NCBI RefSeq assembly: GCF_900119165.1
Contig: NZ_FPJG01000002.1
Coordinates: 41,872-105,871 of the forward strand
DNA length: 64,000 bases
Direction of reading: 5' to 3'
Source: Amycolatopsis australiensis
GTDB taxonomy: Bacteria; Actinomycetota; Actinomycetes; Mycobacteriales; Pseudonocardiaceae
The translations under genes and the position numbers were made by a program. Position 1 is the stretch's first letter; the number at the start of each line of letters is the position of its first letter. Shown piece after piece: positions 1 to 64,000 of this stretch. The notes under the pieces were generated by a model. The model had not been told where the DNA came from and did no database searches. It was given only the letters and a program-made list of their open reading frames with translations.

Positions 1-2
1 TG

Positions 3-446
3 CTGATCTTCTTCACGACGCTCACGCAGCACAAGGACCGCGAGGCCGTGCGCGTGCAACACGAAGTGTCGCGTTCGGGCAACCAGTTCCTCAACGCCGA
101 ACAGCAACGCGTGTTCCACGTCCGTGCCGAGGCCTACGCCGATCTCGCGCTCTCCTACGCCAAGGACCACCCCGGCGGCCACGACCAAAGCGCCGTCGGC
201 GCGGGCATGCTGATGATCCAGACCGCCGAGCACGCGACCACGCAGTTGCGCGACGATCTCGACCTCGCGCAGGGCCACCCCGACGACGGCGTGTACGCGA
301 TCGGCCGCGCGACGATCGCCGCGTTCACGTGGCTGAAGGTCACCCACGGCTACGCCGAGTCGGAGCGGCGATTCCGCCGGGCGGTCAACGCCGTCCGCAG
401 CCTCCCGGCCGCCGACGCGCCCCGCCAGCCCGCCGCCGCCCGGTAG
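3..446 (+). CDS. hypothetical protein, truncated at the window's left edge
   Basis: The reading frame is already open at base 3, so the true start lies outside the window and the GTG at 48 is probably an internal codon. The visible 147 residues are helical and soluble-looking, with a hydrophobic stretch LIFFTTLTQH at the left edge and an Ala/Pro/Arg-rich tail. I recognise no domain. It ends 68 bp before the ArdC-like gene on the same strand, so it probably belongs to the same accessory group. Function unknown. Confidence 0.55.
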   Translation: MIFFTTLTQHKDREAVRVQHEVSRSGNQFLNAEQQRVFHVRAEAYADLALSYAKDHPGGHDQSAVGAGMLMIQTAEHATTQLRDDLDLAQGHPDDGVYAIGRATIAAFTWLKVTHGYAESERRFRRAVNAVRSLPAADAPRQPAAAR

Positions 447-514
447 CACCCCTCAGCTCTCACGTCACGTCCCCGGGGTGGCTCCGGCCACCCCGGGGGG
501 AAGGAGGCCCGACC

Positions 515-1879
515 ATGGCCTACAAGAAGTACACCGCCGAAGACCGCGCCGCGTTCGCCGAGGCCGACGCCGAACTCGCCGACGCCGCCCACCGACTGCT
601 CGCCGACCCCGAGGAAATCGAGCGGCTGGTCACCCACCTGATCACCATCCGCAGCCCCCGCGTCCTGCGGTTCTCCATGCGCAACCAAGCCATGCTGATC
701 AACCAGGCCCGCGAACGCGGAGTCACCCTTACCGACCTGGACACCGCCAAGGGATGGAGCCAGCGCGGCCGCAGCGTCCGCGACGAGGAGCGCGAACACC
801 CCTACCGCCTCACCGTCCCCAAGGGCACCGAAACCGTCGACGGCGACGCCGCCGACCACGACGACCAGGACCACGACGACCACGGCGACGGCGGCGAGGG
901 CAAGAAGACCCGGGGCCGGTTCCGTACGCGTACGTACTACGACCACGCGCAGACCGAAGGTTTCGACGACACCATGCCCGGGTTCCGGCCGTCCACAGTG
1001 GAGGACCCCCAGGCAGTCCTACGCGAAGCGCTGGCCGACCAGCTCGACCGGTTCGGCTACGACGTCGTATTCGACGACGTCGACACCGTCGAGGTCAACG
1101 ACGACGCCGAGCCGCCCGTGATCGCCGTTCCCGCCGACGACCCCGTGATCGGCATGGCCCGCGCCCTCGGCTCCATCCTCAGCCGCCCGCCGAAGGAACG
1201 CCCGCGCCAGCGGCGCGGAGAGCGTGCCCCCGCCGGTGATGCAGGCTGGATCACCGACAAGCCCGTCGGCGCCCGCCGCGTCGTGCTGGACCTCGGGGAG
1301 TTCAAGACCGCCGTTGCATGGGTGATCCCCCACCCCGAAAGCGGCAGCGTCGTCTACAAGGTGACCGGGCGAAGCCTCTACGGCACGTGGACCGTCCACA
1401 GCGAGGACGCCGCCAACCACGACACCATCACATCCGCCACCGTCCAATACGGCGACTACACCGGCGCTGACTACTACAGCTACGGCCAAGCCCCCGGCCT
1501 GCCCAAGGTGAACGGCATCGAGTTGCTCGGCAGTTGCGGGGCAATCACCCCGGACCGGATAGCCCAGCTCGACCGCTACCGCGTCCGGCCCCGCCGCAGC
1601 GACGACGGCGGCCGCAGCAGCCGCGAAGTACCCGACAAGACCGCCGACCGCACCGCCGCCGTCGTACGCGCGATCCTCACCGACTTCTACGCCCGCGACG
1701 ACCTGGACCAGCTCCACCAGGCCCGAGCCCGCCGCGAAGCACCCCACCACCGCGCAACCGCCCACCGTGCTGCTGACCAACTCAAACGACAGATCGACGC
1801 GCTAACCGCCGACCTGGACACCGCCACCCAGGACGCAGCGCGCTACGGCGCGATCGCCGACACCGCGCAGCAGGACTAG
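515..1879 (+). CDS. ArdC-like ssDNA-binding domain protein
   Basis: 454 residues. ATG 515 is chosen because AAGGAGG sits 8 bases upstream; the frame is open further 5' but has no better start. Residues 1-100 resemble the N-terminal single-stranded-DNA-binding domain of ArdC antirestriction proteins (helices around FSMRNQAMLINQ, then GWSQRGRSVR). A His/Asp-rich acidic tract follows at about 110-135, and a helical, probably coiled-coil C-terminus at about 415-454. I see no HExxH metalloprotease motif, so this would be the DNA-binding part plus unknown domains. ArdC-type proteins travel on conjugative elements and protect incoming single-stranded DNA, which fits the neighbouring ParB and relaxase genes. 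One copy of the dispersed palindrome lies in frame at 1235-1255. Confidence 0.65.
   Translation: MAYKKYTAEDRAAFAEADAELADAAHRLLADPEEIERLVTHLITIRSPRVLRFSMRNQAMLINQARERGVTLTDLDTAKGWSQRGRSVRDEEREHPYRLTVPKGTETVDGDAADHDDQDHDDHGDGGEGKKTRGRFRTRTYYDHAQTEGFDDTMPGFRPSTVEDPQAVLREALADQLDRFGYDVVFDDVDTVEVNDDAEPPVIAVPADDPVIGMARALGSILSRPPKERPRQRRGERAPAGDAGWITDKPVGARRVVLDLGEFKTAVAWVIPHPESGSVVYKVTGRSLYGTWTVHSEDAANHDTITSATVQYGDYTGADYYSYGQAPGLPKVNGIELLGSCGAITPDRIAQLDRYRVRPRRSDDGGRSSREVPDKTADRTAAVVRAILTDFYARDDLDQLHQARARREAPHHRATAHRAADQLKRQIDALTADLDTATQDAARYGAIADTAQQD
1235..1255. repeat. dispersed palindrome copy 1, inside a CDS
   Basis: Core GTGATGCAGGCTGGATCAC, a near-perfect palindrome. It is read in frame in the ArdC-like gene as GDAGWIT. 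Confidence 0.8.
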
Positions 1880-1984
1880 CACCACCACCCGAAAACCGCC
1901 CACCCCCAAGCCGGCGACCCACCTCACCGGAACGCCGGCGACCACCACCCCGGAAATGTGGCACAGGTCACTAAGCTGCCAATG

Positions 1985-2011
1985 TCGTAAATCTCGTAAA
2001 TCTGGTAAATT
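1985..2011 (+). promoter_or_regulatory. three tandem 9-bp repeats upstream of the ParB-like gene
   Basis: TCGTAAATC at 1985, TCGTAAATC at 1994 and TGGTAAATT at 2003 are head-to-tail without gaps in an AT-richer patch. They lie 110-137 bp before the ParB-like start in an otherwise featureless 242-bp gap. They could be an operator or centromere-like site bound by a partition protein; this is inferred from position only. Confidence 0.5.
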
Positions 2012-2121
2012 TAAGAAGTCGGCGGAACACGGCTCGCAAGCGCCGTGCCGGGCGCGGGAAATCGCACTGAATCCCGCGCCCGGGTATTCCACCCCTCATT
2101 AATGCAAAGAACGGAACACTC

Positions 2122-3951
2122 ATGACCGCAACGCAGTCACAAACCGCCATCGTTCTTCCTTTCAGCGAGCCCGAGCGGGCCGAGGAAAACCAGGCCGAAA
2201 ACCGAACCGACGAGGTCACCGCGACCGGCGAGGAGTCCGCTGCAGCGGCCGACGCGTCAGCGTTCGTCACGCGCCTGCTCGACCCCACGACCGTCGCTCC
2301 ACACCCGTTCAACAGCGCCATTCGCTCTCAGCCGGACTGGTCCGAGCCCCGATGGGCCGCCCTGCGATCCTCCGTGGCTGAGCGCGGCGGAAACACCGCC
2401 GCCGGAACCGTTGTCACGCTGGAAGCATTCCTGCAGGCCCGTCCGAACCTTGCGGACAAGTTCTCCGAAAACATCAAGTACGTCACGATCTGTGGCCACC
2501 GCCGACGCGCTACCACCGAGGTGACAGGCACTCCGTTCAAGGCCGAGATTGACGATTCCCTCATGGAGAACAATGGAGACATTGTTCGCATGACGGAAGA
2601 CAACAAAAACCGCGAAGACATTTCCGAACTTGAAGAAGCAATCATGTTCGAAAACTACATTCGGGGAGGTGTTTCGCAACGAAGCCTCGCGAAGCTGCTC
2701 ACCGGATACACCCAGCCGACCATTTCGCGACGGCTCGCGCTGCTGAACATGTGCCCGGAAATCCTCGAAGCGATCAACGGGAAAAGTGATCTGTATTACG
2801 ACGAGGTCGAAGAAGACGGCCAGAAGGTCAAGAAGCTTAAGAAGCTGCCCACAGCAGAAGCGGCAGTAATCGCCCAGAAATTCCCCTACGCCGACCCGTC
2901 CAGCCCAGCCAGCAAAAAGGGTGCCACCCTCGACGAGGGACGCCGACGCGCCCAAATCCAGGTCCTCAAGACCATGAATGTACGCGGCCGAGAAACGGGA
3001 TGGAACGTCGAACGAGTCTGCGCCTACGTCGCCCAGGTCATCGAATCGGTCACCACCGCAGAAAAACAGAAAATCAAGCTGATCAAGCCGAGCAAGGAAT
3101 TCGGGTTCGCCGCCGCAGAGCGCCGCCTCACCGATGCAGCCGGAATCACCAAGGCCCGCAAGGCCGGACACCTGGCCGCCGAGGTCGACACCACCACCGG
3201 TGAGCTGGTCTACTACACCACGGCCCCGAAGAAGAAGCCAGAGCCGCCGACCCCGCAGGCCGAGACGCAGACGAAGAGCGCCAGCCCGGTGGCGGCCGCG
3301 CCGAAGACCAAGGCCGAACCCTCAGAATGGGAAATCGCCAAAAAGGCCGAAGAAGCCAACAAGGCCGAGGCGCGAAAGCTGCGCATGGAATCACTTTTGA
3401 AGATCGTGGGCAAGACCCCTCCCCAACGGGAGATTCTTTGGATGTTCGCGCGTAGCTACCACAACGGAATCGCGCAGACCGCCGGTGGCGGAGACGCCGG
3501 GCGACTCGCGCAAAAACTCTGGCTCGAAAGCAATCTCGAACCGACCCTCGGTGACCAATTCCGAGAGCAGATGGCAGAGGAGGAAGACCCCAAACTCGAC
3601 CTCCGCGCCGCCTGGGCACGAATGATCGCAGCCTACGAGCTGCACGCCCGCACCTGGAACGGAATGTGGAACCGTGTAGATATCGAGTATTTCGACCTGC
3701 TCTACCGCATGGATGGCTACACGCCCACCGCGTGGGAGTCTGAGCAGTTGAGCAAGACACGACAGCGGCTCGCCGACCAAGAAGCCGTCGAGGAGCCGGA
3801 CGACGTCGAGGAGCCGGACGACGTCGAGGAGCCGGACGACGTCGAGGAGCCGGACGACGTCGAGGAGCCGGACGACGTCGAGGAGCCGGACGACGTCGAG
3901 GAGCCGGACGACGTCGAGGAGCCGGACGACGTCAAGGCCGACGACCAGTAG
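2122..3951 (+). CDS. ParB/Spo0J-like partition protein with acidic repeat tail
   Basis: 609 residues. The ParB-type N-terminal domain is visible: GHRRRA at 125-130 (equivalent of the GERRxxA nucleotide-binding box), NKNREDISELEEA at 161-173 (box II) and a helix-turn-helix around 184-206 (VSQRSLAKLL ... QPTISRRLALL). The second half is Lys/Glu/Ala-rich and ends in eight tandem EEPDDV repeats, giving a strongly acidic tail. ParB proteins bind centromere sites and in many cases hydrolyse CTP for plasmid or chromosome segregation; some relatives are plasmid regulators. No parA lies next to it, unusual for a complete par operon, so the partner may be elsewhere or it may be a regulator. A strong hairpin terminator follows. 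Confidence 0.75.
   Translation: MTATQSQTAIVLPFSEPERAEENQAENRTDEVTATGEESAAAADASAFVTRLLDPTTVAPHPFNSAIRSQPDWSEPRWAALRSSVAERGGNTAAGTVVTLEAFLQARPNLADKFSENIKYVTICGHRRRATTEVTGTPFKAEIDDSLMENNGDIVRMTEDNKNREDISELEEAIMFENYIRGGVSQRSLAKLLTGYTQPTISRRLALLNMCPEILEAINGKSDLYYDEVEEDGQKVKKLKKLPTAEAAVIAQKFPYADPSSPASKKGATLDEGRRRAQIQVLKTMNVRGRETGWNVERVCAYVAQVIESVTTAEKQKIKLIKPSKEFGFAAAERRLTDAAGITKARKAGHLAAEVDTTTGELVYYTTAPKKKPEPPTPQAETQTKSASPVAAAPKTKAEPSEWEIAKKAEEANKAEARKLRMESLLKIVGKTPPQREILWMFARSYHNGIAQTAGGGDAGRLAQKLWLESNLEPTLGDQFREQMAEEEDPKLDLRAAWARMIAAYELHARTWNGMWNRVDIEYFDLLYRMDGYTPTAWESEQLSKTRQRLADQEAVEEPDDVEEPDDVEEPDDVEEPDDVEEPDDVEEPDDVEEPDDVEEPDDVKADDQ
3790..3933 (+). repeat. eight identical 18-bp tandem repeats encoding EEPDDV
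   Basis: The unit gaggagccggacgacgtc is repeated eight times with no visible mismatch, encoding (EEPDDV)x8 at the C-terminus of the ParB-like protein. Identity at the nucleotide level indicates recent expansion, so copy number probably varies between strains. Confidence 0.95.
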
Positions 3952-3973
3952 CCAGCCGACTTACCCCCGATTT

Positions 3974-4011
3974 CCCGGGGGGCCGGGAAGCAACCCGGCC
4001 CCCCGGGTTTT
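3974..4011 (+). terminator. rho-independent terminator after the ParB-like gene
   Basis: The arms CCCGGGGGGCCGGG and its complement lie around a 5-6 base loop (AAGCA) and are followed by TTTT. It is 22 bp after the stop codon. Confidence 0.85.
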
Positions 4012-4034
4012 CGCGCGTGAGCGGATGACCGCAG

Positions 4035-4133
4035 CCCGGCGCATCGAGCGCCGGCCTGCGGCCGCCGCCGGGGCGCGTCACCACAAGCGCGTGGTCGCGT
4101 TCCCGGCCGGCGGACGGGCATCGAGCGCCCGCC
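4035..4133. repeat. two copies of the GGCGCATCGAGCGC repeat family
   Basis: CCGGCGCATCGAGCGCCGG at 4036-4054 is itself an inverted repeat with 7-bp arms. A variant, GGGCATCGAGCGCCC, lies at 4116-4130. Three further copies lie at 6265-6530 upstream of mobC. Confidence 0.7.
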
Positions 4134-4207
4134 AAGGGGGGCGCCGCATCTTCAAAGAGCCCCTTCCTCCCGGGACGGCGACTCGTCGGCTTGGGCCAAA
4201 GGCGCGC

Positions 4208-4226
4208 GTGATTCAGCCTGCATCGA
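4208..4226. repeat. dispersed palindrome copy 2
   Basis: GTGATTCAGCCTGCATCGA, intergenic, just upstream of the TTAAG-rich control region of the KfrA-like gene. Confidence 0.65.
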
Positions 4227-4240
4227 ACGAGGCGTCGGCG

Positions 4241-4335
4241 ACTTAACTTGTGTTAAGTGTCTTAAGTTACGTATCCGATACTGAACTAAAGTGACGCCAG
4301 TTGGACACTTAAGATACGCAACGCGTAGAGTGCCA
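4241..4335 (+). promoter_or_regulatory. operator-rich promoter region with TTAAG inverted repeats
   Basis: ACTTAAC-TTGT-GTTAAGT (4241-4258) is a perfect inverted repeat. It is followed by two more CTTAAG palindromes, in TGTCTTAAGTTACG near 4259 and GACACTTAAGATACG near 4304. TTGGAC (about 4301) and TAGAGT (about 4326) could be promoter elements. The site ends just before the KfrA-like start, so autoregulation by that protein, or binding by the ParB-like protein, is plausible. Confidence 0.5.
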
Positions 4336-4339
4336 TCGT

Positions 4340-5608
4340 ATGAGCGAAGAGCGCGGCGGAGACTCCTCGAAAACCTGTCAGTACCCCGGCGGGGACTACC
4401 CGAGCGAGTGCAGCCGTCCGGCCGCTCCCGACCCAAATACCGGTCGCCCCACGAAGTACTGCTACAAGAAGGACGGTTCAGGCCCGGTCCACTCCAAGGC
4501 CAACGCGTGGAAGGAACGCGACCGGCGGCAAAAGGCAGGCGTCCCGGCCGGCGTCACCTCGACCGGCAGAAGCCAGTCCGCGCTCGACACCATCGATCCG
4601 CTCGACGCCACCGCGCCGCAGACGCGGGCTCACCTCGGAGTCGAGATGAAGCTGTCGGATCTTCCACGGCGGATGCAGGAGTTCACGGACTTCGTACTGA
4701 ACCTGGTGTCCGACGCGGCCACGGCTGGCGACGTCGAGGCCGCCTCAGCGGAAGTAGAAGAAGTACGCCACGACGCCGAAGCGAAAGTGGCCGAAGCGCA
4801 ACGAGAACTCACGAGCGAGCAGCGCCGCCGGCGACAGGCCGAGACCCGCGCCGAAGAAGAGGCCAACGCTCGGGCCGAAGCCGACGCTGCCGCCGCCGAG
4901 GCCGTCGCCGACGTCGAGCGAATCCGAGCCGAAGCGGCCGCAGAAGTCGAGGCCGCCAAGGCGGCTGCAGCTGCCGAAGTCGACGCTGCGCGCGCGGATG
5001 CTGCAGCCAAGATCGAGAACGCCAACCGCGCGACCGAGGCAGCCGCCGCGAGCGAGGCCGCCGCAAAGACCGAGGCCGAGCGAATCCGCGTCGAGTCGGC
5101 TGCCGAAGTCGAACGGATCCGCCGAGAGGCTGAGGCCAGCATCGAGAGCGCTCACCAGGAAGCCGCCCAGGCTGTCACTGGCGCGCAGCGGGATGCGGAT
5201 GCAGAGGTGGCGCGAGTTCGTGAAGAAGCCCAGACCCAGATCCGCGCCGCGAACGATGACGTATCGGCGGCGCGCACCTCCCAGGCTCGAGCCGAAGCCG
5301 AGCTGGAAAGCGTCAAGCGCGCGGCCGCCGAAGACCGGACGACCGCCGAAAACCTCCGAGCCGAACTCCGCGACGTCCGCGAACAACACCGCGCCGAGTT
5401 GTCCGAGATCCGGCAAGACGCTCGCCAGGAACGCGAACAACTACGCTCTGACCACGCGACGCAAACCGCGGACCTGCGGAGCACACTTCGTGCCCGCGAC
5501 GAAGTCATCGAGCGACTCCGGCAGCAGCTCGAATCGACGCGCCCAGCGGCCGAGCCCGGACCCGGATCGTCCGGGCCGGCCCCCGGCAGCCGCCCGAAGA
5601 CGCGGTGA
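4340..5608 (+). CDS. KfrA-like coiled-coil plasmid protein
   Basis: 422 residues from ATG 4340. The N-terminus (1-60) has three cysteines in TCQYPGG, ECSRPAAP and RPTKYC, resembling a small zinc-binding module, followed by a helical region to about 140. Residues 140-405 are almost pure alternating Ala/Glu/Arg heptads with no helix breakers, a long coiled coil as in KfrA and related plasmid stability proteins. Such proteins bind DNA through the N-terminus and polymerise through the coil to help segregation or nucleoid binding. The operator-like inverted repeats directly upstream fit autoregulation. The repetitive Ala/Glu codons produce long shadow frames on both strands, which are not genes. 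Exact family uncertain. Confidence 0.6.
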   Translation: MSEERGGDSSKTCQYPGGDYPSECSRPAAPDPNTGRPTKYCYKKDGSGPVHSKANAWKERDRRQKAGVPAGVTSTGRSQSALDTIDPLDATAPQTRAHLGVEMKLSDLPRRMQEFTDFVLNLVSDAATAGDVEAASAEVEEVRHDAEAKVAEAQRELTSEQRRRRQAETRAEEEANARAEADAAAAEAVADVERIRAEAAAEVEAAKAAAAAEVDAARADAAAKIENANRATEAAAASEAAAKTEAERIRVESAAEVERIRREAEASIESAHQEAAQAVTGAQRDADAEVARVREEAQTQIRAANDDVSAARTSQARAEAELESVKRAAAEDRTTAENLRAELRDVREQHRAELSEIRQDARQEREQLRSDHATQTADLRSTLRARDEVIERLRQQLESTRPAAEPGPGSSGPAPGSRPKTR

Positions 5609-5649
5609 ACGGGACCCGCGCACCGAGGAGTCACGCCGCCGGTGCGCGC

Positions 5650-5667
5650 GATGCCGCCTGAATCACC
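5650..5667. repeat. dispersed palindrome copy 3, overlapping a stop codon
   Basis: GATGCCGCCTGAATCACC, a diverged copy. It contains the TGA stop of the minus-strand gene that ends at 5663. Confidence 0.55.
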
Positions 5668-6073
5668 CCGGACCGGGGCCCGTCGTCGGTACCTGCGTTA
5701 CGTGGACGCCGAATCCTGACGGCGGAGGTGCGTCCCCAACGGCCGTTTTTTCGCGGCGGCGACGAACCGGGGTGATGCCGATCTGACGAAGTTCTCGGGC
5801 AGTCCAGCCCCCCGCCGTCGCGTCTTGCCAGGCGGTCGCTCGTGCCTCACCCGCTGCTGAGGCCGCACGTGTAGCTGCCTCGACCACGTGGTCCAGCGGC
5901 TCGAACAGGTCGGGTGGCGCCGCCTTCCGCAGCCGCTTTGCGTTCGTCAGCAGCTCGTCCAGCTGAGCCGCGGATTGAGTCGCCCTGTGAAGCCGCTTGA
6001 TCAGCCGCATCCGCGCAGCCGTCTTCTCCTTCTGCAGCGCGGCCGCAGCGTCGAGTGTCATGTCAGTCCCCAT
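5663..6073 (-). CDS. small helical protein with possible C-terminal HTH-like segment
   Basis: 136 residues on the minus strand, convergent with the KfrA-like gene. Residues 8-80 are Ala/Arg/Leu-rich helices. The segment GGWTARELRQIGITPVRRRR (about 90-110) looks like the recognition part of a winged or sigma-like helix, but this is weak. An internal ATG at 6061 is an alternative start. No family recognised. Its stop codon lies inside a copy of the dispersed palindrome. Confidence 0.45.
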   Translation of the reverse strand: MGTDMTLDAAAALQKEKTAARMRLIKRLHRATQSAAQLDELLTNAKRLRKAAPPDLFEPLDHVVEAATRAASAAGEARATAWQDATAGGWTARELRQIGITPVRRRREKTAVGDAPPPSGFGVHVTQVPTTGPGPG

Positions 6074-6239
6074 GCCACTCCACCGTACGTGCAGCGAGGC
6101 AAGAAGGGCCCGACCTGCACGTCAGCTCGGTAAGGAGGTCGGAAACAGCCGGGCAACCCGCAAGCCACGTTGCCAGCGAGACAGGCGCCCGCGGAAACGC
6201 GGGAGACCAGCCGCCACGCCGGCCGGGGTTCCGCCTCTA

Positions 6240-6660
6240 GTGCCGCACGCAGGCGTGTGCCCGGGTCCGGCGCATCGAGCGCGGTTCGACCGCCGCGCGG
6301 GGCGGTGCAGGTTGGCTGCGGGCCGGTTGCGGGTTGGCGCGGGTTGGCTGCGAGCCCGGGTGCGGTGCGGGCCGTTGGGGCGCGGTACGGGGGTGACGTG
6401 GCTTGCGGTCGCCCGGCGCATCGAGCGCCCGTGCGACCCGCCCTCGCAGGGCGGCGCGTTGGCAGCGCCGTCGCGGGGGCGGCGTGCGTTGGCACCGGGG
6501 TCTGCGGTCGCCCGGCGCATCGAGCGCCGTCCGAACCGCCCTCGCGGGGCGACGTCGCGCCGTCAGCGCTCCGCTCAGGAGCAAGATAGGGTTTTCCATA
6601 GGAAAACCCAGCATCGTCGGCGGCGGTTGTGGCAAAATGGACACCACGCACCTGGGGAGG
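6240..6660 (+). other. candidate origin of transfer (oriT) region
   Basis: This gene-free stretch lies directly upstream of mobC-relaxase. It holds a perfect inverted repeat at 6589-6609 (GGGTTTTCC, ATA, GGAAAACCC), AT-rich against its surroundings. It also holds two direct repeats of about 50 bp (near 6403-6451 and 6501-6552), each built around CCCGGCGCATCGAGCGCC, and a further copy of that core at 6268. Repeats plus a short inverted repeat next to relaxosome genes is the usual layout of oriT; the inverted repeat could instead be the mobC operator. The part from 6074 to 6240 shows nothing I can interpret. Confidence 0.5.
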
Positions 6661-6666
6661 TCCGGC

Positions 6667-7104
6667 ATGACGACAACGCGACGCAGAGAGCGCTTGGACG
6701 GCGAACGCCGCACCGAACGCACCGGACCGATCGACTGGGCGCCGTCCGAGCTGGCCGTCATCGAAGCTGCCGCGGACGCGCGCGGCCAGGCCTCTACCAC
6801 GTTCATCGCGAAGGCCGCGCTGGCCGTCGCCAGCGGCCGGTATCGGGTCACAGCTGACGCAGAGGGGCACGGTTTCAACGCGGAGCAGGTCGCGTTGCTT
6901 CGCCAGGCCGTCGAGCAGCAGATGCATCTGCGGCGGCTGCTGGCCAACGCCACCGGTTCCCTCAATCAGCTCGCCGCCGGCGCGAACTCCGGCAACCCGC
7001 CGACCGCCGCCGCGCTCGACGCCGCCCGCCAGTACTTGCTGAACCAGATCGCCGAGAACGACCGTGTCACCGCCCTGCTGCTCGACCTGGTCGACCCGGA
7101 GTAG
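6667..7104 (+). CDS. MobC-like relaxosome accessory protein
   Basis: 145 residues; ATG 6667 follows GGGGAGG at a good distance. The basic N-terminus (RRRERLDGERRTERT) and the segment WAPSELAVIEAAADARGQASTT resemble the ribbon-helix-helix part of MobC/MbeC mobilisation proteins, followed by helices ending at the relaxase. MobC proteins bind oriT beside the nick and help the relaxase open the strands. The gap to the relaxase start is 9 bp, so the two are surely co-transcribed. Confidence 0.7.
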   Translation: MTTTRRRERLDGERRTERTGPIDWAPSELAVIEAAADARGQASTTFIAKAALAVASGRYRVTADAEGHGFNAEQVALLRQAVEQQMHLRRLLANATGSLNQLAAGANSGNPPTAAALDAARQYLLNQIAENDRVTALLLDLVDPE

Positions 7105-7113
7105 GAGCGCGCG

Positions 7114-8583
7114 GTGATCGTCAAGGAAGCGCCGCGCGGCTCGCACACCGCCGGCCTGCTGGCCTACCTGTACGGGCCGGGCAAGGGACCGGAGCGCGGG
7201 GGCACGGTGCACGTCGACCCGCGCACGATCGCCAGCTGGGACGGCCTCCCCGAACTGCACGTGCCGCAACAGCGGGTCGGCGGCGGGCAGTCGATCCGCG
7301 CGATAGCACGAACCCTCGACGTCCCAGCGCGGCTCGCCGGGCTGTCGAAGACGGGGCGAACCGGGCACATCATCGTCGCCAACAGCCACGACGACCCGGT
7401 GCTCACCGACGAGCAATGGGGCGAGATCGCCGAGACGACGATGCGCCGGGCAGGGCTCTGGAAAGGCCCGGATGATGAGGCCGGAGTCCGCTGGATCGCC
7501 GTCCGCCACGACGACAACAGCATCCACATCAGCTTCTCACGGGTCCGCGAAGATGGAAGCGATGTCGGCTACATCAACTACACCCGTGCCTGGGAAAGCA
7601 TGCGGCACGAGTACGAAAGCCGCTTCTCCCTGACCCCGACCGGGCACGCCGACGGCACCAGCCGCAGGCCCTACCACCAGGCCGAAGCGAGCCGGGCGAA
7701 GGTCGAACGGCACCGGACCGACGGTGACCCGCACGCCCTGCCCGATACCGCGCAGCTGCGGCACTGGTGCACCGTCGTGGCGCTGGAGGCAGGTAGCGAA
7801 GACGTCTTCGCCGACCGGCTCCGCGCGGCCGGCATCACCGTCACCGAACAGCGCGACCAGGCGGGCGAGATCGTCGACTACCGCGTCGGTGTCCGCACGG
7901 ACAGCGCTGGACAGCCGGTTCTCTACAACCTCGGCAAGCTCGCGCCGGAACTGCGCCTGACCGAACTGCGCGCCGCATGGGCCGACCCAGCGGACCGCTC
8001 CCCCGCGTCGATCTCGGCCGCGGTGTCGGCGCTCGAACGGGCGGCCGCGACCGGGCCGGACGAGCCGACCGACGTTGAACTCGCGCTGATCGGCAGGTCC
8101 GTCCGCGAAGTCCTGCACGCAGCCGCGGCCTACACCGAGCTCGGCGAACTCCGCCTCGCCGCCGAAGCCGCCGAGCGCGCCGGCCGCCTCGCCGAGCAGA
8201 TGCCCGTCATGCCGGCGCTCGCCCACGGCCCTGCCACCGAGATGGCGCGCGACCTCCGCGTGGCCACCGGCGCCTTGCTACGGGCTCACCGCGACGGCGA
8301 ACGCGATGACGACACCGCCGCCCGCGTCGTGATCGCGGTAGCGTCGGTACTAGCGCAGGTGGAGGCCTGGCACGAACTCGCCGACCGGCGCGCGGCCGCG
8401 TACGCCGCCGTGACCGCCCGCGAGCGTGTCCTTCAGGCCCGCCGAGCGCTCACCAGCCACCGACCGGCTGATCCGCAGCCGGTCAGGCCCCAGCCCGCCA
8501 GGGCCGGAGCCGACCACAGCGCCGCCAGGGCGACGATCCCCCGGCCATCGAACACGCCGCCGGACGTCCCCCGCCGCCGCTGA
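7114..8583 (+). CDS. relaxase/mobilization nuclease (MobA/VirD2-like)
   Basis: 489 residues from GTG 7114. Residues 1-200 fit a MOBP-type relaxase: GSHTAGLLAYLYGPGK with candidate catalytic tyrosines at 18/20, GHIIVANSHDDP around 84-95, and the metal-binding segment VRHDDNSIHI with H132 and H138; the third histidine of the usual HxH pair is Ser here. It would nick oriT, stay bound to the 5' end and pilot the strand through the conjugation channel encoded at 26-36 kb. The C-terminal half is Ala/Arg-rich and helical, with a basic tail. Followed 21 bp later by a coiled-coil gene. Confidence 0.8.
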   Translation: MIVKEAPRGSHTAGLLAYLYGPGKGPERGGTVHVDPRTIASWDGLPELHVPQQRVGGGQSIRAIARTLDVPARLAGLSKTGRTGHIIVANSHDDPVLTDEQWGEIAETTMRRAGLWKGPDDEAGVRWIAVRHDDNSIHISFSRVREDGSDVGYINYTRAWESMRHEYESRFSLTPTGHADGTSRRPYHQAEASRAKVERHRTDGDPHALPDTAQLRHWCTVVALEAGSEDVFADRLRAAGITVTEQRDQAGEIVDYRVGVRTDSAGQPVLYNLGKLAPELRLTELRAAWADPADRSPASISAAVSALERAAATGPDEPTDVELALIGRSVREVLHAAAAYTELGELRLAAEAAERAGRLAEQMPVMPALAHGPATEMARDLRVATGALLRAHRDGERDDDTAARVVIAVASVLAQVEAWHELADRRAAAYAAVTARERVLQARRALTSHRPADPQPVRPQPARAGADHSAARATIPRPSNTPPDVPRRR

Positions 8584-8604
8584 ACCGCACCAGGGGGCAC
8601 CACC

Positions 8605-9704
8605 ATGACCAGAACGGAAGAACTGCCCGACCTCATCCCGGGTGGCCACCTCGCCCAGGTTGCGACCGCCACCACGACCCTCGCACAGCTCTACGGGCTC
8701 CGGCGGGACGCGATCGAACGCCAGCACCTTGAGGAGATGCGCGATCTGCAGCGCCAGCAGGAACGCGCGGAAACGCTGCAGCGGCAGGAAGAGCGCGACC
8801 AGCAACGCCAGGCGGAGCGGGCATCCGACAAGCTCGAGCGCCGCCAGGACCAGGCCGAGCGCGACCTGCTCATGCAACAGCGACGGGAGGCCGACAAGGT
8901 CGAACGGCGGCAGGAGCAGGCCGAGCGCGAACAGCGGATTCAAGAGCAGCGCGAAGCCGAAAAGCAGGAGCGGCGCCAGGAGATGCTCGCGCGGGAACAG
9001 GAGCGCGACGCCAAGACGGACGAGCGCAACCGTCAGCGCGAAGCCGAGATGGCCGCCCGGGAACAGGAACGGCGCCGCAACCGGATCGGCCAGCTCGAAG
9101 GACGGGCCGAACGCGCCAAGCTCGATATCGGCGAAGCGATCGGCGAACTCCGCGAGGCCGAGCGGCGGCTGGAGTGGTTGAAGAAGGAAGCCGCGCTCAA
9201 GCACGACGAGTTCGCCGAGGCGCTCGAAAGCAAGGCGCCGAAGTGGCAGCTGCAGCGGGCCGACGACAACGCCCGGCGTGCGGATGAGGAAGTCCGCCGC
9301 GGCGGCGCCCACGTCAAAAAAGCCGAAGGGCGCGTCACCCGCGCCGAGGCGGCGTACCGCCGCGAACTCGATGCCCTCACCGAAGCTCAGCGCGACTACA
9401 ACAACCACACCAAGGCCGGGCAGCAGACCGCCGAGCAGAAGGCGATGGCGGAACAACCAGAGGCCGAGCAGGAACAGGCGGCGACGAACGACCCCGCAGC
9501 CGAGCAGCAACCGACCGGGCAGGAGCCCGAACCGAACCCGGGTGACTCCCTCGTCATCGCGGACCCCGAAGGCGCCGAGGCCTTGGAAGCCGCCCGGCAC
9601 GTGGTGACCCCGGCAGAAGGCCACGAAGCCGCGAAGAGCACTTCCTCAACCACTGCCGCCGCTCCCCCGGCGGCTGCACAGGAGCACAAACCAAGGAAGA
9701 CGCG

Positions 9705-9708
<4 letters not shown>
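8605..9708 (+). CDS. Gln/Glu/Arg-rich coiled-coil protein of the mobilisation operon
   Basis: 367 residues from ATG 8605. Residues 35-265 are a nearly uninterrupted charged coiled coil rich in Glu, Arg and Gln (repeated ERQ/QEQAER patterns). Residues 275-367 are acidic, Pro/Ala-rich and probably disordered, ending in basic KPRKTR. No catalytic motif. Its place behind the relaxase and the 4-base stop/start overlap with the next gene suggest a structural or accessory role in the relaxosome. Function not established. Confidence 0.65.
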
Positions 9709-9973
<265 letters not shown>

Positions 9974-9977
<4 letters not shown>

Positions 9978-10020
9978 TGCAGGCTGGATCAGGGCTTCCG
10001 CCTGATCCAGCCTGCATCAG
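9974..10020. repeat. paired inverted copies of the dispersed palindrome (hairpin)
   Basis: Two copies face each other: GTGATGCAGGCTGGATCAGG at 9974 and its 19-base complement starting at 10001, separated by 7 bases. Together they can form a stem of about 19 bp between convergent genes, and they carry the TGA stop codons of both. The pair may serve as a bidirectional terminator. Confidence 0.85.
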
Positions 10021-10694
10021 GGCTTCTCCCACCATCGTGGCCACCGGGGTTCGATGCGCAGTCCCGCTGCTTCCTGATGCGAACATGGGCTGGCCGGCGC
10101 TCGCGGTGTTGCGATCTTCGCCCAGAACGCGGCTGCGCCGGGGTCCTCCGGTGGGTTCGCGCTCCAGGCGAACCCGGTTCCTCGGGCGGCCGCCGCGTGG
10201 GCCAGGACGCGGCCGACGCCGCGTCGACGGTGTCGGACCTCGACGTGCAGGTCGAGCAGCAGACCGCATCGGTCGATCGGGCACAGCGACAGCTCGACCT
10301 GGCCGTAGATCGTGGTGCCCCATCGCAGCTGGATCAGCCCGACCCCGGCGCGGATGGTCGGCGGGATGACGACGAGCTGCAGCCGTCGCGGCTGGACGCG
10401 GTCTTCGGTGACCTGCGCGTCGACCGAAGGGTCAACCAGCGCCCACCGTCCGCTGCCATCGGGCTGGGTCTCGCAGTGCCTGCACACGAGCTCGCGGACG
10501 CCGTAGTCCTGGTTCGGAGTCTCCTGCAGCTGCCCGGGTTCGAGCTGGTGTCCGGCGGGACATCGGCGAGGCAGGTGCTGCGGGCCGTCCGGCGGGCGGG
10601 CCCACGGCCAGAGCGGGACGTCGAGGTAGCGCCCGGCCCGCGCGGCGCCCGCCCCGGCGCCGTCGCGGCGGCCGGCCGGGTCAGCGGAAGTCAC
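10017..10694 (-). CDS. GNAT-like acetyltransferase domain protein
   Basis: 225 residues. GTG 10694 is chosen because it overlaps the end of dnaE2 by 14 bases; the longer frame upstream is dnaE2 shadow. The C-terminal half resembles GNAT N-acetyltransferases: the strand GLLLDLHVEVRH, then RRRGVGRVLAHAAAARG (acetyl-CoA-binding R-x-x-G-x-G/A loop), then a WSANPPEDPGAAAFWAKIA-like end. The N-terminal part has CRHCETQPDGSGRW, a possible half zinc site. Substrate unknown. Overlap with dnaE2 predicts co-expression from the same SOS-type promoter. Confidence 0.55.
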   Translation of the reverse strand: MTSADPAGRRDGAGAGAARAGRYLDVPLWPWARPPDGPQHLPRRCPAGHQLEPGQLQETPNQDYGVRELVCRHCETQPDGSGRWALVDPSVDAQVTEDRVQPRRLQLVVIPPTIRAGVGLIQLRWGTTIYGQVELSLCPIDRCGLLLDLHVEVRHRRRGVGRVLAHAAAARGTGFAWSANPPEDPGAAAFWAKIATPRAPASPCSHQEAAGLRIEPRWPRWWEKP

Positions 10695-13600
10695 GGGACT
10701 TCGCCGCGAGTGCGCGCAGGTCCAGCGGGGTGATCTGGTCGGCGACCACCGACGCGGTGCCCTGGGTGACCTGGGCCTGGCCCCGGATGACCAACGCCGA
10801 GCTGGTGGCCAGGATCTGTCTGAATTTCGTCCAGGTACTGGGGTGGACAACTACGTTGATCATGCCGGTCTCGTCTTCGAGGTTGAGGAAGGTGATCCCG
10901 GCGGCTGTGGCAGGCCTCTGCTTGTGGGTGACCGCGCCGCCGACGCGGATGCGGCTGCGGTCGGCGACGTCGAGCACGCGGGCGGCCGGGATAACGCCGA
11001 GTTCGTCGAGGTGTTCGCGCACGAACGTGACGGGGTGGCGGTCGGGGGTGATGCCGGTGGCCCAGACGTCGGCGGCGGCGACCTCGAGGGCGGTCATGCC
11101 CGGCAGCGCGGGCGCGTTGACGCCGGTGGCGATGCCGGGCAGGTGCCCGGCCCGGGTGCGGGCCGCCGCACCGGCGGCCCACAGGGCTTGCCGGCGGTCC
11201 GGGCCCAGCGCGGTGAACGCCCCGGCGGTGGCCAAGGCCTCTGCCACGGGCTGCTTGAGCTGCACGCGCTCGGTCAGCTCGCCGATGCTGCCGTACGGGC
11301 CGTTCTTCTCGCGCTCGGCGACGATCGTCTCGGCGACGTCGGTGCCGACCTGGCGGATCCCGGCCAGCCCGAGCCGCAGCGCCACCCCGCCCGTCGACGC
11401 CGGGTCGGGTTCCAGCGTCGCGTGCGCGAGGCTGGCGTTGATGTCCGGCTCGCGGGTGAGGACGCCGTGGCGGCGGGCGTCGGCGACGAGGGATTGCGGG
11501 CTGTAGAAGCCCATCGGCTGCGCGCGCAGCAGCCCGGCGCAGAACGCGGCGGGGTAGTAGCGCTTGAACCAGGCGCTCGCGTAGACCAGCAGCGCGAAGG
11601 ACATCGAGTGGGCTTCGGGGAAGCCGTAGCCGGAGAAGGCGTGGATCTGCTCGAAGATTCGCGTCGCGAGCTCGCGGTCGATGCCGTTGGCGGCGCAGCC
11701 GGCGAAGAACCGGCCCATCAGCGCCTTCATCTTCGCGTCCGAGCGTTTCGCGCCCATCGCGCGGCGCAGCTGGTCGGCCTCGGCCGCGGTGAAGCTGGCG
11801 ACGTCGCGGGCCATCTGCATCACTTGCTCCTGGAACAAGGGGACGCCGAGCGTGCGGTCCAAGCTGTCGGCGAGCAAGGGGTGGGCGTGGCGCCAGGTTT
11901 CCTCGCCGCGCCGGCGCCGGATGTAGGGGTGCACTGATCCACCCTGAATCGGCCCGGGGCGGATCAGCGCGACCTCGACGACCAGGTCGTAGAACTTCCG
12001 GGGCCGCAGCCGGGGCAGCGTGCCGAGCTGGGCGCGGCTCTCCACCTGGAACACCCCGATCGCGTCGGCTTCGCACAGCATGTCGTAGACCTTCGGGTCG
12101 GCCAGGTCCAGCTCGCCGAGGTCGACCTCGCGGCCGTGATGCTCGGCGACAAGATCGATCGAATACCGCAGCGCCGAGAGCATCCCGAGCCCGAGCAGGT
12201 CGAACTTGACCAGCCCGATCTCGGCGCAGTCGTCCTTGTCCCACTGCAGCACCGTCCGGCCTTCGGCGCGGGCCCACTCGACCGGGACGATCTCCGAGAC
12301 CGGGGTGTGGGCGATGACCATCCCGCCGGAGTGCACGCCGAGGTGGCGCGGGGAGTCCTCCAGCCGCGCGGCCAGCTCCCGGACGTCGTCGGGCATCCCG
12401 TGCCCGCGCTCGCCCGGGGTGTCGGCGTCAGCGACCGTGCGCCACCGGTCGACGGCCTTGGCGAAAGCGTCCTGCTGGCCGGGGCTGTGCCCGAGCGCCT
12501 TGGCCGCGTCCCGGACCGCCGAGCGCGCGCGATAGGTGATGACATTGGCGACCTGGGCGGCGTGCAGCCGGCCATGCCGCTCGTAGACGTACTGAATCGC
12601 CTCCTCCCGCCGGTCGGACTCGATATCGACGTCGATATCCGGCGGCCCATCCCGCTCCGGGGCCAGGAACCTTTCGAAGAGCAGGCCCCAGCGGACCGGG
12701 TCGCAGTGGGAGATGAACAGCGCGAAGCAGACCGCCGAGTTCGCCGCCGAGCCGCGGCCCTGGGCGAGGATGCCGCGTTCGCGGCAGAAGCGGACGATGT
12801 CCCACACCACCAGGAAGTAGCCCGGGAACCCGAGTTCGCGGATCACCCGCAGTTCGTGTTCGAGCTGGGCGTAGGCCTCCGGCGCCTCGTCCGGGGTCCC
12901 GTAGCGGGCGGCCGCGCCCTCCATCACCAGGTGCCGCAGGTAGGCGTCCTCGTCGCCATGGCCGGGCGGAACCGGGAACGGCGGCAAGCGCGGCGCGACG
13001 AGCGCGAGGTCGAAAGAGCACTCGACGCCGAGCACCGCGGCGCGGGCGACCGCGCCCGGGTACCGGCGCTCGAACGCGCGCAGCTGCTCGGCCCCGGAGC
13101 GCAGGTACGCCGTCCCGGCCGCCGGCAGCCAGCCTTCGAGGTCCTCGACCGAGCGGCGCGCGCGGATCGCGGCGACGGCGTCGGCGTGCCACGCGTCGTC
13201 CGGGCCCGCGAAGTGCACGTTGTTCGACACCACCGTCGGCAGCCCCAGGTGCTTTGCCATGGCGGAGAGGTGGTCGTTATGGCTGCTGTCGAGCGGCTGG
13301 CGGTGGTCGATCAGCTCTACCGCGACGTGGTCGCGGCCGAACCGGTCGACCAGCAGCGCGAGTTCCTCGGCGGCCGCGGCCGGGCCCCGAGCGACGAGGG
13401 CCTGGCGGACGGCGCCCTTGCGGCAGCCGGTCAGCACCTGCACGTGCCCGGCCAGCTCGTCGACGACCTCGTCCAGGTCGTAGACCGGGCGGCCCTTCTC
13501 CTCCCCGGCGAGCTGGGCGTGGGAGATCACCCGGCACAACCGCCGGTAGCCCTCCGGCGTCCGGGCCAGCGCCAGCAGGTGCGTACCCTCCGGGTCCGGG

Positions 13601-14016
13601 ACGCCGGCCTGCGGCGCCGACAGCCCGAGGCTCAGCTCCGCGCCGTACCCCGCGCGCACGCCGAGCTCGCGCGCGGCCACGGCGAACCGGACCGCGCCGT
13701 ACATGCCGTCATGGTCGGTCAGCACGATCGCGTCGAGCTCCAGCCGGGCGGCCTCCTCGACCAGAGCTTCGGGCGAGGAGACGCCGTCGAGGAACGAGAA
13801 GTACGAGTGCGCGTGCAGCTCGGCGTACGGGCGCCGCAGCGCTCCCGCGCCGTCGTCGCGGCTGCGCCGCACCGGCACGTCCGCCGGGCGGTAGCCGTCG
13901 CGCTTGCGGCTCCACGCCGGGGAGTCCCCGCCGTCGCCCTGCACCGGGGGCTTGCCGGCGGCGATCCGCGCCAGCTCGGACCAGGGGGTCCCCGCACCGC
14001 CGTTGAACCTGGACAC
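10681..14016 (-). CDS. dnaE2: error-prone DNA polymerase III alpha subunit DnaE2
   Basis: 1111 residues from GTG 14016, preceded by GGGAG; an in-frame GTG at 14031 would add five residues. The PHP domain opens with LHAHSYFSFLDG and TDHDGMYG. The polymerase core includes QGRGSAANS, and catalytic aspartates in PDIDVDI at about 459-465. C-terminal helix-hairpin-helix and OB-fold segments follow (NLEDETGMINVVV near the end). DnaE2 performs damage-tolerant synthesis in actinobacteria, usually with ImuA'/ImuB; neither is seen here. An SOS-box-like site lies 66 bp upstream. The length is normal for the family. It may be a mobile second copy. Confidence 0.93.
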   Translation of the reverse strand: MSRFNGGAGTPWSELARIAAGKPPVQGDGGDSPAWSRKRDGYRPADVPVRRSRDDGAGALRRPYAELHAHSYFSFLDGVSSPEALVEEAARLELDAIVLTDHDGMYGAVRFAVAARELGVRAGYGAELSLGLSAPQAGVPDPEGTHLLALARTPEGYRRLCRVISHAQLAGEEKGRPVYDLDEVVDELAGHVQVLTGCRKGAVRQALVARGPAAAAEELALLVDRFGRDHVAVELIDHRQPLDSSHNDHLSAMAKHLGLPTVVSNNVHFAGPDDAWHADAVAAIRARRSVEDLEGWLPAAGTAYLRSGAEQLRAFERRYPGAVARAAVLGVECSFDLALVAPRLPPFPVPPGHGDEDAYLRHLVMEGAAARYGTPDEAPEAYAQLEHELRVIRELGFPGYFLVVWDIVRFCRERGILAQGRGSAANSAVCFALFISHCDPVRWGLLFERFLAPERDGPPDIDVDIESDRREEAIQYVYERHGRLHAAQVANVITYRARSAVRDAAKALGHSPGQQDAFAKAVDRWRTVADADTPGERGHGMPDDVRELAARLEDSPRHLGVHSGGMVIAHTPVSEIVPVEWARAEGRTVLQWDKDDCAEIGLVKFDLLGLGMLSALRYSIDLVAEHHGREVDLGELDLADPKVYDMLCEADAIGVFQVESRAQLGTLPRLRPRKFYDLVVEVALIRPGPIQGGSVHPYIRRRRGEETWRHAHPLLADSLDRTLGVPLFQEQVMQMARDVASFTAAEADQLRRAMGAKRSDAKMKALMGRFFAGCAANGIDRELATRIFEQIHAFSGYGFPEAHSMSFALLVYASAWFKRYYPAAFCAGLLRAQPMGFYSPQSLVADARRHGVLTREPDINASLAHATLEPDPASTGGVALRLGLAGIRQVGTDVAETIVAEREKNGPYGSIGELTERVQLKQPVAEALATAGAFTALGPDRRQALWAAGAAARTRAGHLPGIATGVNAPALPGMTALEVAAADVWATGITPDRHPVTFVREHLDELGVIPAARVLDVADRSRIRVGGAVTHKQRPATAAGITFLNLEDETGMINVVVHPSTWTKFRQILATSSALVIRGQAQVTQGTASVVADQITPLDLRALAAKSRDFR

Positions 14017-14081
14017 CACGAACTCCCACACGCGCTACGTGCACCGCGGGGAAGGCGGTAGCCACATCATCACAGCCTGCT

Positions 14082-14095
14082 CGAACACGTGTTCC
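14082..14095. promoter_or_regulatory. LexA (SOS) box-like site
   Basis: CGAACACGTGTTCC matches the actinobacterial SOS palindrome CGAAC-NNNN-GTTCG except for the last base. It lies between dnaE2 (minus) and the small gene at 14201 (plus) and could control either or both. Confidence 0.65.
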
Positions 14096-14200
14096 AGAGG
14101 CGCCGTCATCATGCGGCGGACCAGCAGCTACAGTCAAATCGAGCCGCGCAGGTACGGCCAAACGGGTCACTACCGCAACACCGCCAGGGAGGCCGCCGCG

Positions 14201-14497
14201 ATGTCGAACAACACCGAAGCCGCCGACGATCCGGCCGCGGCGGCCGCGCAGCGGATCCTGGACGCCGCCGAGGCCGACGGCATCCCGCGCAGCGAGGTCC
14301 TCACCGTCGTCAAAGCGGTGTACACCGTCCGGACCGGCGGCGTGACGAGCGTGGCGCTGATCGACGGCCCAGCGTTCCGACGCCGGCGCCTGGCCCACGT
14401 CGTCGGCACCGAGCTGTACGACCCGACCCTCAAGCCGGAGGACGTCTACCGCGCGGTGGTCGGCGAGCTGCCGCCGCGGCGAGCATCGGCGAGCTGA
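14201..14497 (+). CDS. small hypothetical protein divergent from dnaE2
   Basis: 98 residues from ATG 14201, with AGGGAGG about 12 bases upstream. It contains acidic/alanine helices, then a compact region with VKAVYTVRTGGVTSVALIDGP. I recognise no family. It shares the upstream region, and thus possibly SOS control, with dnaE2. Confidence 0.5.
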   Translation: MSNNTEAADDPAAAAAQRILDAAEADGIPRSEVLTVVKAVYTVRTGGVTSVALIDGPAFRRRRLAHVVGTELYDPTLKPEDVYRAVVGELPPRRASAS

Positions 14498-14557
14498 CGG
14501 CCCCGGACGAAGGGAGCGTCGCCGGGCAGGCCACCGAGGCTGACGTGCCAGAGCATC

Positions 14558-14575
14558 GATTCCGCCTGCATCAGT
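14558..14575. repeat. dispersed palindrome copy, downstream of the small gene at 14201
   Basis: GATTCCGCCTGCATCAGT, a half-degenerate copy 61 bp after the stop codon. Confidence 0.5.
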
Positions 14576-14765
14576 ATCGGGCGGCGCTGCACCCACGCTG
14601 AGCAGTTAGTCCATAAAGCAGATTATGTACTGAATGCGGAACCCTGGTCCGACGCGCGGAGATCATGCAGGGAATATGCGAGTAGGCCATTTGGCCTATC
14701 GCTCGTTAGGGCGACTGCGCCGAATGCGAGGGCTTGAGCGCGTATCATCGCGTACTGACGCAGGT

Positions 14766-14793
14766 CCGCCCCCCGGTGGCGACCGGGGGGCGG
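14766..14793 (-). terminator. terminator of the 34-residue minus-strand gene
   Basis: Perfect 12-bp arms (CCGCCCCCCGGT and its complement) around GGCG, 20 bp beyond the stop codon of the small minus-strand gene. Confidence 0.7.
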
Positions 14794-14813
14794 GGTCCTC
14801 TTGCGTTTCGCTG

Positions 14814-14918
14814 TTAGCGCTGGAGCAGATGGTCTATCAGCTCAACCAGCGCCTTCAGCACCTTGAGGGCGGGGCCGACCCACCGGGTCGGCCCGCTCTC
14901 GCCACTTTGGACGCCCAC
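14814..14918 (-). CDS. 34-residue small protein with amphipathic C-terminus
   Basis: GTG 14918 is preceded by AAGGAGG at ideal spacing, and the gene ends at TAA 14814 just before a strong hairpin, a complete small transcription unit. The sequence begins MGVQSGESGPTRWVG and ends PALKVLKALVELIDHLLQR, an amphipathic helix. A similar unit with a similar C-terminal pattern lies at 22348-22515. Function unknown; peptide effector, leader or toxin-like roles are all open. Confidence 0.5.
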   Translation of the reverse strand: MGVQSGESGPTRWVGPALKVLKALVELIDHLLQR

Positions 14919-14935
14919 GGGGGCCTCCTTCAGTA

Positions 14936-15180
14936 GTGACCCCGCAAGGGGGTCCTTGGGCCCTGATGCCCAAGCCCTCGGGACTCAAGATGGTCACTGA
15001 AATCCACCCCTTCGAGTCCGAACCACGTAGACCAGGTTACGAGGTTGGGGCCCCAAAAAGCTCTCCGACTTCGGCGGACTCGCCCGAACGGGTTGAACCC
15101 CCTGCTCGCGGACCCCTTCGACCTGGTGATCTGTGACGACTGAGCCGCCCTCCGGAACCTGCGTGCGAGCCCGCTAGGCC
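14936..15180 (-). other. hairpin-rich possible 5' leader of the 34-residue gene
   Basis: Reading on the minus strand toward the small gene, this stretch holds two short hairpins (GGACCCCCTTGCGGGGTC near 14939-14956 and CTTGGG/CCCAAG at 14957-14976) and an open frame ending FSDHLESRGLGHQG. It may be a structured leader RNA or a small conserved protein; neither can be confirmed. The rest to 15390 shows nothing I can interpret. Confidence 0.2.
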
Positions 15181-15390
15181 GAGAGTGCGACACCATCGGC
15201 GGCTTCTGCCATACTCGCGGCGGCCGCTGCGCTGGCCAGAGTCCGAGCATCACGCGATCGCCCACGTCGGTCGAGATGCGCCCGAGGACCGAAGGGGCTC
15301 CGACTCGCGCCAGCTTGATGCTGCGCTGGCTGTCGACTCCCGACCCCGGCGGGCTGCGTGGGCGCCCGTCGTAGAGACGAGAGATCGACC

Positions 15391-16428
15391 GTGACCGCGA
15401 ATAAGAGACGCAAGCGCGACGCCCGCGCGCACGCCGCCAAAGCTGGAATTTCCCACACCCGCGCGAGCTTCGCCGTCCGCCGGCGGCCGGTCGTACAGGT
15501 CGCCAGCGGCATGACCATCGACGAAGACTTCGGGCTCCTGGGCAAGGTCGAGCAGACCGACGAGGGCTGGCTGATCACCCCGATCCGCAACGCCTCGGCG
15601 TGGACCCCCTTGAAGCCGCTGGTGCCCGTCGAGCACCCGGAACCGGAGACCTGGGACCCGGTCGTCACCGAGCTGCCGCCGCTGGCGATCTTCGGAGTGC
15701 ACAACCCGCCGTTCCAGCTCGCCGCGCGGTGCTGGACCTGGGCCGCCAACGGCTGGGCGATGAACGACCCGGGCGAGATCGCCGACGCGCCCGCGGTGCC
15801 GGCGCCCGCCGCCGAGCTGCCCTACGAAGTCCGCGAGTTCACCGTCCTCGACCTGGACGGCGTGCTCTCCGGGGGCTGGCACGGCGCAGTGCCGCACTGG
15901 CGCACGGTCGGCTGGTGCGCCGACGTCGACCGCGCCCGGGAAGTCGCGGCCGCCGGCATCCGCTGGAAAGACGGCGCGGTCATGCGCGCGCAGGTCTGGG
16001 GCCCCGACCCGACCGACCCGGCCAGGCGCAGCGTGCTGGCCACCGTCGATCCCCCGGCCGGAGAACGGCCAGACCGCCCGCACCGCGCGTTCCGCACCCT
16101 GCCCGACCTGCCGCGCCCGAAGTGCGCGCCACCAACCCCGGAACCCGCCTGGACGGTCGACGAGACCGACGCGCCGCAGTACGCGGTGCGGTCCTGGCGC
16201 CCGGGCGCCGGCTGGCAACTGATGCTCTGGACCTCCAGCCGCCAAGCCGCGGCGATCACGGCGGCCAACCTGTGCATCGGCATCGACGACCACCCGTACC
16301 CGTACGGCGACATCTGGGGCCCCGGCTGGAGGCCAGGCGAGCCGCCTCGCGTGCTGATGGACCTCGAACCGGAACGCGTCTATGGCAAGGAACCGGACGA
16401 CTACAGGCCGGACGGACCGGCCTTTTAG
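15391..16428 (+). CDS. hypothetical protein with basic N-terminus
   Basis: 345 residues from GTG 15391; the frame is open upstream but without a better start. The first 25 residues are highly basic (TANKRRKRDARAHAAKAG). The remainder is globular, Trp- and Pro-rich (WTWAANGWAMNDPGEI, DIWGPGWRPGEPP), with no recognised motif. Good GC3 periodicity supports coding. It resembles the large unknown proteins often carried by actinobacterial mobile regions. Confidence 0.55.
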   Translation: MTANKRRKRDARAHAAKAGISHTRASFAVRRRPVVQVASGMTIDEDFGLLGKVEQTDEGWLITPIRNASAWTPLKPLVPVEHPEPETWDPVVTELPPLAIFGVHNPPFQLAARCWTWAANGWAMNDPGEIADAPAVPAPAAELPYEVREFTVLDLDGVLSGGWHGAVPHWRTVGWCADVDRAREVAAAGIRWKDGAVMRAQVWGPDPTDPARRSVLATVDPPAGERPDRPHRAFRTLPDLPRPKCAPPTPEPAWTVDETDAPQYAVRSWRPGAGWQLMLWTSSRQAAAITAANLCIGIDDHPYPYGDIWGPGWRPGEPPRVLMDLEPERVYGKEPDDYRPDGPAF

Positions 16429-16490
16429 ACCCACTGGCGTGCGACAGAAGTGCGACAGCAACTGGCCAGTTCCGTGCGACGCTCGAAGGC

Positions 16491-16658
16491 ATGACCACAC
16501 CCGAGCACCCGGAGATCACCGCGATGCGCCCGGCCTACCTCGCGCTGGCCGGCCTCGACGAGACGCGGCGCCGCCGGGCGGTGCGCTGGTTGCTGTCGCG
16601 CCTCGCCGACGATGAGACCGCGGAGCGGGCGGCCGCGGAGCTCAGCCGAGCCAGGTGA
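16491..16658 (+). CDS. small hypothetical protein (55 aa)
   Basis: ATG 16491 with CGAAGG upstream. Two amphipathic helices rich in Arg/Ala/Leu (ETRRRRAVRWLLSRLADDET). Upstream, TGCGACAGAAGTGCGACAG and GTGCGACG form short direct repeats, echoed at 16797, that could be an operator. Its end overlaps a toxin-like remnant on the other strand. Confidence 0.45.
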   Translation: MTTPEHPEITAMRPAYLALAGLDETRRRRAVRWLLSRLADDETAERAAAELSRAR

Positions 16659-16790
16659 CGTCGAGGACGTCGACGCGGTCCTGGTCCTCCAGCACCAGGT
16701 AGGTGACCAGGCCGCGGCCGCGGCCCGGTCAGCGGCGCCAGCTCGAGGAGGTTGTACGGCAAGGACCCGGACGCCCGGGTGATCCTGTGA
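16643..16790 (-). pseudogene. possible remnant of a RelE/ParE-type toxin
   Basis: On the minus strand one frame reads SLPYNLLELAPLTG and a second reads GRGLVTYLVLEDQDRVDVL then DVTWLG and TGA. Together these look like the C-terminal strands of a RelE/ParE-fold toxin split by a frameshift near 16725. The fragment is short and the assignment tentative. Confidence 0.25.
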
Positions 16791-16839
16791 CCCGCCGTGC
16801 GACATAACTGCGACAGAAGCCGGGCAACGTCCGGCTGGC

Positions 16840-17349
16840 CTAGAAGCCCACGGCCTTGCAAGTCTTGGGATTGATGCACATCGAGAACTCGTCGCCGGTC
16901 GTCGGATCCTTGACTACCTGCAGACGCCCGCGGAAGTTCACCCAGTCGTCGGCGGGATACACCACCCCGCACAGGACGCACTCCGCAACATCGAGTGAGT
17001 GCGAGTCCGTCAACGCCCGCAATGCCCGGCATTCGGTGACGCGGGGCGACGTGCCATAGCCGCAGCGACACCAGGCACGCGAACGGTTTCCGCTGGGACT
17101 GAACCCGCTCATCCAGTGCACGATCACCGGCCGGATCGCCGCGCCGACCAAGAACGTCGGGAACTCGGGCTGGTTCAAGCCGTAGCGACGCGTCAGCCGA
17201 TCAGCCACCGCGCGAGAGGCGGCGGCCTCCTCAGGCGGCGTGCCTGGGTGCGTGGCTCGCGTCATGAGAGCGCTCACGCGCCGACGGAGTTTCTCGCGGG
17301 TCACGCTCACTCCGAGCTTCCTCTCCCCCGCGGTGCGGGCGGTACTCAT
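16840..17349 (-). CDS. DUF2786-like domain protein with Cys pairs
   Basis: 169 residues. The N-terminus (REKLRRRVSALMTRATHPGT, PPEEAAASRAVADRLTRRYGL) matches the pattern of DUF2786 (helical, MARATxxGTPxEEAxAA...RYG). The C-terminal half has CRCGYG, ECVLCGVVYP and CINPKTC, suggesting a zinc-binding module. DUF2786 proteins are frequent on actinobacterial mobile elements and phages; their biochemical role is unknown. Confidence 0.6.
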   Translation of the reverse strand: MSTARTAGERKLGVSVTREKLRRRVSALMTRATHPGTPPEEAAASRAVADRLTRRYGLNQPEFPTFLVGAAIRPVIVHWMSGFSPSGNRSRAWCRCGYGTSPRVTECRALRALTDSHSLDVAECVLCGVVYPADDWVNFRGRLQVVKDPTTGDEFSMCINPKTCKAVGF

Positions 17350-17364
17350 CGCACGGCCGGTCTA

Positions 17365-17384
17365 GCGATGCAGGCTGCATCAGC
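17365..17384. repeat. dispersed palindrome copy, intergenic
   Basis: GCGATGCAGGCTGCATCAGC, an even-centred perfect inner palindrome (GATGCAGGCTGCATC except the centre), between two minus-strand genes. Confidence 0.7.
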
Positions 17385-17410
17385 TGGCTTGCCGCCTCAT
17401 TCAGGGCTCG

Positions 17411-18754
17411 CTAAGCGACGTGGGCTCGTGCGGCGAGTTCGCGGATGCCGGGCAGGCTAGCGCCGCGGTGGTCGCGCAGGTTCCGGATGAGGTTGCGGGC
17501 GGTCGCGCGGGTGTGGACCTCGCCGGGGGCGCGGAGCTCGGCTTCGCGCAGCGCGTTGTACGCCGGGCCGGGCCGGTCGAGTGCGTGGTGGACGAGGGCC
17601 AGGTCGACGAGGTAGCGCCCTTGGCGTTCGGTGCTGGTGCCGGTGAAGGAACCGGCGGTGCGGGCGTAGTGCAGCGCGGCGGCCGGGTCGCCGAGCACGT
17701 GCAGCGCGGAGACCTGGTGGCTGGTGATGTTCGCGGTGAGCGGGCCGTGCAGCGCCCGATGGTCGGTGAGCCGGGCCGCGGTCCGGCTGGCGTCGGCGAG
17801 GAGGTCGAGGGCCAGGTCCCGGTTGCCCGCGCGCGCAGCGCCGTAGCCGGCGGTGCACATGAGCACGCTGTAGAGCGCGAGATGCTGCGGGGCGGCGCGG
17901 TTGCCGGTGTCGAGGTGCTCGACGGCGGCGAGTACGAGTTCTTGGGCGCGGTCGTGCTGCTTGCCGCGGCGGCAGACCGACGCCTTGACGCGTTCGGCCT
18001 CCGCGAGCAACAGCGGGTCGCTGGTACGGGTCGCGGCCCTGGACGCGCGGTCGGCGCTAATCCATTCGAGCCCGCTGGCAGGCAGCTTGATCAAGGCGCG
18101 GGTGATCAGCGTGTAGACCTCGGCCGCGACGTCGTGTCCGCCACCGGTCGCGGCGCGCGTGGCTTCGGCGGTCCGCGCGAGCGACGGCAGGTCGCGGGCC
18201 AGCGTGAGGTAGTCGGCGCGGTCGAACGCCGCGCGGGCGGCCGTCAGCCTCTGCCGCAGCGCGGCGGTGGTCGCGGGGGCGGCCGGCGCGGATGGCCCGA
18301 GGAGGATGGGCTCGAGGTGGCGGGCCAGTAGGGCGGCCGGGTCCGGCTCGGCGGCGGCGAATCCGGTGTTCGTCGTCAGGCCGGAGCCGAGCAAGCTGGT
18401 GGTGGCCACCAGGAAAGTGCGGCGCCGCATGTGGTCCTCCTCGGCTGGGCTGGTGTTCACCCTAGGAGAGCCGACCGGACGCTGCTGGGAGGCAACGCGG
18501 ACGTGCAGGCCGAATGCTGTGGCGGGCAGATCCAGCAGCTCGGCAAGACGCCGCAGCATCGCCGGATCGCGCGGCCGTCGTCGCGCGCCCTCGAAGCGGC
18601 TGATCATGCTCGGATGACACCCGAACCGGCGGGCCAGCTCGGATTGGCTGAGCCCGGCGCGACGTCGAGCGAGACGGATCACGGCAGCGTGATCCTCCCC
18701 CGCGATCGCGGCGGCAAGAGCTGCATCGTCGGCACGGGTCCATCGGGTTGGCAT
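17411..18754 (-). CDS. XRE-type HTH regulator with TPR-like C-terminus
   Basis: 447 residues from ATG 18754; upstream codons are open but begin in a typical promoter zone. Helix-turn-helix around residues 34-55 (GLSQSELARRFGCHPSMISR). A segment at about 107-125 (MRRRTFLVATTSLLGSG) resembles a twin-arginine motif but is inside a cytoplasmic-type regulator, a layout common in Pseudonocardiaceae regulators. The remaining 300 residues are helical repeats of TPR type. It is divergent from the FAD oxidoreductase cassette with a 188-bp gap and probably controls it. Confidence 0.75.
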   Translation of the reverse strand: MPTRWTRADDAALAAAIAGEDHAAVIRLARRRAGLSQSELARRFGCHPSMISRFEGARRRPRDPAMLRRLAELLDLPATAFGLHVRVASQQRPVGSPRVNTSPAEEDHMRRRTFLVATTSLLGSGLTTNTGFAAAEPDPAALLARHLEPILLGPSAPAAPATTAALRQRLTAARAAFDRADYLTLARDLPSLARTAEATRAATGGGHDVAAEVYTLITRALIKLPASGLEWISADRASRAATRTSDPLLLAEAERVKASVCRRGKQHDRAQELVLAAVEHLDTGNRAAPQHLALYSVLMCTAGYGAARAGNRDLALDLLADASRTAARLTDHRALHGPLTANITSHQVSALHVLGDPAAALHYARTAGSFTGTSTERQGRYLVDLALVHHALDRPGPAYNALREAELRAPGEVHTRATARNLIRNLRDHRGASLPGIRELAARAHVA

Positions 18755-18942
18755 CGGGCGCCTCGATTCCGGGACAACACACCCAGCGTAGCCAGTTAGT
18801 GACGCGTCCGGCGTCGTTGTGCCGCATTGGCACAGCCGTGCCCGGCTGGCACGAACCTCTGCCGCCATCCCCGGCGTAACGGCTTCCCTCGAACTCGCGA
18901 CTCGGGGCGCAGGTCCCCCGTGCGACGGACGGGAGCGGGCAA

Positions 18943-20343
18943 GTGAACATGACGCGATCAGCAGACATCGCGGTGATCGGCGCGGGCATCGTCGGCCTGG
19001 CGTGCGCGCTGGAACTCGCGCAGGCCGGAACCTCGGTCGCGGTGGTCGCGCCGCGAACCGGCGACCACGCCGGCCAGGCCAGCCGCGCGGCCGGAGCGAT
19101 GCTCACGGTGTTCTCCGAGGTGGAAGCCGCGCACCCACAGCAGCGGGTCGAGGTTGAAGTGGCGGAGCGGGTCGCTGCTCGCGCGGGCTACGACGCCTGG
19201 CTGGAACAGGTAGCCGACCTCGCCGGCCGACCGGCCCCGGCACTCACGCCCGGTGTCTGGGTGACCGCCAGCGTCCCGGCCGACCGCGGAGAACTCGCCG
19301 CCATCGCGGCGGCCGCAGCGAACGCCGGGCTGGCCGGGCAGCTGCACTCACCCGGCGATGTGCCCGGCCTGCACTCGAAGTCGGTGTTCGAGGCCCTGTG
19401 GCTGCCGGGGGAAGCAGGAGTCGACGCCGGCGAACTGGTCGCGGCGGCCGCGGCCGCCGCGATGGCCCACCCCCGGATCGCCTGGTTCGACGCTGATGCA
19501 TCCCGCATCACCGACAACGGAACTGATCTGCGGATCGAGGTCACCGACGGCGAGCCGGTCACCGCAGAGCACCTGGTCCTGGCCGCCGGCGTGCAGACCT
19601 CGGCGATCGTGCGCCGCTCCCCCGGCCTCGCCCTGGACCTCCCGCCCGTCTTGGCCGGACGCGGGGTCAGCATGATGCTGCAGGCCGTTCCGGAACGGGT
19701 CGAGTCCCCGATCCGGACCCCGAACCGCGGCTTCGCGTGCGGCGCGCACCTGGTCGCCCGCTCCGACGGGCGGACCTACCTCGGCGCGACGAACCGGCTC
19801 AGCACCCGGCCCGAGCCCGGCCGGCGGGCCAGCGTCGACGAGATCGCCACGCTGCTGCACGACGGCGTTCACGAGCTCAACGCCGGGCTCCGCGACGCCC
19901 AAGTGACCGACGTCCGCGTCGGATACCGGCCGTACACCGTCGACCACCTGCCACTCGTCGGCCGGACCGCGAACCACAAGGTGCTGGTGGCGACCGCGAC
20001 CTACCGGTGTGGAATCCTGCTCGCTCCTCGGGTGGCCACGCTGATCCGCAGCGAACTCGAGCACCCCGGCACCCTCGACGACCATTCGTACTCGCCGCGA
20101 CGGGCCATGCCCGTGCCCGACCTGGCCCAGCTCGTCCACGGCCGCGGTGACGCCTTGGCAGAGTTGCTGTGCCAGCCCGGCGGTCATCTGCCGGGCGGCG
20201 CCGTCGACCAGCTGGGCTCGGTGCTGTGCGCCGCTCTCGTCCACCAGCACGCCGATCCGGCGGTGCGGCGGCTCACCCGCAGCGCGCCCGTCGAAGAAGT
20301 TCTGCCGCTGCTCCTCGACGTCGCCGGGCGGAGCACACGATGA
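18943..20343 (+). CDS. FAD-dependent oxidoreductase (glycine/D-amino-acid oxidase type)
   Basis: 466 residues; GTG 18943 or ATG 18949 both sit after GGGAGCGGG. The FAD Rossmann motif VIGAGIVGLACALELAQAG is at residues 8-26, and the DAO-type C-terminal strand GYRPYTVDHLPLVGRT near 325-340. Such enzymes oxidise amines or amino acids with release of peroxide. A C-terminal extension of about 85 residues (after HPGTLDD) is unusual. It overlaps the next gene by 4 bases, so product channelling with the ACP-acyltransferase fusion is plausible. Confidence 0.75.
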   Translation: MNMTRSADIAVIGAGIVGLACALELAQAGTSVAVVAPRTGDHAGQASRAAGAMLTVFSEVEAAHPQQRVEVEVAERVAARAGYDAWLEQVADLAGRPAPALTPGVWVTASVPADRGELAAIAAAAANAGLAGQLHSPGDVPGLHSKSVFEALWLPGEAGVDAGELVAAAAAAAMAHPRIAWFDADASRITDNGTDLRIEVTDGEPVTAEHLVLAAGVQTSAIVRRSPGLALDLPPVLAGRGVSMMLQAVPERVESPIRTPNRGFACGAHLVARSDGRTYLGATNRLSTRPEPGRRASVDEIATLLHDGVHELNAGLRDAQVTDVRVGYRPYTVDHLPLVGRTANHKVLVATATYRCGILLAPRVATLIRSELEHPGTLDDHSYSPRRAMPVPDLAQLVHGRGDALAELLCQPGGHLPGGAVDQLGSVLCAALVHQHADPAVRRLTRSAPVEEVLPLLLDVAGRSTR

Positions 20344-21236
20344 CGCTGCCCGCCCAGCTGATCGACATGATCACCACCCTGCGCCCGCGTGCCGGCCTGG
20401 CCGTCGCCCTGGCCCCCGACACCGAGCTCGACGCGATCGGGTTCGACTCGCTGGACCGGATCCGGATCGCGGCCGCGCTCGAAGCCGCCTACGGCGTCAC
20501 GATCCCCGACACCGCCCTCGCCGACGTCCGCCGGCTCGGCGACCTCGCCGACCTGGTCGAGCGCCCCGCGCCCACCGAACCGACCACGCTCGTACCGCTG
20601 GAGAAGATCCCTGCTCCCCGGGCGGCACCTGAGCAGCTGCCGGACGCGGTCATCCACCCCACGGCCGAGCTCGGCACCGGCGCTTGCGTCGGCCCCGGCA
20701 GCCGCGTGTGGCGCCGAGTCCTACTCGCAGACGGCGTCCGGGTCGGCAGTCAGTGCACGCTCGGCACCGACGTGCACCTCGGGCCCGGCACTCGCATCGG
20801 CGACCGCGTCAAGATCCAGAACGCCGTGCAGGCCTTCGGGACCACCATCGACGACGAAGTCCTGCTGTGCCCCGGCGTGCTGATCATCGAGGACAGCACG
20901 CCCCGCGCCGTCACCTCCGCTGGGCTCCCTCAGGCTGCTGACGACTGGACACCGCACCCGGTGACCGTCTGCCGGGGCGCCACCGTCGGCGCCGGCGCGA
21001 TCCTGCTCCCCGGCGTCCAGGTGGGCGCACATGCCATGGTTGCCGCCGGGGCCGTCGTCGACCGCGACGTCCCGCCGTACGCACTCGTCGCGGGCAACCC
21101 TCACCGGCAGATCGGTTGGGTCTGCCGGTGCGGAGGCCGGTTGTCCGGTACCGCCTGCGCCCGCTGCGGCGCTCGCTACGAGCACCGTGACACCCCTGCG
21201 GATACGAGGCGTCACCGGAGCCTACGCGGAGAGTGA
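20340..21236 (+). CDS. acyl carrier domain fused to left-handed beta-helix acyltransferase
   Basis: 298 residues from ATG 20340 (ATGA overlap). Residues 1-75 form an acyl carrier protein domain with the phosphopantetheine site in GFDSLDRIRIA. Residues 100-250 show hexapeptide repeats (GTGACVGPGSRVWRR, GDRVKIQNAVQAFG, GAGAILLPGVQVGAHAMVAA) of the LbetaH acyltransferase fold, ending with ALVAGNPHRQIGW and a zinc-ribbon-like CRCG...CARCG tail as in sugar N-acetyltransferases of the WlbB/FdtC type. A carrier domain on such an enzyme is unusual and suggests transfer of a tethered acyl group. Confidence 0.75.
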   Translation: MTLPAQLIDMITTLRPRAGLAVALAPDTELDAIGFDSLDRIRIAAALEAAYGVTIPDTALADVRRLGDLADLVERPAPTEPTTLVPLEKIPAPRAAPEQLPDAVIHPTAELGTGACVGPGSRVWRRVLLADGVRVGSQCTLGTDVHLGPGTRIGDRVKIQNAVQAFGTTIDDEVLLCPGVLIIEDSTPRAVTSAGLPQAADDWTPHPVTVCRGATVGAGAILLPGVQVGAHAMVAAGAVVDRDVPPYALVAGNPHRQIGWVCRCGGRLSGTACARCGARYEHRDTPADTRRHRSLRGE

Positions 21237-21263
21237 TAGAGGGGGCGGGATAGCCTGCCGTGC

Positions 21264-21776
21264 GTGACGACGCCCACCGCGACGCAGCAGCGCTTCTTCG
21301 AGAACTACCCGATGGCCATCCCGTCGGCCGGGGTGCTCTTCTTCGACGATCTCAACCACGAGCGCGTCCTGGTAGTGAAGCCGGCGGGCCGCAAGTGGTG
21401 GGAGATCCCCGGCGGCGTCAACGAAGCACGACGCGGTGAGTCGCCGCTCGCCACCGCCCGCCGCGAGGTCGCCGAAGAACTCGGCCTCGACGTCACCGTC
21501 GGACGCCTGCTCGCCACGGACTCGATCCCCGAAGGCGACGACCACGCCCCCATGCTCGCCTTCGTCTACTACGGCGGCGTTCTCACCCCCGAACAGTATG
21601 CAGCGATCCGCTACGTCGACGGCGAGATCGGCGAGCAGGCGTACGTCGCCCCCGAACAACTCGCCGACCTGATGGTCCCCCGCCTGGCCCGCCGCGTCGC
21701 CGCCTGCGCCCTGCACGCACGCACGGGTAGCCCCGAGCCGCTTTGCCTCGAACACGGCGTCGTCCCCGCCTCCTGA
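21264..21776 (+). CDS. NUDIX hydrolase
   Basis: 170 residues from GTG 21264, 27 bp after the acyltransferase gene. The Nudix box is complete: GGVNEARRGE then SPLATARREVAEELGL, matching GX5EX7REUXEEXGU. It would hydrolyse a nucleoside diphosphate linked to another moiety; substrate unknown. Its position suggests a role in the same small cassette. Confidence 0.85.
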   Translation: MTTPTATQQRFFENYPMAIPSAGVLFFDDLNHERVLVVKPAGRKWWEIPGGVNEARRGESPLATARREVAEELGLDVTVGRLLATDSIPEGDDHAPMLAFVYYGGVLTPEQYAAIRYVDGEIGEQAYVAPEQLADLMVPRLARRVAACALHARTGSPEPLCLEHGVVPAS

Positions 21777-21793
21777 CGGCTCACAACCTGGCC

Positions 21794-21811
21794 GATCCAG
21801 GCTGAATCACC
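21794..21811. repeat. dispersed palindrome copy, after the NUDIX gene
   Basis: GATCCAGGCTGAATCACC, 17 bp past the stop codon, in terminator position. Confidence 0.6.
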
Positions 21812-22300
21812 CGATTGAGCCAGGGCGGGTCCGCGGCCCGCGTCGGCGCAGCGACTCGAAGGCTCGGCGTATAACGGCGTGTACGCCCCGCCGTGTCGCG
21901 AGCGTGAGACCGCAATATGCCTACACCCAGCCCGAGTTCACCCGAACGGTCGAACGTTCCTCTGGCTCGTATCGGCATCCGATGGCGATAGGATGGCGGT
22001 CTACTGTGGACGGTCGATTGACACTTTGCCACCTGCGCTTACTGCATTCAAATCGGACAGGTTGTAATCGAGGGGCAGTAATTTGCCGGTATATAAGGAA
22101 AGTATCTGCTGTTGATCTCTAGTGACTGAAAAATTCGTTGCGGTGTAACGGGTTTTGATGCCTGATCGCAGGAGTTTGGCTATGCTAAGTTCATGTTTCC
22201 GCAGGTAGGCAATCTGAGTCGGCACTGCCAGGCGTGTGCCAAAGCGGCTTGAAGGTGTCATACTTGTGTTGCAGGCTATCCCTGCAACATGCGGAAAGGC
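21812..22300. other. AT-richer intergenic region, no convincing gene
   Basis: From 22000 the base composition drops well below the surroundings. A 17-bp motif CGTATAACGGCGTGTAC (21868) recurs with one change at 26533. A short hairpin GTTGCAGG/CCTGCAAC lies at 22269-22290. An 86-codon minus-strand frame (22001-22261) has codon usage unlike neighbours and is not called. Confidence 0.4.
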
Positions 22301-22329
22301 GGGGTCGGCCGTGGCCAGACCCCGCCTCC
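22301..22329 (-). terminator. terminator of the 55-residue minus-strand gene
   Basis: GGCGGGGTC and its complement GACCCCGCC flank an 11-base loop that itself contains GGCC pairs. It lies 19 bp beyond the TAA stop. Confidence 0.65.
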
Positions 22330-22347
22330 GCTAGCACGCTGGGATGG

Positions 22348-22515
22348 TTAGGTCAAGAGTTCGCGTAGCTCATGGACCAGGTTCGCCAGGGCCACGAGGG
22401 GCGGGGTAGCGACCACTACCACGTCCCTCACCTGGCGACACCATCGTTCCCAGCGGGATCGATCACCTTCGTGATCATCCGGATCGCTCTCGCGATCCTC
22501 GTGCTCGTTGTTCAA
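22348..22515 (-). CDS. 55-residue small protein, possible relative of the one at 14814
   Basis: TTG 22515 is preceded by GGAGAGGAG; no ATG is available. The N-terminal half is Asp/Glu/Arg-rich (MNNEHEDRESDPDDHEGDR), the C-terminal half amphipathic (TPPLVALANLVHELRELLT), recalling PALKVLKALVELIDHLL of the small gene at 14814. Like that gene it is a stand-alone minus-strand unit closed by a strong terminator. Function unknown. Confidence 0.4.
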   Translation of the reverse strand: MNNEHEDRESDPDDHEGDRSRWERWCRQVRDVVVVATPPLVALANLVHELRELLT

Positions 22516-22885
22516 CGAGTCACGCTCCTCTCCTGTCTCCTTCCTCCTCGTCCGTCAGCGCACTGACATCACCAGCAACTCGGTGGATCGCACCGCAGCA
22601 TGCCGGTGCAACTCCAGGATAGGGGCTCCGAGCCCAAGTTGGCGCTCCCTACGGCAGCCGTACACCGCTTTTGCTCAGTTCCGCGGGAATACTGGTACAG
22701 CCATCCGAGCGGCCCTCTCAGCTTCGGGGCGTCTGAGGGATTTCGCTGCGGCCGAACTCTGCAACGGGCGCCTGCATCGGCTCGGACAGCCTGCCGTGCG
22801 TGCCCCACCTCGACGGACACCCGGCGCCCTTTCGGTGCTGGAAGGCCACGCAGGACTCCGACGCGCCGGAGCGGCCGCACGTGCC

Positions 22886-22950
22886 TGATCCAGGCTGAAT
22901 CAGCCAGAAGCAGCTCGTCCGCGTCAGCTCTCCGATCCCGCCTGCATCGC
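22886..22950. repeat. two dispersed palindrome copies
   Basis: TGATCCAGGCTGAATCA at 22886-22902 and GATCCCGCCTGCATCGC at 22934-22950. The second lies at the C-terminal end of the coupling-protein relic. Confidence 0.6.
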
Positions 22951-23031
22951 GGGCCGGACCGGTGACGCCGGTTCGTGCTGGGCCTGCCCGGTCGACTGCT
23001 CGACGACGTCGCGGTAGGCGGTCTCGCACCG
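22924..23031 (-). pseudogene. relic of a TraD-type coupling protein C-terminus
   Basis: The minus strand reads CETAYRDVVEQSTGQAQ, which aligns with YETSYRDVVAQSIAEAQ at the end of the coupling protein encoded at 26991-28739. A stop codon immediately precedes the fragment and the rest of the gene is missing. It continues into a palindrome copy (AMQAGS) before its own TGA. The remaining sequence from 22516 to 23105 shows no gene. Confidence 0.5.
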
Positions 23032-23106
23032 TCAGATGGAGCCACTGACCAAGGCCGTCGATCCAACAGGGCGCTCGGCGACCCGGCGCTGTTCCAGGAG
23101 TATGGG

Positions 23107-23142
23107 AACGGCCCACGACGGGGATGGCCATCGTGGGCCGTT
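23107..23142. terminator. strong hairpin after the substrate-binding protein gene
   Basis: Perfect 12-bp arms AACGGCCCACGA and TCGTGGGCCGTT around a 12-base loop, 17 bp beyond the stop of the minus-strand gene at 23159. Confidence 0.75.
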
Positions 23143-23158
23143 GACTTGGCGGCGCTGG

Positions 23159-24151
23159 TCAGCTGGTGGGCTGGGGGACGATCATCCGGCTGGCGTCGAC
23201 CGCGGACGAGATGATGCCGAGCTGGAGCAAGGTGTCCGGAACGCGCTGGAGGCGGCGGGCGTCGAGTTTCGCGCCGTAGCCCGGGAGTTCCATCAGGGCC
23301 GCGGTGGTCTCGGTGACCTTGGCGTACTTGACGACCAGGCGTTCGACGAGGCCGCGGTCGTTGAGCGCGTCGCGGGTGCCCTTGGCGATCGCCCGCTGGA
23401 ACGCTGCGATGGTCTTGGGGTTGGCCTGAGCCCACTTCGCGGTGGTGGCGTAGCCGGTGAGCGGGAAGTCCTGGGTGCTGCCGGTGCCGCCGACGTCGAC
23501 GATCGGGATGGCGCCGACCGCGTGGGCGGCGTCGGTGACGAACGGCTCCGGCATGTACGCGGCGTCGACCTGGCCCTGCTGCAGCGCGGCGGCCATGTTC
23601 GGCAGCGGCACCGGAACCCACGTGACCTTGGACCTGTCGAGGCCGCGGTCCTGCATCACCGACTGGGTCAGGACGTCGGAGGCCGCGTTTTTGCTGGTGA
23701 TCGCGATCTTCTTGCCGGGCAGGTCTTCGACGTGCTTCACCGGCGAGGTCGGGATCGTGACGATCTTGTTGCTCTTCGGAGTGGCGGTGGTGGCGTCGGC
23801 AACGAGCCGGAAGTCAGCGGCGCCTTCGCTCTGGGCCTTGAACAACAGCGTCCAGGTGGTCAAGGCGAGCTGGGCCTCACCAGCGACGACCTTCGTCATG
23901 GTCTTGGCGCCGGAGTCCGCAACGTCGATCTTGACGTTGAGGCCCTCGGCGGCGAAGTAGCCGGCGTCCTGGGCGGCCCACAACGGCACCAGGTCAACCG
24001 AGCTGATGATGGAAACAGTGAGTGCGGAGGTCTCCAGCTGGCTGCCCGCGACAGCGGCGGGCTTGTCCCCGCCGAGCGCGCTGCAGCTGGAGGTCAGGGC
24101 CAGCGCGGCCGCGAGGGCCGTGGTGAGGGCGGTGCGTTTCGCGTTCCGCAC
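23159..24151 (-). CDS. ABC transporter substrate-binding lipoprotein (NMT1/TauA-like)
   Basis: 330 residues from GTG 24151. A lipoprotein signal is visible (RNAKRTALTTALAAALALTS then SC, lipobox LTSSC). The mature part has the NMT1/SsuA/TauA pattern: LVPLWAAQDAGYFAAEGLNV, a DLPGKKIAIT strand, and DAAYMPEPFV. Such proteins capture nitrate, sulfonates, aromatic compounds or thiamine precursors. No permease or ATPase gene is adjacent, so it must work with a transporter encoded elsewhere or act in sensing. It is last in the minus-strand unit headed by the gene at 25715-26095. Confidence 0.85.
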   Translation of the reverse strand: MRNAKRTALTTALAAALALTSSCSALGGDKPAAVAGSQLETSALTVSIISSVDLVPLWAAQDAGYFAAEGLNVKIDVADSGAKTMTKVVAGEAQLALTTWTLLFKAQSEGAADFRLVADATTATPKSNKIVTIPTSPVKHVEDLPGKKIAITSKNAASDVLTQSVMQDRGLDRSKVTWVPVPLPNMAAALQQGQVDAAYMPEPFVTDAAHAVGAIPIVDVGGTGSTQDFPLTGYATTAKWAQANPKTIAAFQRAIAKGTRDALNDRGLVERLVVKYAKVTETTAALMELPGYGAKLDARRLQRVPDTLLQLGIISSAVDASRMIVPQPTS

Positions 24152-24195
24152 GCGTGTGCTCCTTCGAGGGTGGTGGGAAGGGGGACGAAGGGTGT

Positions 24196-24534
24196 TCAGG
24201 AGGGGCTGCGCAACAGGCTGCGGAAGCCCTCGTGGAAGGCGTCGTCGGTGACGACGAGCAGGCGGGTGCGGGTGTGGACGAGCCAGTCCCCGGCGCCGAG
24301 CGTCAGGTCGGGCTCGGGCTGTCGGGGCTGACGGATGGTCGCGGTGTCGCCGTGGACGGCGATCGTGGTTCCGGCGCTGAGCACCGCTTGAGCGGTGAGC
24401 TGCCCGACCCAGCCGCGGATGACGTCGTCCAACATCTCCGGACCGGCGTTGCGGACGACCTCGACCACCTGCCCGGCCTTGAGATCGTGAGTGTCGTCCG
24501 CGCGGACGACCCGGTAGAGATCGATTGCGGGCAT
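24196..24534 (-). CDS. hypothetical protein (112 aa)
   Basis: ATG 24534 overlaps the MFS stop codon (ATGA), so it is translated with the exporter. The sequence is a mixed alpha/beta small protein (IDLYRVVRADDTHDLKAGQ, then GDWLVHTRTRLLVVTDDAF) without a recognised motif. It may be a small accessory subunit or a degradative enzyme fragment; no evidence decides. Confidence 0.6.
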   Translation of the reverse strand: MPAIDLYRVVRADDTHDLKAGQVVEVVRNAGPEMLDDVIRGWVGQLTAQAVLSAGTTIAVHGDTATIRQPRQPEPDLTLGAGDWLVHTRTRLLVVTDDAFHEGFRSLLRSPS

Positions 24535-25718
24535 CAGGGGACCTCCGGTGAGGTCGGGGCGGCGCGGACGTCGCCGATGGTGGTTCCGGTGAGGGCCTGG
24601 CCGACGAGGGCGACAACGAGCGCGAACAGGGGCCAGGTCCAGGTGCCGGTAGCGGTTTCGAGCAGGCCGATGCCGAGGGCCAGGACGCCGGCGAGGGTGT
24701 AGCCGAGGCCCTGGACGACCGACGACAGCGCGGCGGTGGTGTCGGGGTCGTCGCCGGTGCGGTGGCCCAGGTCGACGAGGGCGAGCGCGAGGGCGCCGAG
24801 GCCGATGCCGAGCAGTCCGGTCCAGAGCCAGGTGACGGTGGCGGGGCTGATCAGCAGGCCGGTGACGCCGGCGATGCTGGCTCCGGCGAATCCCACGGCG
24901 AGCGGGGTGTGCCGGACGCGGCGGGCGAGGTACGGGACCGCGAGGGAGACCGGGACGCCGAGCACCATGACGGCGGCGAAGTGGTACCCGGCCTCGGCTT
25001 GGGTGAGGCCGGCGGTGTGCAGGATCGACGGCAGTCGGCCCATCAGCAGGAACGTCACCGCCGAGAGCAGTCCGAAGTGGATGGTCAGGGTGGCGATGGT
25101 GCCGCGCGGGGTTAGCGCCCTCGGGCTCACGCGCACCGCCGGGGTGGCCCCGGCGGGGGGCGCCAGGTGGCGGCTGCTGCCCTGCCAGACGACGAGGCCG
25201 ATCGCGGCGAGCAGCGCCCAGCTGCCGAGCCCGAGCTGCCACGCCACCCCGGTCGGTGTGAGTAGCGCGCCGATCGCGGATCCGGCGCCGAGGCAGGCGG
25301 TGTAGCAGGCCGCGGAGCCGGGGGTCGCGGTGCGGACGATGACCGGCAGCAGTGCGCCGAGGACCGCGATCGCGAGGCACGCCGCGGTGGTGCCGACGAG
25401 GATCGTCACGTCGCCGGGCAACGTCCGGGCGATCAGCGAGACGGCGAGGACGCCGAGGGAACAGGCGACGACGCCGCGGATCCCGAACCGGGCCCGTAGC
25501 CGCCACGCCGTCCAGGAGCCGACCGCGAAACACCAGGTTGGCAGCGCGACCAGCACGGCGGCCACAGTTGGCGGCAGGCCGGCCGTGGTCTCGAGGTGGG
25601 TGAGCAGCGCTCCCAGGCTGGTGACGGCGGGCCGCAGGTTGAGCGCGAGGACCGCGACCGTGAGGCCGGCGGCGACCGGGCTGAAAACCGCAGCGCGGGA
25701 GACGTGGGCGGTAGTCAC
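24534..25718 (-). CDS. MFS transporter, CynX/NimT-like
   Basis: 394 residues from GTG 25718 (GTGA overlap with the gene before it). About 12 hydrophobic segments alternate with short loops. The opening AVLALNLRPAVTSLGALL matches the start of CynX/NimT-family transporters (NLRPAxxSxGPLL), which export cyanate, nitroimidazole-like or similar small molecules. It sits between two small unknown genes and upstream of the substrate-binding protein, divergent from an XRE regulator. Confidence 0.8.
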   Translation of the reverse strand: MTTAHVSRAAVFSPVAAGLTVAVLALNLRPAVTSLGALLTHLETTAGLPPTVAAVLVALPTWCFAVGSWTAWRLRARFGIRGVVACSLGVLAVSLIARTLPGDVTILVGTTAACLAIAVLGALLPVIVRTATPGSAACYTACLGAGSAIGALLTPTGVAWQLGLGSWALLAAIGLVVWQGSSRHLAPPAGATPAVRVSPRALTPRGTIATLTIHFGLLSAVTFLLMGRLPSILHTAGLTQAEAGYHFAAVMVLGVPVSLAVPYLARRVRHTPLAVGFAGASIAGVTGLLISPATVTWLWTGLLGIGLGALALALVDLGHRTGDDPDTTAALSSVVQGLGYTLAGVLALGIGLLETATGTWTWPLFALVVALVGQALTGTTIGDVRAAPTSPEVP

Positions 25719-26095
25719 CCCACACCGCCGAAGTCGGCCGCCAGGATGCTGGCCAGCCGCGTCCGGGTCGGACACGGCATGGGCCGGGCGCACTCGCGGC
25801 ACCAACCACCCATCGGCGAGTGCGCGTTCCACTCGGCGGAGAAGACCGCGATGAGGGTCCGCAGGGCGCGGGGACCTTCGACAAGGAGGTCGACGAGGTC
25901 GCGTCCGTCGAGGACTGCGACGACACGACCGTGACCGATGAGGTGGACACCGGTGCGCACGTCGACGTCGACGTCGACGTCGGTTTGCGCGGAGTCCGTG
26001 GCAACGGCCAGCGGGCCGCTGCTCTCGGCCCGATTGCTGAGGTCGAGCCAGTGACTCAGCAACGCGGGTGCAACTGCAGGTGGTGAAGGTGTCAC
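25715..26095 (-). CDS. small protein with C-terminal cysteine cluster
   Basis: 126 residues from GTG 26095. No ribosome binding site is visible, and TACATT lies a few bases upstream, so the mRNA may be leaderless. Residues 38-48 contain an alternating Asp/Val run (TDVDVDVDVRTG). The C-terminal WCRECARPMPCPTRT holds three cysteines, a possible metal site. First gene of the operon that includes the MFS transporter. Confidence 0.55.
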   Translation of the reverse strand: MTPSPPAVAPALLSHWLDLSNRAESSGPLAVATDSAQTDVDVDVDVRTGVHLIGHGRVVAVLDGRDLVDLLVEGPRALRTLIAVFSAEWNAHSPMGGWCRECARPMPCPTRTRLASILAADFGGVG

Positions 26096-26184
26096 TCGAA
26101 CGAATGTAGGTTATTTACGACACTTTGGGCAAGATATTCGACATTTCTAAGGGTGATCGCCCGCCCCGGTAAGCTCTCCGGGCG

Positions 26185-26445
26185 ATGAACCAGCGCACTG
26201 ACGAGCCGTCCGATCACGACTTTGAACAGCACCTCGCGGCGATGGGAAAGCGTCTTCGTGCTGCTCGTCGAAGCGCGGATCTAACCCAAGTGGAGCTTGC
26301 TGCGCTCAGCGGGGTGGATCGCGGCAACATCAGCAGGGCGGAGCACGGGGGCAACATTTCCGTGCTGACCCTGTGGCACCTGGCTAGCGCGCTCGGCCTG
26401 CGCGCTGCCGATTTGCTGGATGACCGCCCGCTCGGCGACCGCTAG
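26185..26445 (+). CDS. XRE family transcriptional regulator
   Basis: 86 residues, a single helix-turn-helix domain (RSADLTQVELAALSGVDRG then NISRAEHG, residues 30-56). It is divergent from the MFS/substrate-binding operon with a 90-bp shared promoter zone that is AT-rich, so it most likely regulates that operon and itself. Confidence 0.8.
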   Translation: MNQRTDEPSDHDFEQHLAAMGKRLRAARRSADLTQVELAALSGVDRGNISRAEHGGNISVLTLWHLASALGLRAADLLDDRPLGDR

Positions 26446-26497
26446 CCTCGGCTGGCTACCGATGGTGCGCCGCGCCGCGAGAGATTCTCGTCAGCGA

Positions 26498-26516
26498 CGA
26501 TCCAGCCTGCATCATT
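26498..26516. repeat. dispersed palindrome copy, after the XRE gene
   Basis: CGATCCAGCCTGCATCATT, 52 bp downstream of the XRE stop. The 17-bp motif CGTATAACGCCGTGTAC (26533) follows. Confidence 0.6.
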
Positions 26517-26574
26517 TCGCTCGAACGCGAGACGTATAACGCCGTGTACAGGACGGTGGCCGGACTTCGGTACG

Positions 26575-26994
26575 TCACCGACCGCGGCGCGACTGCTCTT
26601 TCCGCGGAATCTCCTCTGTGTCATAGGAAGGTGGCTGCACATGCCGGGCCCGCGTCGGGTCGGTGTGCGAGCGCGGCGTACACGCGGCGAACGGCCCGTT
26701 CTCCCCCAGCAACTGCAGCAGCATCGGGTCGAGGTGGTCGCGATGCCAGACCGACAGCCCGATCCCGGGTTCGGCGACCAGCTCCTGCCACGCCCGATGG
26801 CAGGCGGCGAAGCGCGCCCACGCCTCCGCGTGGGCCCACCATCGACTACACCAGTGCATCCCCGGCCGGCCGAGCGGCCGCAGGTACACCGGAAACACCG
26901 TCGTCTCCAGCCACCGCACCAGCTCGGCGGGATCCCACGTGGACGGCTCCGGCTCCTTCTTGGACTTCTTCTTGCCCGATCCAGCCTGCATCAC
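26575..26994 (-). CDS. DUF4913 family protein
   Basis: 139 residues. GTG 26994 or ATG 26991 overlaps the stop of the coupling-protein gene, and the start lies in a copy of the dispersed palindrome, so the protein opens MMQAGSG. The core ELVRWLETTVFPVYLRPL, WCSRWWAHAEA, and LSVWHRDHLDPMLLQLL is typical of DUF4913, a Trp-rich family linked to actinobacterial conjugation loci. Function unknown. Last gene of the transfer operon. Confidence 0.75.
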   Translation of the reverse strand: MMQAGSGKKKSKKEPEPSTWDPAELVRWLETTVFPVYLRPLGRPGMHWCSRWWAHAEAWARFAACHRAWQELVAEPGIGLSVWHRDHLDPMLLQLLGENGPFAACTPRSHTDPTRARHVQPPSYDTEEIPRKEQSRRGR

Positions 26995-28739
26995 GGCCTG
27001 CCTTGGCTGGCCAGCTCCGCCAGTTCGCGTTGAGCCTCCGCGATCGACTGCGCGACGACGTCACGGTAGGACGTCTCGTACCACGGCATCAACCGCACGA
27101 TCACCGGCCGACGACCGGTAAGAAGGACCAGAGCAGTGCCCTTTTCCAGCGCACGCACCGAATCCGGCGGCAAGATCTCGCGGTGGTCCATGCTCGTCGT
27201 GACCGACCGGCCGCCCGAGCCGTAGGTGGTCGAGCGCTGCACGACGTCATGCCGGCCGACCGCGAGGGAGATCCGGCGAAGCAGCTGCTCGTCCTCGACC
27301 CCTGCGCCGAAGACCTTGATCGTCGTGGCTCCGAACAACTGCTCCATCCCGTTCTCACCCCACACCCGCACGCCCTGAGCCCAGGACTGCAGGATGGCGC
27401 TGATCGAGACCCCGAGGCCGCCGGAGTACGAAACCACCTTCGGGAGCCGGTCCCACGGGCAGTTGCCGATCTCGTCCAAGACCATCGCCAGCGGGACCGG
27501 CAGCCGACCGCCGTGCCGCTCGGATTCGTCCTGGGCCACGTCGAACAGCTGATCCAGGAACCCCGCCAACAAAGGACCTGCCGCGCCGGCTGCGTCCTTG
27601 GACAGCAGGTACACCGTGTCCGTCGACCGCGCGAACTCGAGCATCGAGAACTCCGGAAGCCCCGGCTGCGGGGTCACCCACTTCAGGATCCGAGTACTGC
27701 GCAAGCAGCTCGCAGCCGTTCTTGCGGTCTGGTAGACCGAATCCCGGGTTTCCGCGTGCAGGAAGACCGTGTTGCGCAGGCTCTCGGCCACCGGCCCGAA
27801 TCCGTGATCGTCGAGCAACTGCGCCGGTCGGTCGTCGGTCGAGGAGTTGAGCCAGCGCCACACCTCGCGCAGCGACGCCCCGCTCACCGACGCGGCCAGG
27901 AACATCGCCGACAGGAGGTCTGCGGCGCTGTCGGCCCAGAACGTCTCACCGCCGCTTTTGGGCCGGACCGCTTGGACGAACTGCTCCGCCAGCTGCCGCG
28001 CGGTCTCGTCGTCCTGCACCAGGCGCAACGGATTCCACCAGAACGTCCGCCGTGCGCGGGTGATCCGCTGCGGATCGAATCGCCACACCCGGCCCAGCTT
28101 CGCCCGGTATCCGCTGGTGGCGCGGTACAGGTCCGGTCGGTTCGACGTCGCGACGACCGCGCCGGGGGCCGCCAGCACCCGCGGCACCGCCCGCGCCGTG
28201 GTCTTGCCGGACCGCGGCGCCATCCACGCGATCTCCACGTCCTCCCACCCCGGGAGGATCTCCGGGCCCGAAGGCAGGGCGACCCCGAGGACGTCCCGCA
28301 CGTCCGGTCGGCTACCCGAGGGCGGCCCGGTGAGCGTCGGATGAAGCCGCGCGGTCTCCGCCGCACGGTCCGGCGCCGTCGTCCCCTCGATCTCAGCCCG
28401 CCGATTCACCGCCGCCGCCTCCGCCAGCCGGCGCCGCGAGCGCAGCAGCCGCCGCGCCCGTGATGCAGCCTGGATCAGCACCAGCACGGCCGCCACGAGC
28501 AACACGCCGAACACGATCAGCGTCGGAATCCGCGCCGTCACCGGATGGGCGGACACGACGTCGAGGACCGGACCGATCCCCCACCGGAACGCCGGTGGGG
28601 ACCAGCCCGCCCCGGCGGCCATCGCGACCGCCCCCTGCGCGACCCACAGCAGCGCGGCGCCCAGTTCAGCGGCCGCGACCCCGCCGATCGACAACCAGCC
28701 GAGCAGCACCTCGTCCCGAGGCGGCGACGCCGTGCTCAT
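26991..28739 (-). CDS. type IV coupling protein (TraD/VirD4-like)
   Basis: 582 residues from ATG 28739 (ATGA overlap with the gene before it). Two transmembrane segments at about 15-45 and 72-90 are followed by an ATPase domain with Walker A MAPRSGKT (173-180) and Walker B LAMVLDEIGN (about 410). Coupling proteins bring relaxase-bound DNA to the secretion channel. A palindrome copy at 28460-28479 encodes LIQAAS at the end of the second membrane segment. A relic of the same C-terminus exists at 22924-23031. Confidence 0.85.
   Translation of the reverse strand: MSTASPPRDEVLLGWLSIGGVAAAELGAALLWVAQGAVAMAAGAGWSPPAFRWGIGPVLDVVSAHPVTARIPTLIVFGVLLVAAVLVLIQAASRARRLLRSRRRLAEAAAVNRRAEIEGTTAPDRAAETARLHPTLTGPPSGSRPDVRDVLGVALPSGPEILPGWEDVEIAWMAPRSGKTTARAVPRVLAAPGAVVATSNRPDLYRATSGYRAKLGRVWRFDPQRITRARRTFWWNPLRLVQDDETARQLAEQFVQAVRPKSGGETFWADSAADLLSAMFLAASVSGASLREVWRWLNSSTDDRPAQLLDDHGFGPVAESLRNTVFLHAETRDSVYQTARTAASCLRSTRILKWVTPQPGLPEFSMLEFARSTDTVYLLSKDAAGAAGPLLAGFLDQLFDVAQDESERHGGRLPVPLAMVLDEIGNCPWDRLPKVVSYSGGLGVSISAILQSWAQGVRVWGENGMEQLFGATTIKVFGAGVEDEQLLRRISLAVGRHDVVQRSTTYGSGGRSVTTSMDHREILPPDSVRALEKGTALVLLTGRRPVIVRLMPWYETSYRDVVAQSIAEAQRELAELASQGRP
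28460..28479. repeat. dispersed palindrome copy inside the coupling-protein gene
   Basis: GTGATGCAGCCTGGATCAGC, read in frame on the minus strand as LIQAAS. Confidence 0.7.
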
Positions 28740-30301
28740 CGCCACGCCTGATCGGTGTCGTGATACGGCCGCTCCGACGCCGCGAGCAGCATCCGCACCG
28801 GAATCCCGATCCGCTCACGCGGCTTGAGCATGAACCGGCCGCGGCCCGGGTGCTGGGTCTCGCCCGACCAGGTCGGCGGCGCAGCCCACGAACGGATCAA
28901 GGCGCTTTCCGCCCTGCTGAACTGCATGATCGAAGACAGCGCGTCGAGCTCCGACTGTGGTTGCGCGGCCACGATCGCCGTCGAGCACCGCGCGATGATG
29001 CCGACGGCCTTTGCCCGGTCCTCCTCAGTAGCCAACGCCTGGAAGTCGGCGAAGGCGTGCGAGGCCATCAGCGCCTGCACGCCCTTCTGGCGCCCGATCC
29101 GGCCGACCTGGTCGCCGATCTCGACCATGCCCGAGCCAGCGCGCAAGACCCTCCAGAATTCATCGAAGAACTGGACCCACGTTCGGCGAAACCCGCTGAC
29201 CTGGCCGGCGTCGACGAGCGCGGAGGCCCATCCCCACGCGGCCAGCATGGCGATCGCCACGGCGGCGTCGTCGGCGCCGGCGACCAGCCGCGACAGGTCC
29301 AGACTGGTCGCCGGGGTGCGCGGGTCGATCGAGAACGTGCTCTGGCCCTCGAACAGCCCCGCCAGCGGACCGCGCAGGATCAGCTGCAGCCGGACCAGCA
29401 GCGGCCGAAGCAGCCGTTGCGCCTCCGCCGCGTCCGCCGTATGCAGCGGCGCCCGGATCTCCTCCGGCGCCTCCTGCAAGATCACCAGGAGATCCGACAG
29501 CGTCGGCGTGTCGGATGGCCGACGGCGACCGAACAGCTCGTACGCCAGCGCGAGCCCGAGCCGCTCGGAGTCGTCGAGGGGACGTCCAGAACTGATCGTC
29601 AACGCGCCCTCGGTGAGGGCCAGAGCGCGGGCCTGGATCTCCTGCCGCAACCGGGCTCGCTCGGCAGGCGGGGCCTGGTCCAGGACGCCGGCGAGCGGAC
29701 CGGGGTCGAGCAGGTTGATCCGGTGCAGCCCCCGGCCCAGCGTGACGCACGTGCCGCCGAGACCTTCCACCAGCTGCCGGTGCTCGCCCTTCAAATCGGC
29801 CGGGACCATGACGCCAACACCGAACAGGCTCAGACCCCACATCAGCCGTCGCCCGATCGTGGACTTGCCGGTGCCGGGCTCGCCGGTGAGGTAGACCCCG
29901 ACGTTGGTCACCAGCCCCCGGCGCAGGTACTCCCCCACATCGAGCGACACCGGTTCACGGGTGATCTGGTGGATTCCGACTGGGACGCCGAAGTCCGGCG
30001 CCCCTGCGGAGAGGACGAACGGGTACAGCCCGCTCACCTGGGCGGTGGAGCCGACCCAGCGCGTGAGCTTCGGCGCGAAGGGCGCGCGACCCGCCCCCGG
30101 CATTCGCCAGCCGAGCGCCGGCGGGATCGGCTTGTCCCGCGCGGCAACCCACTCGGCGGGGAGCACGCTCTCCGGGGCGCGACGTCCGTCGACCTGCTCG
30201 GCCGCCAGCAGCGCGGCGGAGTTCGCCGGGATCACGGCCTCGTCGACAGGTGATGCAGGCGGGATCACCTGGGCGGCGTCGCCGCGGCCGCGCCGCCTCA
30301 C
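28736..30301 (-). CDS. VirB4-like conjugation ATPase
   Basis: 521 residues. GTG 30301 overlaps the preceding stop (GTGA); the much longer open frame upstream is shadow of the SCO6880-like gene. Walker A GEPGTGKST at 140-148, Walker B VQFFDEFWR near residue 383, and the C-terminal SRAESALIRSWAAPP pattern fit the actinobacterial VirB4/TraC-like ATP-binding protein found beside SCO6880. It would power assembly of the transfer channel at the membrane. The N-terminal linker carries a palindrome copy (VIPPASPVDE). Confidence 0.8.
   Translation of the reverse strand: MRRRGRGDAAQVIPPASPVDEAVIPANSAALLAAEQVDGRRAPESVLPAEWVAARDKPIPPALGWRMPGAGRAPFAPKLTRWVGSTAQVSGLYPFVLSAGAPDFGVPVGIHQITREPVSLDVGEYLRRGLVTNVGVYLTGEPGTGKSTIGRRLMWGLSLFGVGVMVPADLKGEHRQLVEGLGGTCVTLGRGLHRINLLDPGPLAGVLDQAPPAERARLRQEIQARALALTEGALTISSGRPLDDSERLGLALAYELFGRRRPSDTPTLSDLLVILQEAPEEIRAPLHTADAAEAQRLLRPLLVRLQLILRGPLAGLFEGQSTFSIDPRTPATSLDLSRLVAGADDAAVAIAMLAAWGWASALVDAGQVSGFRRTWVQFFDEFWRVLRAGSGMVEIGDQVGRIGRQKGVQALMASHAFADFQALATEEDRAKAVGIIARCSTAIVAAQPQSELDALSSIMQFSRAESALIRSWAAPPTWSGETQHPGRGRFMLKPRERIGIPVRMLLAASERPYHDTDQAWR
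30249..30269. repeat. dispersed palindrome copy inside the VirB4-like gene
   Basis: Core GTGATGCAGGCGGGATCAC. It encodes IPPASP near the N-terminus. Confidence 0.75.
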
Positions 30302-31764
30302 TTCGACCGCCCCGGCGTGCGGGCGGCCAGTTCGTAGGGATCGACGCCGACGCCGAGTGTCGCGGCGAAGCCGAGCAGCTGCGCGCCGTACATCCGCTGC
30401 AACTTCAAGCGGGCACCGCGGGCTCGGCTTTCCAAGTCGGCGCACGCGGCCGCCAGGTCGGCCTCGGCCAAGGTCGTAACCGTGACCAGGATGCTTGGCT
30501 CCCCCAGCCCAGCGCCGCGTGCCTGCTCCACCGCGGTCGCGGTCGCTAGCGCGGCGTCGACTTGCTCGCGCACGGAGAAGTCGCGCTTCGCCTTCCGGGC
30601 TGCGGTCCGGCGGACCGCAGCTGCCTGCAGTTCGGCGTCGACCACCGACGCGGCCAGGTCGGCGGGATAGGGGCGGTAGAGCAGCGCGACCCGGCGCGGC
30701 CACGCCCCGGGCGCCATCAGCCGCCGCAAGACGTCGTGGCGGACCCGAGCGGCGGGCAGCTCGCGCAGCGCGTAGGTCACCGACCAGCCCGAATCGTGCT
30801 GCAGGTGATCCCACTGCTCGGTCGCGGCCTGCGGCCCGGCCTGCTGCCAGCTCACCGCCGCTTCGCCGGTCTGGTCGCGGTCGACCTGCCCCCGCGCGGC
30901 CGGGTCGAACGCGGCGCGGACCCGGGAGGCTGTCCAGCCCGGGGTAGCGCGTCCGAGCACGCTGACTCCGCCGGAGGCGAGACCCTCGACGATGCCGGTC
31001 AGCGCAACCGATGCCTCGGCGGTCGCCTCCGCCATCGTCGTCGGCCGGGTCGGCAGCTTGCGCGGATCCAGCGTGACCGCGGCCCAGACGTGCATCTCCG
31101 CGCTCTGCGCGGGCAGCTCGGCGAGCACGTCGGCCATCAGCCTGCGCGCGAGGTCCGGGGCGTCGTCGACGGCGTGTTCGTCGACGTAGTCGCGGACCCG
31201 CGAGATCGATGAGGGGGCGGTGTCCACCACGATCGCCACCGAGCGGACGCCGGGGACGTACCCCAGCGCGGCTTGCCAGGCGCCGAAGGCGGCCACCCAG
31301 CCCTCCGCTGCGGCCTCCTCGGCCAGGAGGGTGCCGGTCGAGCCGAGACGGACCTGGGTGGTGAGGAAGCCGCCGCGCCGGTCCCACATCCAGCCGGCCG
31401 GTGCGCCGGTGATCTGGCGGACCGCGAGCAGTTCCAGCGGTGCCAGCGGACCCGGGAGATACGGCGCTCCCGCGACGCGGGTCACCAATTCCGAGCGGTA
31501 CGAGGTCATCCCCCGCCGGTAGGCGCGGTGCCAGACCCACCGACGGGCGAGGAGTACCACCCACGGCGTCCCGTCCGAGCGCACGAGCACCGCGATCACG
31601 ACCAGCACACCGGGGATGGCCGCCCACAGCCCGGCTTCGCTGTCGATCAGCGCAATCACCATCGGCAGGCACACCGCGCTCAACAGCCAGGCCAGGTGCC
31701 CGGCGGGCAATCCCAGCACTTCGAACCCGCGCCGGCGGCGCCAGGCTCCGTAGGTCCTCACCAC
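30298..31764 (-). CDS. SCO6880-like type IV secretion protein
   Basis: 488 residues from GTG 31764 (GTG 31761 is an equal alternative). It opens VVRTYGAWRRRRGFEVLGLP followed by two membrane segments at about 20-60 (HLAWLLSAVCLPMVIALI), then a large cytosolic region, as in SCO6880-family proteins of actinobacterial conjugation operons. These are thought to stand beside VirB4 as a PrgI/VirB3-like membrane component. It overlaps the ATPase gene by 4 bases. Confidence 0.8.
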   Translation of the reverse strand: MVRTYGAWRRRRGFEVLGLPAGHLAWLLSAVCLPMVIALIDSEAGLWAAIPGVLVVIAVLVRSDGTPWVVLLARRWVWHRAYRRGMTSYRSELVTRVAGAPYLPGPLAPLELLAVRQITGAPAGWMWDRRGGFLTTQVRLGSTGTLLAEEAAAEGWVAAFGAWQAALGYVPGVRSVAIVVDTAPSSISRVRDYVDEHAVDDAPDLARRLMADVLAELPAQSAEMHVWAAVTLDPRKLPTRPTTMAEATAEASVALTGIVEGLASGGVSVLGRATPGWTASRVRAAFDPAARGQVDRDQTGEAAVSWQQAGPQAATEQWDHLQHDSGWSVTYALRELPAARVRHDVLRRLMAPGAWPRRVALLYRPYPADLAASVVDAELQAAAVRRTAARKAKRDFSVREQVDAALATATAVEQARGAGLGEPSILVTVTTLAEADLAAACADLESRARGARLKLQRMYGAQLLGFAATLGVGVDPYELAARTPGRSK

Positions 31765-31775
31765 GTCGCACCGCC

Positions 31776-31796
31776 GGTGATGCAGGCGGCATCGCC
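31776..31796. repeat. dispersed palindrome copy between two transfer genes
   Basis: Core GTGATGCAGGCGGCATCGC, in the 46-bp gap between the VirB6-like and SCO6880-like genes, in the only gap besides 33239-33257 that breaks the run of overlapping genes. Confidence 0.65.
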
Positions 31797-31810
31797 CCTC
31801 GTCGCAGCGG

Positions 31811-33238
31811 TCATGACGATTCGTCCGATTCAGACGGCAGCTCGGGTGAGGTCGCCGCTGCAGTCCCGTCGTCGACGACGTCGTGGACGACTGAGCCGCC
31901 ATCCAGGCCGCCCGGGATTGCGGCACCACTCGCGGTCGGCGCGTCCGCGCCCGCCGCCGCACCACCCGTCGCCGCCGTGGTCGCCGCGGCGGCCGCCGAG
32001 CCCTCCCCGTTGTCACCGCCGGGTAGTGGAAGCGATTCGGTCGGCGCGTCCCCGCTCCCGGTAGGACCGGAGACGGTGCTGGAGGGCGACTCGGTCGCCG
32101 CGCCTCCGCTCTCGGCCGGGCCGGAGTCCGTGTCGGACGGCGACTCGGTGGCCGCGCCCACGTTCCCGGATGCCAGCGAGTCCGTCGGGGTATCGCCGCC
32201 GCCACCGGTTCCCACGCCGCCGGTCTCCATGCCCCGCACGTGGTCGACGACTTCTTGCCCCGTTGTCGTGGCCACTTCGCCCGGGTCCGGCTCGACGTCG
32301 CCGCCACCGCCGCCACCTGCGTCGCGGCCGGGTCGGCGGGCCATCACCAGCCCGGCGACCCCAGCGGCCGCCGCGACGCCGCCGCTACCTCCCGAGGGCA
32401 TCGGCGCGGACATCCAGGAGAACAGCCGCACGAGCGAGGGGAGCGCGATGATCGCCATCAACAGGATCACCACGCCCTGCAACATCACCAGCAGCGAGCC
32501 GCCCTCGGAGAGCGTGGTAAAACCGGCCGCATAGATCAAGGCGCCGGTGGGCTTGTAGAGCAAGATCGCCACCGACCAGGTGACGACCCGCTTCGTCGAG
32601 TCGGTGCGGCCCTGCACCGTCGACGCGGCGGCCGCGAACGGCAACGCCCCGGCCAGCAGGACCAGCGCGGCGGCCCGGAAAAGCATCAGGACCCACTGCA
32701 CGAAAGCGATCACGATGCACAACAACGACACCAAGATCACGCCGAACGCGCCGGTGTAGGAGGACGTGGCCGCCTGGGCGAACCGCTCGCCAAAGTCGGC
32801 GCCCGCCTCCGAGATGATCCACGCGCTGAACGCGTCGCCCCCGGTCTGCAACGCGGCGAGCAACCCGACCCCGGCGGTGGCCAGCACCAGGAAGGTCAGG
32901 ACGTTCACCGCGAGATTCGTCAACGGCTCGCCCCGGCGGACAAGTGCTGTCTTCGCCGCTGCCAGGATCACGCCCGCCATCAGCATGATCACCGACAGCG
33001 GCATGGTGTACTGCTGGATCAGCCGGATTGCTGGAGATCCGAAATCCACTGTGGACTGAATCGTCCACCAGCCCAACGAAAGCGTGATCAGCTGACCGGC
33101 TGATTGGCCCGCCGAGTCCGCCGCGCCCTGCAGCGCCGAGCCCGCGACGCTCTTCGCGCCGTCGGCGACCAGGTCGCCGGTCCACTCGACAACCTGGCAC
33201 GCGCCTCCGGAAAGGACGTTGGCCCAGATAGCACACAT
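31811..33238 (-). CDS. VirB6/TrbL-like polytopic conjugation protein
   Basis: 475 residues from ATG 33238. About six to seven membrane segments between residues 50 and 300 (MPLSVIMLMAGVILAAA, LTFLVLATAGVGLLAAL, VILVSLLCIVIAFVQWVLML, SLLVMLQGVVILLMAIIALP). These are followed by a long Gly/Ser/Thr/Glu-rich disordered tail of about 150 residues with imperfect repeats (ATESPS, GDAPTES). Such proteins form the inner-membrane part of type IV secretion channels. The tail probably lies outside the membrane core. Confidence 0.75.
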   Translation of the reverse strand: MCAIWANVLSGGACQVVEWTGDLVADGAKSVAGSALQGAADSAGQSAGQLITLSLGWWTIQSTVDFGSPAIRLIQQYTMPLSVIMLMAGVILAAAKTALVRRGEPLTNLAVNVLTFLVLATAGVGLLAALQTGGDAFSAWIISEAGADFGERFAQAATSSYTGAFGVILVSLLCIVIAFVQWVLMLFRAAALVLLAGALPFAAAASTVQGRTDSTKRVVTWSVAILLYKPTGALIYAAGFTTLSEGGSLLVMLQGVVILLMAIIALPSLVRLFSWMSAPMPSGGSGGVAAAAGVAGLVMARRPGRDAGGGGGGDVEPDPGEVATTTGQEVVDHVRGMETGGVGTGGGGDTPTDSLASGNVGAATESPSDTDSGPAESGGAATESPSSTVSGPTGSGDAPTESLPLPGGDNGEGSAAAAATTAATGGAAAGADAPTASGAAIPGGLDGGSVVHDVVDDGTAAATSPELPSESDESS

Positions 33239-33257
33239 CGGATCGCTTCCCGCCCCG

Positions 33258-33974
33258 TCAGCCGGCCAGCGTCAAGCGCTGGCCGGGCATGGCGGTGAAA
33301 CCGGGAGGGATCGCCTTGACCTGCCTGCCCGCGCCGGTGGGTACGACGAGACGCCAGTCCCCCGCTGCCCAGCGGACATGGAGCGTGCCGACGAGCAGCG
33401 CCTTCAGCCGCGGGTCGCTGCGGTTGGTCAGGCGAGCGACGATGTCGAAGGTGACGTCGTCGGCGGTGTTCGTCCCGGCGAGCCGGAACCCGATCACCAC
33501 CGGTGCCGCCGCGCCACCGCGTCCGAGGACCTCGCGGTATGTCTCTTCGGTAGCCGCCAGGTACTGCATGACGTCGCCGGTGGTCTGGCGTGCGATGGTC
33601 GGGCGCCACATCTCCTCGCCGCCGGCCAGGCCGCTGCTGCGGGCGGCGATGTTCACCGCGGCCAGCACCGCGCCCTGCGGGTCGTGGGAGAACCCCGACG
33701 CCAGCGGCCCGGAGTTCTCGCGCGGGCCGTGCTCGGCCGAGCGGGGCACCTGCGTGCCGTTGAGCTCGGTCCAGCTGACTGAGCCCCAATCCAGCCGGTC
33801 CGGCACCGCCGGGGCGTCCGACGCAGCGGTACTCGAGGACGATGGCGTGGCGTCGTGCTGCCCGACGTAGACGAGCGACGCGATCAGCAGCCCGGCCAGC
33901 ACCACGACGGCGGCGCCGAGCACCAGCGGCCAGCGGCGGCGCGGTGTCCTGTCGTTCCACGGCATCGCGGTCAC
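33258..33974 (-). CDS. VirB8/TcpC-like conjugation protein
   Basis: 238 residues. GTG 33974 is chosen for its GTGA overlap with the preceding gene; ATG 33965 is an alternative. One N-terminal membrane helix (WPLVLGAAVVVLAGLLIASL) precedes a periplasm-facing-type domain with two sheets (VVIGFRLAGTNTADDVTFDI, LVGTLHVRWAAGDWRLVVP), an NTF2-like arrangement as in VirB8/TcpC channel proteins. Confidence 0.65.
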   Translation of the reverse strand: MTAMPWNDRTPRRRWPLVLGAAVVVLAGLLIASLVYVGQHDATPSSSSTAASDAPAVPDRLDWGSVSWTELNGTQVPRSAEHGPRENSGPLASGFSHDPQGAVLAAVNIAARSSGLAGGEEMWRPTIARQTTGDVMQYLAATEETYREVLGRGGAAAPVVIGFRLAGTNTADDVTFDIVARLTNRSDPRLKALLVGTLHVRWAAGDWRLVVPTGAGRQVKAIPPGFTAMPGQRLTLAG

Positions 33975-34291
33975 CGCCCGGCCGTGAGCAGGCCGCCGAC
34001 GATCCCGCCGGCGCCGACGAGGATCAGGATCGCGCCGATGATGTACGGGATGCCGAGCATGCCTTGGGCGGCCCACTCGCTGCGGTTGCGGCGGCCCAAG
34101 GCCATCATGATCGCGCAGATCGCGAATCCGACGATCACGCTCACGATGCCGAAGTACTTCATCGCGCTGATCACGAAGTCGCCGAACCACTCCATCCCGC
34201 GCGGCGCCGCCGGGGGCGGGTCGGGGATGGTGAACGACGGCGGCGGCTGCGGAGCGGGTGAGAGCGGGTCGTTGAACTGGGTCAGCCTCAT
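33971..34291 (-). CDS. small membrane protein, pilin/VirB2-like
   Basis: 106 residues from ATG 34291. A proline-rich start, then two membrane helices (MKYFGIVSVIVGFAICAIMM and MLGIPYIIGAILILVGAGGI) separated by a short basic loop GRRNRSEWA. The size and two-helix layout match VirB2/TrbC-like channel or pilus subunits, assigned here by context. Confidence 0.65.
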   Translation of the reverse strand: MRLTQFNDPLSPAPQPPPSFTIPDPPPAAPRGMEWFGDFVISAMKYFGIVSVIVGFAICAIMMALGRRNRSEWAAQGMLGIPYIIGAILILVGAGGIVGGLLTAGR

Positions 34292-34809
34292 CGGCGTGCC
34301 CCCTTCGGTGAAGGCACCGGCGCGAGGGCGAACACGGCACGCAACCGGTTCACCGCCTTCAAGGCCGGGCCGGTCGGCGGGGTCAGACCCCCGGGGCTGG
34401 TGCACGCCCGCCAAGCCGGGACGTACGGGATCTGCGCGACCTCGCGGGCCAGCGGCCGCAGCAGAATCAGCAGGGCGTTGGAGTCGGCGGGCGGGCGGCC
34501 GTGGCCGTCGTCGACCACCACCAGCACCGGCCGGATGCCGAGCCGGGACAGCAGCAGGAGCGCGTTCTTGGCGCGGGTCATCGCCTGCAGCGGGACGCCG
34601 GCGACCAGGACGTCCGGCACGGGCAGCGGCCCGGGGACGTCGGTGCGCCAGCTGCCTGCGTCGACCGCGTCGAGCATCCACGCGACGGCGCTCGTGCCGA
34701 CGTTGCCGGAGGCACCGACCACGACCAGGTGTCGCGGCTCCGGTGATCCAGCCTGCATCACCGGTGGTGATGCAGGCGGGATCGGCGCGATCGAGCGCAG
34801 CGCGTTCAT
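34288..34809 (-). CDS. small P-loop-like protein of the transfer operon (DUF6668-type)
   Basis: 173 residues from ATG 34809 (ATGA overlap). The motif LVVVGASGNVGTSAVAWML resembles a MinD/ParA-style deviant P-loop, followed by LVVVDDGHGRPPADS, but it lacks a clear lysine signature, so ATP use is uncertain. Its N-terminus is built from two palindrome copies (IPPASP and MQAGSP). Position in actinobacterial conjugation operons matches proteins labelled DUF6668. Confidence 0.6.
   Translation of the reverse strand: MNALRSIAPIPPASPPVMQAGSPEPRHLVVVGASGNVGTSAVAWMLDAVDAGSWRTDVPGPLPVPDVLVAGVPLQAMTRAKNALLLLSRLGIRPVLVVVDDGHGRPPADSNALLILLRPLAREVAQIPYVPAWRACTSPGGLTPPTGPALKAVNRLRAVFALAPVPSPKGARR
34742..34786. 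repeat. two adjacent dispersed palindrome copies inside a CDS
   Basis: GTGATCCAGCCTGCATCAC (core at 34743) and GTGATGCAGGCGGGATCG (core at 34767) lie 3 bp apart and encode the N-terminal linker PIPPASPPVMQAGSP of the small P-loop-like protein. Confidence 0.8.
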
Positions 34810-35798
34810 CGGCTCATCCGCACGGCCGAGGGCATGAGCCCGGGGCTGTCGAGCCGGTAGGCCCGCTGCTGCACGGTCTTGCCGTCTTCGGGAGCCTCGA
34901 CCAGCTGCCCCGGCGTGACCACCAGCGCGACGTGGTGGATCGAGCCCGGGTCGCGGGTGTCGGTGCCCCAGAACAGCATGTCGCCGGGCACGACGTCGGT
35001 CAGCGCCACGTGCGTGCCGCCCGGCGCCGCGTACTGCGCGCGGCTGGTTCGAGGCAGCGTCACGCTCGGCGCGAACGCGTAGAGCATCAGCCCGGAGCAG
35101 TCGAACCCCGGCGAGTTCGGCCCGCACGGCGGCGGGGACGACCCGTCACCGCGCGTCGGGCCGTCGGTCGTGCCGCCGCCCCAGCAGTACGGCATCCCCA
35201 GCTGCGCCAGCGCCCGCTGGACCGCGGCTGGCGCGTCGACGTCGTGCGGCGGGACGCACGGATCCGGCAGGTCACCGACCTGGCCGCGGACTCCGGTGAC
35301 GATCTGCGTGGCTTCCGGCTCGCGCTCGGCGTACCTGCCCGGGAAGGCCGAGCGCTGCACGGCCTGCGCGGCCCAGCCGGGCGGCATCGACTCCCAGCCG
35401 TCCAGCGCGATCAGCGCGTCGAGGAACTTCCCGGTCGCGTAGACCGGGTCCATGACCTGCTCGGGCGTGCCCCAGCCTTGGCTCGGGCGCTGCTGGAACA
35501 CCCCGAGCGAATCCCGGTCGCCGTGATCGAGATTCCGCAGCGCGGACTCGACCAGCGCCGTTTCCACCGCGATGATCGAGGCCCGCTCCGGCAGCTGACG
35601 CTGCTCGACCACGCCGAGGATCACCTGCACGATCCCCAACTGCTCATCGGTGAGCTCGGAGCCGGGCAGGTGCTTGACCGCGCGGCCGCCGTCGCAGCTG
35701 GAGCCGGTCGCGGAGCTGGTGAACACGACGGTGATCACCGCGGCGGCTGCGACGAGCAGTGTCACGGCGGCCGCGATCGCGCTAAGGATGCGTCCCAT
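34806..35798 (-). CDS. NlpC/P60 peptidoglycan hydrolase of the conjugation operon
   Basis: 330 residues. One N-terminal membrane anchor (1-30), then a lysozyme-like region (ALVESALRNLDHGDRDSLGV then FQQRP, 81-104) resembling transglycosylase goose-type folds. The C-terminal NlpC/P60 domain has catalytic Cys234 in FDCSGLMLY and His288/289 in IHHVALVV. This bifunctional cell-wall enzyme (VirB1/TcpG-like) would open peptidoglycan for the transfer channel. Confidence 0.85.
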   Translation of the reverse strand: MGRILSAIAAAVTLLVAAAAVITVVFTSSATGSSCDGGRAVKHLPGSELTDEQLGIVQVILGVVEQRQLPERASIIAVETALVESALRNLDHGDRDSLGVFQQRPSQGWGTPEQVMDPVYATGKFLDALIALDGWESMPPGWAAQAVQRSAFPGRYAEREPEATQIVTGVRGQVGDLPDPCVPPHDVDAPAAVQRALAQLGMPYCWGGGTTDGPTRGDGSSPPPCGPNSPGFDCSGLMLYAFAPSVTLPRTSRAQYAAPGGTHVALTDVVPGDMLFWGTDTRDPGSIHHVALVVTPGQLVEAPEDGKTVQQRAYRLDSPGLMPSAVRMSR

Positions 35799-35801
35799 CG
35801 C

Positions 35802-36335
35802 TCACCCGCCCGCCACTGCGGCGTCGACCAGCCACCGGCCATCGACCAGGCTCATTCGCCGGTCGTCGCGGAACGGGCTCGACACCAGCCCGTCATCGCT
35901 GAGCACGACCCGTTTGGCGGTGATCGCGACGTAGACGTGCGCGTCGCCGCGGGGGCCGTCGGTCAGCCACACCGAGAACGTCGAGCAGGTCGCGGACTCG
36001 TGGGTGCCGACGACGTCGCGCTGCCACGTGTCGGCCGCCGTGGGCACCAGGGCCCGGCCGGCTTCCGCGGTCATCAGCTCGCGGGCCCGCGCTTCGCGGG
36101 CGCCGAACGGGTCCTTCCAGGACCAGCCGCACCACCGGGTCGCCCACTCCCGGGCGGCGGAGACCGCCGGATGCTCGGAGGTACTGCTCGGCGGGGCGCT
36201 CGTGCCCACGCTCGGCACCGGTGATGGAGGCTGGATCGACGCGGTGGACGACGGCACGGGCGAGGGCGCGGTGACGGCGCATCCGGCCACGACCACCGCG
36301 GCGGGCAGACAGAAAACGGGCAGCACAAAACGCAC
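35802..36335 (-). CDS. lipoprotein of the conjugation operon
   Basis: 177 residues. Signal peptide with lipobox VVAGC (residues 15-19), then a Pro/Ser linker (with palindrome-encoded SIQPPSP) and a globular domain with VSAAREWATRWCGWSWKDPF. First gene of the minus-strand transfer operon. No family recognised; by position it may sit on the outer face of the membrane near the channel. Confidence 0.6.
   Translation of the reverse strand: MRFVLPVFCLPAAVVVAGCAVTAPSPVPSSTASIQPPSPVPSVGTSAPPSSTSEHPAVSAAREWATRWCGWSWKDPFGAREARARELMTAEAGRALVPTAADTWQRDVVGTHESATCSTFSVWLTDGPRGDAHVYVAITAKRVVLSDDGLVSSPFRDDRRMSLVDGRWLVDAAVAGG
36220..36240. repeat. dispersed palindrome copy inside the lipoprotein gene
   Basis: GTGATGGAGGCTGGATCGAC, a diverged copy encoding IQPPSP in the linker. 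Confidence 0.6.
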
Positions 36336-36402
36336 GGCGGACTCCCCCGGTGTCGGCCGCGTGAGCGGCCTTCCCCCAGGTCACGCCCACTGCGGAAACG
36401 CG

Positions 36403-36476
36403 AATGCTGAGTTTGGTTGCACTCGCTACCACGAGGGTAAGCTAAGTCCGTATTTTGTCAACCAAAGTCAGTAATT
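36403..36476. promoter_or_regulatory. two inverted copies of an AATGCTGAGT-type operator
   Basis: AATGCTGAGTTTGGTTGCA (36403) and, inverted, TGTCAACCAAAGTCAGTAA (36456) flank the region between the lipoprotein gene and the membrane protein at 36497. A third copy lies in front of the EspR-like gene at 58723. This is probably a shared operator. Confidence 0.5.
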
Positions 36477-36496
36477 GCCTGATGGGGGCCTATCCG

Positions 36497-37105
36497 ATGA
36501 CCCAGCCGAACCATCCGCCGACGTGGCCCGACCAGCAGCCGTACCGGCCCCTCGCCTACCCCGACGCGTCACCAGTTCCACCGCCACCGAAGCCGGTCGG
36601 CCGGCGTATCGCCATCGCGGTCATCGGCCTGCTCGTCGCCATCCTCGCGGTCACCGGATTCGCCTACCCCGGCTTCTTCCTCCACCACCACGACCCAGCC
36701 CGCACCGCGGCCGCGCCGGGCAGCACGAGCGCGCCGCCCACCGCGCCGACGAGCAGCGCCGCGGCGAAAACCACCATCCACATGGGCAGCCCCGAACAGC
36801 TTGCCGAGGCGAAAAAGCTCATCGCGAAGTTCGTCGACGCGCTCAACCACGACGACGCCAAGGCCGCCGGACAGCTCGCCTGCCCGGAATCGGCGAGCAT
36901 CCTCGGCGGCCAGCTGATCGTGGCAGTCGAAGCCCCCACGAACCTCGCCGTCGCCGACAACGAGCCGGAGTACGAGGGCGCCGGGTTCATCGGCGTGCGC
37001 GTCGGCGGCACGACCAACCAGCACAAGGTCGCCGGCGAGATCCTCGCGTGGCAACCGCTCACCCGGGCCGCGCTGTGCGTCCGGCGGCTCGACCTCAAAT
37101 GGTGA
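36497..37105 (+). CDS. single-pass membrane protein with NTF2-like outer domain
   Basis: 202 residues from ATG 36497 (GGGGGC upstream; ATG 36482 is an alternative). A proline-rich cytoplasmic start, one membrane helix (IAIAVIGLLVAILAVTGFAY), a His/Ser/Ala linker, then a domain with AKKLIAKFVDALNHDDAKAA and VAGEILAWQPL that recalls DUF4878/NTF2-like folds. Divergent from the transfer operon across a region with two inverted operator-like sites. Function unknown. Confidence 0.6.
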   Translation: MTQPNHPPTWPDQQPYRPLAYPDASPVPPPPKPVGRRIAIAVIGLLVAILAVTGFAYPGFFLHHHDPARTAAAPGSTSAPPTAPTSSAAAKTTIHMGSPEQLAEAKKLIAKFVDALNHDDAKAAGQLACPESASILGGQLIVAVEAPTNLAVADNEPEYEGAGFIGVRVGGTTNQHKVAGEILAWQPLTRAALCVRRLDLKW

Positions 37106-37152
37106 TCGTCGACCGCGGCGATCGGCGGTAGCTACAGCGGCTGCGTGCGCCC

Positions 37153-37173
37153 GGTGATGCAGCCTGCATCACC
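37153..37173. repeat. dispersed palindrome copy, perfect
   Basis: Arms GGTGATGCAG and CTGCATCACC around a single C: a perfect 10-bp inverted repeat, between two convergent genes in a gene-free stretch (37106-37344). The rest of that stretch holds nothing evident. Confidence 0.85.
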
Positions 37174-37344
37174 TCGTTGAGCCGCGCCGCGTAACGGTGA
37201 AGCACAGCCAACCGTCTCCACGATCAGCAGCTCACGCTGCACCCGGTCCGGCGGCGGGGCTCCCCCCCACCCTGCCGCCGGACCGATTCCGTCGTCACAT
37301 GGCGACCACGGCCAGCGACCCGGATCTCAGCACCGCGACCAATC

Positions 37345-38358
37345 TCAGGATGAACCGCGCCTGCTCTTCAACCGCGGCCGCACCGACCGGCGCAGTCGCC
37401 AACGAAGCACCTGCGTGGACACCACGAGCCCGATGGTGGTCAGCAACCACCAGCTTGAGGACATGTGCAGCAGCGTCCAGACGCCGACGTCGGCGCGGTC
37501 GCCCGCCATGACGTGCACCGCGACCCGCCATCCGAGGAGTACGGCGACACAGAACACGATCGGCAGCAGCGTCCGCGTCCGCACCAGTTCTCGGCCGATG
37601 TCACCGATCGCGAAGTCCCCGACCCGCGGACCGCGCAGCGCCGTCGCCTCGCGAACGATCTCTCGCGGGCTGAGCTTGGTGATCGGCGTCGAGGCCGCCG
37701 CCGGCGTTGTCGCCGCGGCCGGCTTGCCGGTGGGCTTCGGCCTGGCGGCGTTGAGCAGCGACCACGACCGCATGATCGTGGCGACCTGCTGCAACTGCAG
37801 CCCGCAGGCACACAAGAACTCCTGGACCTGGTCGGGCTTGGTGGGCAGCCCGCTCCTGCGGACGTCGACCAGGTTGTAAAGCGACGAGCGGTTGATCGAC
37901 GTCTTCATCGCGATCTGCCCGCAGGTCAGCCCGGCGCGGTCAAGCACCTTCTTCAGCAGCGCCCGAAAGTCGGCGACCGTCTCGACGGTGAGCTCGCCGA
38001 CCTCGAGAACCACCTTCTCCGACGAGGTGTACCGCGGCGGCTGGTCCGGCTGGTAGGAGTGCCAGTCTGGCAGGTAGACCTCGATCGGTTCGGAACGAGT
38101 GCCACGAGCGAGCTTGGTGTCGGGTTTCCAGTCGGAGCCAATAATCAACTGACAGTCCAGCCGTGTGTCGGTGTCGCTGAGCCTCCTACGCCAGGATTCG
38201 CGGACTGCTGGGTACACCAACTTGACGTCGGCCATGCGCACCTTCGGGCCCTTGGAGATGGGCGCGGTCACGTCGTAGGTGAAGAACGACGGGCCGGTCG
38301 GGAGAACGAAACCCTCGCGGCGGTCCTCCGGGCCCCCGGCGACGATGGGCACGCTCAC
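37345..38358 (-). CDS. HTH protein with two C-terminal membrane helices
   Basis: 337 residues from GTG 38358 (GTGA overlap). The N-terminal 125 residues form an unrecognised globular domain. An XRE-like helix-turn-helix lies at about 135-165 (LTCGQIAMKTSINRSSLYNL). The C-terminus carries two hydrophobic helices (LLPIVFCVAVLLGWRVAVHV; SWWLLTTIGLVVSTQVL). A membrane-bound one-component regulator is a reasonable reading. Confidence 0.6.
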   Translation of the reverse strand: MSVPIVAGGPEDRREGFVLPTGPSFFTYDVTAPISKGPKVRMADVKLVYPAVRESWRRRLSDTDTRLDCQLIIGSDWKPDTKLARGTRSEPIEVYLPDWHSYQPDQPPRYTSSEKVVLEVGELTVETVADFRALLKKVLDRAGLTCGQIAMKTSINRSSLYNLVDVRRSGLPTKPDQVQEFLCACGLQLQQVATIMRSWSLLNAARPKPTGKPAAATTPAAASTPITKLSPREIVREATALRGPRVGDFAIGDIGRELVRTRTLLPIVFCVAVLLGWRVAVHVMAGDRADVGVWTLLHMSSSWWLLTTIGLVVSTQVLRWRLRRSVRPRLKSRRGSS

Positions 38359-38624
38359 GGCGCCACCGCCCCGCGCAGCAGGTGTACCAGAACGGTGAGC
38401 GACTTGAGCGCGGCGGGGATGCTGGTCGGCTTGACGGTGGTCAAGCTGGCGGCGATCACCCCGGCCGTCACGAGCACGACCGCGGTGACGGCGTCGATGC
38501 CGGTGGAGAGCAAGTAGGCCTCGAACCCGAAGATCAACGCGATGACGATGATCGCGCTCGGCCTGGCCGAGTCGGGAGCCTCGCCGGCGACGAGCGCGCA
38601 CGGCGGCACTTTCTTCTTCGACAC
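38355..38624 (-). CDS. small membrane protein (89 aa)
   Basis: GTG 38624 follows AGGAGG at proper spacing. Short basic start (SKKK), then two membrane helices (AIIVIALIFGFEAYLLSTG; VTAVVLVTAGVIAASLTTV) and an amphipathic end (IPAALKSLTVLVHLLRG). Overlaps the HTH membrane protein gene, so the two are probably partners. Confidence 0.65.
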   Translation of the reverse strand: MSKKKVPPCALVAGEAPDSARPSAIIVIALIFGFEAYLLSTGIDAVTAVVLVTAGVIAASLTTVKPTSIPAALKSLTVLVHLLRGAVAP

Positions 38625-38871
38625 GATGTTCCTCCTGGGGAGGACAGGGCGGCCCGGCCGGTGCCACCGGGCCGCAGCGAGACGACCAGTCCGGAGACTT
38701 CAGGTCTCGCACCTGGGGCGGGTTCGCGGCCCGCGAGGTCCAGGTGCTCCGCCGACGAGCACCGCGCCGGGGGACACCGAAAGTGTGGCACCATCGACCG
38801 ACAACCTGCGCGAGGTACACGTGTTCGAGCCGAGATCCGCGCCCACCGCACCGTCCACGATGACCAACGAC

Positions 38872-38924
38872 GCGTCCAAACTCCCTTGCTTTGGACGCGA
38901 CTCTCCGAGCTAACTCGGAGAGTC
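38872..38924. promoter_or_regulatory. two inverted repeats in the intergenic region 38625-39234
   Basis: GCGTCCAAA and TTTGGACGC (38872-38898, 9-base spacer; a further TTTGGACGC at 38950) form an operator-like pair. GACTCTCCGAG and CTCGGAGAGTC (38899-38924, 4-base loop) form a hairpin. The 610-bp gap holds no convincing gene; it presumably contains the promoters of the flanking genes. Confidence 0.5.
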
Positions 38925-39234
38925 GAGCAGCGTTATAGCTGGTCAGAACGTGTTTGGACGCTGCGGTCGCGTGGCCACGAGTTCCCGACGGGTCCAAGCA
39001 CCTCCGCACCCATGGTGGTCAAGGTGATCCACACCTACAGTGAGTTCGTGGGGCCGTTCGGCACGCTGGACGCCCCGGTCCTGGGCAAGCAGATGACCAG
39101 TCCGGAGCACAGGACCCCGATGGCGCACCGATTCGCGCGGTGCCCATCAACGCGAAGGCCTCGGCGAGCTTGCAGTCCGCCGAGGCCTTCGACGTCTCGG
39201 CCGTCGTGCTCGCGTCGGCCTCTACGCTTGCGGC

Positions 39235-39513
39235 ATGAGTGAGCAGCCGGTCGACGACAAGGCGCACATCCGGCACCACCTCGACTTCTCGAAGGCGGAG
39301 TGGATCCGGGCCGAGCCGGAGGGGGTCACCCTCGACGACTGCGTCGAGTACGCCTTCATCGAGCACACCGACGGCGTCACCTACACCGCCATGCGGCAGT
39401 CGGCGAAGCCGGACGGCGTCATCCTCGTCTTCACGCCGTCGGAGTGGGACGCGTTCGTCAAGGGCGTCCGCGACGGCGAGTTCGACCTGCCCGAAGACCT
39501 CGCCAAGGCGTAG
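39235..39513 (+). CDS. DUF397-like protein
   Basis: 92 residues. The pattern WIRAEPEG, DDCVEYAFIE, YTAMRQS and VILVFTPSEWDAFVKGVRDG matches DUF397 (W..S...NCVEVA...VRDS...LVFTPAEW.AF..G...G). DUF397 proteins pair with Scr1-type XRE regulators; such a regulator is encoded 300 bp away on the other strand with its own DUF397 partner. Confidence 0.75.
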   Translation: MSEQPVDDKAHIRHHLDFSKAEWIRAEPEGVTLDDCVEYAFIEHTDGVTYTAMRQSAKPDGVILVFTPSEWDAFVKGVRDGEFDLPEDLAKA

Positions 39514-39528
39514 ACCCAGCTCTATTGC

Positions 39529-39546
39529 GATTCCGGCTGCATCACT
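39529..39546. repeat. dispersed palindrome copy after the DUF397 gene
   Basis: GATTCCGGCTGCATCACT, 15 bp past the stop codon. Confidence 0.55.
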
Positions 39547-39580
39547 GCAACCGGCCGACGAGTGTGGGCCGAGACGCGGC

Positions 39581-39614
39581 CGAGGGTCCAGGAGCGCCGG
39601 CTCCTGGACCCTCG
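39581..39614. terminator. bidirectional hairpin terminator
   Basis: Perfect 15-bp arms CGAGGGTCCAGGAGC and its complement with a 4-base loop, between the convergent DUF397 genes. Confidence 0.85.
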
Positions 39615-39633
39615 ATGGTCTGATCGGCGGGGC

Positions 39634-39813
39634 TTACCCGCGGAGCTGATCGAGTAGAGCCCTCCACGCCTCAGAATGGGCGGTCAGTTCGCCTCCAAGG
39701 CGATTCTGCGTGTCGCGGATGCGCACGCTCCGGTTGATCCGCACCTCGACGCACTGCCCCTGCTCACCGCTGTAGGACGAGGTAAACCAACCAGTGTCGC
39801 AGCGGTCGTTCAC
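39634..39813 (-). CDS. short DUF397 protein (59 aa)
   Basis: GTG 39813 overlaps the stop of the XRE gene (GTGA). The sequence has CDTGWFTSSYSGEQGQCVEV and AWRALLDQLRG, the DUF397 signature (W.SSYSG....CVEV). In streptomycetes such XRE-DUF397 pairs act in development and antibiotic control; the pair is sometimes described as antitoxin-like. Confidence 0.8.
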   Translation of the reverse strand: MNDRCDTGWFTSSYSGEQGQCVEVRINRSVRIRDTQNRLGGELTAHSEAWRALLDQLRG

Positions 39814-40694
39814 GATGCGTTCTCCCGTTTCTCGATCTCGGCCTCGATCAGGCTCCGGCTCTCGTCTTCGTCGTAAGCCAGGTCGAGCAGTGTCGATGCA
39901 AGCTGCTTGTAGTCGTCGACATCAGCGGCGCCATCGACGAAGGACGCCGTCCGGTGGTGCTCGAGCGAAACGATGGACGGCATCGGCTGGGCGAAGTCGT
40001 ACACGATGAACGAGCCCAGCAAGCCGCCGTGCCAATCGCCGTTGACCTCCGCGAGCCGGAGCGTGATCGCCTTACGACGCGAGACCTTCACCAGGTGCTT
40101 GAGCTGGGAAAGCATGGTCCTGTCGCCGCCGATTGCACCACGGATCGCCGGTACGCCGAGAATCGCGATCAGAGGTAGCGGGTTCTCGCGGGCGATGGCG
40201 TGCTGTCGACCAAGCCGAAGAGTGACCAGTTGTTCTACCTCGGCGCGTGGGGTCTTCGGGTTCCTGCCAATAATCGCGCGCGCGTACTCGGGAACCTGCA
40301 GCATGCCCGGCACGAACAGCGGAGACCACTCGACCATGCTCGTCGCCTGGCTTTCCAGCTGGACCGCTGCGGTCAGCTGGTCGGCGACGCCAGGAGGTCC
40401 AGCCGTAACCCAGACCTCGGCGCTCCCCTCGCCGCGGGCGAGGCGCATGATCTTCTCTCGCTTATCGCCGACGACACCAAGGCACGCGAGAAATCCAGAC
40501 ACGCGTTCGGCATCCGGCGTGACCGAGCCGTCCAGCCATCGACTGATGGTCGTGTGGGCCACGCCGAGTTGCGCCCCGAGCTGCCGGAGGGAAGGCCTTG
40601 GGTCCTGTTCCTCGTACACAGCACGCAGGAGGCCGGTGAGCGTGCGCTGCCGGCCTGTCGCGGCCGCAGCGCCTTCAAAGTTGGTGCGCGCCAT
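39810..40694 (-). CDS. Scr1-type XRE regulator (DUF5753)
   Basis: 294 residues. Helix-turn-helix at about 36-56 (PSLRQLGAQLGVAHTTISRW). The C-terminal DUF5753-like region has MVEWSPLFVPGMLQVPEYAR, RLGRQHAIAREN and FIVYDF, all typical of Scr1/WhiJ-like regulators. It is followed by a DUF397 gene with overlapping codons. Repeats of TGGTGCA upstream (40693-40782) are probable operators. Confidence 0.85.
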   Translation of the reverse strand: MARTNFEGAAAATGRQRTLTGLLRAVYEEQDPRPSLRQLGAQLGVAHTTISRWLDGSVTPDAERVSGFLACLGVVGDKREKIMRLARGEGSAEVWVTAGPPGVADQLTAAVQLESQATSMVEWSPLFVPGMLQVPEYARAIIGRNPKTPRAEVEQLVTLRLGRQHAIARENPLPLIAILGVPAIRGAIGGDRTMLSQLKHLVKVSRRKAITLRLAEVNGDWHGGLLGSFIVYDFAQPMPSIVSLEHHRTASFVDGAADVDDYKQLASTLLDLAYDEDESRSLIEAEIEKRENAS

Positions 40695-40923
40695 GCACCA
40701 AACCTAGCTGTAGGCCCATGGCCGCACGGTAGCACCCGTTCGTTGTATTGCACGGATGGTGCATGTGGTGCACAGTGGTGCGCACCGATGGAAATCTACG
40801 CACCAGAAGGTGACTCGCATGGCCGCCTTGGATCAGACGCTACCAGCTGATTCGCTGGCAGCTTCGCTGCGCCCCTTCTCTCATGGTGGTGCACGCATGC
40901 ACCACTCCTCGCTTCGTGCACCA
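40693..40923. promoter_or_regulatory. array of TGGTGCA/TGCACCA operator-like repeats
   Basis: TGGTGCA at 40757 and 40766, TGGTGCG at 40776, and TGCACCA at 40694, 40898 and 40917, with TGGTGCA at 40887. The first group has near-helical spacing. They lie in front of the Scr1-type regulator and inside or in front of the gene at 40819, so that gene's true start may be later. Confidence 0.55.
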
Positions 40924-41220
40924 CGTGAGCGGGGGTCGGAGACCTCCGTCTTTGCAGGTCAGCGTCGTGATGCTCATGCAGACGCGCTGACACGAGAAGG
41001 GCCGGCCATCGTGGATTCCCGAACCGCTGCAGTGATCGAGCGAGCTCGTCGACTCGCCGCTGACCTGCAGCGTCGAATCATCGGCATCACGCACTCGCAG
41101 CTACCTGCTGCAGAGCTCGCCTCCAAGGAGCGTGACCTGGGGATGCTCCTGCACGACGTTGGCGAAGAGCTCATGACCGACGCCGACCGCATCGACCCAG
41201 GAGTCGACCATGCCGAGTGA
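40819..41220 (+). CDS. small hypothetical protein, start uncertain
   Basis: 133 residues from ATG 40819 (AAGGTGA upstream). Because operator-like repeats at 40887-40923 would fall inside this version, ATG 40897 or GTG 41011 are real alternatives. The conserved-looking part is the helical C-terminus (VIERARRLAADLQRRIIGI, ELASKERDLGMLLHDVGEEL). Overlaps the next start by 11 bases. Confidence 0.4.
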   Translation: MAALDQTLPADSLAASLRPFSHGGARMHHSSLRAPRERGSETSVFAGQRRDAHADALTREGPAIVDSRTAAVIERARRLAADLQRRIIGITHSQLPAAELASKERDLGMLLHDVGEELMTDADRIDPGVDHAE

Positions 41221-41392
41221 CTTTTCGTTGCTCGCCAACCCCGATTTCCCGGCGGCCGCGGGTTGTGTGGCTCCCGCGTCCGTGGCTGCCGGGTTCCAGA
41301 TCTCCAGCGTGCCGTCCGGCGTAGGCGTCCCCAGGTCGTCGGAAAACCCGGACCACAACGACCAGAGCTCGTGCAGGCAGGTCTGGTCATGA
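41210..41392 (+). CDS. 60-residue small protein, possible peptide
   Basis: ATG 41210 within the end of the previous gene; its stop overlaps the next ATG (ATGA). It reads MPSDFSLLANPDFPAAAGC and ends HNDQSSCRQVWS. It has two cysteines, is rich in Ser, Pro and Gly, and has no regular secondary pattern. The tight coupling on both sides argues it is translated. Peptide-like but no family recognised. Confidence 0.4.
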   Translation: MPSDFSLLANPDFPAAAGCVAPASVAAGFQISSVPSGVGVPRSSENPDHNDQSSCRQVWS

Positions 41393-41895
41393 CCCCGGCC
41401 CACGGCTGGCGGCCGCCCGAAGTGCGTCCGGACAGCAAGATCTACGCTGGCGGCCTCTTCCGCAGCGAGCTGCTGCACTGCGTTCCCTACGGCGCCACCC
41501 CGATGCGCCTCGACAGCACGAACGCGGCAGCACTCGGCCTGATCAACACCTACGTCGTCTTCGCCCGCTGCGGCGCCGCCTGCCGCCCAGTCGTCGCCGA
41601 CCTCGCCACGGACCCGCGCGAGCACTGCACGGACTGCTGGGCGCGGTCGGACCCCGCGGCCGTCGAGCACCACCGCGACGACGTGGTGCAGCTCGAACCG
41701 GCCGACCACGAAGTCCGATGGCCGCCCGAATCCACACCCCTCGTGAACCGGCCGGCAGCCGCCATCCGCGCTGCCGCCCGGCTCCTGCCCGGCAACGTCC
41801 TGCTCGGCCACCTGCCGCCGCGCCGATGCCTACTCCCCGCCAGCACGACCGATCCAGCCTGCATCACCGCGCCAGCAAACTCCCGCGCGGCCTGA
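41389..41895 (+). CDS. hypothetical protein with CxxxC and CxxC motifs
   Basis: 168 residues from ATG 41389. The centre has FARCGAACRP and HCTDCWARS, a four-cysteine arrangement suited to one zinc. The last part contains a palindrome copy (TDPACITAP). Function unknown; probably part of the plus-strand operon starting near 40.9 kb. Confidence 0.5.
   Translation: MTPAHGWRPPEVRPDSKIYAGGLFRSELLHCVPYGATPMRLDSTNAAALGLINTYVVFARCGAACRPVVADLATDPREHCTDCWARSDPAAVEHHRDDVVQLEPADHEVRWPPESTPLVNRPAAAIRAAARLLPGNVLLGHLPPRRCLLPASTTDPACITAPANSRAA
41850..41868. repeat. dispersed palindrome copy at the end of a CDS
   Basis: CGATCCAGCCTGCATCACC, read in frame as DPACIT, 27 bp before the stop codon of the gene ending at 41895. 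Confidence 0.65.
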
Positions 41896-41917
41896 CCCCG
41901 CCGATCAAGGAACCGAC

Positions 41918-42103
41918 ATGACCACCGGCCGTCACACCGCACCCGCACAACCAGCGCCCGGCTCCCCGAGACCGGCGCCGACGCCCCACGGTCACGTCGT
42001 GCGGCTGCTGGGCCTGTGCCTCGCGCTGATCGTGATCGTCGGCGTCGGCTTCGCCGTCCACTTTCTCGTCGTCCACCTGCTCATCGACCAAGTCACCTCC
42101 TGA
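41918..42103 (+). CDS. small single-pass membrane protein (61 aa)
   Basis: ATG 41918; Pro/Ala-rich start followed by one membrane helix (LLGLCLALIVIVGVGFAVHF) near the C-terminus. Six bases separate it from the next gene. Function unknown. Confidence 0.5.
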   Translation: MTTGRHTAPAQPAPGSPRPAPTPHGHVVRLLGLCLALIVIVGVGFAVHFLVVHLLIDQVTS

Positions 42104-42109
42104 GGCATC

Positions 42110-42382
42110 GTGAATCCCAACGCCCCCCTACCTCCCGCCCGCGAGCCCGGCGCCACACGCCCGGTCGTCACCTACACGCCGGCGAAGAGCGCGGACGGCC
42201 AAGTCGCCGCGCCCGTGCCCACCCACTTCGACCTGGACGACGTCATCGACATCGCGGCCCGCGTCGCCGCGCGTCTCAAAGCCCTGCCCACCTGCCGCAG
42301 CGGCTGCCCCGCCGACCACGCCCCGACCGTCACCTGCACCTACCAGGGCCCCGCCACACCACCGATCCGGATGGTCTCGTGA
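42110..42382 (+). CDS. small protein with FDLD motif and Cys-containing C-terminus
   Basis: 90 residues from GTG 42110. Proline-rich start, then THFDLDDVIDIAARVAARLK (F40-D43 fits FxLD) and a C-terminus with three cysteines (C62, C66, C76: PTCRSGC ... TVTCTYQG). This recalls FxLD-type lanthipeptide precursors, and a FxLD-type methyltransferase gene lies at 48608, but no lanthionine synthetase is in the window. The motif may be chance. Its stop overlaps the SAM methyltransferase start (GTGA). Confidence 0.45.
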   Translation: MNPNAPLPPAREPGATRPVVTYTPAKSADGQVAAPVPTHFDLDDVIDIAARVAARLKALPTCRSGCPADHAPTVTCTYQGPATPPIRMVS

Positions 42383-43275
42383 ACTCGCCGGACGCATTCG
42401 CCGCCGACGCATGCGTCAACCGCGAACCGGTCGGCCTCGACCACGGACGCCCGATGATCGCCCGCATCTACAACTACTTCCTCGGCGGCAGCGAGTACTA
42501 CGACGACGAGCGCATCCTGTGTACGAAGCTGCTTGGGCAGGTGCCGGACGTCGGCTTCGTCTTCCAATCGGAGATCGAGTTCCTGCAGCGGGCGGCACGC
42601 TGGATCGCCACCAAGTTCAAGCGCGTCGAGCAGTGGGTGATCGCGGTCCCCGGCCTGTCGCCGAACTTCGGCGATCTCTTGCACAAGCACGTCCACCGGA
42701 TGAACCCCGACGCGCGAATCTGGTACGTCGACTACGAGCCGGTCACCTTGGCCGTCCTGCGGACCCTCGACGCCGACGGCGGGAAAACAGGCCCGATCAA
42801 CGTCGTCGAGGCCGACCCCCTGAACCCCGAAGCGGTCTGGGCCGGACTTCACGACCAGACCACGCCACTCGACAAGGACGAGCCGGTCTGCCTGATCCTC
42901 GGCGGCAGCCTCACCTACCACCCGTTTTCCCGGGTCGAAGCCGCCGCCGTGGCTCAGCTGCACATCAAGAACCTGCCGCCGGGGTCTTTTGTCGTCCTCA
43001 CGCACCTGTTCGAGCCTGAGGCGCCCGACCTCGCAGCCACCGCGCGGCAGCTGCACGAAGAACTCCACAACGGCCCCCTCAACGCGGGCAGCATCGCGAC
43101 CCGCGAGGAGATCGAGGCGATGGTCGCCGGCACGGCGATCCTGCAGCCCGCCATCGACGAGTCGCCCGGCGTGGTGCCCGCCTACCTCTGGTGGCGCGAC
43201 GGCCCGGCCCTGAGACCTGACCCCCCGACCGGACAGCTCGTCGCCGCCGTAGTCGCTTCCATCCCCGGCGACTGA
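42379..43275 (+). CDS. SAM-dependent methyltransferase, DUF574 family
   Basis: 298 residues from GTG 42379. The DUF574 hallmarks are clear: RPMIARIYNYFLGGSEYY near the N-terminus, ARWIATKFKRVEQWV, VPGLSPNF, IWYVDYEPVTL and a C-terminal LWWRDG-type end. This family is abundant in actinomycetes, often near XRE/DUF397 genes, and its substrates are unknown. A hairpin at 43327-43358 closes the unit. Confidence 0.85.
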   Translation: MNSPDAFAADACVNREPVGLDHGRPMIARIYNYFLGGSEYYDDERILCTKLLGQVPDVGFVFQSEIEFLQRAARWIATKFKRVEQWVIAVPGLSPNFGDLLHKHVHRMNPDARIWYVDYEPVTLAVLRTLDADGGKTGPINVVEADPLNPEAVWAGLHDQTTPLDKDEPVCLILGGSLTYHPFSRVEAAAVAQLHIKNLPPGSFVVLTHLFEPEAPDLAATARQLHEELHNGPLNAGSIATREEIEAMVAGTAILQPAIDESPGVVPAYLWWRDGPALRPDPPTGQLVAAVVASIPGD

Positions 43276-43326
43276 CCTTCGCGTCGCCAGCCGCTTCACC
43301 GCCTTCCCGCCGCGAGCCGGCGGGAA

Positions 43327-43358
43327 GCGGTCCCGGACCGGCACCGACCCGGGACCGC
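43327..43358 (+). terminator. terminator after the DUF574 methyltransferase
   Basis: GCGGTCCCGG and CCGGGACCGC, 12-base loop, 52 bp past the stop codon. The remaining gap to 43474 presumably contains the protease promoter. Confidence 0.65.
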
Positions 43359-43473
43359 GCGGGATGCCACAGCCCACAGGTCCTCCCCCGCCTGCCCCGG
43401 GCTGGGGCATCCCGCGACCTGCCGCAGCGACCGCTGCACGCAGAAACCGCTCTATGACAGGGAGAACCACACT

Positions 43474-44532
43474 TTGCAACTCCGAAGAACAGCCGTGCGC
43501 GCGATCACCGCGGTGTCGACGTTGACCGTGCTCGTCGCCGGTGCAGCCGCACCGGCATCCGCGATCGTCGGCGGCACGAACGCGCCGCAGACCTACGCCG
43601 GAATCGGGTCCCTGCAGCTCGACCACAACGGACACAAGGACTGGGGCGCCTGCTCCGCGCACGCCTTCGGCACCAACGGCCACGGCGACACCAAGTTCAT
43701 CGCCCTCAACGCCCACTGCGGCACGGTCATGCCGCCCGAGGCGCAGGTGCAGGCCATGTCCTTGCAGGGCAAGGCCAACTTCGCCCAGTTCCGGTCATGG
43801 GTCGAGAACGCGGGCCTCGCCGACGCGCCCGCCGACCCGGCCAGCCACGCCGGCGAGGGACTCAAGTCGACCCCGGTCGACCCGGCCAGCTACCGCTTCG
43901 TCTACGGCAACGTCAACCGGTTCGAGGGACAGTCCGTCGGGATCAAGCGCTTCATCCCCCCGAAAGACTGGAACTGGGGCGAACCCGACAGCCAGGGCCG
44001 CGTCTGGGACGTCATGGTCGCCGAGCTGGCCCACCCCATCCACGTCGAAGGCGCCCTCGTCGCCCCGGTTCTGCCGTGGCTGCCCGTGCGCGAACTCGGC
44101 TGGGGCATGACCAACCCGGACCCCGCCACCTGGACCGGCCCCATCGGGCCGTTGCTCAAGCAGACCGACGTCCGCGTCACGGCCAAGCAGCAGTGCGCGG
44201 GCGCCGGCATCGGCGCCGCCGAGGTCTGCCTCGGCGTCGCCCCCGACGGCGGCGGCACCTGCGCCGGTGACTCCGGTGGCGGCGGTGTCCAGCGGCTCGG
44301 CCGAATCTGGGTCCTGGTGGCGACCGCCTCGCGCGGTCCGGAGCAGCGCTGCGGAACCGCCAACGTCTACACCGAAATCTGGCCCTACCTCGGCTGGATC
44401 GTGAAGACGATGCACACCGTCGCGCCGGACATCCGCGTCGAAACCGCCGCTCCGGACGCCATCCGCAGCTCGGCCGCCCAGTACGGCCAGCCCGCCCCCG
44501 ACGCGCAGACCGCCTACGCGTTGGCCGGGTGA
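43474..44532 (+). CDS. secreted trypsin-like serine protease (S1)
   Basis: 352 residues from TTG 43474, preceded by AGGGAGAA. Sec signal peptide to about residue 30 (TLTVLVAGAAAPASA), then IVGG at 31-34, the classical S1 start, so no propeptide beyond the signal is needed. Catalytic His81 in ALNAHCG, Asp probably D179 (WDVMVAEL) and Ser267 in TCAGDSGGG. Extracellular proteolysis; by context it could also process a peptide made by the surrounding genes, but that is speculative. Confidence 0.85.
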   Translation: MQLRRTAVRAITAVSTLTVLVAGAAAPASAIVGGTNAPQTYAGIGSLQLDHNGHKDWGACSAHAFGTNGHGDTKFIALNAHCGTVMPPEAQVQAMSLQGKANFAQFRSWVENAGLADAPADPASHAGEGLKSTPVDPASYRFVYGNVNRFEGQSVGIKRFIPPKDWNWGEPDSQGRVWDVMVAELAHPIHVEGALVAPVLPWLPVRELGWGMTNPDPATWTGPIGPLLKQTDVRVTAKQQCAGAGIGAAEVCLGVAPDGGGTCAGDSGGGGVQRLGRIWVLVATASRGPEQRCGTANVYTEIWPYLGWIVKTMHTVAPDIRVETAAPDAIRSSAAQYGQPAPDAQTAYALAG

Positions 44533-44550
44533 ACACCCCGCTGAGGAAAA

Positions 44551-44603
44551 CCGGTCCCGGCCGCTGGTAACGACCGGGACCGGGCGATACCGCCTGCATC
44601 ACC
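44551..44603 (+). terminator. hairpin after the S1 protease, followed by a palindrome copy
   Basis: CCGGTCCCGG and CCGGGACCGG at 44551-44583, then the dispersed palindrome copy ATACCGCCTGCATCACC (44587-44603). Confidence 0.65.
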
Positions 44604-44695
44604 AGGTCCGCCGGGAGGCTGCAACCTCCTGGCCGGTCCCGGCGCAGGCGCCCAGCAGGAACAGGACACGTTCCCGTTGGTGCAGCCCCCGGGCA

Positions 44696-44735
44696 GGCGG
44701 CCCGGCTTCCGCATGACACGGAAAGCCGGGCCGCC
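44696..44735 (+). promoter_or_regulatory. GC-rich hairpin in a leader, possible attenuator
   Basis: GGCGGCCCGGCTTCCG pairs with GGAAAGCCGGGCCGCC (one bulge) just upstream of the ribosome binding site AAAGGAGAG of the gene at 44764, so it could influence its expression. Confidence 0.4.
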
Positions 44736-44763
44736 GACCACCAGGACAAAGGAGAGACGATTC

Positions 44764-45204
44764 GTGGTCGCCGTCGCGATGCTACAACGCGAACCGGGCG
44801 TGCTCGCCCGCGTGAGCAACGCCCACCAGCTCGCCGGCGAGCTCGTTTGCCTCGCCCACCGGCACGGACACCGCCCGGCCTTGGCCGACGACCCCGAGCT
44901 GGTCGAGGCCGCGGTGAAGCCTGACAGCCAATCCGAGACGACTCTGGCCCGACTCGACGAGGCCGGACGAGTCGCCCTCGCCTGGCTGAGCGAACACGTC
45001 GTGCCCGACGGCCACGAGCTGCTCGTCGCCGCGGCCGACACCGACCACGATCTCCTGCTCATCCTCGCTCCCCGCACGTCGGCAACCGGACCCGCCGGGC
45101 CCGTGACCGTCGGTTCGCGTCAACACCTGTCGCACGGCGCTGCGGCCCCACGGCGCCCGACCACCGCCGGCTCGGCCGCCCTGCTCGACAAGGCTTCGCG
45201 GTGA
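44764..45204 (+). CDS. hypothetical protein (146 aa)
   Basis: GTG 44764 follows AAAGGAGAG. Mostly helical, with AHQLAGELVCLAHRHGHRPA, and a strand-rich middle (GHELLVAAADTDHDLLLILA). Overlaps the next gene by 4 bases (GTGA). No family recognised. Confidence 0.5.
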   Translation: MVAVAMLQREPGVLARVSNAHQLAGELVCLAHRHGHRPALADDPELVEAAVKPDSQSETTLARLDEAGRVALAWLSEHVVPDGHELLVAAADTDHDLLLILAPRTSATGPAGPVTVGSRQHLSHGAAAPRRPTTAGSAALLDKASR

Positions 45205-45872
45205 CCGCGCCCCGGAAGCTGCGGCTCCGCAGCGTCTTCGCGCGCCGCCCACGCCGGGAACGCTGCCGATCCAGCCTGCATCATCAGCTGGCTTTCCGGC
45301 AGACGGCGCCCTTGGTGACAGCACCACAGCACGACGAAGGCGTCGGGGTTTTCGTCGCGGTGTGGGGCCTCGCCGGCGCGGCCGGTGCCGCCGCCGTGAC
45401 CTGGAGCGGCCGGTTCTACCTCCCGTACCCGCAGTTCGCCGTCGCCGTGATCGGGGCGGGCCTTCTCGGCGCGGCGACCGGCGCGGGACTCGCGTCTCGG
45501 CTGCCACGGTTGGTGTCTCCCGCGTGGGTAGAGGCACTGACCTCGGTGCCGTGGACGCTCGTGGTCCTGGTCGCCGTCTACGTCCACGGCGACGCGGGCG
45601 ACCTCCCGGCCAATCCCCGCGCGGACCTCGACACCTACCGCGGCGGCTGCCTCACCAGAACCGACTACAGCAGCCACACCGCCGCGCACCTCTACCTCGA
45701 CAACACCACCGTCACCGTCGAGCCAGCCCACGCCGGCCCGCCCCTGCGATTCCACCGCACCGGCCACTACTTCGGGCCCTTCACCGCCGAACGCGCCCAG
45801 ATCGACGGTGAAGGCATCACGCCCGCCGACTCAGGCACCCGAGCCCTCCTGGCCAGCCTCGGCTGCCACTGA
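45201..45872 (+). CDS. membrane protein with small C-terminal domain
   Basis: 223 residues from GTG 45201. A basic N-terminus (with palindrome-encoded RSSLHHQ), then three membrane helices between about 48 and 135 (VFVAVWGLAGAAGAAAVTW, FAVAVIGAGLLGAATGAG, WTLVVLVAVYVHG), then a soluble tail. Function unknown. Confidence 0.55.
   Translation: MTAPRKLRLRSVFARRPRRERCRSSLHHQLAFRQTAPLVTAPQHDEGVGVFVAVWGLAGAAGAAAVTWSGRFYLPYPQFAVAVIGAGLLGAATGAGLASRLPRLVSPAWVEALTSVPWTLVVLVAVYVHGDAGDLPANPRADLDTYRGGCLTRTDYSSHTAAHLYLDNTTVTVEPAHAGPPLRFHRTGHYFGPFTAERAQIDGEGITPADSGTRALLASLGCH
45267..45285. repeat. dispersed palindrome copy inside a CDS
   Basis: CGATCCAGCCTGCATCATC, read as RSSLHH in the membrane protein gene, a different frame from the IPPASP type. 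Confidence 0.65.
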
Positions 45873-45902
45873 GTACCGCACCACCCACGTAGGAGAAGAC
45901 CC

Positions 45903-46022
45903 GTGATCACCTCCCGCGAACCGGACTGCCCGAGCCCCGCCACGCAACCGGCCGCCGCCGTCGTCCGTCGCGTCGAGAGCCGAACGCCGCCGCCGCTCGG
46001 CGCACGTGCGGGGGCCCGATGA
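45903..46022 (+). CDS. 39-residue small protein upstream of an XRE regulator
   Basis: GTG 45903 follows TAGGAG at good distance, and its TGA overlaps the ATG of the XRE gene. It reads MITSREPDCPSPATQPAAAV and ends LGARAGAR. It may be a translated leader that couples expression of the regulator. No similarity recognised. Confidence 0.45.
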   Translation: MITSREPDCPSPATQPAAAVVRRVESRTPPPLGARAGAR

Positions 46023-46579
46023 GCGCGCGCGACCGGACCGACGAGGGCACCCGCTTCCGGCAAGCGCTCGGTGAAGAACTCCGCCAGGCCCGCCTCCAAG
46101 CCGGCCTGACCACCCGCGCACAGCTGAGCCGACGTCTGCGCGAACGCGGACGTCACGTCGAGACCGAGAAGACCATCGCGAGCTGGGAACGGGGCGAACG
46201 CGACGTCAGCGTTGGCGCCCTCATCCAGGTGTGCAACGCGATGGACACCCACGCCGCCGACCTGCTGCGCCGCGTCGAATGGCGCTTGCAAGCAGAGAAG
46301 TCCGGGCACGTGCCGGTCGAGCTCCACCAGCTGACCAACACCGACGATCCCCTGCTGCAGCCGCTGCGCGGCTGGGCGCGCAGCCAAGCGCCGAGCCACG
46401 TCAACCACAGCGGACCCATCAGCCTGTGGCTGCCCCCGGAAGCGGTCGTGGCAGCTGCGCGGCAATGCGGTGTGAACGCCGAAGAAATCCTCGACAAGCT
46501 GCAGAAACTGAGCCGGTCCCCGTCCCGGCCCGTCCCTCCGGACGGCGTCGCGGACTCCGGTGAAGGGCGGCTCCGATGA
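46019..46579 (+). CDS. XRE family regulator (186 aa)
   Basis: ATG 46019 (ATGA). Helix-turn-helix around 20-65: ELRQARLQAGLTTRAQLSRR, ETEKTIASWERGERDVSVG. The C-terminal half is helical and unrecognised. Overlaps the downstream regulator gene, so two DNA-binding proteins are made together. Confidence 0.75.
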   Translation: MSARDRTDEGTRFRQALGEELRQARLQAGLTTRAQLSRRLRERGRHVETEKTIASWERGERDVSVGALIQVCNAMDTHAADLLRRVEWRLQAEKSGHVPVELHQLTNTDDPLLQPLRGWARSQAPSHVNHSGPISLWLPPEAVVAAARQCGVNAEEILDKLQKLSRSPSRPVPPDGVADSGEGRLR

Positions 46580-47850
46580 GCGACCCGCACGATCACCGGC
46601 CCACAGCCGCGACCGTCCAGCGCGTCTTCGAGGTGCTGGTCGACCACCCGGGCCCCACCACGACCGCCGCCCCACTCGCGGCCGCGCTCGAACTGCCCGA
46701 GCCCACCGTCATCGCCGCGCTCCAGCGGCTGCGCGCCAACGACCACGTCGTGCGACCTCCCGAAGGCCGCCACACGCTCCCCGAAGGCGATCGCCGCTAC
46801 GCCCTCGCCCCGGGCGTCAGCCGGCACGCCGCACACCTGCGCGGACGCGTGCCGCCCTCCATCCGCACCCAGCAGCGGACCCGACTGCTGCACTGGTACG
46901 CCGCGACCGCCGAGGTCGCCGTCCCACTCGCGTTCGACGCCCACCGGTTCAGCCCGCCCGTCACACACGCCGCCGTCGCGCGGCGCGCAGGTCGCTGGGA
47001 CCCGCTCGGCTGGTTCGCCTGGGAACACGACGTGCTCCGCAACGTCATCGCGACCCTGGTCGACTGGAAGCACGACGAGGTCGTCATCGGGCTGGCAGAG
47101 GCGATGTGGCACCTCGGCCGCCCGACCTACCATCACCACGACCTCCTGCACGCCCAGCAGGCCGGCCGCACCGCCGCCGAACGCGCGCACCCCGCGCTCG
47201 CCCCGATGTTCCAGGCGCGCGAGGCCGCCGTGCTCGCCGACCTCGCACACCACGAGGACGCCCTCGCAGCGGTCGACGACGCCGTCCGCCGCCTCGACGA
47301 GCACACCGACCGGCTGATCCGCGAGACGGTGCTGTCGACCCGCGGTCGGGTTCAGCTCGCGGCCGGCGACACCGACCACGCCCTGCGGAGCTTCACCGCC
47401 GCGCACAGCTACCACCGGCGCCTGGTCGACGACTACGGCAAAGCCACCCTGCTGCGCCGGATCGGCCAGACCCACCTCGCCAACCTGCAAACCGATAAGG
47501 CCATCAAGTGCCTGAAGGACGCGTGCGCCGCGATGCCCCGAATCCCGCTGGCCGGGTCCTCGCTAGCCCGGGTGCGGGCGATCACTCACCTGGCCAACGC
47601 GCTCACGACCGGCGGACGCGCCAGTGAGGCCAGACGCAGGCTGGACCGCACCCATCCGCTGATCAAGGGCACGGTGGCCACCCGCTACCGAGCCGGACAC
47701 GACCTCGCCGTAGCCCGCGCGACCTACGCCCTCAACGACACCGCCGTCACCCGCAACCTCACCGACAACCTCATCGCCCAGCTCGAACTCGCAGGCCCCG
47801 GCGCCGCCCGCGACCTGCACGCTGCCCGCGACCTACGCCGCCGACTCTAA
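46576..47850 (+). CDS. winged-helix protein with TPR-like C-terminus
   Basis: 424 residues from ATG 46576. Residues 10-75 look like a winged helix (TVQRVFEVLVDHPGPT, LPEPTVIAALQRLRANDHVV). The rest consists of helical repeats with TPR spacing (LIRETVLSTRGRVQLAAGD, TLLRRIGQTHLANLQTDKAI), resembling the C-terminal half of AfsR-like regulators without an ATPase. Probably a transcriptional regulator working with the XRE protein encoded before it. Confidence 0.65.
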   Translation: MSDPHDHRPTAATVQRVFEVLVDHPGPTTTAAPLAAALELPEPTVIAALQRLRANDHVVRPPEGRHTLPEGDRRYALAPGVSRHAAHLRGRVPPSIRTQQRTRLLHWYAATAEVAVPLAFDAHRFSPPVTHAAVARRAGRWDPLGWFAWEHDVLRNVIATLVDWKHDEVVIGLAEAMWHLGRPTYHHHDLLHAQQAGRTAAERAHPALAPMFQAREAAVLADLAHHEDALAAVDDAVRRLDEHTDRLIRETVLSTRGRVQLAAGDTDHALRSFTAAHSYHRRLVDDYGKATLLRRIGQTHLANLQTDKAIKCLKDACAAMPRIPLAGSSLARVRAITHLANALTTGGRASEARRRLDRTHPLIKGTVATRYRAGHDLAVARATYALNDTAVTRNLTDNLIAQLELAGPGAARDLHAARDLRRRL

Positions 47851-47866
47851 GCCGGACCATCCCAAC

Positions 47867-47885
47867 CGATCCAGCCCGCATCACC
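47867..47885. repeat. dispersed palindrome copy, intergenic
   Basis: CGATCCAGCCCGCATCACC, 17 bp after the stop of the winged-helix gene. Confidence 0.65.
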
Positions 47886-47922
47886 TGCACCAGAAACCCC
47901 TGCTGTCGAAAGAAAAACGCTC

Positions 47923-48144
47923 ATGTCCCGACCTGCCACATCCCGCCGGCGACTACTCGGCTACACCGTCGCCGCCGTCGCGGCGCTGGCCGCCGCCACC
48001 ACGCTCGTGCTGTCCCCCGCACCGGCTGCCCCCGTCGTCACCGCCACCGTGCACCTGTCCACCGGCTGCCATCTCACCCACGCGGCCCGTGAGCGCGGCA
48101 CGCCCGCCGCGGAAAACACGCCCACCTCGAGGAGCCCGCGATGA
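47923..48144 (+). CDS. small exported or membrane-anchored protein (73 aa)
   Basis: ATG 47923. Basic start with SRRRLLG (Tat-like, RR), one hydrophobic segment (YTVAAVAALAAATTLVLSPA) and a 35-residue polar tail with one cysteine. Overlaps the next gene by 4 bases. Function unknown. Confidence 0.5.
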   Translation: MSRPATSRRRLLGYTVAAVAALAAATTLVLSPAPAAPVVTATVHLSTGCHLTHAARERGTPAAENTPTSRSPR

Positions 48145-48611
48145 TTCTCCCCCAGACCAACCGCGAACAGCGCGACGCCCAGATCGTTGACGCCTACACC
48201 AGCGGCGACAACGAGCAGCAGGTCGCTGAGCGCTTCGGCCTCACCGTCGCCACGATCGAGAAGATCCTCGACGACAAGCAGGTCGGCGTCGTCCGTAGTG
48301 GACGCAACTACCGCCTCCACCGCAAGACCTACGAAGCAGGCACCACGATCCGCGCGCTCGCCCGCAACGCCGGCGTCAGCTACTCAACCATGCACAAAGG
48401 ACTCGCCGACGTCGGCACCACCTTCCGGCCTCACGGCGGGAACTCCCGAACGGTTCCCGTGACCGCGACCGGCGCCGTCCGGGAACCGCAGTCCGCGCGA
48501 GGAGAGCGCACCGCCTCGGCGAGCCTCCCGGACTCCCGCACCACAGGCCGCTCGGCGCCGCTGATCCAGCCTGCATCACCGACCTCCCGCAACCTCGGAG
48601 CACGCCGATGA
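48141..48611 (+). CDS. helix-turn-helix protein (156 aa)
   Basis: ATG 48141. Two HTH-like units: AYTSGDNEQQVAERFGLTVA and TIRALARNAGVSYSTMHKGL, the pattern of tandem small DNA-binding domains that act on short sites. Basic, disordered tail with the palindrome-encoded LIQPASP. Overlaps the methyltransferase gene. Confidence 0.65.
   Translation: MILPQTNREQRDAQIVDAYTSGDNEQQVAERFGLTVATIEKILDDKQVGVVRSGRNYRLHRKTYEAGTTIRALARNAGVSYSTMHKGLADVGTTFRPHGGNSRTVPVTATGAVREPQSARGERTASASLPDSRTTGRSAPLIQPASPTSRNLGARR
48562..48580. repeat. dispersed palindrome copy inside the HTH gene
   Basis: TGATCCAGCCTGCATCACC, encoding IQPASP. Confidence 0.7.
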
Positions 48612-49840
48612 CCGACTACGAAGCTCCCCGCGACTTCCCGGCGGAGGTCGACGAATCCGCCAACCTGCGTGCCGCGATGGTCCGCAAGATCGTCGCCAGC
48701 GGCCACGCAACGAACCCCGCCGTGCGGAGCGCCCTGGAACTCCTGCGCATCGAGGTGTTCCAGCCCGACCGGCCCCTGTCCGACCTCTACCACGCGCAGC
48801 GCGACGTCCCCGGCGTGTACAACGGCCGCAGCATCGATCCCCTCGTGATCGCCGCGATGCTCGACCAGCTCGACGTCCGCCCCGGCAACAAGATCCTGCA
48901 CATCGGCACCGGCACCGGCTACACCGCCGCCCTGCTGGCCGAGATCGCCGGACCCGACCGCGTCGTGACCGTCGACCGGTCGAACAACATCACCATCGGC
49001 GCTCGCGCCGCCCTCCGAGCCCACGGCTACGACCAGGTCGAGGTCATCACCGGCGAGGGCAACGACGGCGCCCCCGGGCACGGCCCGTTCGACCGGGTCA
49101 TCGTCACCGCCAGTTCCTACGACCTGCCCGAGACCTGGGTGCACCAGCTCGCCCCCGGCGGCCGCCTGGTCGTCCCGCTCCGATTCCGCGGATTCGAGCG
49201 CAGCGTCGCGTTCACCCTTCAGGACGGCGTCCTGCGAGCCCGCGACAGCCAACCGAGCCGGCTCCCGCGGATGCTGGGCGCCAACCACGACCTCCCGCGC
49301 ACCAGCCCGATCGGCCCCCGCGGCCAGCTCGTCCTCACCTGGGACCACGACCTGGCCCAGGTCGTCACCGGGCACAAACTCGGCGAACCCGAGCGGTACA
49401 CCAACACCGTCGTGGCCTGGTCCGACGTCGTCGTCCGCGACGATGACCCGCTGGGACGGCTGTGGCTGCACCTCGCGGCCACCGAACGCACGGTGTTCGG
49501 GCTCTCCACACAGCAGCCCACCACGATGATGCCGGATCTCGCGTTCCCGGAGGCCACGCCCGCGATCATCGCCAACGAGACGATCGCCTACCTGACCCGC
49601 CGGGAAATCCCCGCCGACGACGACGGCACCCCCCGGTACACGCTCGGCGCCGCCGGTGTCGGCCTCATCTCCGCCCGGCTATCCGCGGTCCTCGTCGACC
49701 GCATCCAGCAGTGGGCGCTCCACCGCGAGGCCCACCCCACGATCACCGCCTACCCGGCCGACGCGACGGAGCTGCCGCCCGGCCAGTGCATCCGCCGCCC
49801 GAGCTGCAGCCTGCTCGTGCGAGCTGGTGCGCCGAACTGA
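48608..49840 (+). CDS. PCMT-like methyltransferase (FxLD-system type)
   Basis: 410 residues from ATG 48608. The protein-L-isoaspartate methyltransferase core is clear: AMVRKIVASG (N-terminus), ILHIGTGTGYTAALLAEIAG (SAM motif I, residues 96-115), DRVIVTASSYDLP and LAPGGRLVVPL. At 410 residues it is about 190 longer than repair PIMTs, matching the methyltransferases encoded in FxLD lanthipeptide loci and related to those forming aspartimides in other RiPPs. Context: HTH gene upstream, HAD gene downstream. Confidence 0.75.
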   Translation: MTDYEAPRDFPAEVDESANLRAAMVRKIVASGHATNPAVRSALELLRIEVFQPDRPLSDLYHAQRDVPGVYNGRSIDPLVIAAMLDQLDVRPGNKILHIGTGTGYTAALLAEIAGPDRVVTVDRSNNITIGARAALRAHGYDQVEVITGEGNDGAPGHGPFDRVIVTASSYDLPETWVHQLAPGGRLVVPLRFRGFERSVAFTLQDGVLRARDSQPSRLPRMLGANHDLPRTSPIGPRGQLVLTWDHDLAQVVTGHKLGEPERYTNTVVAWSDVVVRDDDPLGRLWLHLAATERTVFGLSTQQPTTMMPDLAFPEATPAIIANETIAYLTRREIPADDDGTPRYTLGAAGVGLISARLSAVLVDRIQQWALHREAHPTITAYPADATELPPGQCIRRPSCSLLVRAGAPN

Positions 49841-49856
49841 GCGGCTCCCGCACACC

Positions 49857-49875
49857 CGATCCATCCTGCATCACC
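49857..49875. repeat. dispersed palindrome copy after the PCMT-like gene
   Basis: CGATCCATCCTGCATCACC, 17 bp past the stop codon, like the copies at 21794 and 47867. Confidence 0.6.
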
Positions 49876-49909
49876 CACACCGCCACCCACCGGAATAGGA
49901 GCAACGCCC

Positions 49910-50626
49910 GTGCCCGACCGCGTCGCATTGATCACCGTCGACGTCAGCCGCACCCTGGGCATATTCACCGGCCGAACCACCAGCACCCAGCTGGCCGACC
50001 TCACGCCCCTCGCCGCGATCAAGCCCAACCTCGTCGGCGAAACCGTGCGCAGCTTGCTCTACCGGGCTCCGGAGCTGACCCCCGACCTCGCCAGCCGCCT
50101 CTGCGACCAGCTGCTCATCCCCCGCGACAACCTGCCGACCCAGTGGCACCGCGGGTACGAGCCCTACCCGCACGCTCAACACGTCCTCGAGGAACTTGCC
50201 CAGATCGCCCCCGTGGTCGCGCTGTCCAACATGTCTGTCACCGGCGGCCCGGAACGCGTCGCGGCGATCAAGCGCGAACACGGCCACACCCTGACCGAGG
50301 TGTACGCCAGCTTTCTCCTCGGCGGCGCGAAGCCCGAACGGTGGCTCTGGCACGTCACCGCCGGGAAACACCAGGCCGAACCAGCTCACGTCGTCCACAT
50401 CGGAGACCAACTCGCCGCCGACGTCTACGGCGCCTGGGCGGCCGGCGCCCGCGTCATCCACCTGCGCACCAGCGACCAGCCCGTCGACTACCCCGCCGAC
50501 AGCGGCAGCCGCATCGCCTCGGTGCACGACCTTGCCGACGCAGTCCCCCTAATCCGGGCATGGGCGGCCGGGCAGCCGGTCCCCGACGCCGCGGCGGCCA
50601 GCCCGACGAGCGGAGGCCGGGCGTGA
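49910..50626 (+). CDS. HAD-superfamily protein with altered motif I
   Basis: 238 residues from GTG 49910 (TAGGAG upstream). HAD motifs: motif I TVDVSRTL (D11, but Ser13 where the second Asp is usual), motif II ALSNMS, motif III Lys in GAKPERW, and motif IV HIGDQLAADVYGA. The loss of the acid/base aspartate may reduce phosphatase activity or mark another phosphoryl-transfer type, as in phosphonatases with a non-Asp at this place. Overlaps the NB-ARC gene (GTGA). Confidence 0.75.
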   Translation: MPDRVALITVDVSRTLGIFTGRTTSTQLADLTPLAAIKPNLVGETVRSLLYRAPELTPDLASRLCDQLLIPRDNLPTQWHRGYEPYPHAQHVLEELAQIAPVVALSNMSVTGGPERVAAIKREHGHTLTEVYASFLLGGAKPERWLWHVTAGKHQAEPAHVVHIGDQLAADVYGAWAAGARVIHLRTSDQPVDYPADSGSRIASVHDLADAVPLIRAWAAGQPVPDAAAASPTSGGRA

Positions 50627-52692
50627 ACGAACTCGCCGATACTCCGCATGGCCCACGCCAGCTACCACCACCGCCGGTGTACTTCGTCAGTCGGCTCGAA
50701 GAACTCGCCGATCTCGACCAGCTCATCGACGAGCACCGCGCCGGGTCGGAATCCCGGCCGGGCGTCGCAGTCCTCATCGGACTCGGCGGTGTCGGCAAGA
50801 CCGCTCTGGCCGTCACCTGGGCTCGCAACCACGCCAACCGGTTCCGGGACGGGCACCTGTACGCCGATCTCTGCGGCTTCTCCCCCGACTCCACCGCCAC
50901 CCCGACACTGGTACTGGCCGGCTTCCTGCGAGCGCTCGGCGTCGAGCCGGACCAGGTGCCGATCACGCTGGCCGAACAAGTGGGCCTCTACCGCACGATC
51001 ACGGCCACCCGGCGGATGATGCTCGTCGTCGTCCTCGACAACGCCGTGTCGGTCCAGCAGGTCCGGCCCCTGATCCCGGCGTCGGCCGGTTGCGTCGTGG
51101 TCGTCACCAGCCACCGGAACCTGGAGGGGCTGTTCAGCGACGGCGCGCAGTTCATCGAGGTCCCGCCGCTGGACCAGGAGCACGCCGAAGTACTGCTGAC
51201 CGAGCTGCTGGGTACCGAACGGGCCCGGAAAGACGTCGGCGCGGTGGCCGAGCTGGCACACCTGTGCGGGTGCCTGCCGATCGCCCTGCTCGTGGCGGCG
51301 GCGCGGCTGGCTTCCCATCCGAAGTGGCCGGTATCGCGGGTGGTGGAGCAGCTGCGCAACGAACAAGCCCGACTGGCCGCTCTCGATCGATTCTCCGGCA
51401 CCGAAAACCAGGTAACGGCGGTACTCGACTGGGCCCGCAACGAGCTTGAGCCCCACGTCGCCGAACTGTACCGACTGCTAGGCCGGCTCCCGGTCCGCGA
51501 GTTCGGCGCCGACCTGGCCGCCGCCGTGACCGGCGTGGCCGAGCCGCGCATCACCTTCGCGCTGCAAACGCTGGTCGACGCCAGCCTGCTGGAAGAAGTC
51601 CACAACGACCGCTACCGCTTCCACGACCTCGTGCGGTTGCACGCACGCACCCAGCGCGCCCACGACGACGACCACGTCGTGCCGCGCGCAGCACGCTGGT
51701 ACCTGCGCGAGATGACCCGCGCGAACCTGGTCGTCATCCCGCTGCGATGGCGGGTCAGTCCCATGGCCGACGAGCTGGCGGACGAGCCGCCCGCGTACGC
51801 CTCGGACGTCGACGCCCTGGACTGGCTCACCGGCGAACTGCCGAACGTGCTGGCCGTGCTCGAAGACGCCTTCCTCGACCGGCACTACGAACTCGTCTGG
51901 CAGCTGTGCGAAGCCCTATGGGAGCTGATGCTCTACCGCAGGCCCTTCGCGGAGTGGCTGCGCTCCCACGAACTCGGCATCATCGCGGCGCAACGCTGCA
52001 GCGATCCCGTCGCCGAGTCGCGATTGCACTACCAGCTGGGCCGGGCCCACCTCGACCTGGACCAGCAGGACCTCGCCGCCCGCGAGAACCAGCTCGCCGT
52101 CGACCTCGCGCAGGCCGCAGGCGACCGGCGCACCGAGTCCGCGGCGCTGGAACAGCTCGGACGCATCGCGCAAGCCCGCAACGACCTCGACACCGCCATC
52201 GAGTGCTTCACCGCGAGCCTGCACCTCGAAGACGCCCTCGGCATCCCGCGCGGGGTTGCAGCCCGACACCGTCGTCTCGGCGACGCGTACGTGCACGCCG
52301 GCCGGTACGACGACGCAGAGTTGCACCTCATCATCGCCCAGCAGATGTTCGCCGAACTCGGCTCCGAAAAGGACGAAGCCCGAACGGCCCTCGGCCTGGC
52401 GCGCATCGACGCGCACAGACAGCGGTTCGACGTCGCGGTCGAGCGATTGAACCGCGCCCGGCTGGTGCTGAACCGCTCGGCATCCCCGGCCTACGAGTCA
52501 GACGTCCTGCGCGCCTTGGCCGAAGTCGCGGTCCTGAACGGCAACATCGAACAAGCCCGCAGCTACCTGACCGAGGCAATCGCGCTGGTAAGCGACCTCG
52601 GCGGGGTATCGCTGGCCCTCGCCAGCGCCGCGCTCGCCAAGCTCGCGCCAGCGGATGAGGCCGAGATCCCGCGGAACAACGACACGGCATGA
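50623..52692 (+). CDS. NB-ARC/TPR regulator-like ATPase
   Basis: 689 residues from GTG 50623; the open frame before it is shadow of the PCMT and HAD genes. P-loop GLGGVGKTALAV at about 52-63, Walker B MLVVVLDNAV, then NB-ARC helical parts (LAHLCGCLPIALLVAAARLA) and C-terminal TPRs (LHYQLGRAHLDLDQQDLAAR). It lacks a clear N-terminal DNA-binding domain, so it resembles the AfsR/STAND group with the sensor alone. STAND proteins switch on ligand binding. Confidence 0.75.
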   Translation: MNELADTPHGPRQLPPPPVYFVSRLEELADLDQLIDEHRAGSESRPGVAVLIGLGGVGKTALAVTWARNHANRFRDGHLYADLCGFSPDSTATPTLVLAGFLRALGVEPDQVPITLAEQVGLYRTITATRRMMLVVVLDNAVSVQQVRPLIPASAGCVVVVTSHRNLEGLFSDGAQFIEVPPLDQEHAEVLLTELLGTERARKDVGAVAELAHLCGCLPIALLVAAARLASHPKWPVSRVVEQLRNEQARLAALDRFSGTENQVTAVLDWARNELEPHVAELYRLLGRLPVREFGADLAAAVTGVAEPRITFALQTLVDASLLEEVHNDRYRFHDLVRLHARTQRAHDDDHVVPRAARWYLREMTRANLVVIPLRWRVSPMADELADEPPAYASDVDALDWLTGELPNVLAVLEDAFLDRHYELVWQLCEALWELMLYRRPFAEWLRSHELGIIAAQRCSDPVAESRLHYQLGRAHLDLDQQDLAARENQLAVDLAQAAGDRRTESAALEQLGRIAQARNDLDTAIECFTASLHLEDALGIPRGVAARHRRLGDAYVHAGRYDDAELHLIIAQQMFAELGSEKDEARTALGLARIDAHRQRFDVAVERLNRARLVLNRSASPAYESDVLRALAEVAVLNGNIEQARSYLTEAIALVSDLGGVSLALASAALAKLAPADEAEIPRNNDTA

Positions 52693-52777
52693 CCAGACAC
52701 CCCCGGCATCAGCCCGACGGCGCTCACCTGCACACTGGACCGACGGCCGGCGAACTCACCGTCACGGAGGCAACACC

Positions 52778-53203
52778 ATGCAGTTCCCCGGACCTGATCC
52801 AGAAACAATGCGACTGGGCAAGCAACTCGAGGCCGCGCTGATCGTCGTGGTCGCATCGAACAGCGACCCCGCCCCCGCCCTCGATATCGCCAACACGATG
52901 ATCGAGCGAGGCCTCTCGGCCGGACCGCCGGGCCGAGTACTGGCCATGACCCTGGTCGAGTTGACGATGCAGCACCTCCAGAACGAGACGACCCCCGATC
53001 CGTACGGCAAGTTCGCCCAGCACCTCGTACGCCTCGGCGTCTGCACCGAACTCGACCTCGCAGCAGCCTTCACAGGGCGGGCGCTGAACAGCGGCCTGGC
53101 TCAAGGCTGGCTGCCCGCCGAGGTGTATGACCAGCTTGCAGCGTTCGACGGCGGCGATCCGACCATCCTGGAGATGCTCGCGCAGATCGAGCGCCGGGCG
53201 TAA
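52778..53203 (+). CDS. small hypothetical protein (141 aa)
   Basis: ATG 52778 follows CGGAGG. Helical (KQLEAALIVVVASNSDPAPA, LDIANTMIERGL, LAMTLVELTMQHLQNE), no motif recognised. 85 bp after the NB-ARC gene, closed by the long palindromic hairpin at 53231. Confidence 0.5.
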   Translation: MQFPGPDPETMRLGKQLEAALIVVVASNSDPAPALDIANTMIERGLSAGPPGRVLAMTLVELTMQHLQNETTPDPYGKFAQHLVRLGVCTELDLAAAFTGRALNSGLAQGWLPAEVYDQLAAFDGGDPTILEMLAQIERRA

Positions 53204-53230
53204 GCGCCGTGGCCGGTCATCCGGACCCGG

Positions 53231-53263
53231 TGGTGGGGTGATCCAGGCTGGATCACCCCACCA
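53231..53263. terminator. extended dispersed palindrome forming a 16-bp hairpin
   Basis: Arms TGGTGGGGTGATCCAG and its perfect complement around a single G. It holds the dispersed-palindrome core, lengthened by flanking GTGGGG/CCCCAC, and sits between convergent genes. Confidence 0.85.
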
Positions 53264-53289
53264 CGAGGCAGTGCACTGCACACGTTCGG

Positions 53290-53529
53290 TCAGGGCGTGC
53301 GCTCGTCGCGGACCGCCACACCCATGATCTTCTTCACCAGAGCCGGGTCGAGGTCCGGCATCAGCAGCATCAGCTGATCGAACTCCGGCTGGCCGATCAC
53401 CTGCACATCGGTCGGCGGCCGCGAGGGCGGCATCGGCTCGATCGAGACGCCGCCGAAGGGTGTCAGCCGGAAACTGCCCCCCGATCTTTCGGCGCGGCCG
53501 TGTCGGCCGGCGAGTTGAACTGTCACCAT
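53290..53529 (-). CDS. 79-residue small protein, possible peptide precursor
   Basis: ATG 53529. The N-terminal half is basic, the middle FGGVSIEPMPPSRPPTDVQV is Pro-rich, and the C-terminal half PEFDQLMLLMPDLDPALVKK is amphipathic. No recognised family. Its size and position at the edge of a methyltransferase-rich run make a peptide role possible but unproven. Confidence 0.4.
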   Translation of the reverse strand: MVTVQLAGRHGRAERSGGSFRLTPFGGVSIEPMPPSRPPTDVQVIGQPEFDQLMLLMPDLDPALVKKIMGVAVRDERTP

Positions 53530-54323
53530 CGATCCCTACCCCTTGATCGTCCCGATCCTGGTCCTGAGGAGACGACCGGCCGTCTGCGCCGGATCGTTGC
53601 CGCGCGCCGGTCGCGGCGGGCCCGCTGCGACCTTCCCCGAAGCGGAGCGGTGTACCGACCCCCTGCGCCAGTACTCCGCACCGCGCTCGTGAAGTCCGAA
53701 TTACCGGACCGCCCCTGCCGTCGAACGCGTGATCGTCTCGACGTAGCAACAATAGGCGCAAAGCGGCAACTGTCAACGCAATGCGGGGCATTCGGTGTCA
53801 TGTTTTTGTCCGACGATGCGCTAATGGCGAAGAGGCTAGCGCGGAGTAGCGCAGTGAGGGCGCTACGTGCGCGCACGCCCCGTGTCGAAGCCGTCGATAG
53901 GTCCCGCTGACCAGCAGGTCCCTGCGAAGCATCATGAGTATTGCAAGTTGCATTAATGCATCGACGGCCCGGTCGGCTGATCGAAAAGGGTCCCACTTCC
54001 GCGATTAATCGCCAAGGCCTGCAGTCCAGGTAAAAAGGGGGTTCTTAATCGCCTCCGTAGCGCTTTCCGATTTTCCTACGTAGTGCCGTGAAAATCCCTA
54101 CGTAGTCGATTTAGTTCTATTTCCGTAGTAGCGACGATGAATCGAACCGGGCGATCGCCGATGCTGAAGTTCGGCACGCCTCACCACTGCGTGCCGGACG
54201 AGGGGAAGCACCACCGCGTGGCCGGGGGGCCACCGCGCGAATCCACGACGCATCACGCGGGGCGCCTTCCACGCCGAGCAGATCCCGTCTCGGCGGAGCC
54301 ACCGTGCACCACAGGAGAACCAG
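53530..54323. promoter_or_regulatory. long control region with paired CTACGTAG palindromes
   Basis: No convincing gene. CTACGTAG occurs at 54076 and 54098, exactly 22 bp (two helical turns) apart, inside similar contexts (TTTTCCTACGTAGT and AAAATCCCTACGTAGT). From about 53750 to 54130 the sequence is less GC-rich. A plausible ribosome binding site CAGGAGAA lies before the P450 start. This is probably the operator/promoter zone of the P450 gene. Confidence 0.55.
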
Positions 54324-55550
54324 ATGACCCTCACCGCCGGCTTCTTCGGTTCCGACTACTGGACCGATCCGCTGATGGTTGGCGACCGAGAGCGCGAGCG
54401 CGCCGCCGTCGTTGCCGCCACTCTGCCCGACGGGCTCCCAGTCTGGGTGATCACGCGCTTCGACGACGCACGCGCGGCCCTTGACGACCCGAGGCTCAGC
54501 AAAGACAGCGCGGCCCTGGTCAAAGCGATCCAGCACCAGCTTGAGGCCGCAGGCTACGGCGACCGGAATCCCTCGGGCATGTTCGGCCCGCACGTCCTGT
54601 TCAGCGACCCGCCCCGCCACACCCGGCTACGCAAGCTGCTGATGTACGCCTTCACCACCAAGCGCGTCAAAGCGCTCGAACCGGTCTTCCGGAACATGAC
54701 CGCCGACCTGGTGGCCAACCTGCCCCTCCACGAGGAGGTCGACCTGATCAGCCAGGTCGCCGTCCCGCTGCCGCTCGCCGTGATCTGCGAACTCCTGGGC
54801 GTACCGGCCGACGCCCGCGAGCCGTTGCGCCCCCTCGTGGATGCCATCAACCTCAACGACCCGGCCACGGCCCCGGCCGCCTCCGACCAGCTCGTCGGCT
54901 TCTTCACCGACCTCATCGAGCACAAGCGCCGAAAGCCCGGTGACGACCTGGTCTCTGCGCTGATCCACGTCGACGACGGTCAGCCAGACAAGCTCGCTGA
55001 CGACGAACTGCTCGGCACGCTCTTCCTGCTCCTTAACGCCGGCCACGACACCACCGCGAACCTCATCGGCAACACCCTGCGAGCGCTGCTGCAGGACCGC
55101 AGGTATCGATGGCGGCTGGTCCACGAACACCCCGAGCTCATCCCGAACGTCGTCGACGAAGTCCTGCGCTACGACAGCCCCGTCCGGATGGCCACGCACC
55201 GCGTCGTCGCCGAGCCCGTCGAGTACGGCGGGATCACCCTGCTCCCCGGCGAGATCGTGCTCATCTCCCTGCACAGCGCCAACCGAGACCCACGCCAATT
55301 CGGCGAGCACGCCGCCCAACTCGACCTGCACCGCGACCGCCACGACCTCCGGCACCTCGGCTTCGGGTACGGGCTGCACCGATGCCTCGGCGCAACCCTC
55401 GGCCGCATGGAAGCCGAAGTCACGATCGAAACGTTCGCGCGTGCCTTCCCCCGCGCCGTATTGCTCGACCAAGCCGAACTCCGCCGGCGGCGAAGCCCGA
55501 TCATGAACGGCTGGGACCGGCTGCCGACGCTGCTCGACGTCGGGCACTGA
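54324..55550 (+). CDS. cytochrome P450
   Basis: 408 residues from ATG 54324. I-helix AGHDTT at 239-244, ExxR as EVLR 279-282, and the heme loop GFGYGLHRCLG with ligand Cys354. The size and sequence are those of soluble bacterial class I P450s (CYP105/107-like region of the family), which hydroxylate secondary metabolites or xenobiotics using external ferredoxin and reductase; neither partner gene is nearby. Closed by a palindromic repeat shared with the convergent regulator. Confidence 0.93.
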   Translation: MTLTAGFFGSDYWTDPLMVGDRERERAAVVAATLPDGLPVWVITRFDDARAALDDPRLSKDSAALVKAIQHQLEAAGYGDRNPSGMFGPHVLFSDPPRHTRLRKLLMYAFTTKRVKALEPVFRNMTADLVANLPLHEEVDLISQVAVPLPLAVICELLGVPADAREPLRPLVDAINLNDPATAPAASDQLVGFFTDLIEHKRRKPGDDLVSALIHVDDGQPDKLADDELLGTLFLLLNAGHDTTANLIGNTLRALLQDRRYRWRLVHEHPELIPNVVDEVLRYDSPVRMATHRVVAEPVEYGGITLLPGEIVLISLHSANRDPRQFGEHAAQLDLHRDRHDLRHLGFGYGLHRCLGATLGRMEAEVTIETFARAFPRAVLLDQAELRRRRSPIMNGWDRLPTLLDVGH

Positions 55551-55555
55551 CCGAC

Positions 55556-55582
55556 GGAGGTGATGCAGGCGGGATCACCTCC
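55556..55582. repeat. dispersed palindrome copy with extended arms
   Basis: Inner core GTGATGCAGGCGGGATCAC within flanking GGAG/CTCC, between the convergent P450 and LuxR-type genes, where it can act as a bidirectional terminator. Confidence 0.75.
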
Positions 55583-55591
55583 GGGCCGCGA

Positions 55592-58033
55592 TCAGCGTCG
55601 CTGGTGCTCTTCGAACCACTCGCGGATCTTGAGCACCCGGCCACGGCGCCCTTCACCGCGCGCGCCCAGCTTGTTCGCGACGTGCTGTACGTGCGTCTCC
55701 GCGGTCCGCTGCGTCACCCCCAGCCGCTCGGCAATCTCCTTGTTCGCCAGTCCCTCCGCGAGCAACCGGGCCACCTCGAACTCCCGCTCGGTCAGCCGGT
55801 TGGGACGCTCGTCCTTGACCACCGGCGCCGGCGGGGCGGATAAGGTCTCCAAAGCCAGCTCGATGACCTTGCCGCGGCTCAGCCCGAGCCCGATCTCCCG
55901 TTCGGTCGGCAACGAGTCCAGTTCGCGGCGCAGAAGGTCCTCTGTCTGGCGCTGCAGCTCCCAGAAGGGCAGCAGGGCCGGAACGATCACCTCAGCTTCT
56001 TGCTGGAATTTCGCCACGCCGGCCAGCGACCTCGCCGCGCGTGCCAACCGTCCCAGCCGCGCCGCGAGCAGGGCGATCAACCAGATTGTCCAGAGTAGGC
56101 CCCACTTGTCGCCCATCTCGTGCTGCGCGGCCAAGGCCTCCTGCGCCAGCTGCACCGCCCGGCCGAGGTCCGCGCCGAACAGCATTTCCACCAGCGCGCA
56201 CGTCCACTTGGCCCAGGAGATGCACCAGGCGGCGCCGGCGGTTTCGGCGTCCTCCAGTAGCCGGGCACTCTCCCGCACGGCGACGTCGCGCAGGCCCAGC
56301 ATCGCCGCGGCCATCGACCTGAACAAGCGGGCCATCCAGGCGTCGCCCGGAGCGTCGTTGTCGAGGAACCAGCGTTCGGCCTGCTCGAACAGCTCGATCG
56401 ACTGCCGAGCCACGCTCAAGTCGCGCTCGAAGAGCCACAATCGGGTCGCCCGCGCGTAGAGCAGCGGCCCGAAGTCGTGGAAGCAGCCGAGTGTCCGGGC
56501 CGCCGCCTCCGCTGCCACCAGCAACGTATCGGCGCGCTCGCGGTCTCCCTGGCACAGCGCCACAGTGGCGGTGAAGCTCAGCGCGCTCACCAGCGTGTGA
56601 CTCGGCTCGTCGGGATGCCACCGGCGGGCGGCTTCCAGCATCAGGTTGCTCTCGCTCAACCGGCCGGTGAAGTAGAACAGCCGTGTCCGCGCGACGTTGT
56701 TGAACAGGTCCATGCCCTGCAGCACCGTGCGCGGGTTCGCCAACCGGGTTTCCTGGGCCACGCGCAGGTTCGGCAACGCGGCGCTCAAGCGGCCGAGCCA
56801 GCCGGTTTCGTCGTGCCCGAACCAGTTCCGGGCACCTTCGATGGCAAGCGCTTCGTAGTGGTCTGCGTGCCGTTCGCGTATTTCGTCGGCTTCCTCGTCG
56901 CTCAGCTGCTCGTACGCGAACGCCCGAATCGACTCCCACAGCCTGAATCGCAGCCCGTCGTGGTGGCGCTCCGCGACCATGAACGACCGCTTGTGCAACC
57001 CGTTCAGCAGGTCGGCGATGACGTCCTGATTCCCAAGGTCCGCGCCGAGCGCCGCTGCGTCGTCAAGCTCGAAGCTGCCTTCCAACAGCGAAAGCCGCGT
57101 CAGCATCCGCTGCTCCGCATCGCCAAGCAGGCCGTAGGACCAGCTGACCGTCCATTCCAGCTTCCGGTGGCTGCGCTTGGCCGAGGTCCCCCCGCCCAGG
57201 CTCAGCAGGTTGGTGCGCGTGACCAAGCTGGCCAACGAGACCGTGTCCATCCGGCCGGCGATCAGCTCGATCGCCAGCGGCATCCGATCGACCCGGTTGA
57301 CGACCGTGCGCGCGTTGTCGTCGTCGACGGGTGGGATGACGACGTTGATGTTGCTCGCGCGCTCGCGCAGCAACTGCAGCGCCTCGTCCTCCGACAGCGG
57401 CGGCACATCCAGCCACGACTCGCCCTCCACCCGGATCGCGGCCTGACTGGTGGTGACGATCTGCAGGTCCTCCGCCGCCTCCAGCAGGGTGCGGACCAGC
57501 TGCGCCAGAGCGCTGTCTTCCTCGTCGTCAACCAGGTGCTCGCAGTTGTCGAGCATCAGCAGCTGACGCTTGGTCCTCAGGTGGGCGATGAGCCGGGCCG
57601 CTCCGTGCCTCGCGGAGTTCGCCGGAATGCCCAGCGCCTCGGCTACAGCCGACTCGAGTTCGTTCGAGCGCACGTTCGTCAGCTCGACCAGCACCACGCC
57701 GTCGCGGTACACGCCTTCCTGCTGGATCACGGAGCCGAGCCGGCGCATGAGTCGGGTCTTGCCGATCCCGCCGGGACCCTTCAGCGTGAGCAGCCGGGTG
57801 GATTTCAGGAGTTCGCGTGCGGCCCGCAGCTCGTGATCGCGGCCGACGAACGTCGACAGGTCGGCGCGCAACAGCGGCGCCGGTTGGCCCTCGGCTTCGT
57901 GGCCGCCTCCCGGCGGCCCCTCGCCGTCCTTCTTCATCGACGCATAACTGCCCAGCACTCGTGCACTCCCCCAGGTCCCTACGGCCTCGGCATCACCGCG
58001 GCGGCATACACCCGCCCTCCCGACCACCACCAT
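55592..58033 (-). CDS. LuxR-family regulator with NB-ARC ATPase domain
   Basis: 813 residues from ATG 58033 (GGTGGAG upstream); ATG 57937 is a shorter alternative. P-loop GPGGIGKTRLM at about 90, Walker B QLLMLDNCEHLV, then a long helical TPR-like region. The C-terminal LuxR-type HTH (LTEREFEVARLLAEGLANKE, IAERLGVTQRTAETHV) is complete. A LAL/AfsR-like one-component regulator, probably of the convergent P450 gene or of secondary metabolism. Confidence 0.85.
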   Translation of the reverse strand: MVVVGRAGVCRRGDAEAVGTWGSARVLGSYASMKKDGEGPPGGGHEAEGQPAPLLRADLSTFVGRDHELRAARELLKSTRLLTLKGPGGIGKTRLMRRLGSVIQQEGVYRDGVVLVELTNVRSNELESAVAEALGIPANSARHGAARLIAHLRTKRQLLMLDNCEHLVDDEEDSALAQLVRTLLEAAEDLQIVTTSQAAIRVEGESWLDVPPLSEDEALQLLRERASNINVVIPPVDDDNARTVVNRVDRMPLAIELIAGRMDTVSLASLVTRTNLLSLGGGTSAKRSHRKLEWTVSWSYGLLGDAEQRMLTRLSLLEGSFELDDAAALGADLGNQDVIADLLNGLHKRSFMVAERHHDGLRFRLWESIRAFAYEQLSDEEADEIRERHADHYEALAIEGARNWFGHDETGWLGRLSAALPNLRVAQETRLANPRTVLQGMDLFNNVARTRLFYFTGRLSESNLMLEAARRWHPDEPSHTLVSALSFTATVALCQGDRERADTLLVAAEAAARTLGCFHDFGPLLYARATRLWLFERDLSVARQSIELFEQAERWFLDNDAPGDAWMARLFRSMAAAMLGLRDVAVRESARLLEDAETAGAAWCISWAKWTCALVEMLFGADLGRAVQLAQEALAAQHEMGDKWGLLWTIWLIALLAARLGRLARAARSLAGVAKFQQEAEVIVPALLPFWELQRQTEDLLRRELDSLPTEREIGLGLSRGKVIELALETLSAPPAPVVKDERPNRLTEREFEVARLLAEGLANKEIAERLGVTQRTAETHVQHVANKLGARGEGRRGRVLKIREWFEEHQRR

Positions 58034-58107
58034 AACGTGCTCCACCGACAATCACCGCAGGTCAGCGACACCGTGAACCGGCGAGTTGCAGGTGGCAACC
58101 TCACGCG

Positions 58108-58127
58108 GTTATGCAGGCCGAATCAGG
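58108..58127. repeat. dispersed palindrome copy at the stop of the EspR-like gene
   Basis: GTTATGCAGGCCGAATCAGG, diverged; overlaps the TGA of the minus-strand gene at 58123. Confidence 0.45.
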
Positions 58128-58671
58128 TCGGCTCACTGCGTCCGCGGTAGCGCGACGCGGCGTCGAGCACCGCCACGGCCGCCTGCAGATCCGCCTCGTC
58201 AAGAGAAAGCATCAGCGTCAGCGCACCGCGAAGGGCAGGTCGATCGCTCATCGCAGCGACGACCTCCGCGACCAGGTGCGTGTCAGCAGGCTCGGTGTTG
58301 CGCAGCAGCTGCAGCGCCAGCTCCCGAGTCCGTGGATCGCGGAGGGCCACCGCGGTGTCGATCTCGCGGATGATCTTGACGCTTTCCTCGTCGTCGAAGA
58401 AGTAGCTGGCTGGCACGTGGAAAAACGACGCCAGCCCCTGCAGCACGATCCGGGTGGGGTTCTCCTTCCTGTTGTTGATCATGGCCCCGACGTACGCATA
58501 GTCCACCGACTTGCCGGTCAACTTGGTGACCCCCGCGGCGATGTCCTGCTGCGTATATTTCTTGCCGTCCGGCCGGCGGACGTGCTCGATCAGGTAGCGG
58601 ATGCGCTCACCCATGGTGGGAATCGGTCGGCCGCTCACTTCGACCGCCGACGTCTTCGTGCCGCCCGTCAC
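58123..58671 (-). CDS. EspR-like XRE regulator
   Basis: 182 residues. GTG 58671 is preferred because AGGAGG lies 6 bases upstream; a TTG at 58743 would add 24 residues. Helix-turn-helix at about 25-60 (RIRYLIEHVRRPDGKKYTQQ, DYAYVGAMINNRKENPTR), followed by ASFFHVPASYFFDDEESVKI and helices, the layout of EspR-type nucleoid-associated regulators of actinobacteria, which bind distant sites and act on exported protein genes. Its promoter contains an AATGCTGAGT-type operator shared with 36403. Confidence 0.75.
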   Translation of the reverse strand: MTGGTKTSAVEVSGRPIPTMGERIRYLIEHVRRPDGKKYTQQDIAAGVTKLTGKSVDYAYVGAMINNRKENPTRIVLQGLASFFHVPASYFFDDEESVKIIREIDTAVALRDPRTRELALQLLRNTEPADTHLVAEVVAAMSDRPALRGALTLMLSLDEADLQAAVAVLDAASRYRGRSEPT

Positions 58672-58722
58672 CGCATCCTCCTCGGTCGACCCTGCCGGGA
58701 CTAACAGCTCCCTGACCTGCGA

Positions 58723-58742
58723 AATGCTGAGTCTGGTTGACA
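58723..58742. promoter_or_regulatory. operator-like motif upstream of the EspR-like gene
   Basis: AATGCTGAGTCTGGTTGACA, differing from the copy at 36403 by few bases. It lies 52-71 bp upstream of GTG 58671, consistent with autoregulation. Confidence 0.5.
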
Positions 58743-58766
58743 ACTAGCGAAACTCGTCTATCTTCG

Positions 58767-58925
58767 ATGGAAATACTAACCAGAGTCCGCATCCGAGGGG
58801 AAGCGTTCTCCAGGATCATCGCGAACTTGCGCGCCAGTGTCGAACTGGCGGCCTGCGCTTCGACGAGCCTCGCGGCCTGCCGGACCAGGAACGACCACCG
58901 TCACAAGATCCACTGCGTGCCGTAG
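58767..58925 (+). CDS. 52-residue possible small protein
   Basis: ATG 58767, divergent from the EspR-like gene. Reads MEILTRVRIRGEAFSRIIAN and ends NDHRHKIHCVP with three cysteines. No ribosome binding site is evident. Weak candidate. Confidence 0.25.
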   Translation: MEILTRVRIRGEAFSRIIANLRASVELAACASTSLAACRTRNDHRHKIHCVP

Positions 58926-59052
58926 ACGACTCCGCGGGATGGAGCCGTCCACGGCGTAGCTGGGCCGTGCCGCCTCGCGGCCCTCGACGGCCACCGGCCG
59001 GGTAGCCACACCAAGATGGCAGCACCCCGGCCGGTGGTCAGCCCTGAAAACC

Positions 59053-59073
59053 GGTGATGCAGCCCGCATCACC
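59053..59073. repeat. dispersed palindrome copy before the gene at 59100
   Basis: Core GTGATGCAGCCCGCATCAC, 27 bp before the start codon. Confidence 0.75.
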
Positions 59074-59099
59074 GCGAGCGGACCTTTGGGGGAACGTTC

Positions 59100-59929
59100 A
59101 TGTCACCGCACACCTGGCTCCATCGCCGCGACCGGCTCTTTCTTCGAATCGGCCGCCGAACCGAGCCAGTTCCCGAGCCGATCGAAGGGCTCCTGCTCCA
59201 CGGGCCCGGCGACCTCACAGCCGACGTCGGCGCCGACCTTCTGCGCCTCGACGGCACCCTCGTCGCGCTCGCGCGCCGCCTGCGGGCCGACGCCGAAGCC
59301 GCCGCCCGCCAGATCACCCGGGACCACGGCGGCCGAAGCGAGCGAGCCCGCGCCGGCATCACGCGCTCCCGCGTCGACGCCGTCGCCGGGCACACGCGCA
59401 TCGTCGAGCAACTCGACGACGTCACCCTCACCACCGAGATGCTCCGCGAGTTCGTCACCAGCCTCGCCGCGGACGGCCTCCTGCGCGACGCCGCCGCCGG
59501 CTGGAAACGCAACCCCGAGCCCCCAGCCCACGTCGAGGTCATCCTCGACGAGTTCCTCGCCGCGCAGCTCGACCGCCGCCGCGCCCGCCCCGACGGCTGG
59601 GGTGGCACTGCGCTGGCCGGCATCGAGGAATTCGGCGCACACTGGCGCCGCGAACCCGACGACGACCCCAGCGAACTGCCCCGACCTACCTCACCGGCAG
59701 CTGGGCGCTCGGCTACCTGCCGTCCACCGCCGAGGTCTACGCCGTCCGCCGAGCCGACGGCCCACACACTTTCTGGCTGCTAGGCACCGGCTTCGCCACG
59801 TTCGACCAGGTCGCCGCCGTCCTCGCGCCGATCCTGCCGAAAATGCGCTGCCCCAACTCCTTGATCCTCGCCGCCGACACCATCCACGCGGCACGACGCC
59901 CAGTGCACTCGCACGCCGAAGCCGGATGA
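59100..59929 (+). pseudogene. hypothetical protein gene with apparent frameshift
   Basis: From ATG 59100 the frame reads a helical protein (TRIVEQLDDVTLTTEMLREF, HVEVILDEFLAAQLDRRRAR, EEFGAHWRREPDDDP). Near 59688, at CTGCCCCGACC, the good-quality frame shifts: the continuation TYLTGSWALGYLPSTAEVYA, DGPHTFWLLGTGFATFDQVA is in another frame with no start codon of its own. Adding one C would join them into about 275 residues. Sequence error or true mutation cannot be separated here. No family recognised. Confidence 0.5.
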
Positions 59930-60069
59930 CGCAGCGGCCATCGCCCGGGACACCCCGGAGCCTCCAAGCCCGAGCGCGCGGTGACCGTGACCACCGCGGT
60001 GCTCACCCCCCTCGTCGCTGCACCGTCCACCCTGGACGGTGCAGCGACGAGCAACCCCAGAAGGACAAC

Positions 60070-60507
60070 ATGAAGAGCCGCAACGACACCACCCGCCCCC
60101 CGGCGCGACGGCATCGGCGCGCTCTTCTCGCGGTCGCCGGCGTCGCGGCCGCCGCGCTCGCAGGATGCTCCAACTCGCCTCCGCCCGCTCCTGCTCCCCC
60201 GCCGCCGATCCCGCCTGCATCACCGGTTCCACTACCGCCGCCGGGCACCGACGGTCCGGAACTGACGATCGACGGGCAGGTCACCTGGACGATGCCCCAC
60301 CCAGGATGCGTTCAACTGGCCATCGGCTCACAGGTTTTCACCCTGGTCGGACCGGCCGCAGAGAGCCGGTCCGGCGCAGTCCGCGCAGGAACCGCGCCGC
60401 ACTCCGAACGCGTGCGGATCACCGGCTACGTCGCCCGCGTCGGCGCGTCGGTCTGCGGCGCGCAGCGAAACCTCGTCGCACAACGAATCGAACCCACCAC
60501 CGGATAA
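60070..60507 (+). CDS. small secreted lipoprotein (145 aa)
   Basis: ATG 60070 after GAAGGACAAC. Signal peptide with lipobox LAGC (residues 30-33), proline linker with palindrome-encoded PIPPASP, then a domain (DGQVTWTMPHPGCVQLAIGS, VRITGYVARVGASVC) with two cysteines that could form a disulfide. Function unknown. Confidence 0.65.
   Translation: MKSRNDTTRPPARRHRRALLAVAGVAAAALAGCSNSPPPAPAPPPPIPPASPVPLPPPGTDGPELTIDGQVTWTMPHPGCVQLAIGSQVFTLVGPAAESRSGAVRAGTAPHSERVRITGYVARVGASVCGAQRNLVAQRIEPTTG
60207..60225. repeat. dispersed palindrome copy inside the lipoprotein gene
   Basis: GATCCCGCCTGCATCACCG, in frame as IPPASP in the Pro-rich linker. Confidence 0.7.
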
Positions 60508-60536
60508 TTCCAAAAACGCAAAAGTGCCACTCTTCA

Positions 60537-60562
60537 CCTCGATCTAAATTCCGCGATCGAGG
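60537..60562 (+). terminator. hairpin after the lipoprotein gene
   Basis: CCTCGATC and GATCGAGG around a 10-base AT-rich loop. From 60563 to 60841 no gene is seen; it presumably carries the peptidase promoter. Confidence 0.45.
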
Positions 60563-60841
60563 CCCTTGGCGTGCGCCGAAAACCGTCGAATAATCCGGCA
60601 AAAAATGACTGCCGAAATGGTTGACACCGCGAGTGAGGCCGATGCAAGGTGATGACGTCCGGCAAGCATAGCTGCTGGTCAGGTCGGCAACCTTGCTGGC
60701 CGACACCGAGGGGGACCCGCGGTCACCGCAGGAAATCGACCCGATCGACGCGTCCATCGGTCGAAATCTCTTGCATGCACACAACGGCAATTCGTCAGCG
60801 GGCTCGGTGCGTCGGAAAAGACAACGAAACGGGAGCCATTC

Positions 60842-62798
60842 ATGGCAGTACGACCTTCCCGCGCGGCCGGCCTCATCGCCGGATGCGCGGTACTCGTGGG
60901 AATCGCCGCCGCACCGGCCGCGACCGCCCAGGACAACACCGCGCCCGACGGCCGCGCCGCGGTCGAAGGCTCGGTTCCCACCTGGGCCACACCCGCCGCC
61001 CGAGTCGGCCACGCCGACCCCGGCCAGCACCGCCGCGTTCAGGTCGCGCTCGCCCTGCGCGACCCCGCCGGAGCCGAAGCCCTCGCGAAAGCCGTGTCCA
61101 CGCCGGGCTCGCCGCAGTACGGCCAGCACCTCGGCAACGCCGAGTTCCTCGCCCGCTTCGGGCCGACCCAGGAAAGCGTCGACCAGGTCACGACCTGGCT
61201 GCGTAGCCAAGGCCTGCGCGTGACCGGCGTCGCCGGGAACCGCCACTACGTCGAGGCCGACGCCGACGTCGCCCAGCTGCAGACCGCGTTCCGGACCAGC
61301 CTGGCGACCTACCGCCACACCACGCGCGACGGCCGCACGCACGTCCTCGCCGCGCCGGAGTCCGCCGTCACCGTCCCGGCCGCCATCCGCGGCACCGTCA
61401 CCGCCGTTCTCGGTCTCGACGACTCGAGCAAGACCATCACCCCGGCCCAGGCCACCGCCATCCGCCCGGACGGCACCCGCCCCGGCGTCACCCCGGCGGC
61501 CGGCGACCCCAACAGCTGCGCCCGCTTCTGGGCCGAGACCAACAACGCGAACGTGCCGCAGAAGTACGCCACCGGTCAGCAGAGCAACGCCCTCTGCGGC
61601 TACACCAGCCCCCAGCTGCGCGCGATCTACGGCCTGCCCAGCTCGGCCACCGGCGCCGGGCAGACCGTCGGCATCGTCGGCGCATACAACCTGTCCACCA
61701 TCGTCGGCGACACCAACCGCGCCGCCGGGCAGTTCGGCGCACCGGCGCTGACCAGCGGCCAGTACAGCGCCGTCCTCCCCGGCACCTTCACCGACCAGGA
61801 CCGCTGCGGGCCCGACTCGTGGGCCAGCGAGCAGGCGCTCGACGTCCAGGCCATCCACGAAGTCGCCCCGGCCGCGCGGATCACCTACTACGCGGGCAAG
61901 AGCTGCCTCGACCTGTTCAACACCCTCAACAAGGCCGTCGCCGACAACAAGGTCAGCGTCATCAACAACTCGTGGCTCTACCCCGGCGAGAGCACCGTCT
62001 CGCAGGCCGAACGCGACCAGATCGGCGCCATCGCCGTCCAGGCCGCCATTCAGGGCCAGGCCATCCTGTTCGCCTCCGGGGACTCCGGCGACAACTCCGC
62101 CCCGGCCGCAGCCGGGCGCGCCGAAGCCAGCTATCCGGCCTCGCACCCGTGGGTCACCGCCGTCGGCGGCACCTCGGTGGCGCTCGACGCCAGCAACCGC
62201 GTGAAGTTCCAGACCGGCTGGGAAAACAGCGGAAACACCCAGTCCGGCAGCGCCTGGACCCCGCAGACCGACGCCGACGGCCGCTTCGCCGGTGGCGCCG
62301 GTGGCGGCGTCAGCAAGATCTACGACCAGCCCGACTACCAGCAGGGTGTCGTCCCGGCCGCGATCGCCGGCGGCCACCGCGCCGTCCCGGACATCTCCGC
62401 CCTCGCCGACTCCTACACCGGCCTGGCGATCGGCTTCACCACCCCGCAGGGCTACGCCGCCTACTCCAGCGGCGGGACGTCGCTCGCCGCGCCGATCCTC
62501 GTCGGCCTGGTCGCCAACGCCCAGCAGGCCCACGGCGGCGACCGGCTCGGCTTCCTCAACGCCGCGCTCTACGCACTCAGCGGAAAGGCGCAGATCACCG
62601 ACGTGAAGCCGGTCAAGGCCGGGATCTGGTCGCCGTACATGGCCGGTTTCGGATCCGTGACCGTGCCCACGGCGTCCGGCTCGTACCTGCTCGACCTCGA
62701 CAGCAAGCCCCAGACGCTGCAGTCCGGCACCGGCTGGGACCCGGTGACCGGCGTCGGCACCCCGGCCCGCCGGCTTCGTCTCCGCTCTCGGCCAGTAG
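60842..62798 (+). CDS. secreted S53 peptidase (sedolisin family), 3' frameshift
   Basis: About 650 residues from ATG 60842. Sec signal (AGLIAGCAVLVGIAAAPAAT), pro-domain to about 200, and a complete catalytic set: Glu330 and Asp334 in SEQALDVQAI, Asp414 in ASGDSGD and Ser547 in SSGGTSLAAP. Sedolisins are acid-active serine-carboxyl peptidases matured by self-cleavage. Near 62765 the natural end GFVSALGQ plus TAG lies one frame over, so the given sequence runs on out of frame; it is probably an indel in a C/G-rich run. Confidence 0.85.
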
Positions 62799-62873
62799 CA
62801 CCCCGGGGTGGCTGCCGACCCGGGGGCGGCAGCCACCTCGCCCCATCACCTCAACCAGGAAGGAGGTCGCGCC

Positions 62874-63822
62874 GTGGCCGACGACACCGAGCACCAGGAC
62901 CAGCCCACCGCCGTCGACGTCACCAGCCCGGCCACGCCCGCCCGCGGCCGCCACCGCCGCCCAGCCGCCGAGTCCGCCCGCAACCGCCGCGGTACTCGCT
63001 GGGCCATCGGCATCCTCGCCGCGCTCGCCGTCCTCGGCGCGCTCACGTGGGCCGGCTGCGGCACCGGCGGATCCGACGCGGTGATTCAGCGTGGATCGTT
63101 CGCACGCATGGGGATCGACGTCGACGACGTCGCCGTGATCGAGCCCGAGCCGGTCACGCGCAGCAGCTCGCCGGACTCCCCGCGCCGACACCTTCGGCGC
63201 CGTGCCGCCGCACCGGCCGACCCGCGCCGCGCGACGTCCCCAGCGGCCGCCTGGCCCACCCGACCGCCGTAATCCCGGTTTACGCCGCCCCCGGCGGCCC
63301 GGCGATCGCCGCGCTGCCGCCCACCGAACTCGTCAGCGATACCTGGCTGCCCGTCGTCGCCGAGCAACCCGGGTGGGCCGAGGTCCTGCTGCCTACCCGG
63401 CCGAACGACCGAGCCGGATGGCTCTACCTTGACGACACCGTCAGCACCGCCCACAGCTCGTACCGGCTCGAGGTCGACCGCGCCCGGTTCACCCTCGACC
63501 TGTACCGCGAAGGAGCGCGGGTCGGGCACTGGACGGTCGGGGTCGGCAAGCCCGGCTCGCCGACCCCGGTGACCCGCACGTTCATCCTCGCGTCCATCAA
63601 GGACGTCCGCCCGACCTTTTCGCCGATCGTCCTTCCGACCGGCGCCCACAGCGACACCTACTCCACCTACGGCGGCGGCCCGGAACGGTGGGCCTGCACA
63701 CCTGGCCCACCGCCGACGTCTATGGCCGCCCCAGTTCTGACGGCTGCGTCCGGATTCCGCCGGACGCGCTGCAGGTGATCAGCACGCAGGTCCCGATCGG
63801 GTCCCCGGTGCTGATCCGGTGA
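62874..63822 (+). pseudogene. L,D-transpeptidase (YkuD) with two apparent frameshifts
   Basis: GTG 62874 follows AGGAAGGAGG. The frame gives an N-terminal anchor (RWAIGILAALAVLGALTW). Between 63140 and 63250 the coherent frame changes to one that reads VIPVYAAPGGPAIAALPP (SH3-like) and the YkuD start RFTLDLYREGARVGHWTVGV. Near 63688 it changes again to GLHTWPTADVYGRPSSDGCV, the catalytic HxxxxxxxxxxxSxGC end, then TGA 63822. YkuD enzymes cross-link peptidoglycan. Either decayed or, given neighbours, affected by sequence errors. Confidence 0.6.
63080..63098. repeat. dispersed palindrome copy, diverged, inside a gene
   Basis: GGTGATTCAGCGTGGATCG, read as VIQRGS in the transpeptidase frame. Confidence 0.4.
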
Positions 63823-63869
63823 ACACCCATCCAGGCCCGGCCGGGCCACTTCAGGCAAGGGGGGACCAC

Positions 63870-64000
63870 GTGGTCCGCACATCCAGAACCGTTCTCGCCG
63901 GTATCGGCGCTGGCGGCGCCTCATCGCCAGCGCCACGGCGCTCGTGCTCACCGCCGGAGCGCCCGCCGACGCGGCCGCCACCACCTCGACCGCCTACGGC
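63870..64000 (+). CDS. secreted protein, truncated at the window's right edge
   Basis: GTG 63870 follows AAGGGGGG; GTG 63819 overlapping the previous TGA is an alternative. The frame starts VVRTSRTVLAGIGAGG, but from about 63918 the signal-peptide-like continuation LIASATALVLTAGAPADAA lies in another frame, one more apparent indel. Only the export signal is visible. Confidence 0.4.
   Translation, partial: MVRTSRTVLAGIGAGGASSPAPRRSCSPPERPPTRPPPPRPPT

Follow-up and report, generated by a model that had tools for sequence, protein, structure and literature searches.

Dispersed 19-bp dyads on an Amycolatopsis plasmid as likely binding sites of a plasmid-encoded ParB-family protein

Gene content, replicon and repeat

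The DNA analysed here (the window) is a 64-kb stretch of Amycolatopsis australiensis corresponding to bases 41872–105871 of contig C2 (105,871 bp). The two termini of C2 duplicate one another (1–12979 against 92886–105871, 99.75% identity), so the simplest reading of the contig is a ~92.9-kb circular plasmid whose assembly includes a 13-kb overlap. This replicon is referred to as plasmid A, and two related plasmids as B and C. The window contains a parB-like gene and, after it, a coiled-coil gene whose layout we take to be KfrA-like (Table 1).

The preliminary description of the window reported about 32 dispersed copies of a palindrome, and a weight-matrix search bore this out, no listed position being more than 5 bases away from a matrix-scored site. 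As all 32 positions were matched and three sites had been missed (3131, 11934 and 19493), the window holds 35 dyad sites. With up to three mismatches allowed, 29 consensus matches were found in the window, above the expectation from base composition (mean 0.06, sd 0.24, in 100 dinucleotide-preserving shuffles). The core of the 19-bp dyad is GATNCAG-S-CTGNATC; the palindrome described earlier with its 1-base centre is therefore real, whereas its consensus needs amendment, since the centre base and bases 6 and 14 are variable. On the non-redundant circle of plasmid A, 53 places scored at least 12, compared with 1.0 per shuffle in five second-order Markov shuffles. Across the whole 9.3-Mb genome 51 places fitted the three-mismatch pattern (5 for a reversed-pattern control); among the 50 matches listed, 44 were on C2 (40 without the repeated end) and 6 elsewhere, and outside plasmid A the site frequency was near background. 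The earlier suggestion of a genome-wide protein-binding site is thus supported as to a binding site but not as to its range, which is the site's own replicon. The remark that no named element has this consensus was fair, as neither of two 19-mers of this type occurred in the best-ranked papers of a literature search covering running text rather than figures and supplements.

Table 1. Dyad sites (all located by weight matrix) and associated genes in the window
Position	Strand	Feature
2122..3951	+	parB-like gene, 609 aa, likely encoding the site binder
4340..5608	+	422-aa coiled-coil gene following parB; matches SMC coiled coil weakly
1236..1254	.	dyad site GTGATGCAGGCTGGATCAC, within a gene
3131..3149	.	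dyad site, within parB
4208..4226	.	dyad site, 256 nt past parB
5648..5666	.	dyad site
9974..9992	.	dyad site, includes end of + gene to left
10002..10020	.	dyad site, includes end of - gene to right
11934..11952	.	weaker dyad site, within error-prone DNA polymerase gene
14556..14574	.	dyad site
17365..17383	.	dyad site
19493..19511	.	dyad site, within a gene
21792..21810	.	dyad site, 15 nt past stop codon
22885..22903	.	dyad site
22932..22950	.	dyad site
26497..26515	.	dyad site
26976..26994	.	dyad site, overlaps 3' end of coupling-protein gene
28460..28478	.	dyad site, within a gene
30250..30268	.	dyad site, short gap in transfer gene row
31777..31795	.	dyad site, short gap in transfer gene row
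34743..34761	.	dyad site, pair with 34767..34785, gap in transfer gene row
34767..34785	.	dyad site, pair with 34743..34761
36221..36239	.	dyad site, weakest in window
37154..37172	.	dyad site GTGATGCAGCCTGCATCAC
39527..39545	.	dyad site, 13 nt past stop codon
41849..41867	.	dyad site
44584..44602	.	dyad site
45266..45284	.	dyad site
47866..47884	.	dyad site, 15 nt past stop codon
48561..48579	.	dyad site
49856..49874	.	dyad site, 15 nt past stop codon
53238..53256	.	dyad site GTGATCCAGGCTGGATCAC, between convergent genes
55560..55578	.	dyad site, between convergent genes
58108..58126	.	dyad site
59054..59072	.	dyad site
60205..60223	.	dyad site
63081..63099	.	dyad site, within a gene

Placement and conservation of the sites

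In plasmids A, B and C the sites are distributed plasmid-wide at one per 1.3–1.8 kb. Spacing was clearly more even than chance in two of the three plasmids: the largest gap between sites was 4326 in plasmid A (8013 expected; reached in 0 of 3000 trials) and 3899 in plasmid B (6236 expected; P 0.010), while plasmid C showed no clear evenness when compared with uniform placement (largest gap, P 0.29; CV, P 0.09). Most sites were intergenic, with 40/53 (A), 40/49 (B) and 39/51 (C) against expectations of 10.9, 17.6 and 11.7, respectively. They favoured gene ends, 13/40 (A), 12/38 (B) and 17/39 (C) sites being located within 30 nt of a stop codon (null 7–10%), and convergent gaps held an excess (14/40, 7/38 and 12/39). 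No enrichment was found at gene starts, where 4/40, 0/38 and 0/39 sites lay within 30 nt of a start codon (null 7–11%).

This distribution bears on the possibility that the dispersed copies, when bound by ParB, act in transcription control, as a plasmid-wide silencer or elongation roadblock resembling RK2 KorB or some mycobacteriophage stoperators. Promoter-side operators would be expected near gene starts, and the excess in convergent gaps is unexpected under promoter repression; an elongation roadblock is compatible with both observations. Overall we consider a role in transcription control possible, if rather unlikely.

As an alternative, the preliminary description had proposed that a REP-like element is spreading in this replicon. 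Palindromes that are dispersed and mostly intergenic would suit such a transposase-spread element, but the site flanks, judged by eye, looked unrelated past the first one or two bases, and the covariation expected of hairpin arms was absent: 1 of 15 tests was above shuffles, and in each of the three plasmids bases 6 and 14 were complementary more rarely than in shuffled controls. Furthermore, all 26 alignable sites of plasmid B were found at orthologous places in the diverged plasmid C, with identities of 0.93 in the sites and 0.73 in their flanks. These results, the even spacing in A and B and the association with parB elsewhere (see below) argue strongly against mobility, and a REP-like origin is highly improbable.

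The ParB-family protein

The product of the parB-like gene contains a GHRRR box, an ENxxR-like box (DNKNR) and a helix-turn-helix (HTH), in that order, followed by an extended C-terminal part with acidic tandem repeats at its end. It matched TIGR00180 (E 5e-9, 36 bits; cut-off 58) and PF17762 (HTH_ParB; 20.5 bits, cut-off 22.6), in both cases short of the curated cut-off, and, far below the model cut-off, TIGR04285 (Noc; E 2e-6); no KorB-specific model was among its Pfam or NCBIfam matches. Its relatives carry ParB/RepB/Spo0J family annotation, and homologous ParBs of mycobacterial, rhodococcal and Gordonia plasmids have about 28–37% identity to it. In an alignment of 11 sequences GHRRR and N161 were invariant and R164 nearly so; the plasmid B protein reads GARRR in place of GHRRR. 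An AlphaFold model of moderate confidence (pLDDT 72, pTM 0.50) matched KorB, ParB and Noc, with the folds of the N-terminal and HTH domains recovered.

Linkage of the dyads to this ParB family

Among 22 further loci chosen solely for a ParB relative (the plasmid C locus, L045, was left out), all contained 19-bp dyads with a 1-bp centre near parB. They comprised 13/13 same-family plasmid regions and 9/9 further genome loci, in 8 of which the dyads were near-perfect; in the ninth, from Actinokineospora (L046), a consensus scan found degenerate dyads only. The parB-parA gap held a dyad in 11/11 annotated plasmid loci, and one is retained there in plasmid C. In mycobacterial, rhodococcal and Gordonia plasmids exact sites cluster at parB-parA, some of these plasmids also having a few copies farther away. 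No dyads were found in a plasmid region that lacks this ParB (L034), and of two Streptomyces loci whose ParB is of a different type one had none and the other a single weak match. The parB gene was found in 3 of 80 genomes of the genus (16 first-look candidates scored per genome), exactly those with site-dense replicons, and a genome of another genus (G090) predicted as positive from its sites was found to contain the gene. In two of 23 proteins (L032 and L039) an HTH arginine was replaced by S or A, and their sites have T rather than G at base 3. Based on covariation from these two changes, the arginine is a candidate site-recognition residue.

Six genomes that lack the gene (G045, G057, G076, G144, G249 and G303) nevertheless had single site copies. 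In another genome, G062, a 6-kb stretch held 7 sites, and no ParB relative was detected among the 16 first-look candidates scored; these sites are probably a fossil island. The same contig encodes a relative (31% over 259 residues) of an HTH regulator of plasmid A (39810–40694), and several of the conserved plasmid proteins lack a recognised domain, as might be expected if the dispersed sites were occupied by another plasmid DNA-binding protein, such as this regulator, and their link to ParB were secondary. That the dyads lie at parB-parA in plasmids of other genera, and that base 3 of the site changes together with the ParB HTH, makes such an occupant improbable.

A plasmid-wide set of putative ParB loading sites

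The usual picture of a plasmid centromere is a single compact cluster next to the par operon. Our preferred interpretation, with a probability of roughly 0.7, is that the dyads are parS-type sites of the plasmid's own ParB, which would load at ~50 places and coat the plasmid rather than a single centromere-like spot. By homology, ParB dimers would bind the dyad with one HTH per half-site, then close as a CTP-dependent clamp and slide into neighbouring DNA. Loading sites every 1.3–1.8 kb would keep all stretches reachable despite clamps being cleared by transcription, which would allow the plasmid to be compacted and to behave as a single partition complex; placement at gene ends would provide loading platforms that spare promoters. 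A more far-reaching version, offered tentatively, is a holocentric plasmid with a diffuse centromere of ~50 evenly spaced, selected parS sites, in which a clamp-forming, CTP-dependent ParB would cover and compact the whole replicon, and cargo captured recently would have to gain sites before it belonged to the plasmid.

A role in partition is less certain, since of the three plasmids only C retains a parA immediately following parB. No parA adjoins parB in plasmid A, which has a separate ParA-ParB pair elsewhere, and plasmid B has no clear ParA. The classic site just upstream of parB is also absent from plasmid A, the next being ~870 nt away, and the nearby sites lie inside the gene (3131) and after it (4208). 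Sites around a parB-parA pair, as in the relatives, are the probable ancestral state. One ParB family here shows two site arrangements, clustered at parB-parA in Mycobacteriales plasmids and spread over the whole plasmid in Amycolatopsis and, it appears, in Actinokineospora. Both site states, dozens of natural sites, a candidate recognition residue and probable chromosomal fossil islands therefore offer a natural system in which to study the sliding range of ParB clamps, the obstacles that halt them and the conversion of a partition site into a replicon-wide coat or silencer.

Plasmid-wide clamp loading by this putative system is likely to resemble that of Noc or KorB, at higher density. RK2 (IncP-1) has about a dozen KorB operators; plasmid A has ~50 sites and another dyad sequence. 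The IncP-1 operators are upstream of promoters, whereas the plasmid A sites favour gene ends, with promoters located by gene starts alone. The ParB-ParA cassettes with dyads described here on mycobacterial, rhodococcal and Gordonia plasmids share a homologous ParB and equal dyad length and centre, and their sites are concentrated around parB-parA without the plasmid-wide density of plasmid A. In Bacillus, Noc is a ParB paralogue reported to load at sites (NBS) scattered round the replicon (PMC8429893); plasmid A likewise combines a ParB-type protein with replicon-scattered, putatively bound sites, but on a plasmid and at one per 1.3–1.8 kb. ParB2 of the Streptomyces plasmid SCP1 is described as binding parS2, an inverted repeat of 19 bp whose core is 15 bp, at three sites around its own operon, with no binding reported elsewhere (PMC13245405). 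It resembles our system in being an actinobacterial plasmid ParB with an inverted repeat of equal length, and differs in that the plasmid A sites are plasmid-wide. Mycobacteriophage stoperators, as outlined in PMC9283540, are dispersed but asymmetric sites of a monomeric repressor, whereas the sites of plasmid A are dyads on a plasmid.

Site number and replicon

The dispersed palindrome of the preliminary description proved to be real: its consensus has 29 matches in the window at up to 3 mismatches versus 0.06 in shuffles, and its core was refined to GATNCAG-S-CTGNATC. Scanning with a symmetric weight matrix, derived from the sites themselves, recovered 32/32 of the copies listed there and brought the window total to 35. 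The suggestion of a genome-wide site did not hold, as frequencies outside contig C2 were near that of a reversed-pattern control (whole genome, 51 places at ≤3 mismatches; control, 5). Among 50 listed of these 51 places, 44 were on C2 (40 without its repeated end) and six elsewhere, one of which, at 2 mismatches, may be a real site. C2, of which the window is part, belongs to a 9.31-Mb assembly and carries the same ~13 kb at both ends (99.75% identity, small indels), probably an assembly redundancy. Since its first and last 13 kb are alike, C2 is most simply explained as a circular replicon of ~92.9 kb, here plasmid A. The best plasmid DNA match of a 12-kb query was from Amycolatopsis, covering 27%.

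Exact copies of GTGATNCAGNCTGNATCAC were present in 7/80 genomes of the genus, four of which (G000, G012, G044 and G062) had several on one contig. Family-wide (390 genomes), 11 had an exact copy, and G090, from another genus, additionally had several.

Site-bearing replicons and coordinates of features
Replicon	Feature	Position or size	Sites
Plasmid A (G000, C2)	contig	105,871 bp	53 by matrix, on the ~92.9 kb circle
Plasmid A	repeated ends	C2 1-12979 and 92886-105871 (window 51015-64000)	
Plasmid A	ParB-like gene	window 2122-3951	
Plasmid A	EEPDDV repeats	window about 3770-3948	
Plasmid A	error-prone DNA polymerase gene	window 10681-14031	
Plasmid A	DddA-like deaminase-domain gene, then Imm1 immunity-type gene	C2 29818-31148 (L005:9818-11148)	
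Plasmid A	second ParA-ParB pair	C2 32239-34696 (L005:12239-14696), outside window	
Plasmid B (G012, C25)	contig	68,243 bp	49 by matrix
Plasmid C (G044, C7; Amycolatopsis roodepoortensis DSM 46661)	contig	66,754 bp	51 by matrix
G062, C64	contig	27,148 bp	several exact copies
615-kb plasmid	GTGATGCNNNNNGCATCAC cluster	within 3.3 kb at parB	5/5
984-kb plasmid	GTGATGCNNNNNGCATCAC cluster	within 13.2 kb around parB	13/13
401-kb plasmid	GTGATGCNNNNNGCATCAC cluster	within 14 kb	12/13
1.36-Mb plasmid	GTGATGCNNNNNGCATCAC cluster	within 16.3 kb	26/27

Placement and conservation of the sites

Gene calls came from a simple codon-usage script and the placement numbers are therefore approximate: on plasmids A, B and C, 40/53, 40/49 and 39/51 sites were intergenic, against 10.9, 17.6 and 11.7 expected from circular shifts, of which 0, 0 and 1 of 2000 attained the observed count. 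Among intergenic sites with both neighbours, 13/40, 12/38 and 17/39 lay ≤30 nt from a stop codon (null 7–10%) and 26/40, 23/38 and 28/39 within 100 nt. In 22/153 sites a called gene end fell inside the site, often via the TGA of GTGAT. Gene starts were not enriched, with 4, 0 and 0 sites within 30 nt (null 7–11%). A less likely but plausible alternative is that the sites act on transcription, as silencers or blocks in the manner of KorB and phage stoperators; their scarcity at gene starts argues against promoter repression, though not against a roadblock. Spacing was more regular than expected by chance in A and B and less clearly so in C.

Alignment of orthologous loci of B and C showed that 26/26 B sites in alignable blocks were also C sites, with an identity of 0.933 in sites, whereas their 40-nt flanks were at 0.732. 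A single C site lacked a called counterpart in B, which has a one-base insertion there. One half of a site tends to GATGC and the other to GATCC, and bases 6 and 14 were complementary in 10/53, 8/49 and 15/51 sites (A, B, C), which is rarer than in shuffled data. There may be selection against perfect palindromes.

A ParB-like protein and dyads at the loci of its relatives

The sites are likely parS-type sites of the plasmid's own ParB-family protein. Its gene is among those common to A, B and C (relatives on B and C 38–43% identical), and its close relatives come from Amycolatopsis. Pfam and NCBIfam searches gave HTH_ParB, TIGR00180 and Noc matches, all below cut-offs, and the predicted structure resembles KorB, ParB and Noc. 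The C-terminal end consists of acidic tandem repeats; acidic tails were also found on the relatives from B, whose contig breaks within the repeats, and C. Plasmid A also has a second, ordinary ParA-ParB pair. A DddA-like gene followed by an Imm1-type gene on this plasmid has relatives on B and C.

Regions chosen solely for encoding a ParB relative were scanned de novo. The first five plasmid regions contained 19-bp dyads with a 1-bp centre and GTGATGCAG, GTGATGCAC, TGATGCGC or GTTATGC half-sites; the same scan found no such dyads in control region L034. Dyads lay near parB in 13/13 plasmid regions of the family, as counted with a filter requiring AT in the arm, which a few unrelated dyads also passed. 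Near-perfect dyads were found in 8/9 further genome loci; the ninth, from Actinokineospora, gave 0 by de novo scan and 5 degenerate dyads by consensus scan. The parB-parA gap held a dyad in 11/11 annotated plasmid loci, and 8/11 had a near-perfect dyad upstream of parB, 108–171 nt from its annotated start. The loci are not all independent, several being from closely related Rhodococcus. Plasmid C keeps the parB-parA arrangement with a site in the gap; on plasmid A no parA adjoins parB and no site lies just upstream of it. Of two Streptomyces loci whose ParB is of a different type, one yielded no dyads and the other a single weak match.

The helix-turn-helix position corresponding to R187 in the window protein was occupied by R in 21/23 proteins. 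The exceptions were Gordonia L032, with S, and Mycolicibacterium TY66 L039, with A, and the sites of both have T instead of G at base 3; further site bases also differ in L030, L037 and L039. Residue and base change together, which with two changes is suggestive only.

On whole plasmid records, exact GTGATGCNNNNNGCATCAC copies were clustered (see table), positions being those listed for records other than pRHL1. Three mycobacterial plasmids had distant copies (1/4, 4/9 and 3/7), and the exact form was absent from three whole records. Rhodococcus koreensis L048, with 44 dyads in 21 kb around parB, partly in regular arrays, is intermediate between a small cluster and fully dispersed sites.

Co-occurrence of gene and sites

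In a genus-wide search scoring 16 first-look candidates per genome, the parB gene was found at E 1e-15 in 3/80 genomes, exactly those with plasmids A, B and C. For G090 (8 exact sites) the gene was predicted from the sites and then found (E 1e-210). The gene search found no parB relative in G062, yet this genome has 7 sites, all within 6 kb of a contig that also carries transposase- and integrase-like genes together with plasmid-gene relatives; we read this cluster as a fossil island. Six genomes in which just one exact copy occurs likewise gave no hit for the gene. Four single copies on chromosomes were inspected: L024 and L027 lay beside plasmid-gene relatives and L025 and L026 did not. G062, the six single-copy genomes and the chromosomal copies fit the ParB-site reading least well.

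Proposed mechanism

Clamps of the ParB family are loaded onto DNA at a dyad, after which they close with CTP and slide (PMC13245405, PMC8429893). The window ParB would likewise load at some 50 sites, close with CTP and slide, and the simplest reading is that the whole plasmid would form the partition complex; compaction may be the outcome. Sites placed after genes would spare promoters. Dispersed ParB-family sites are already known for Noc (PMC8429893) and KorB, and no published report of the present sites was found in the literature searched. They differ from those of a Streptomyces plasmid, for which a recent study (PMC13245405) describes three sites flanking each operon and saw no binding in other places.

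Two further observations were made. The error-prone DNA polymerase gene has relatives on Amycolatopsis, Tsukamurella and Burkholderia plasmids. Streptomyces plasmid L044, with a different ParB, has two 19-bp dyads with a 1-bp centre, CTGATAACGCCGTTATCAG, inside parB (799 and 877 nt after its start), which are perhaps that plasmid's own parS.
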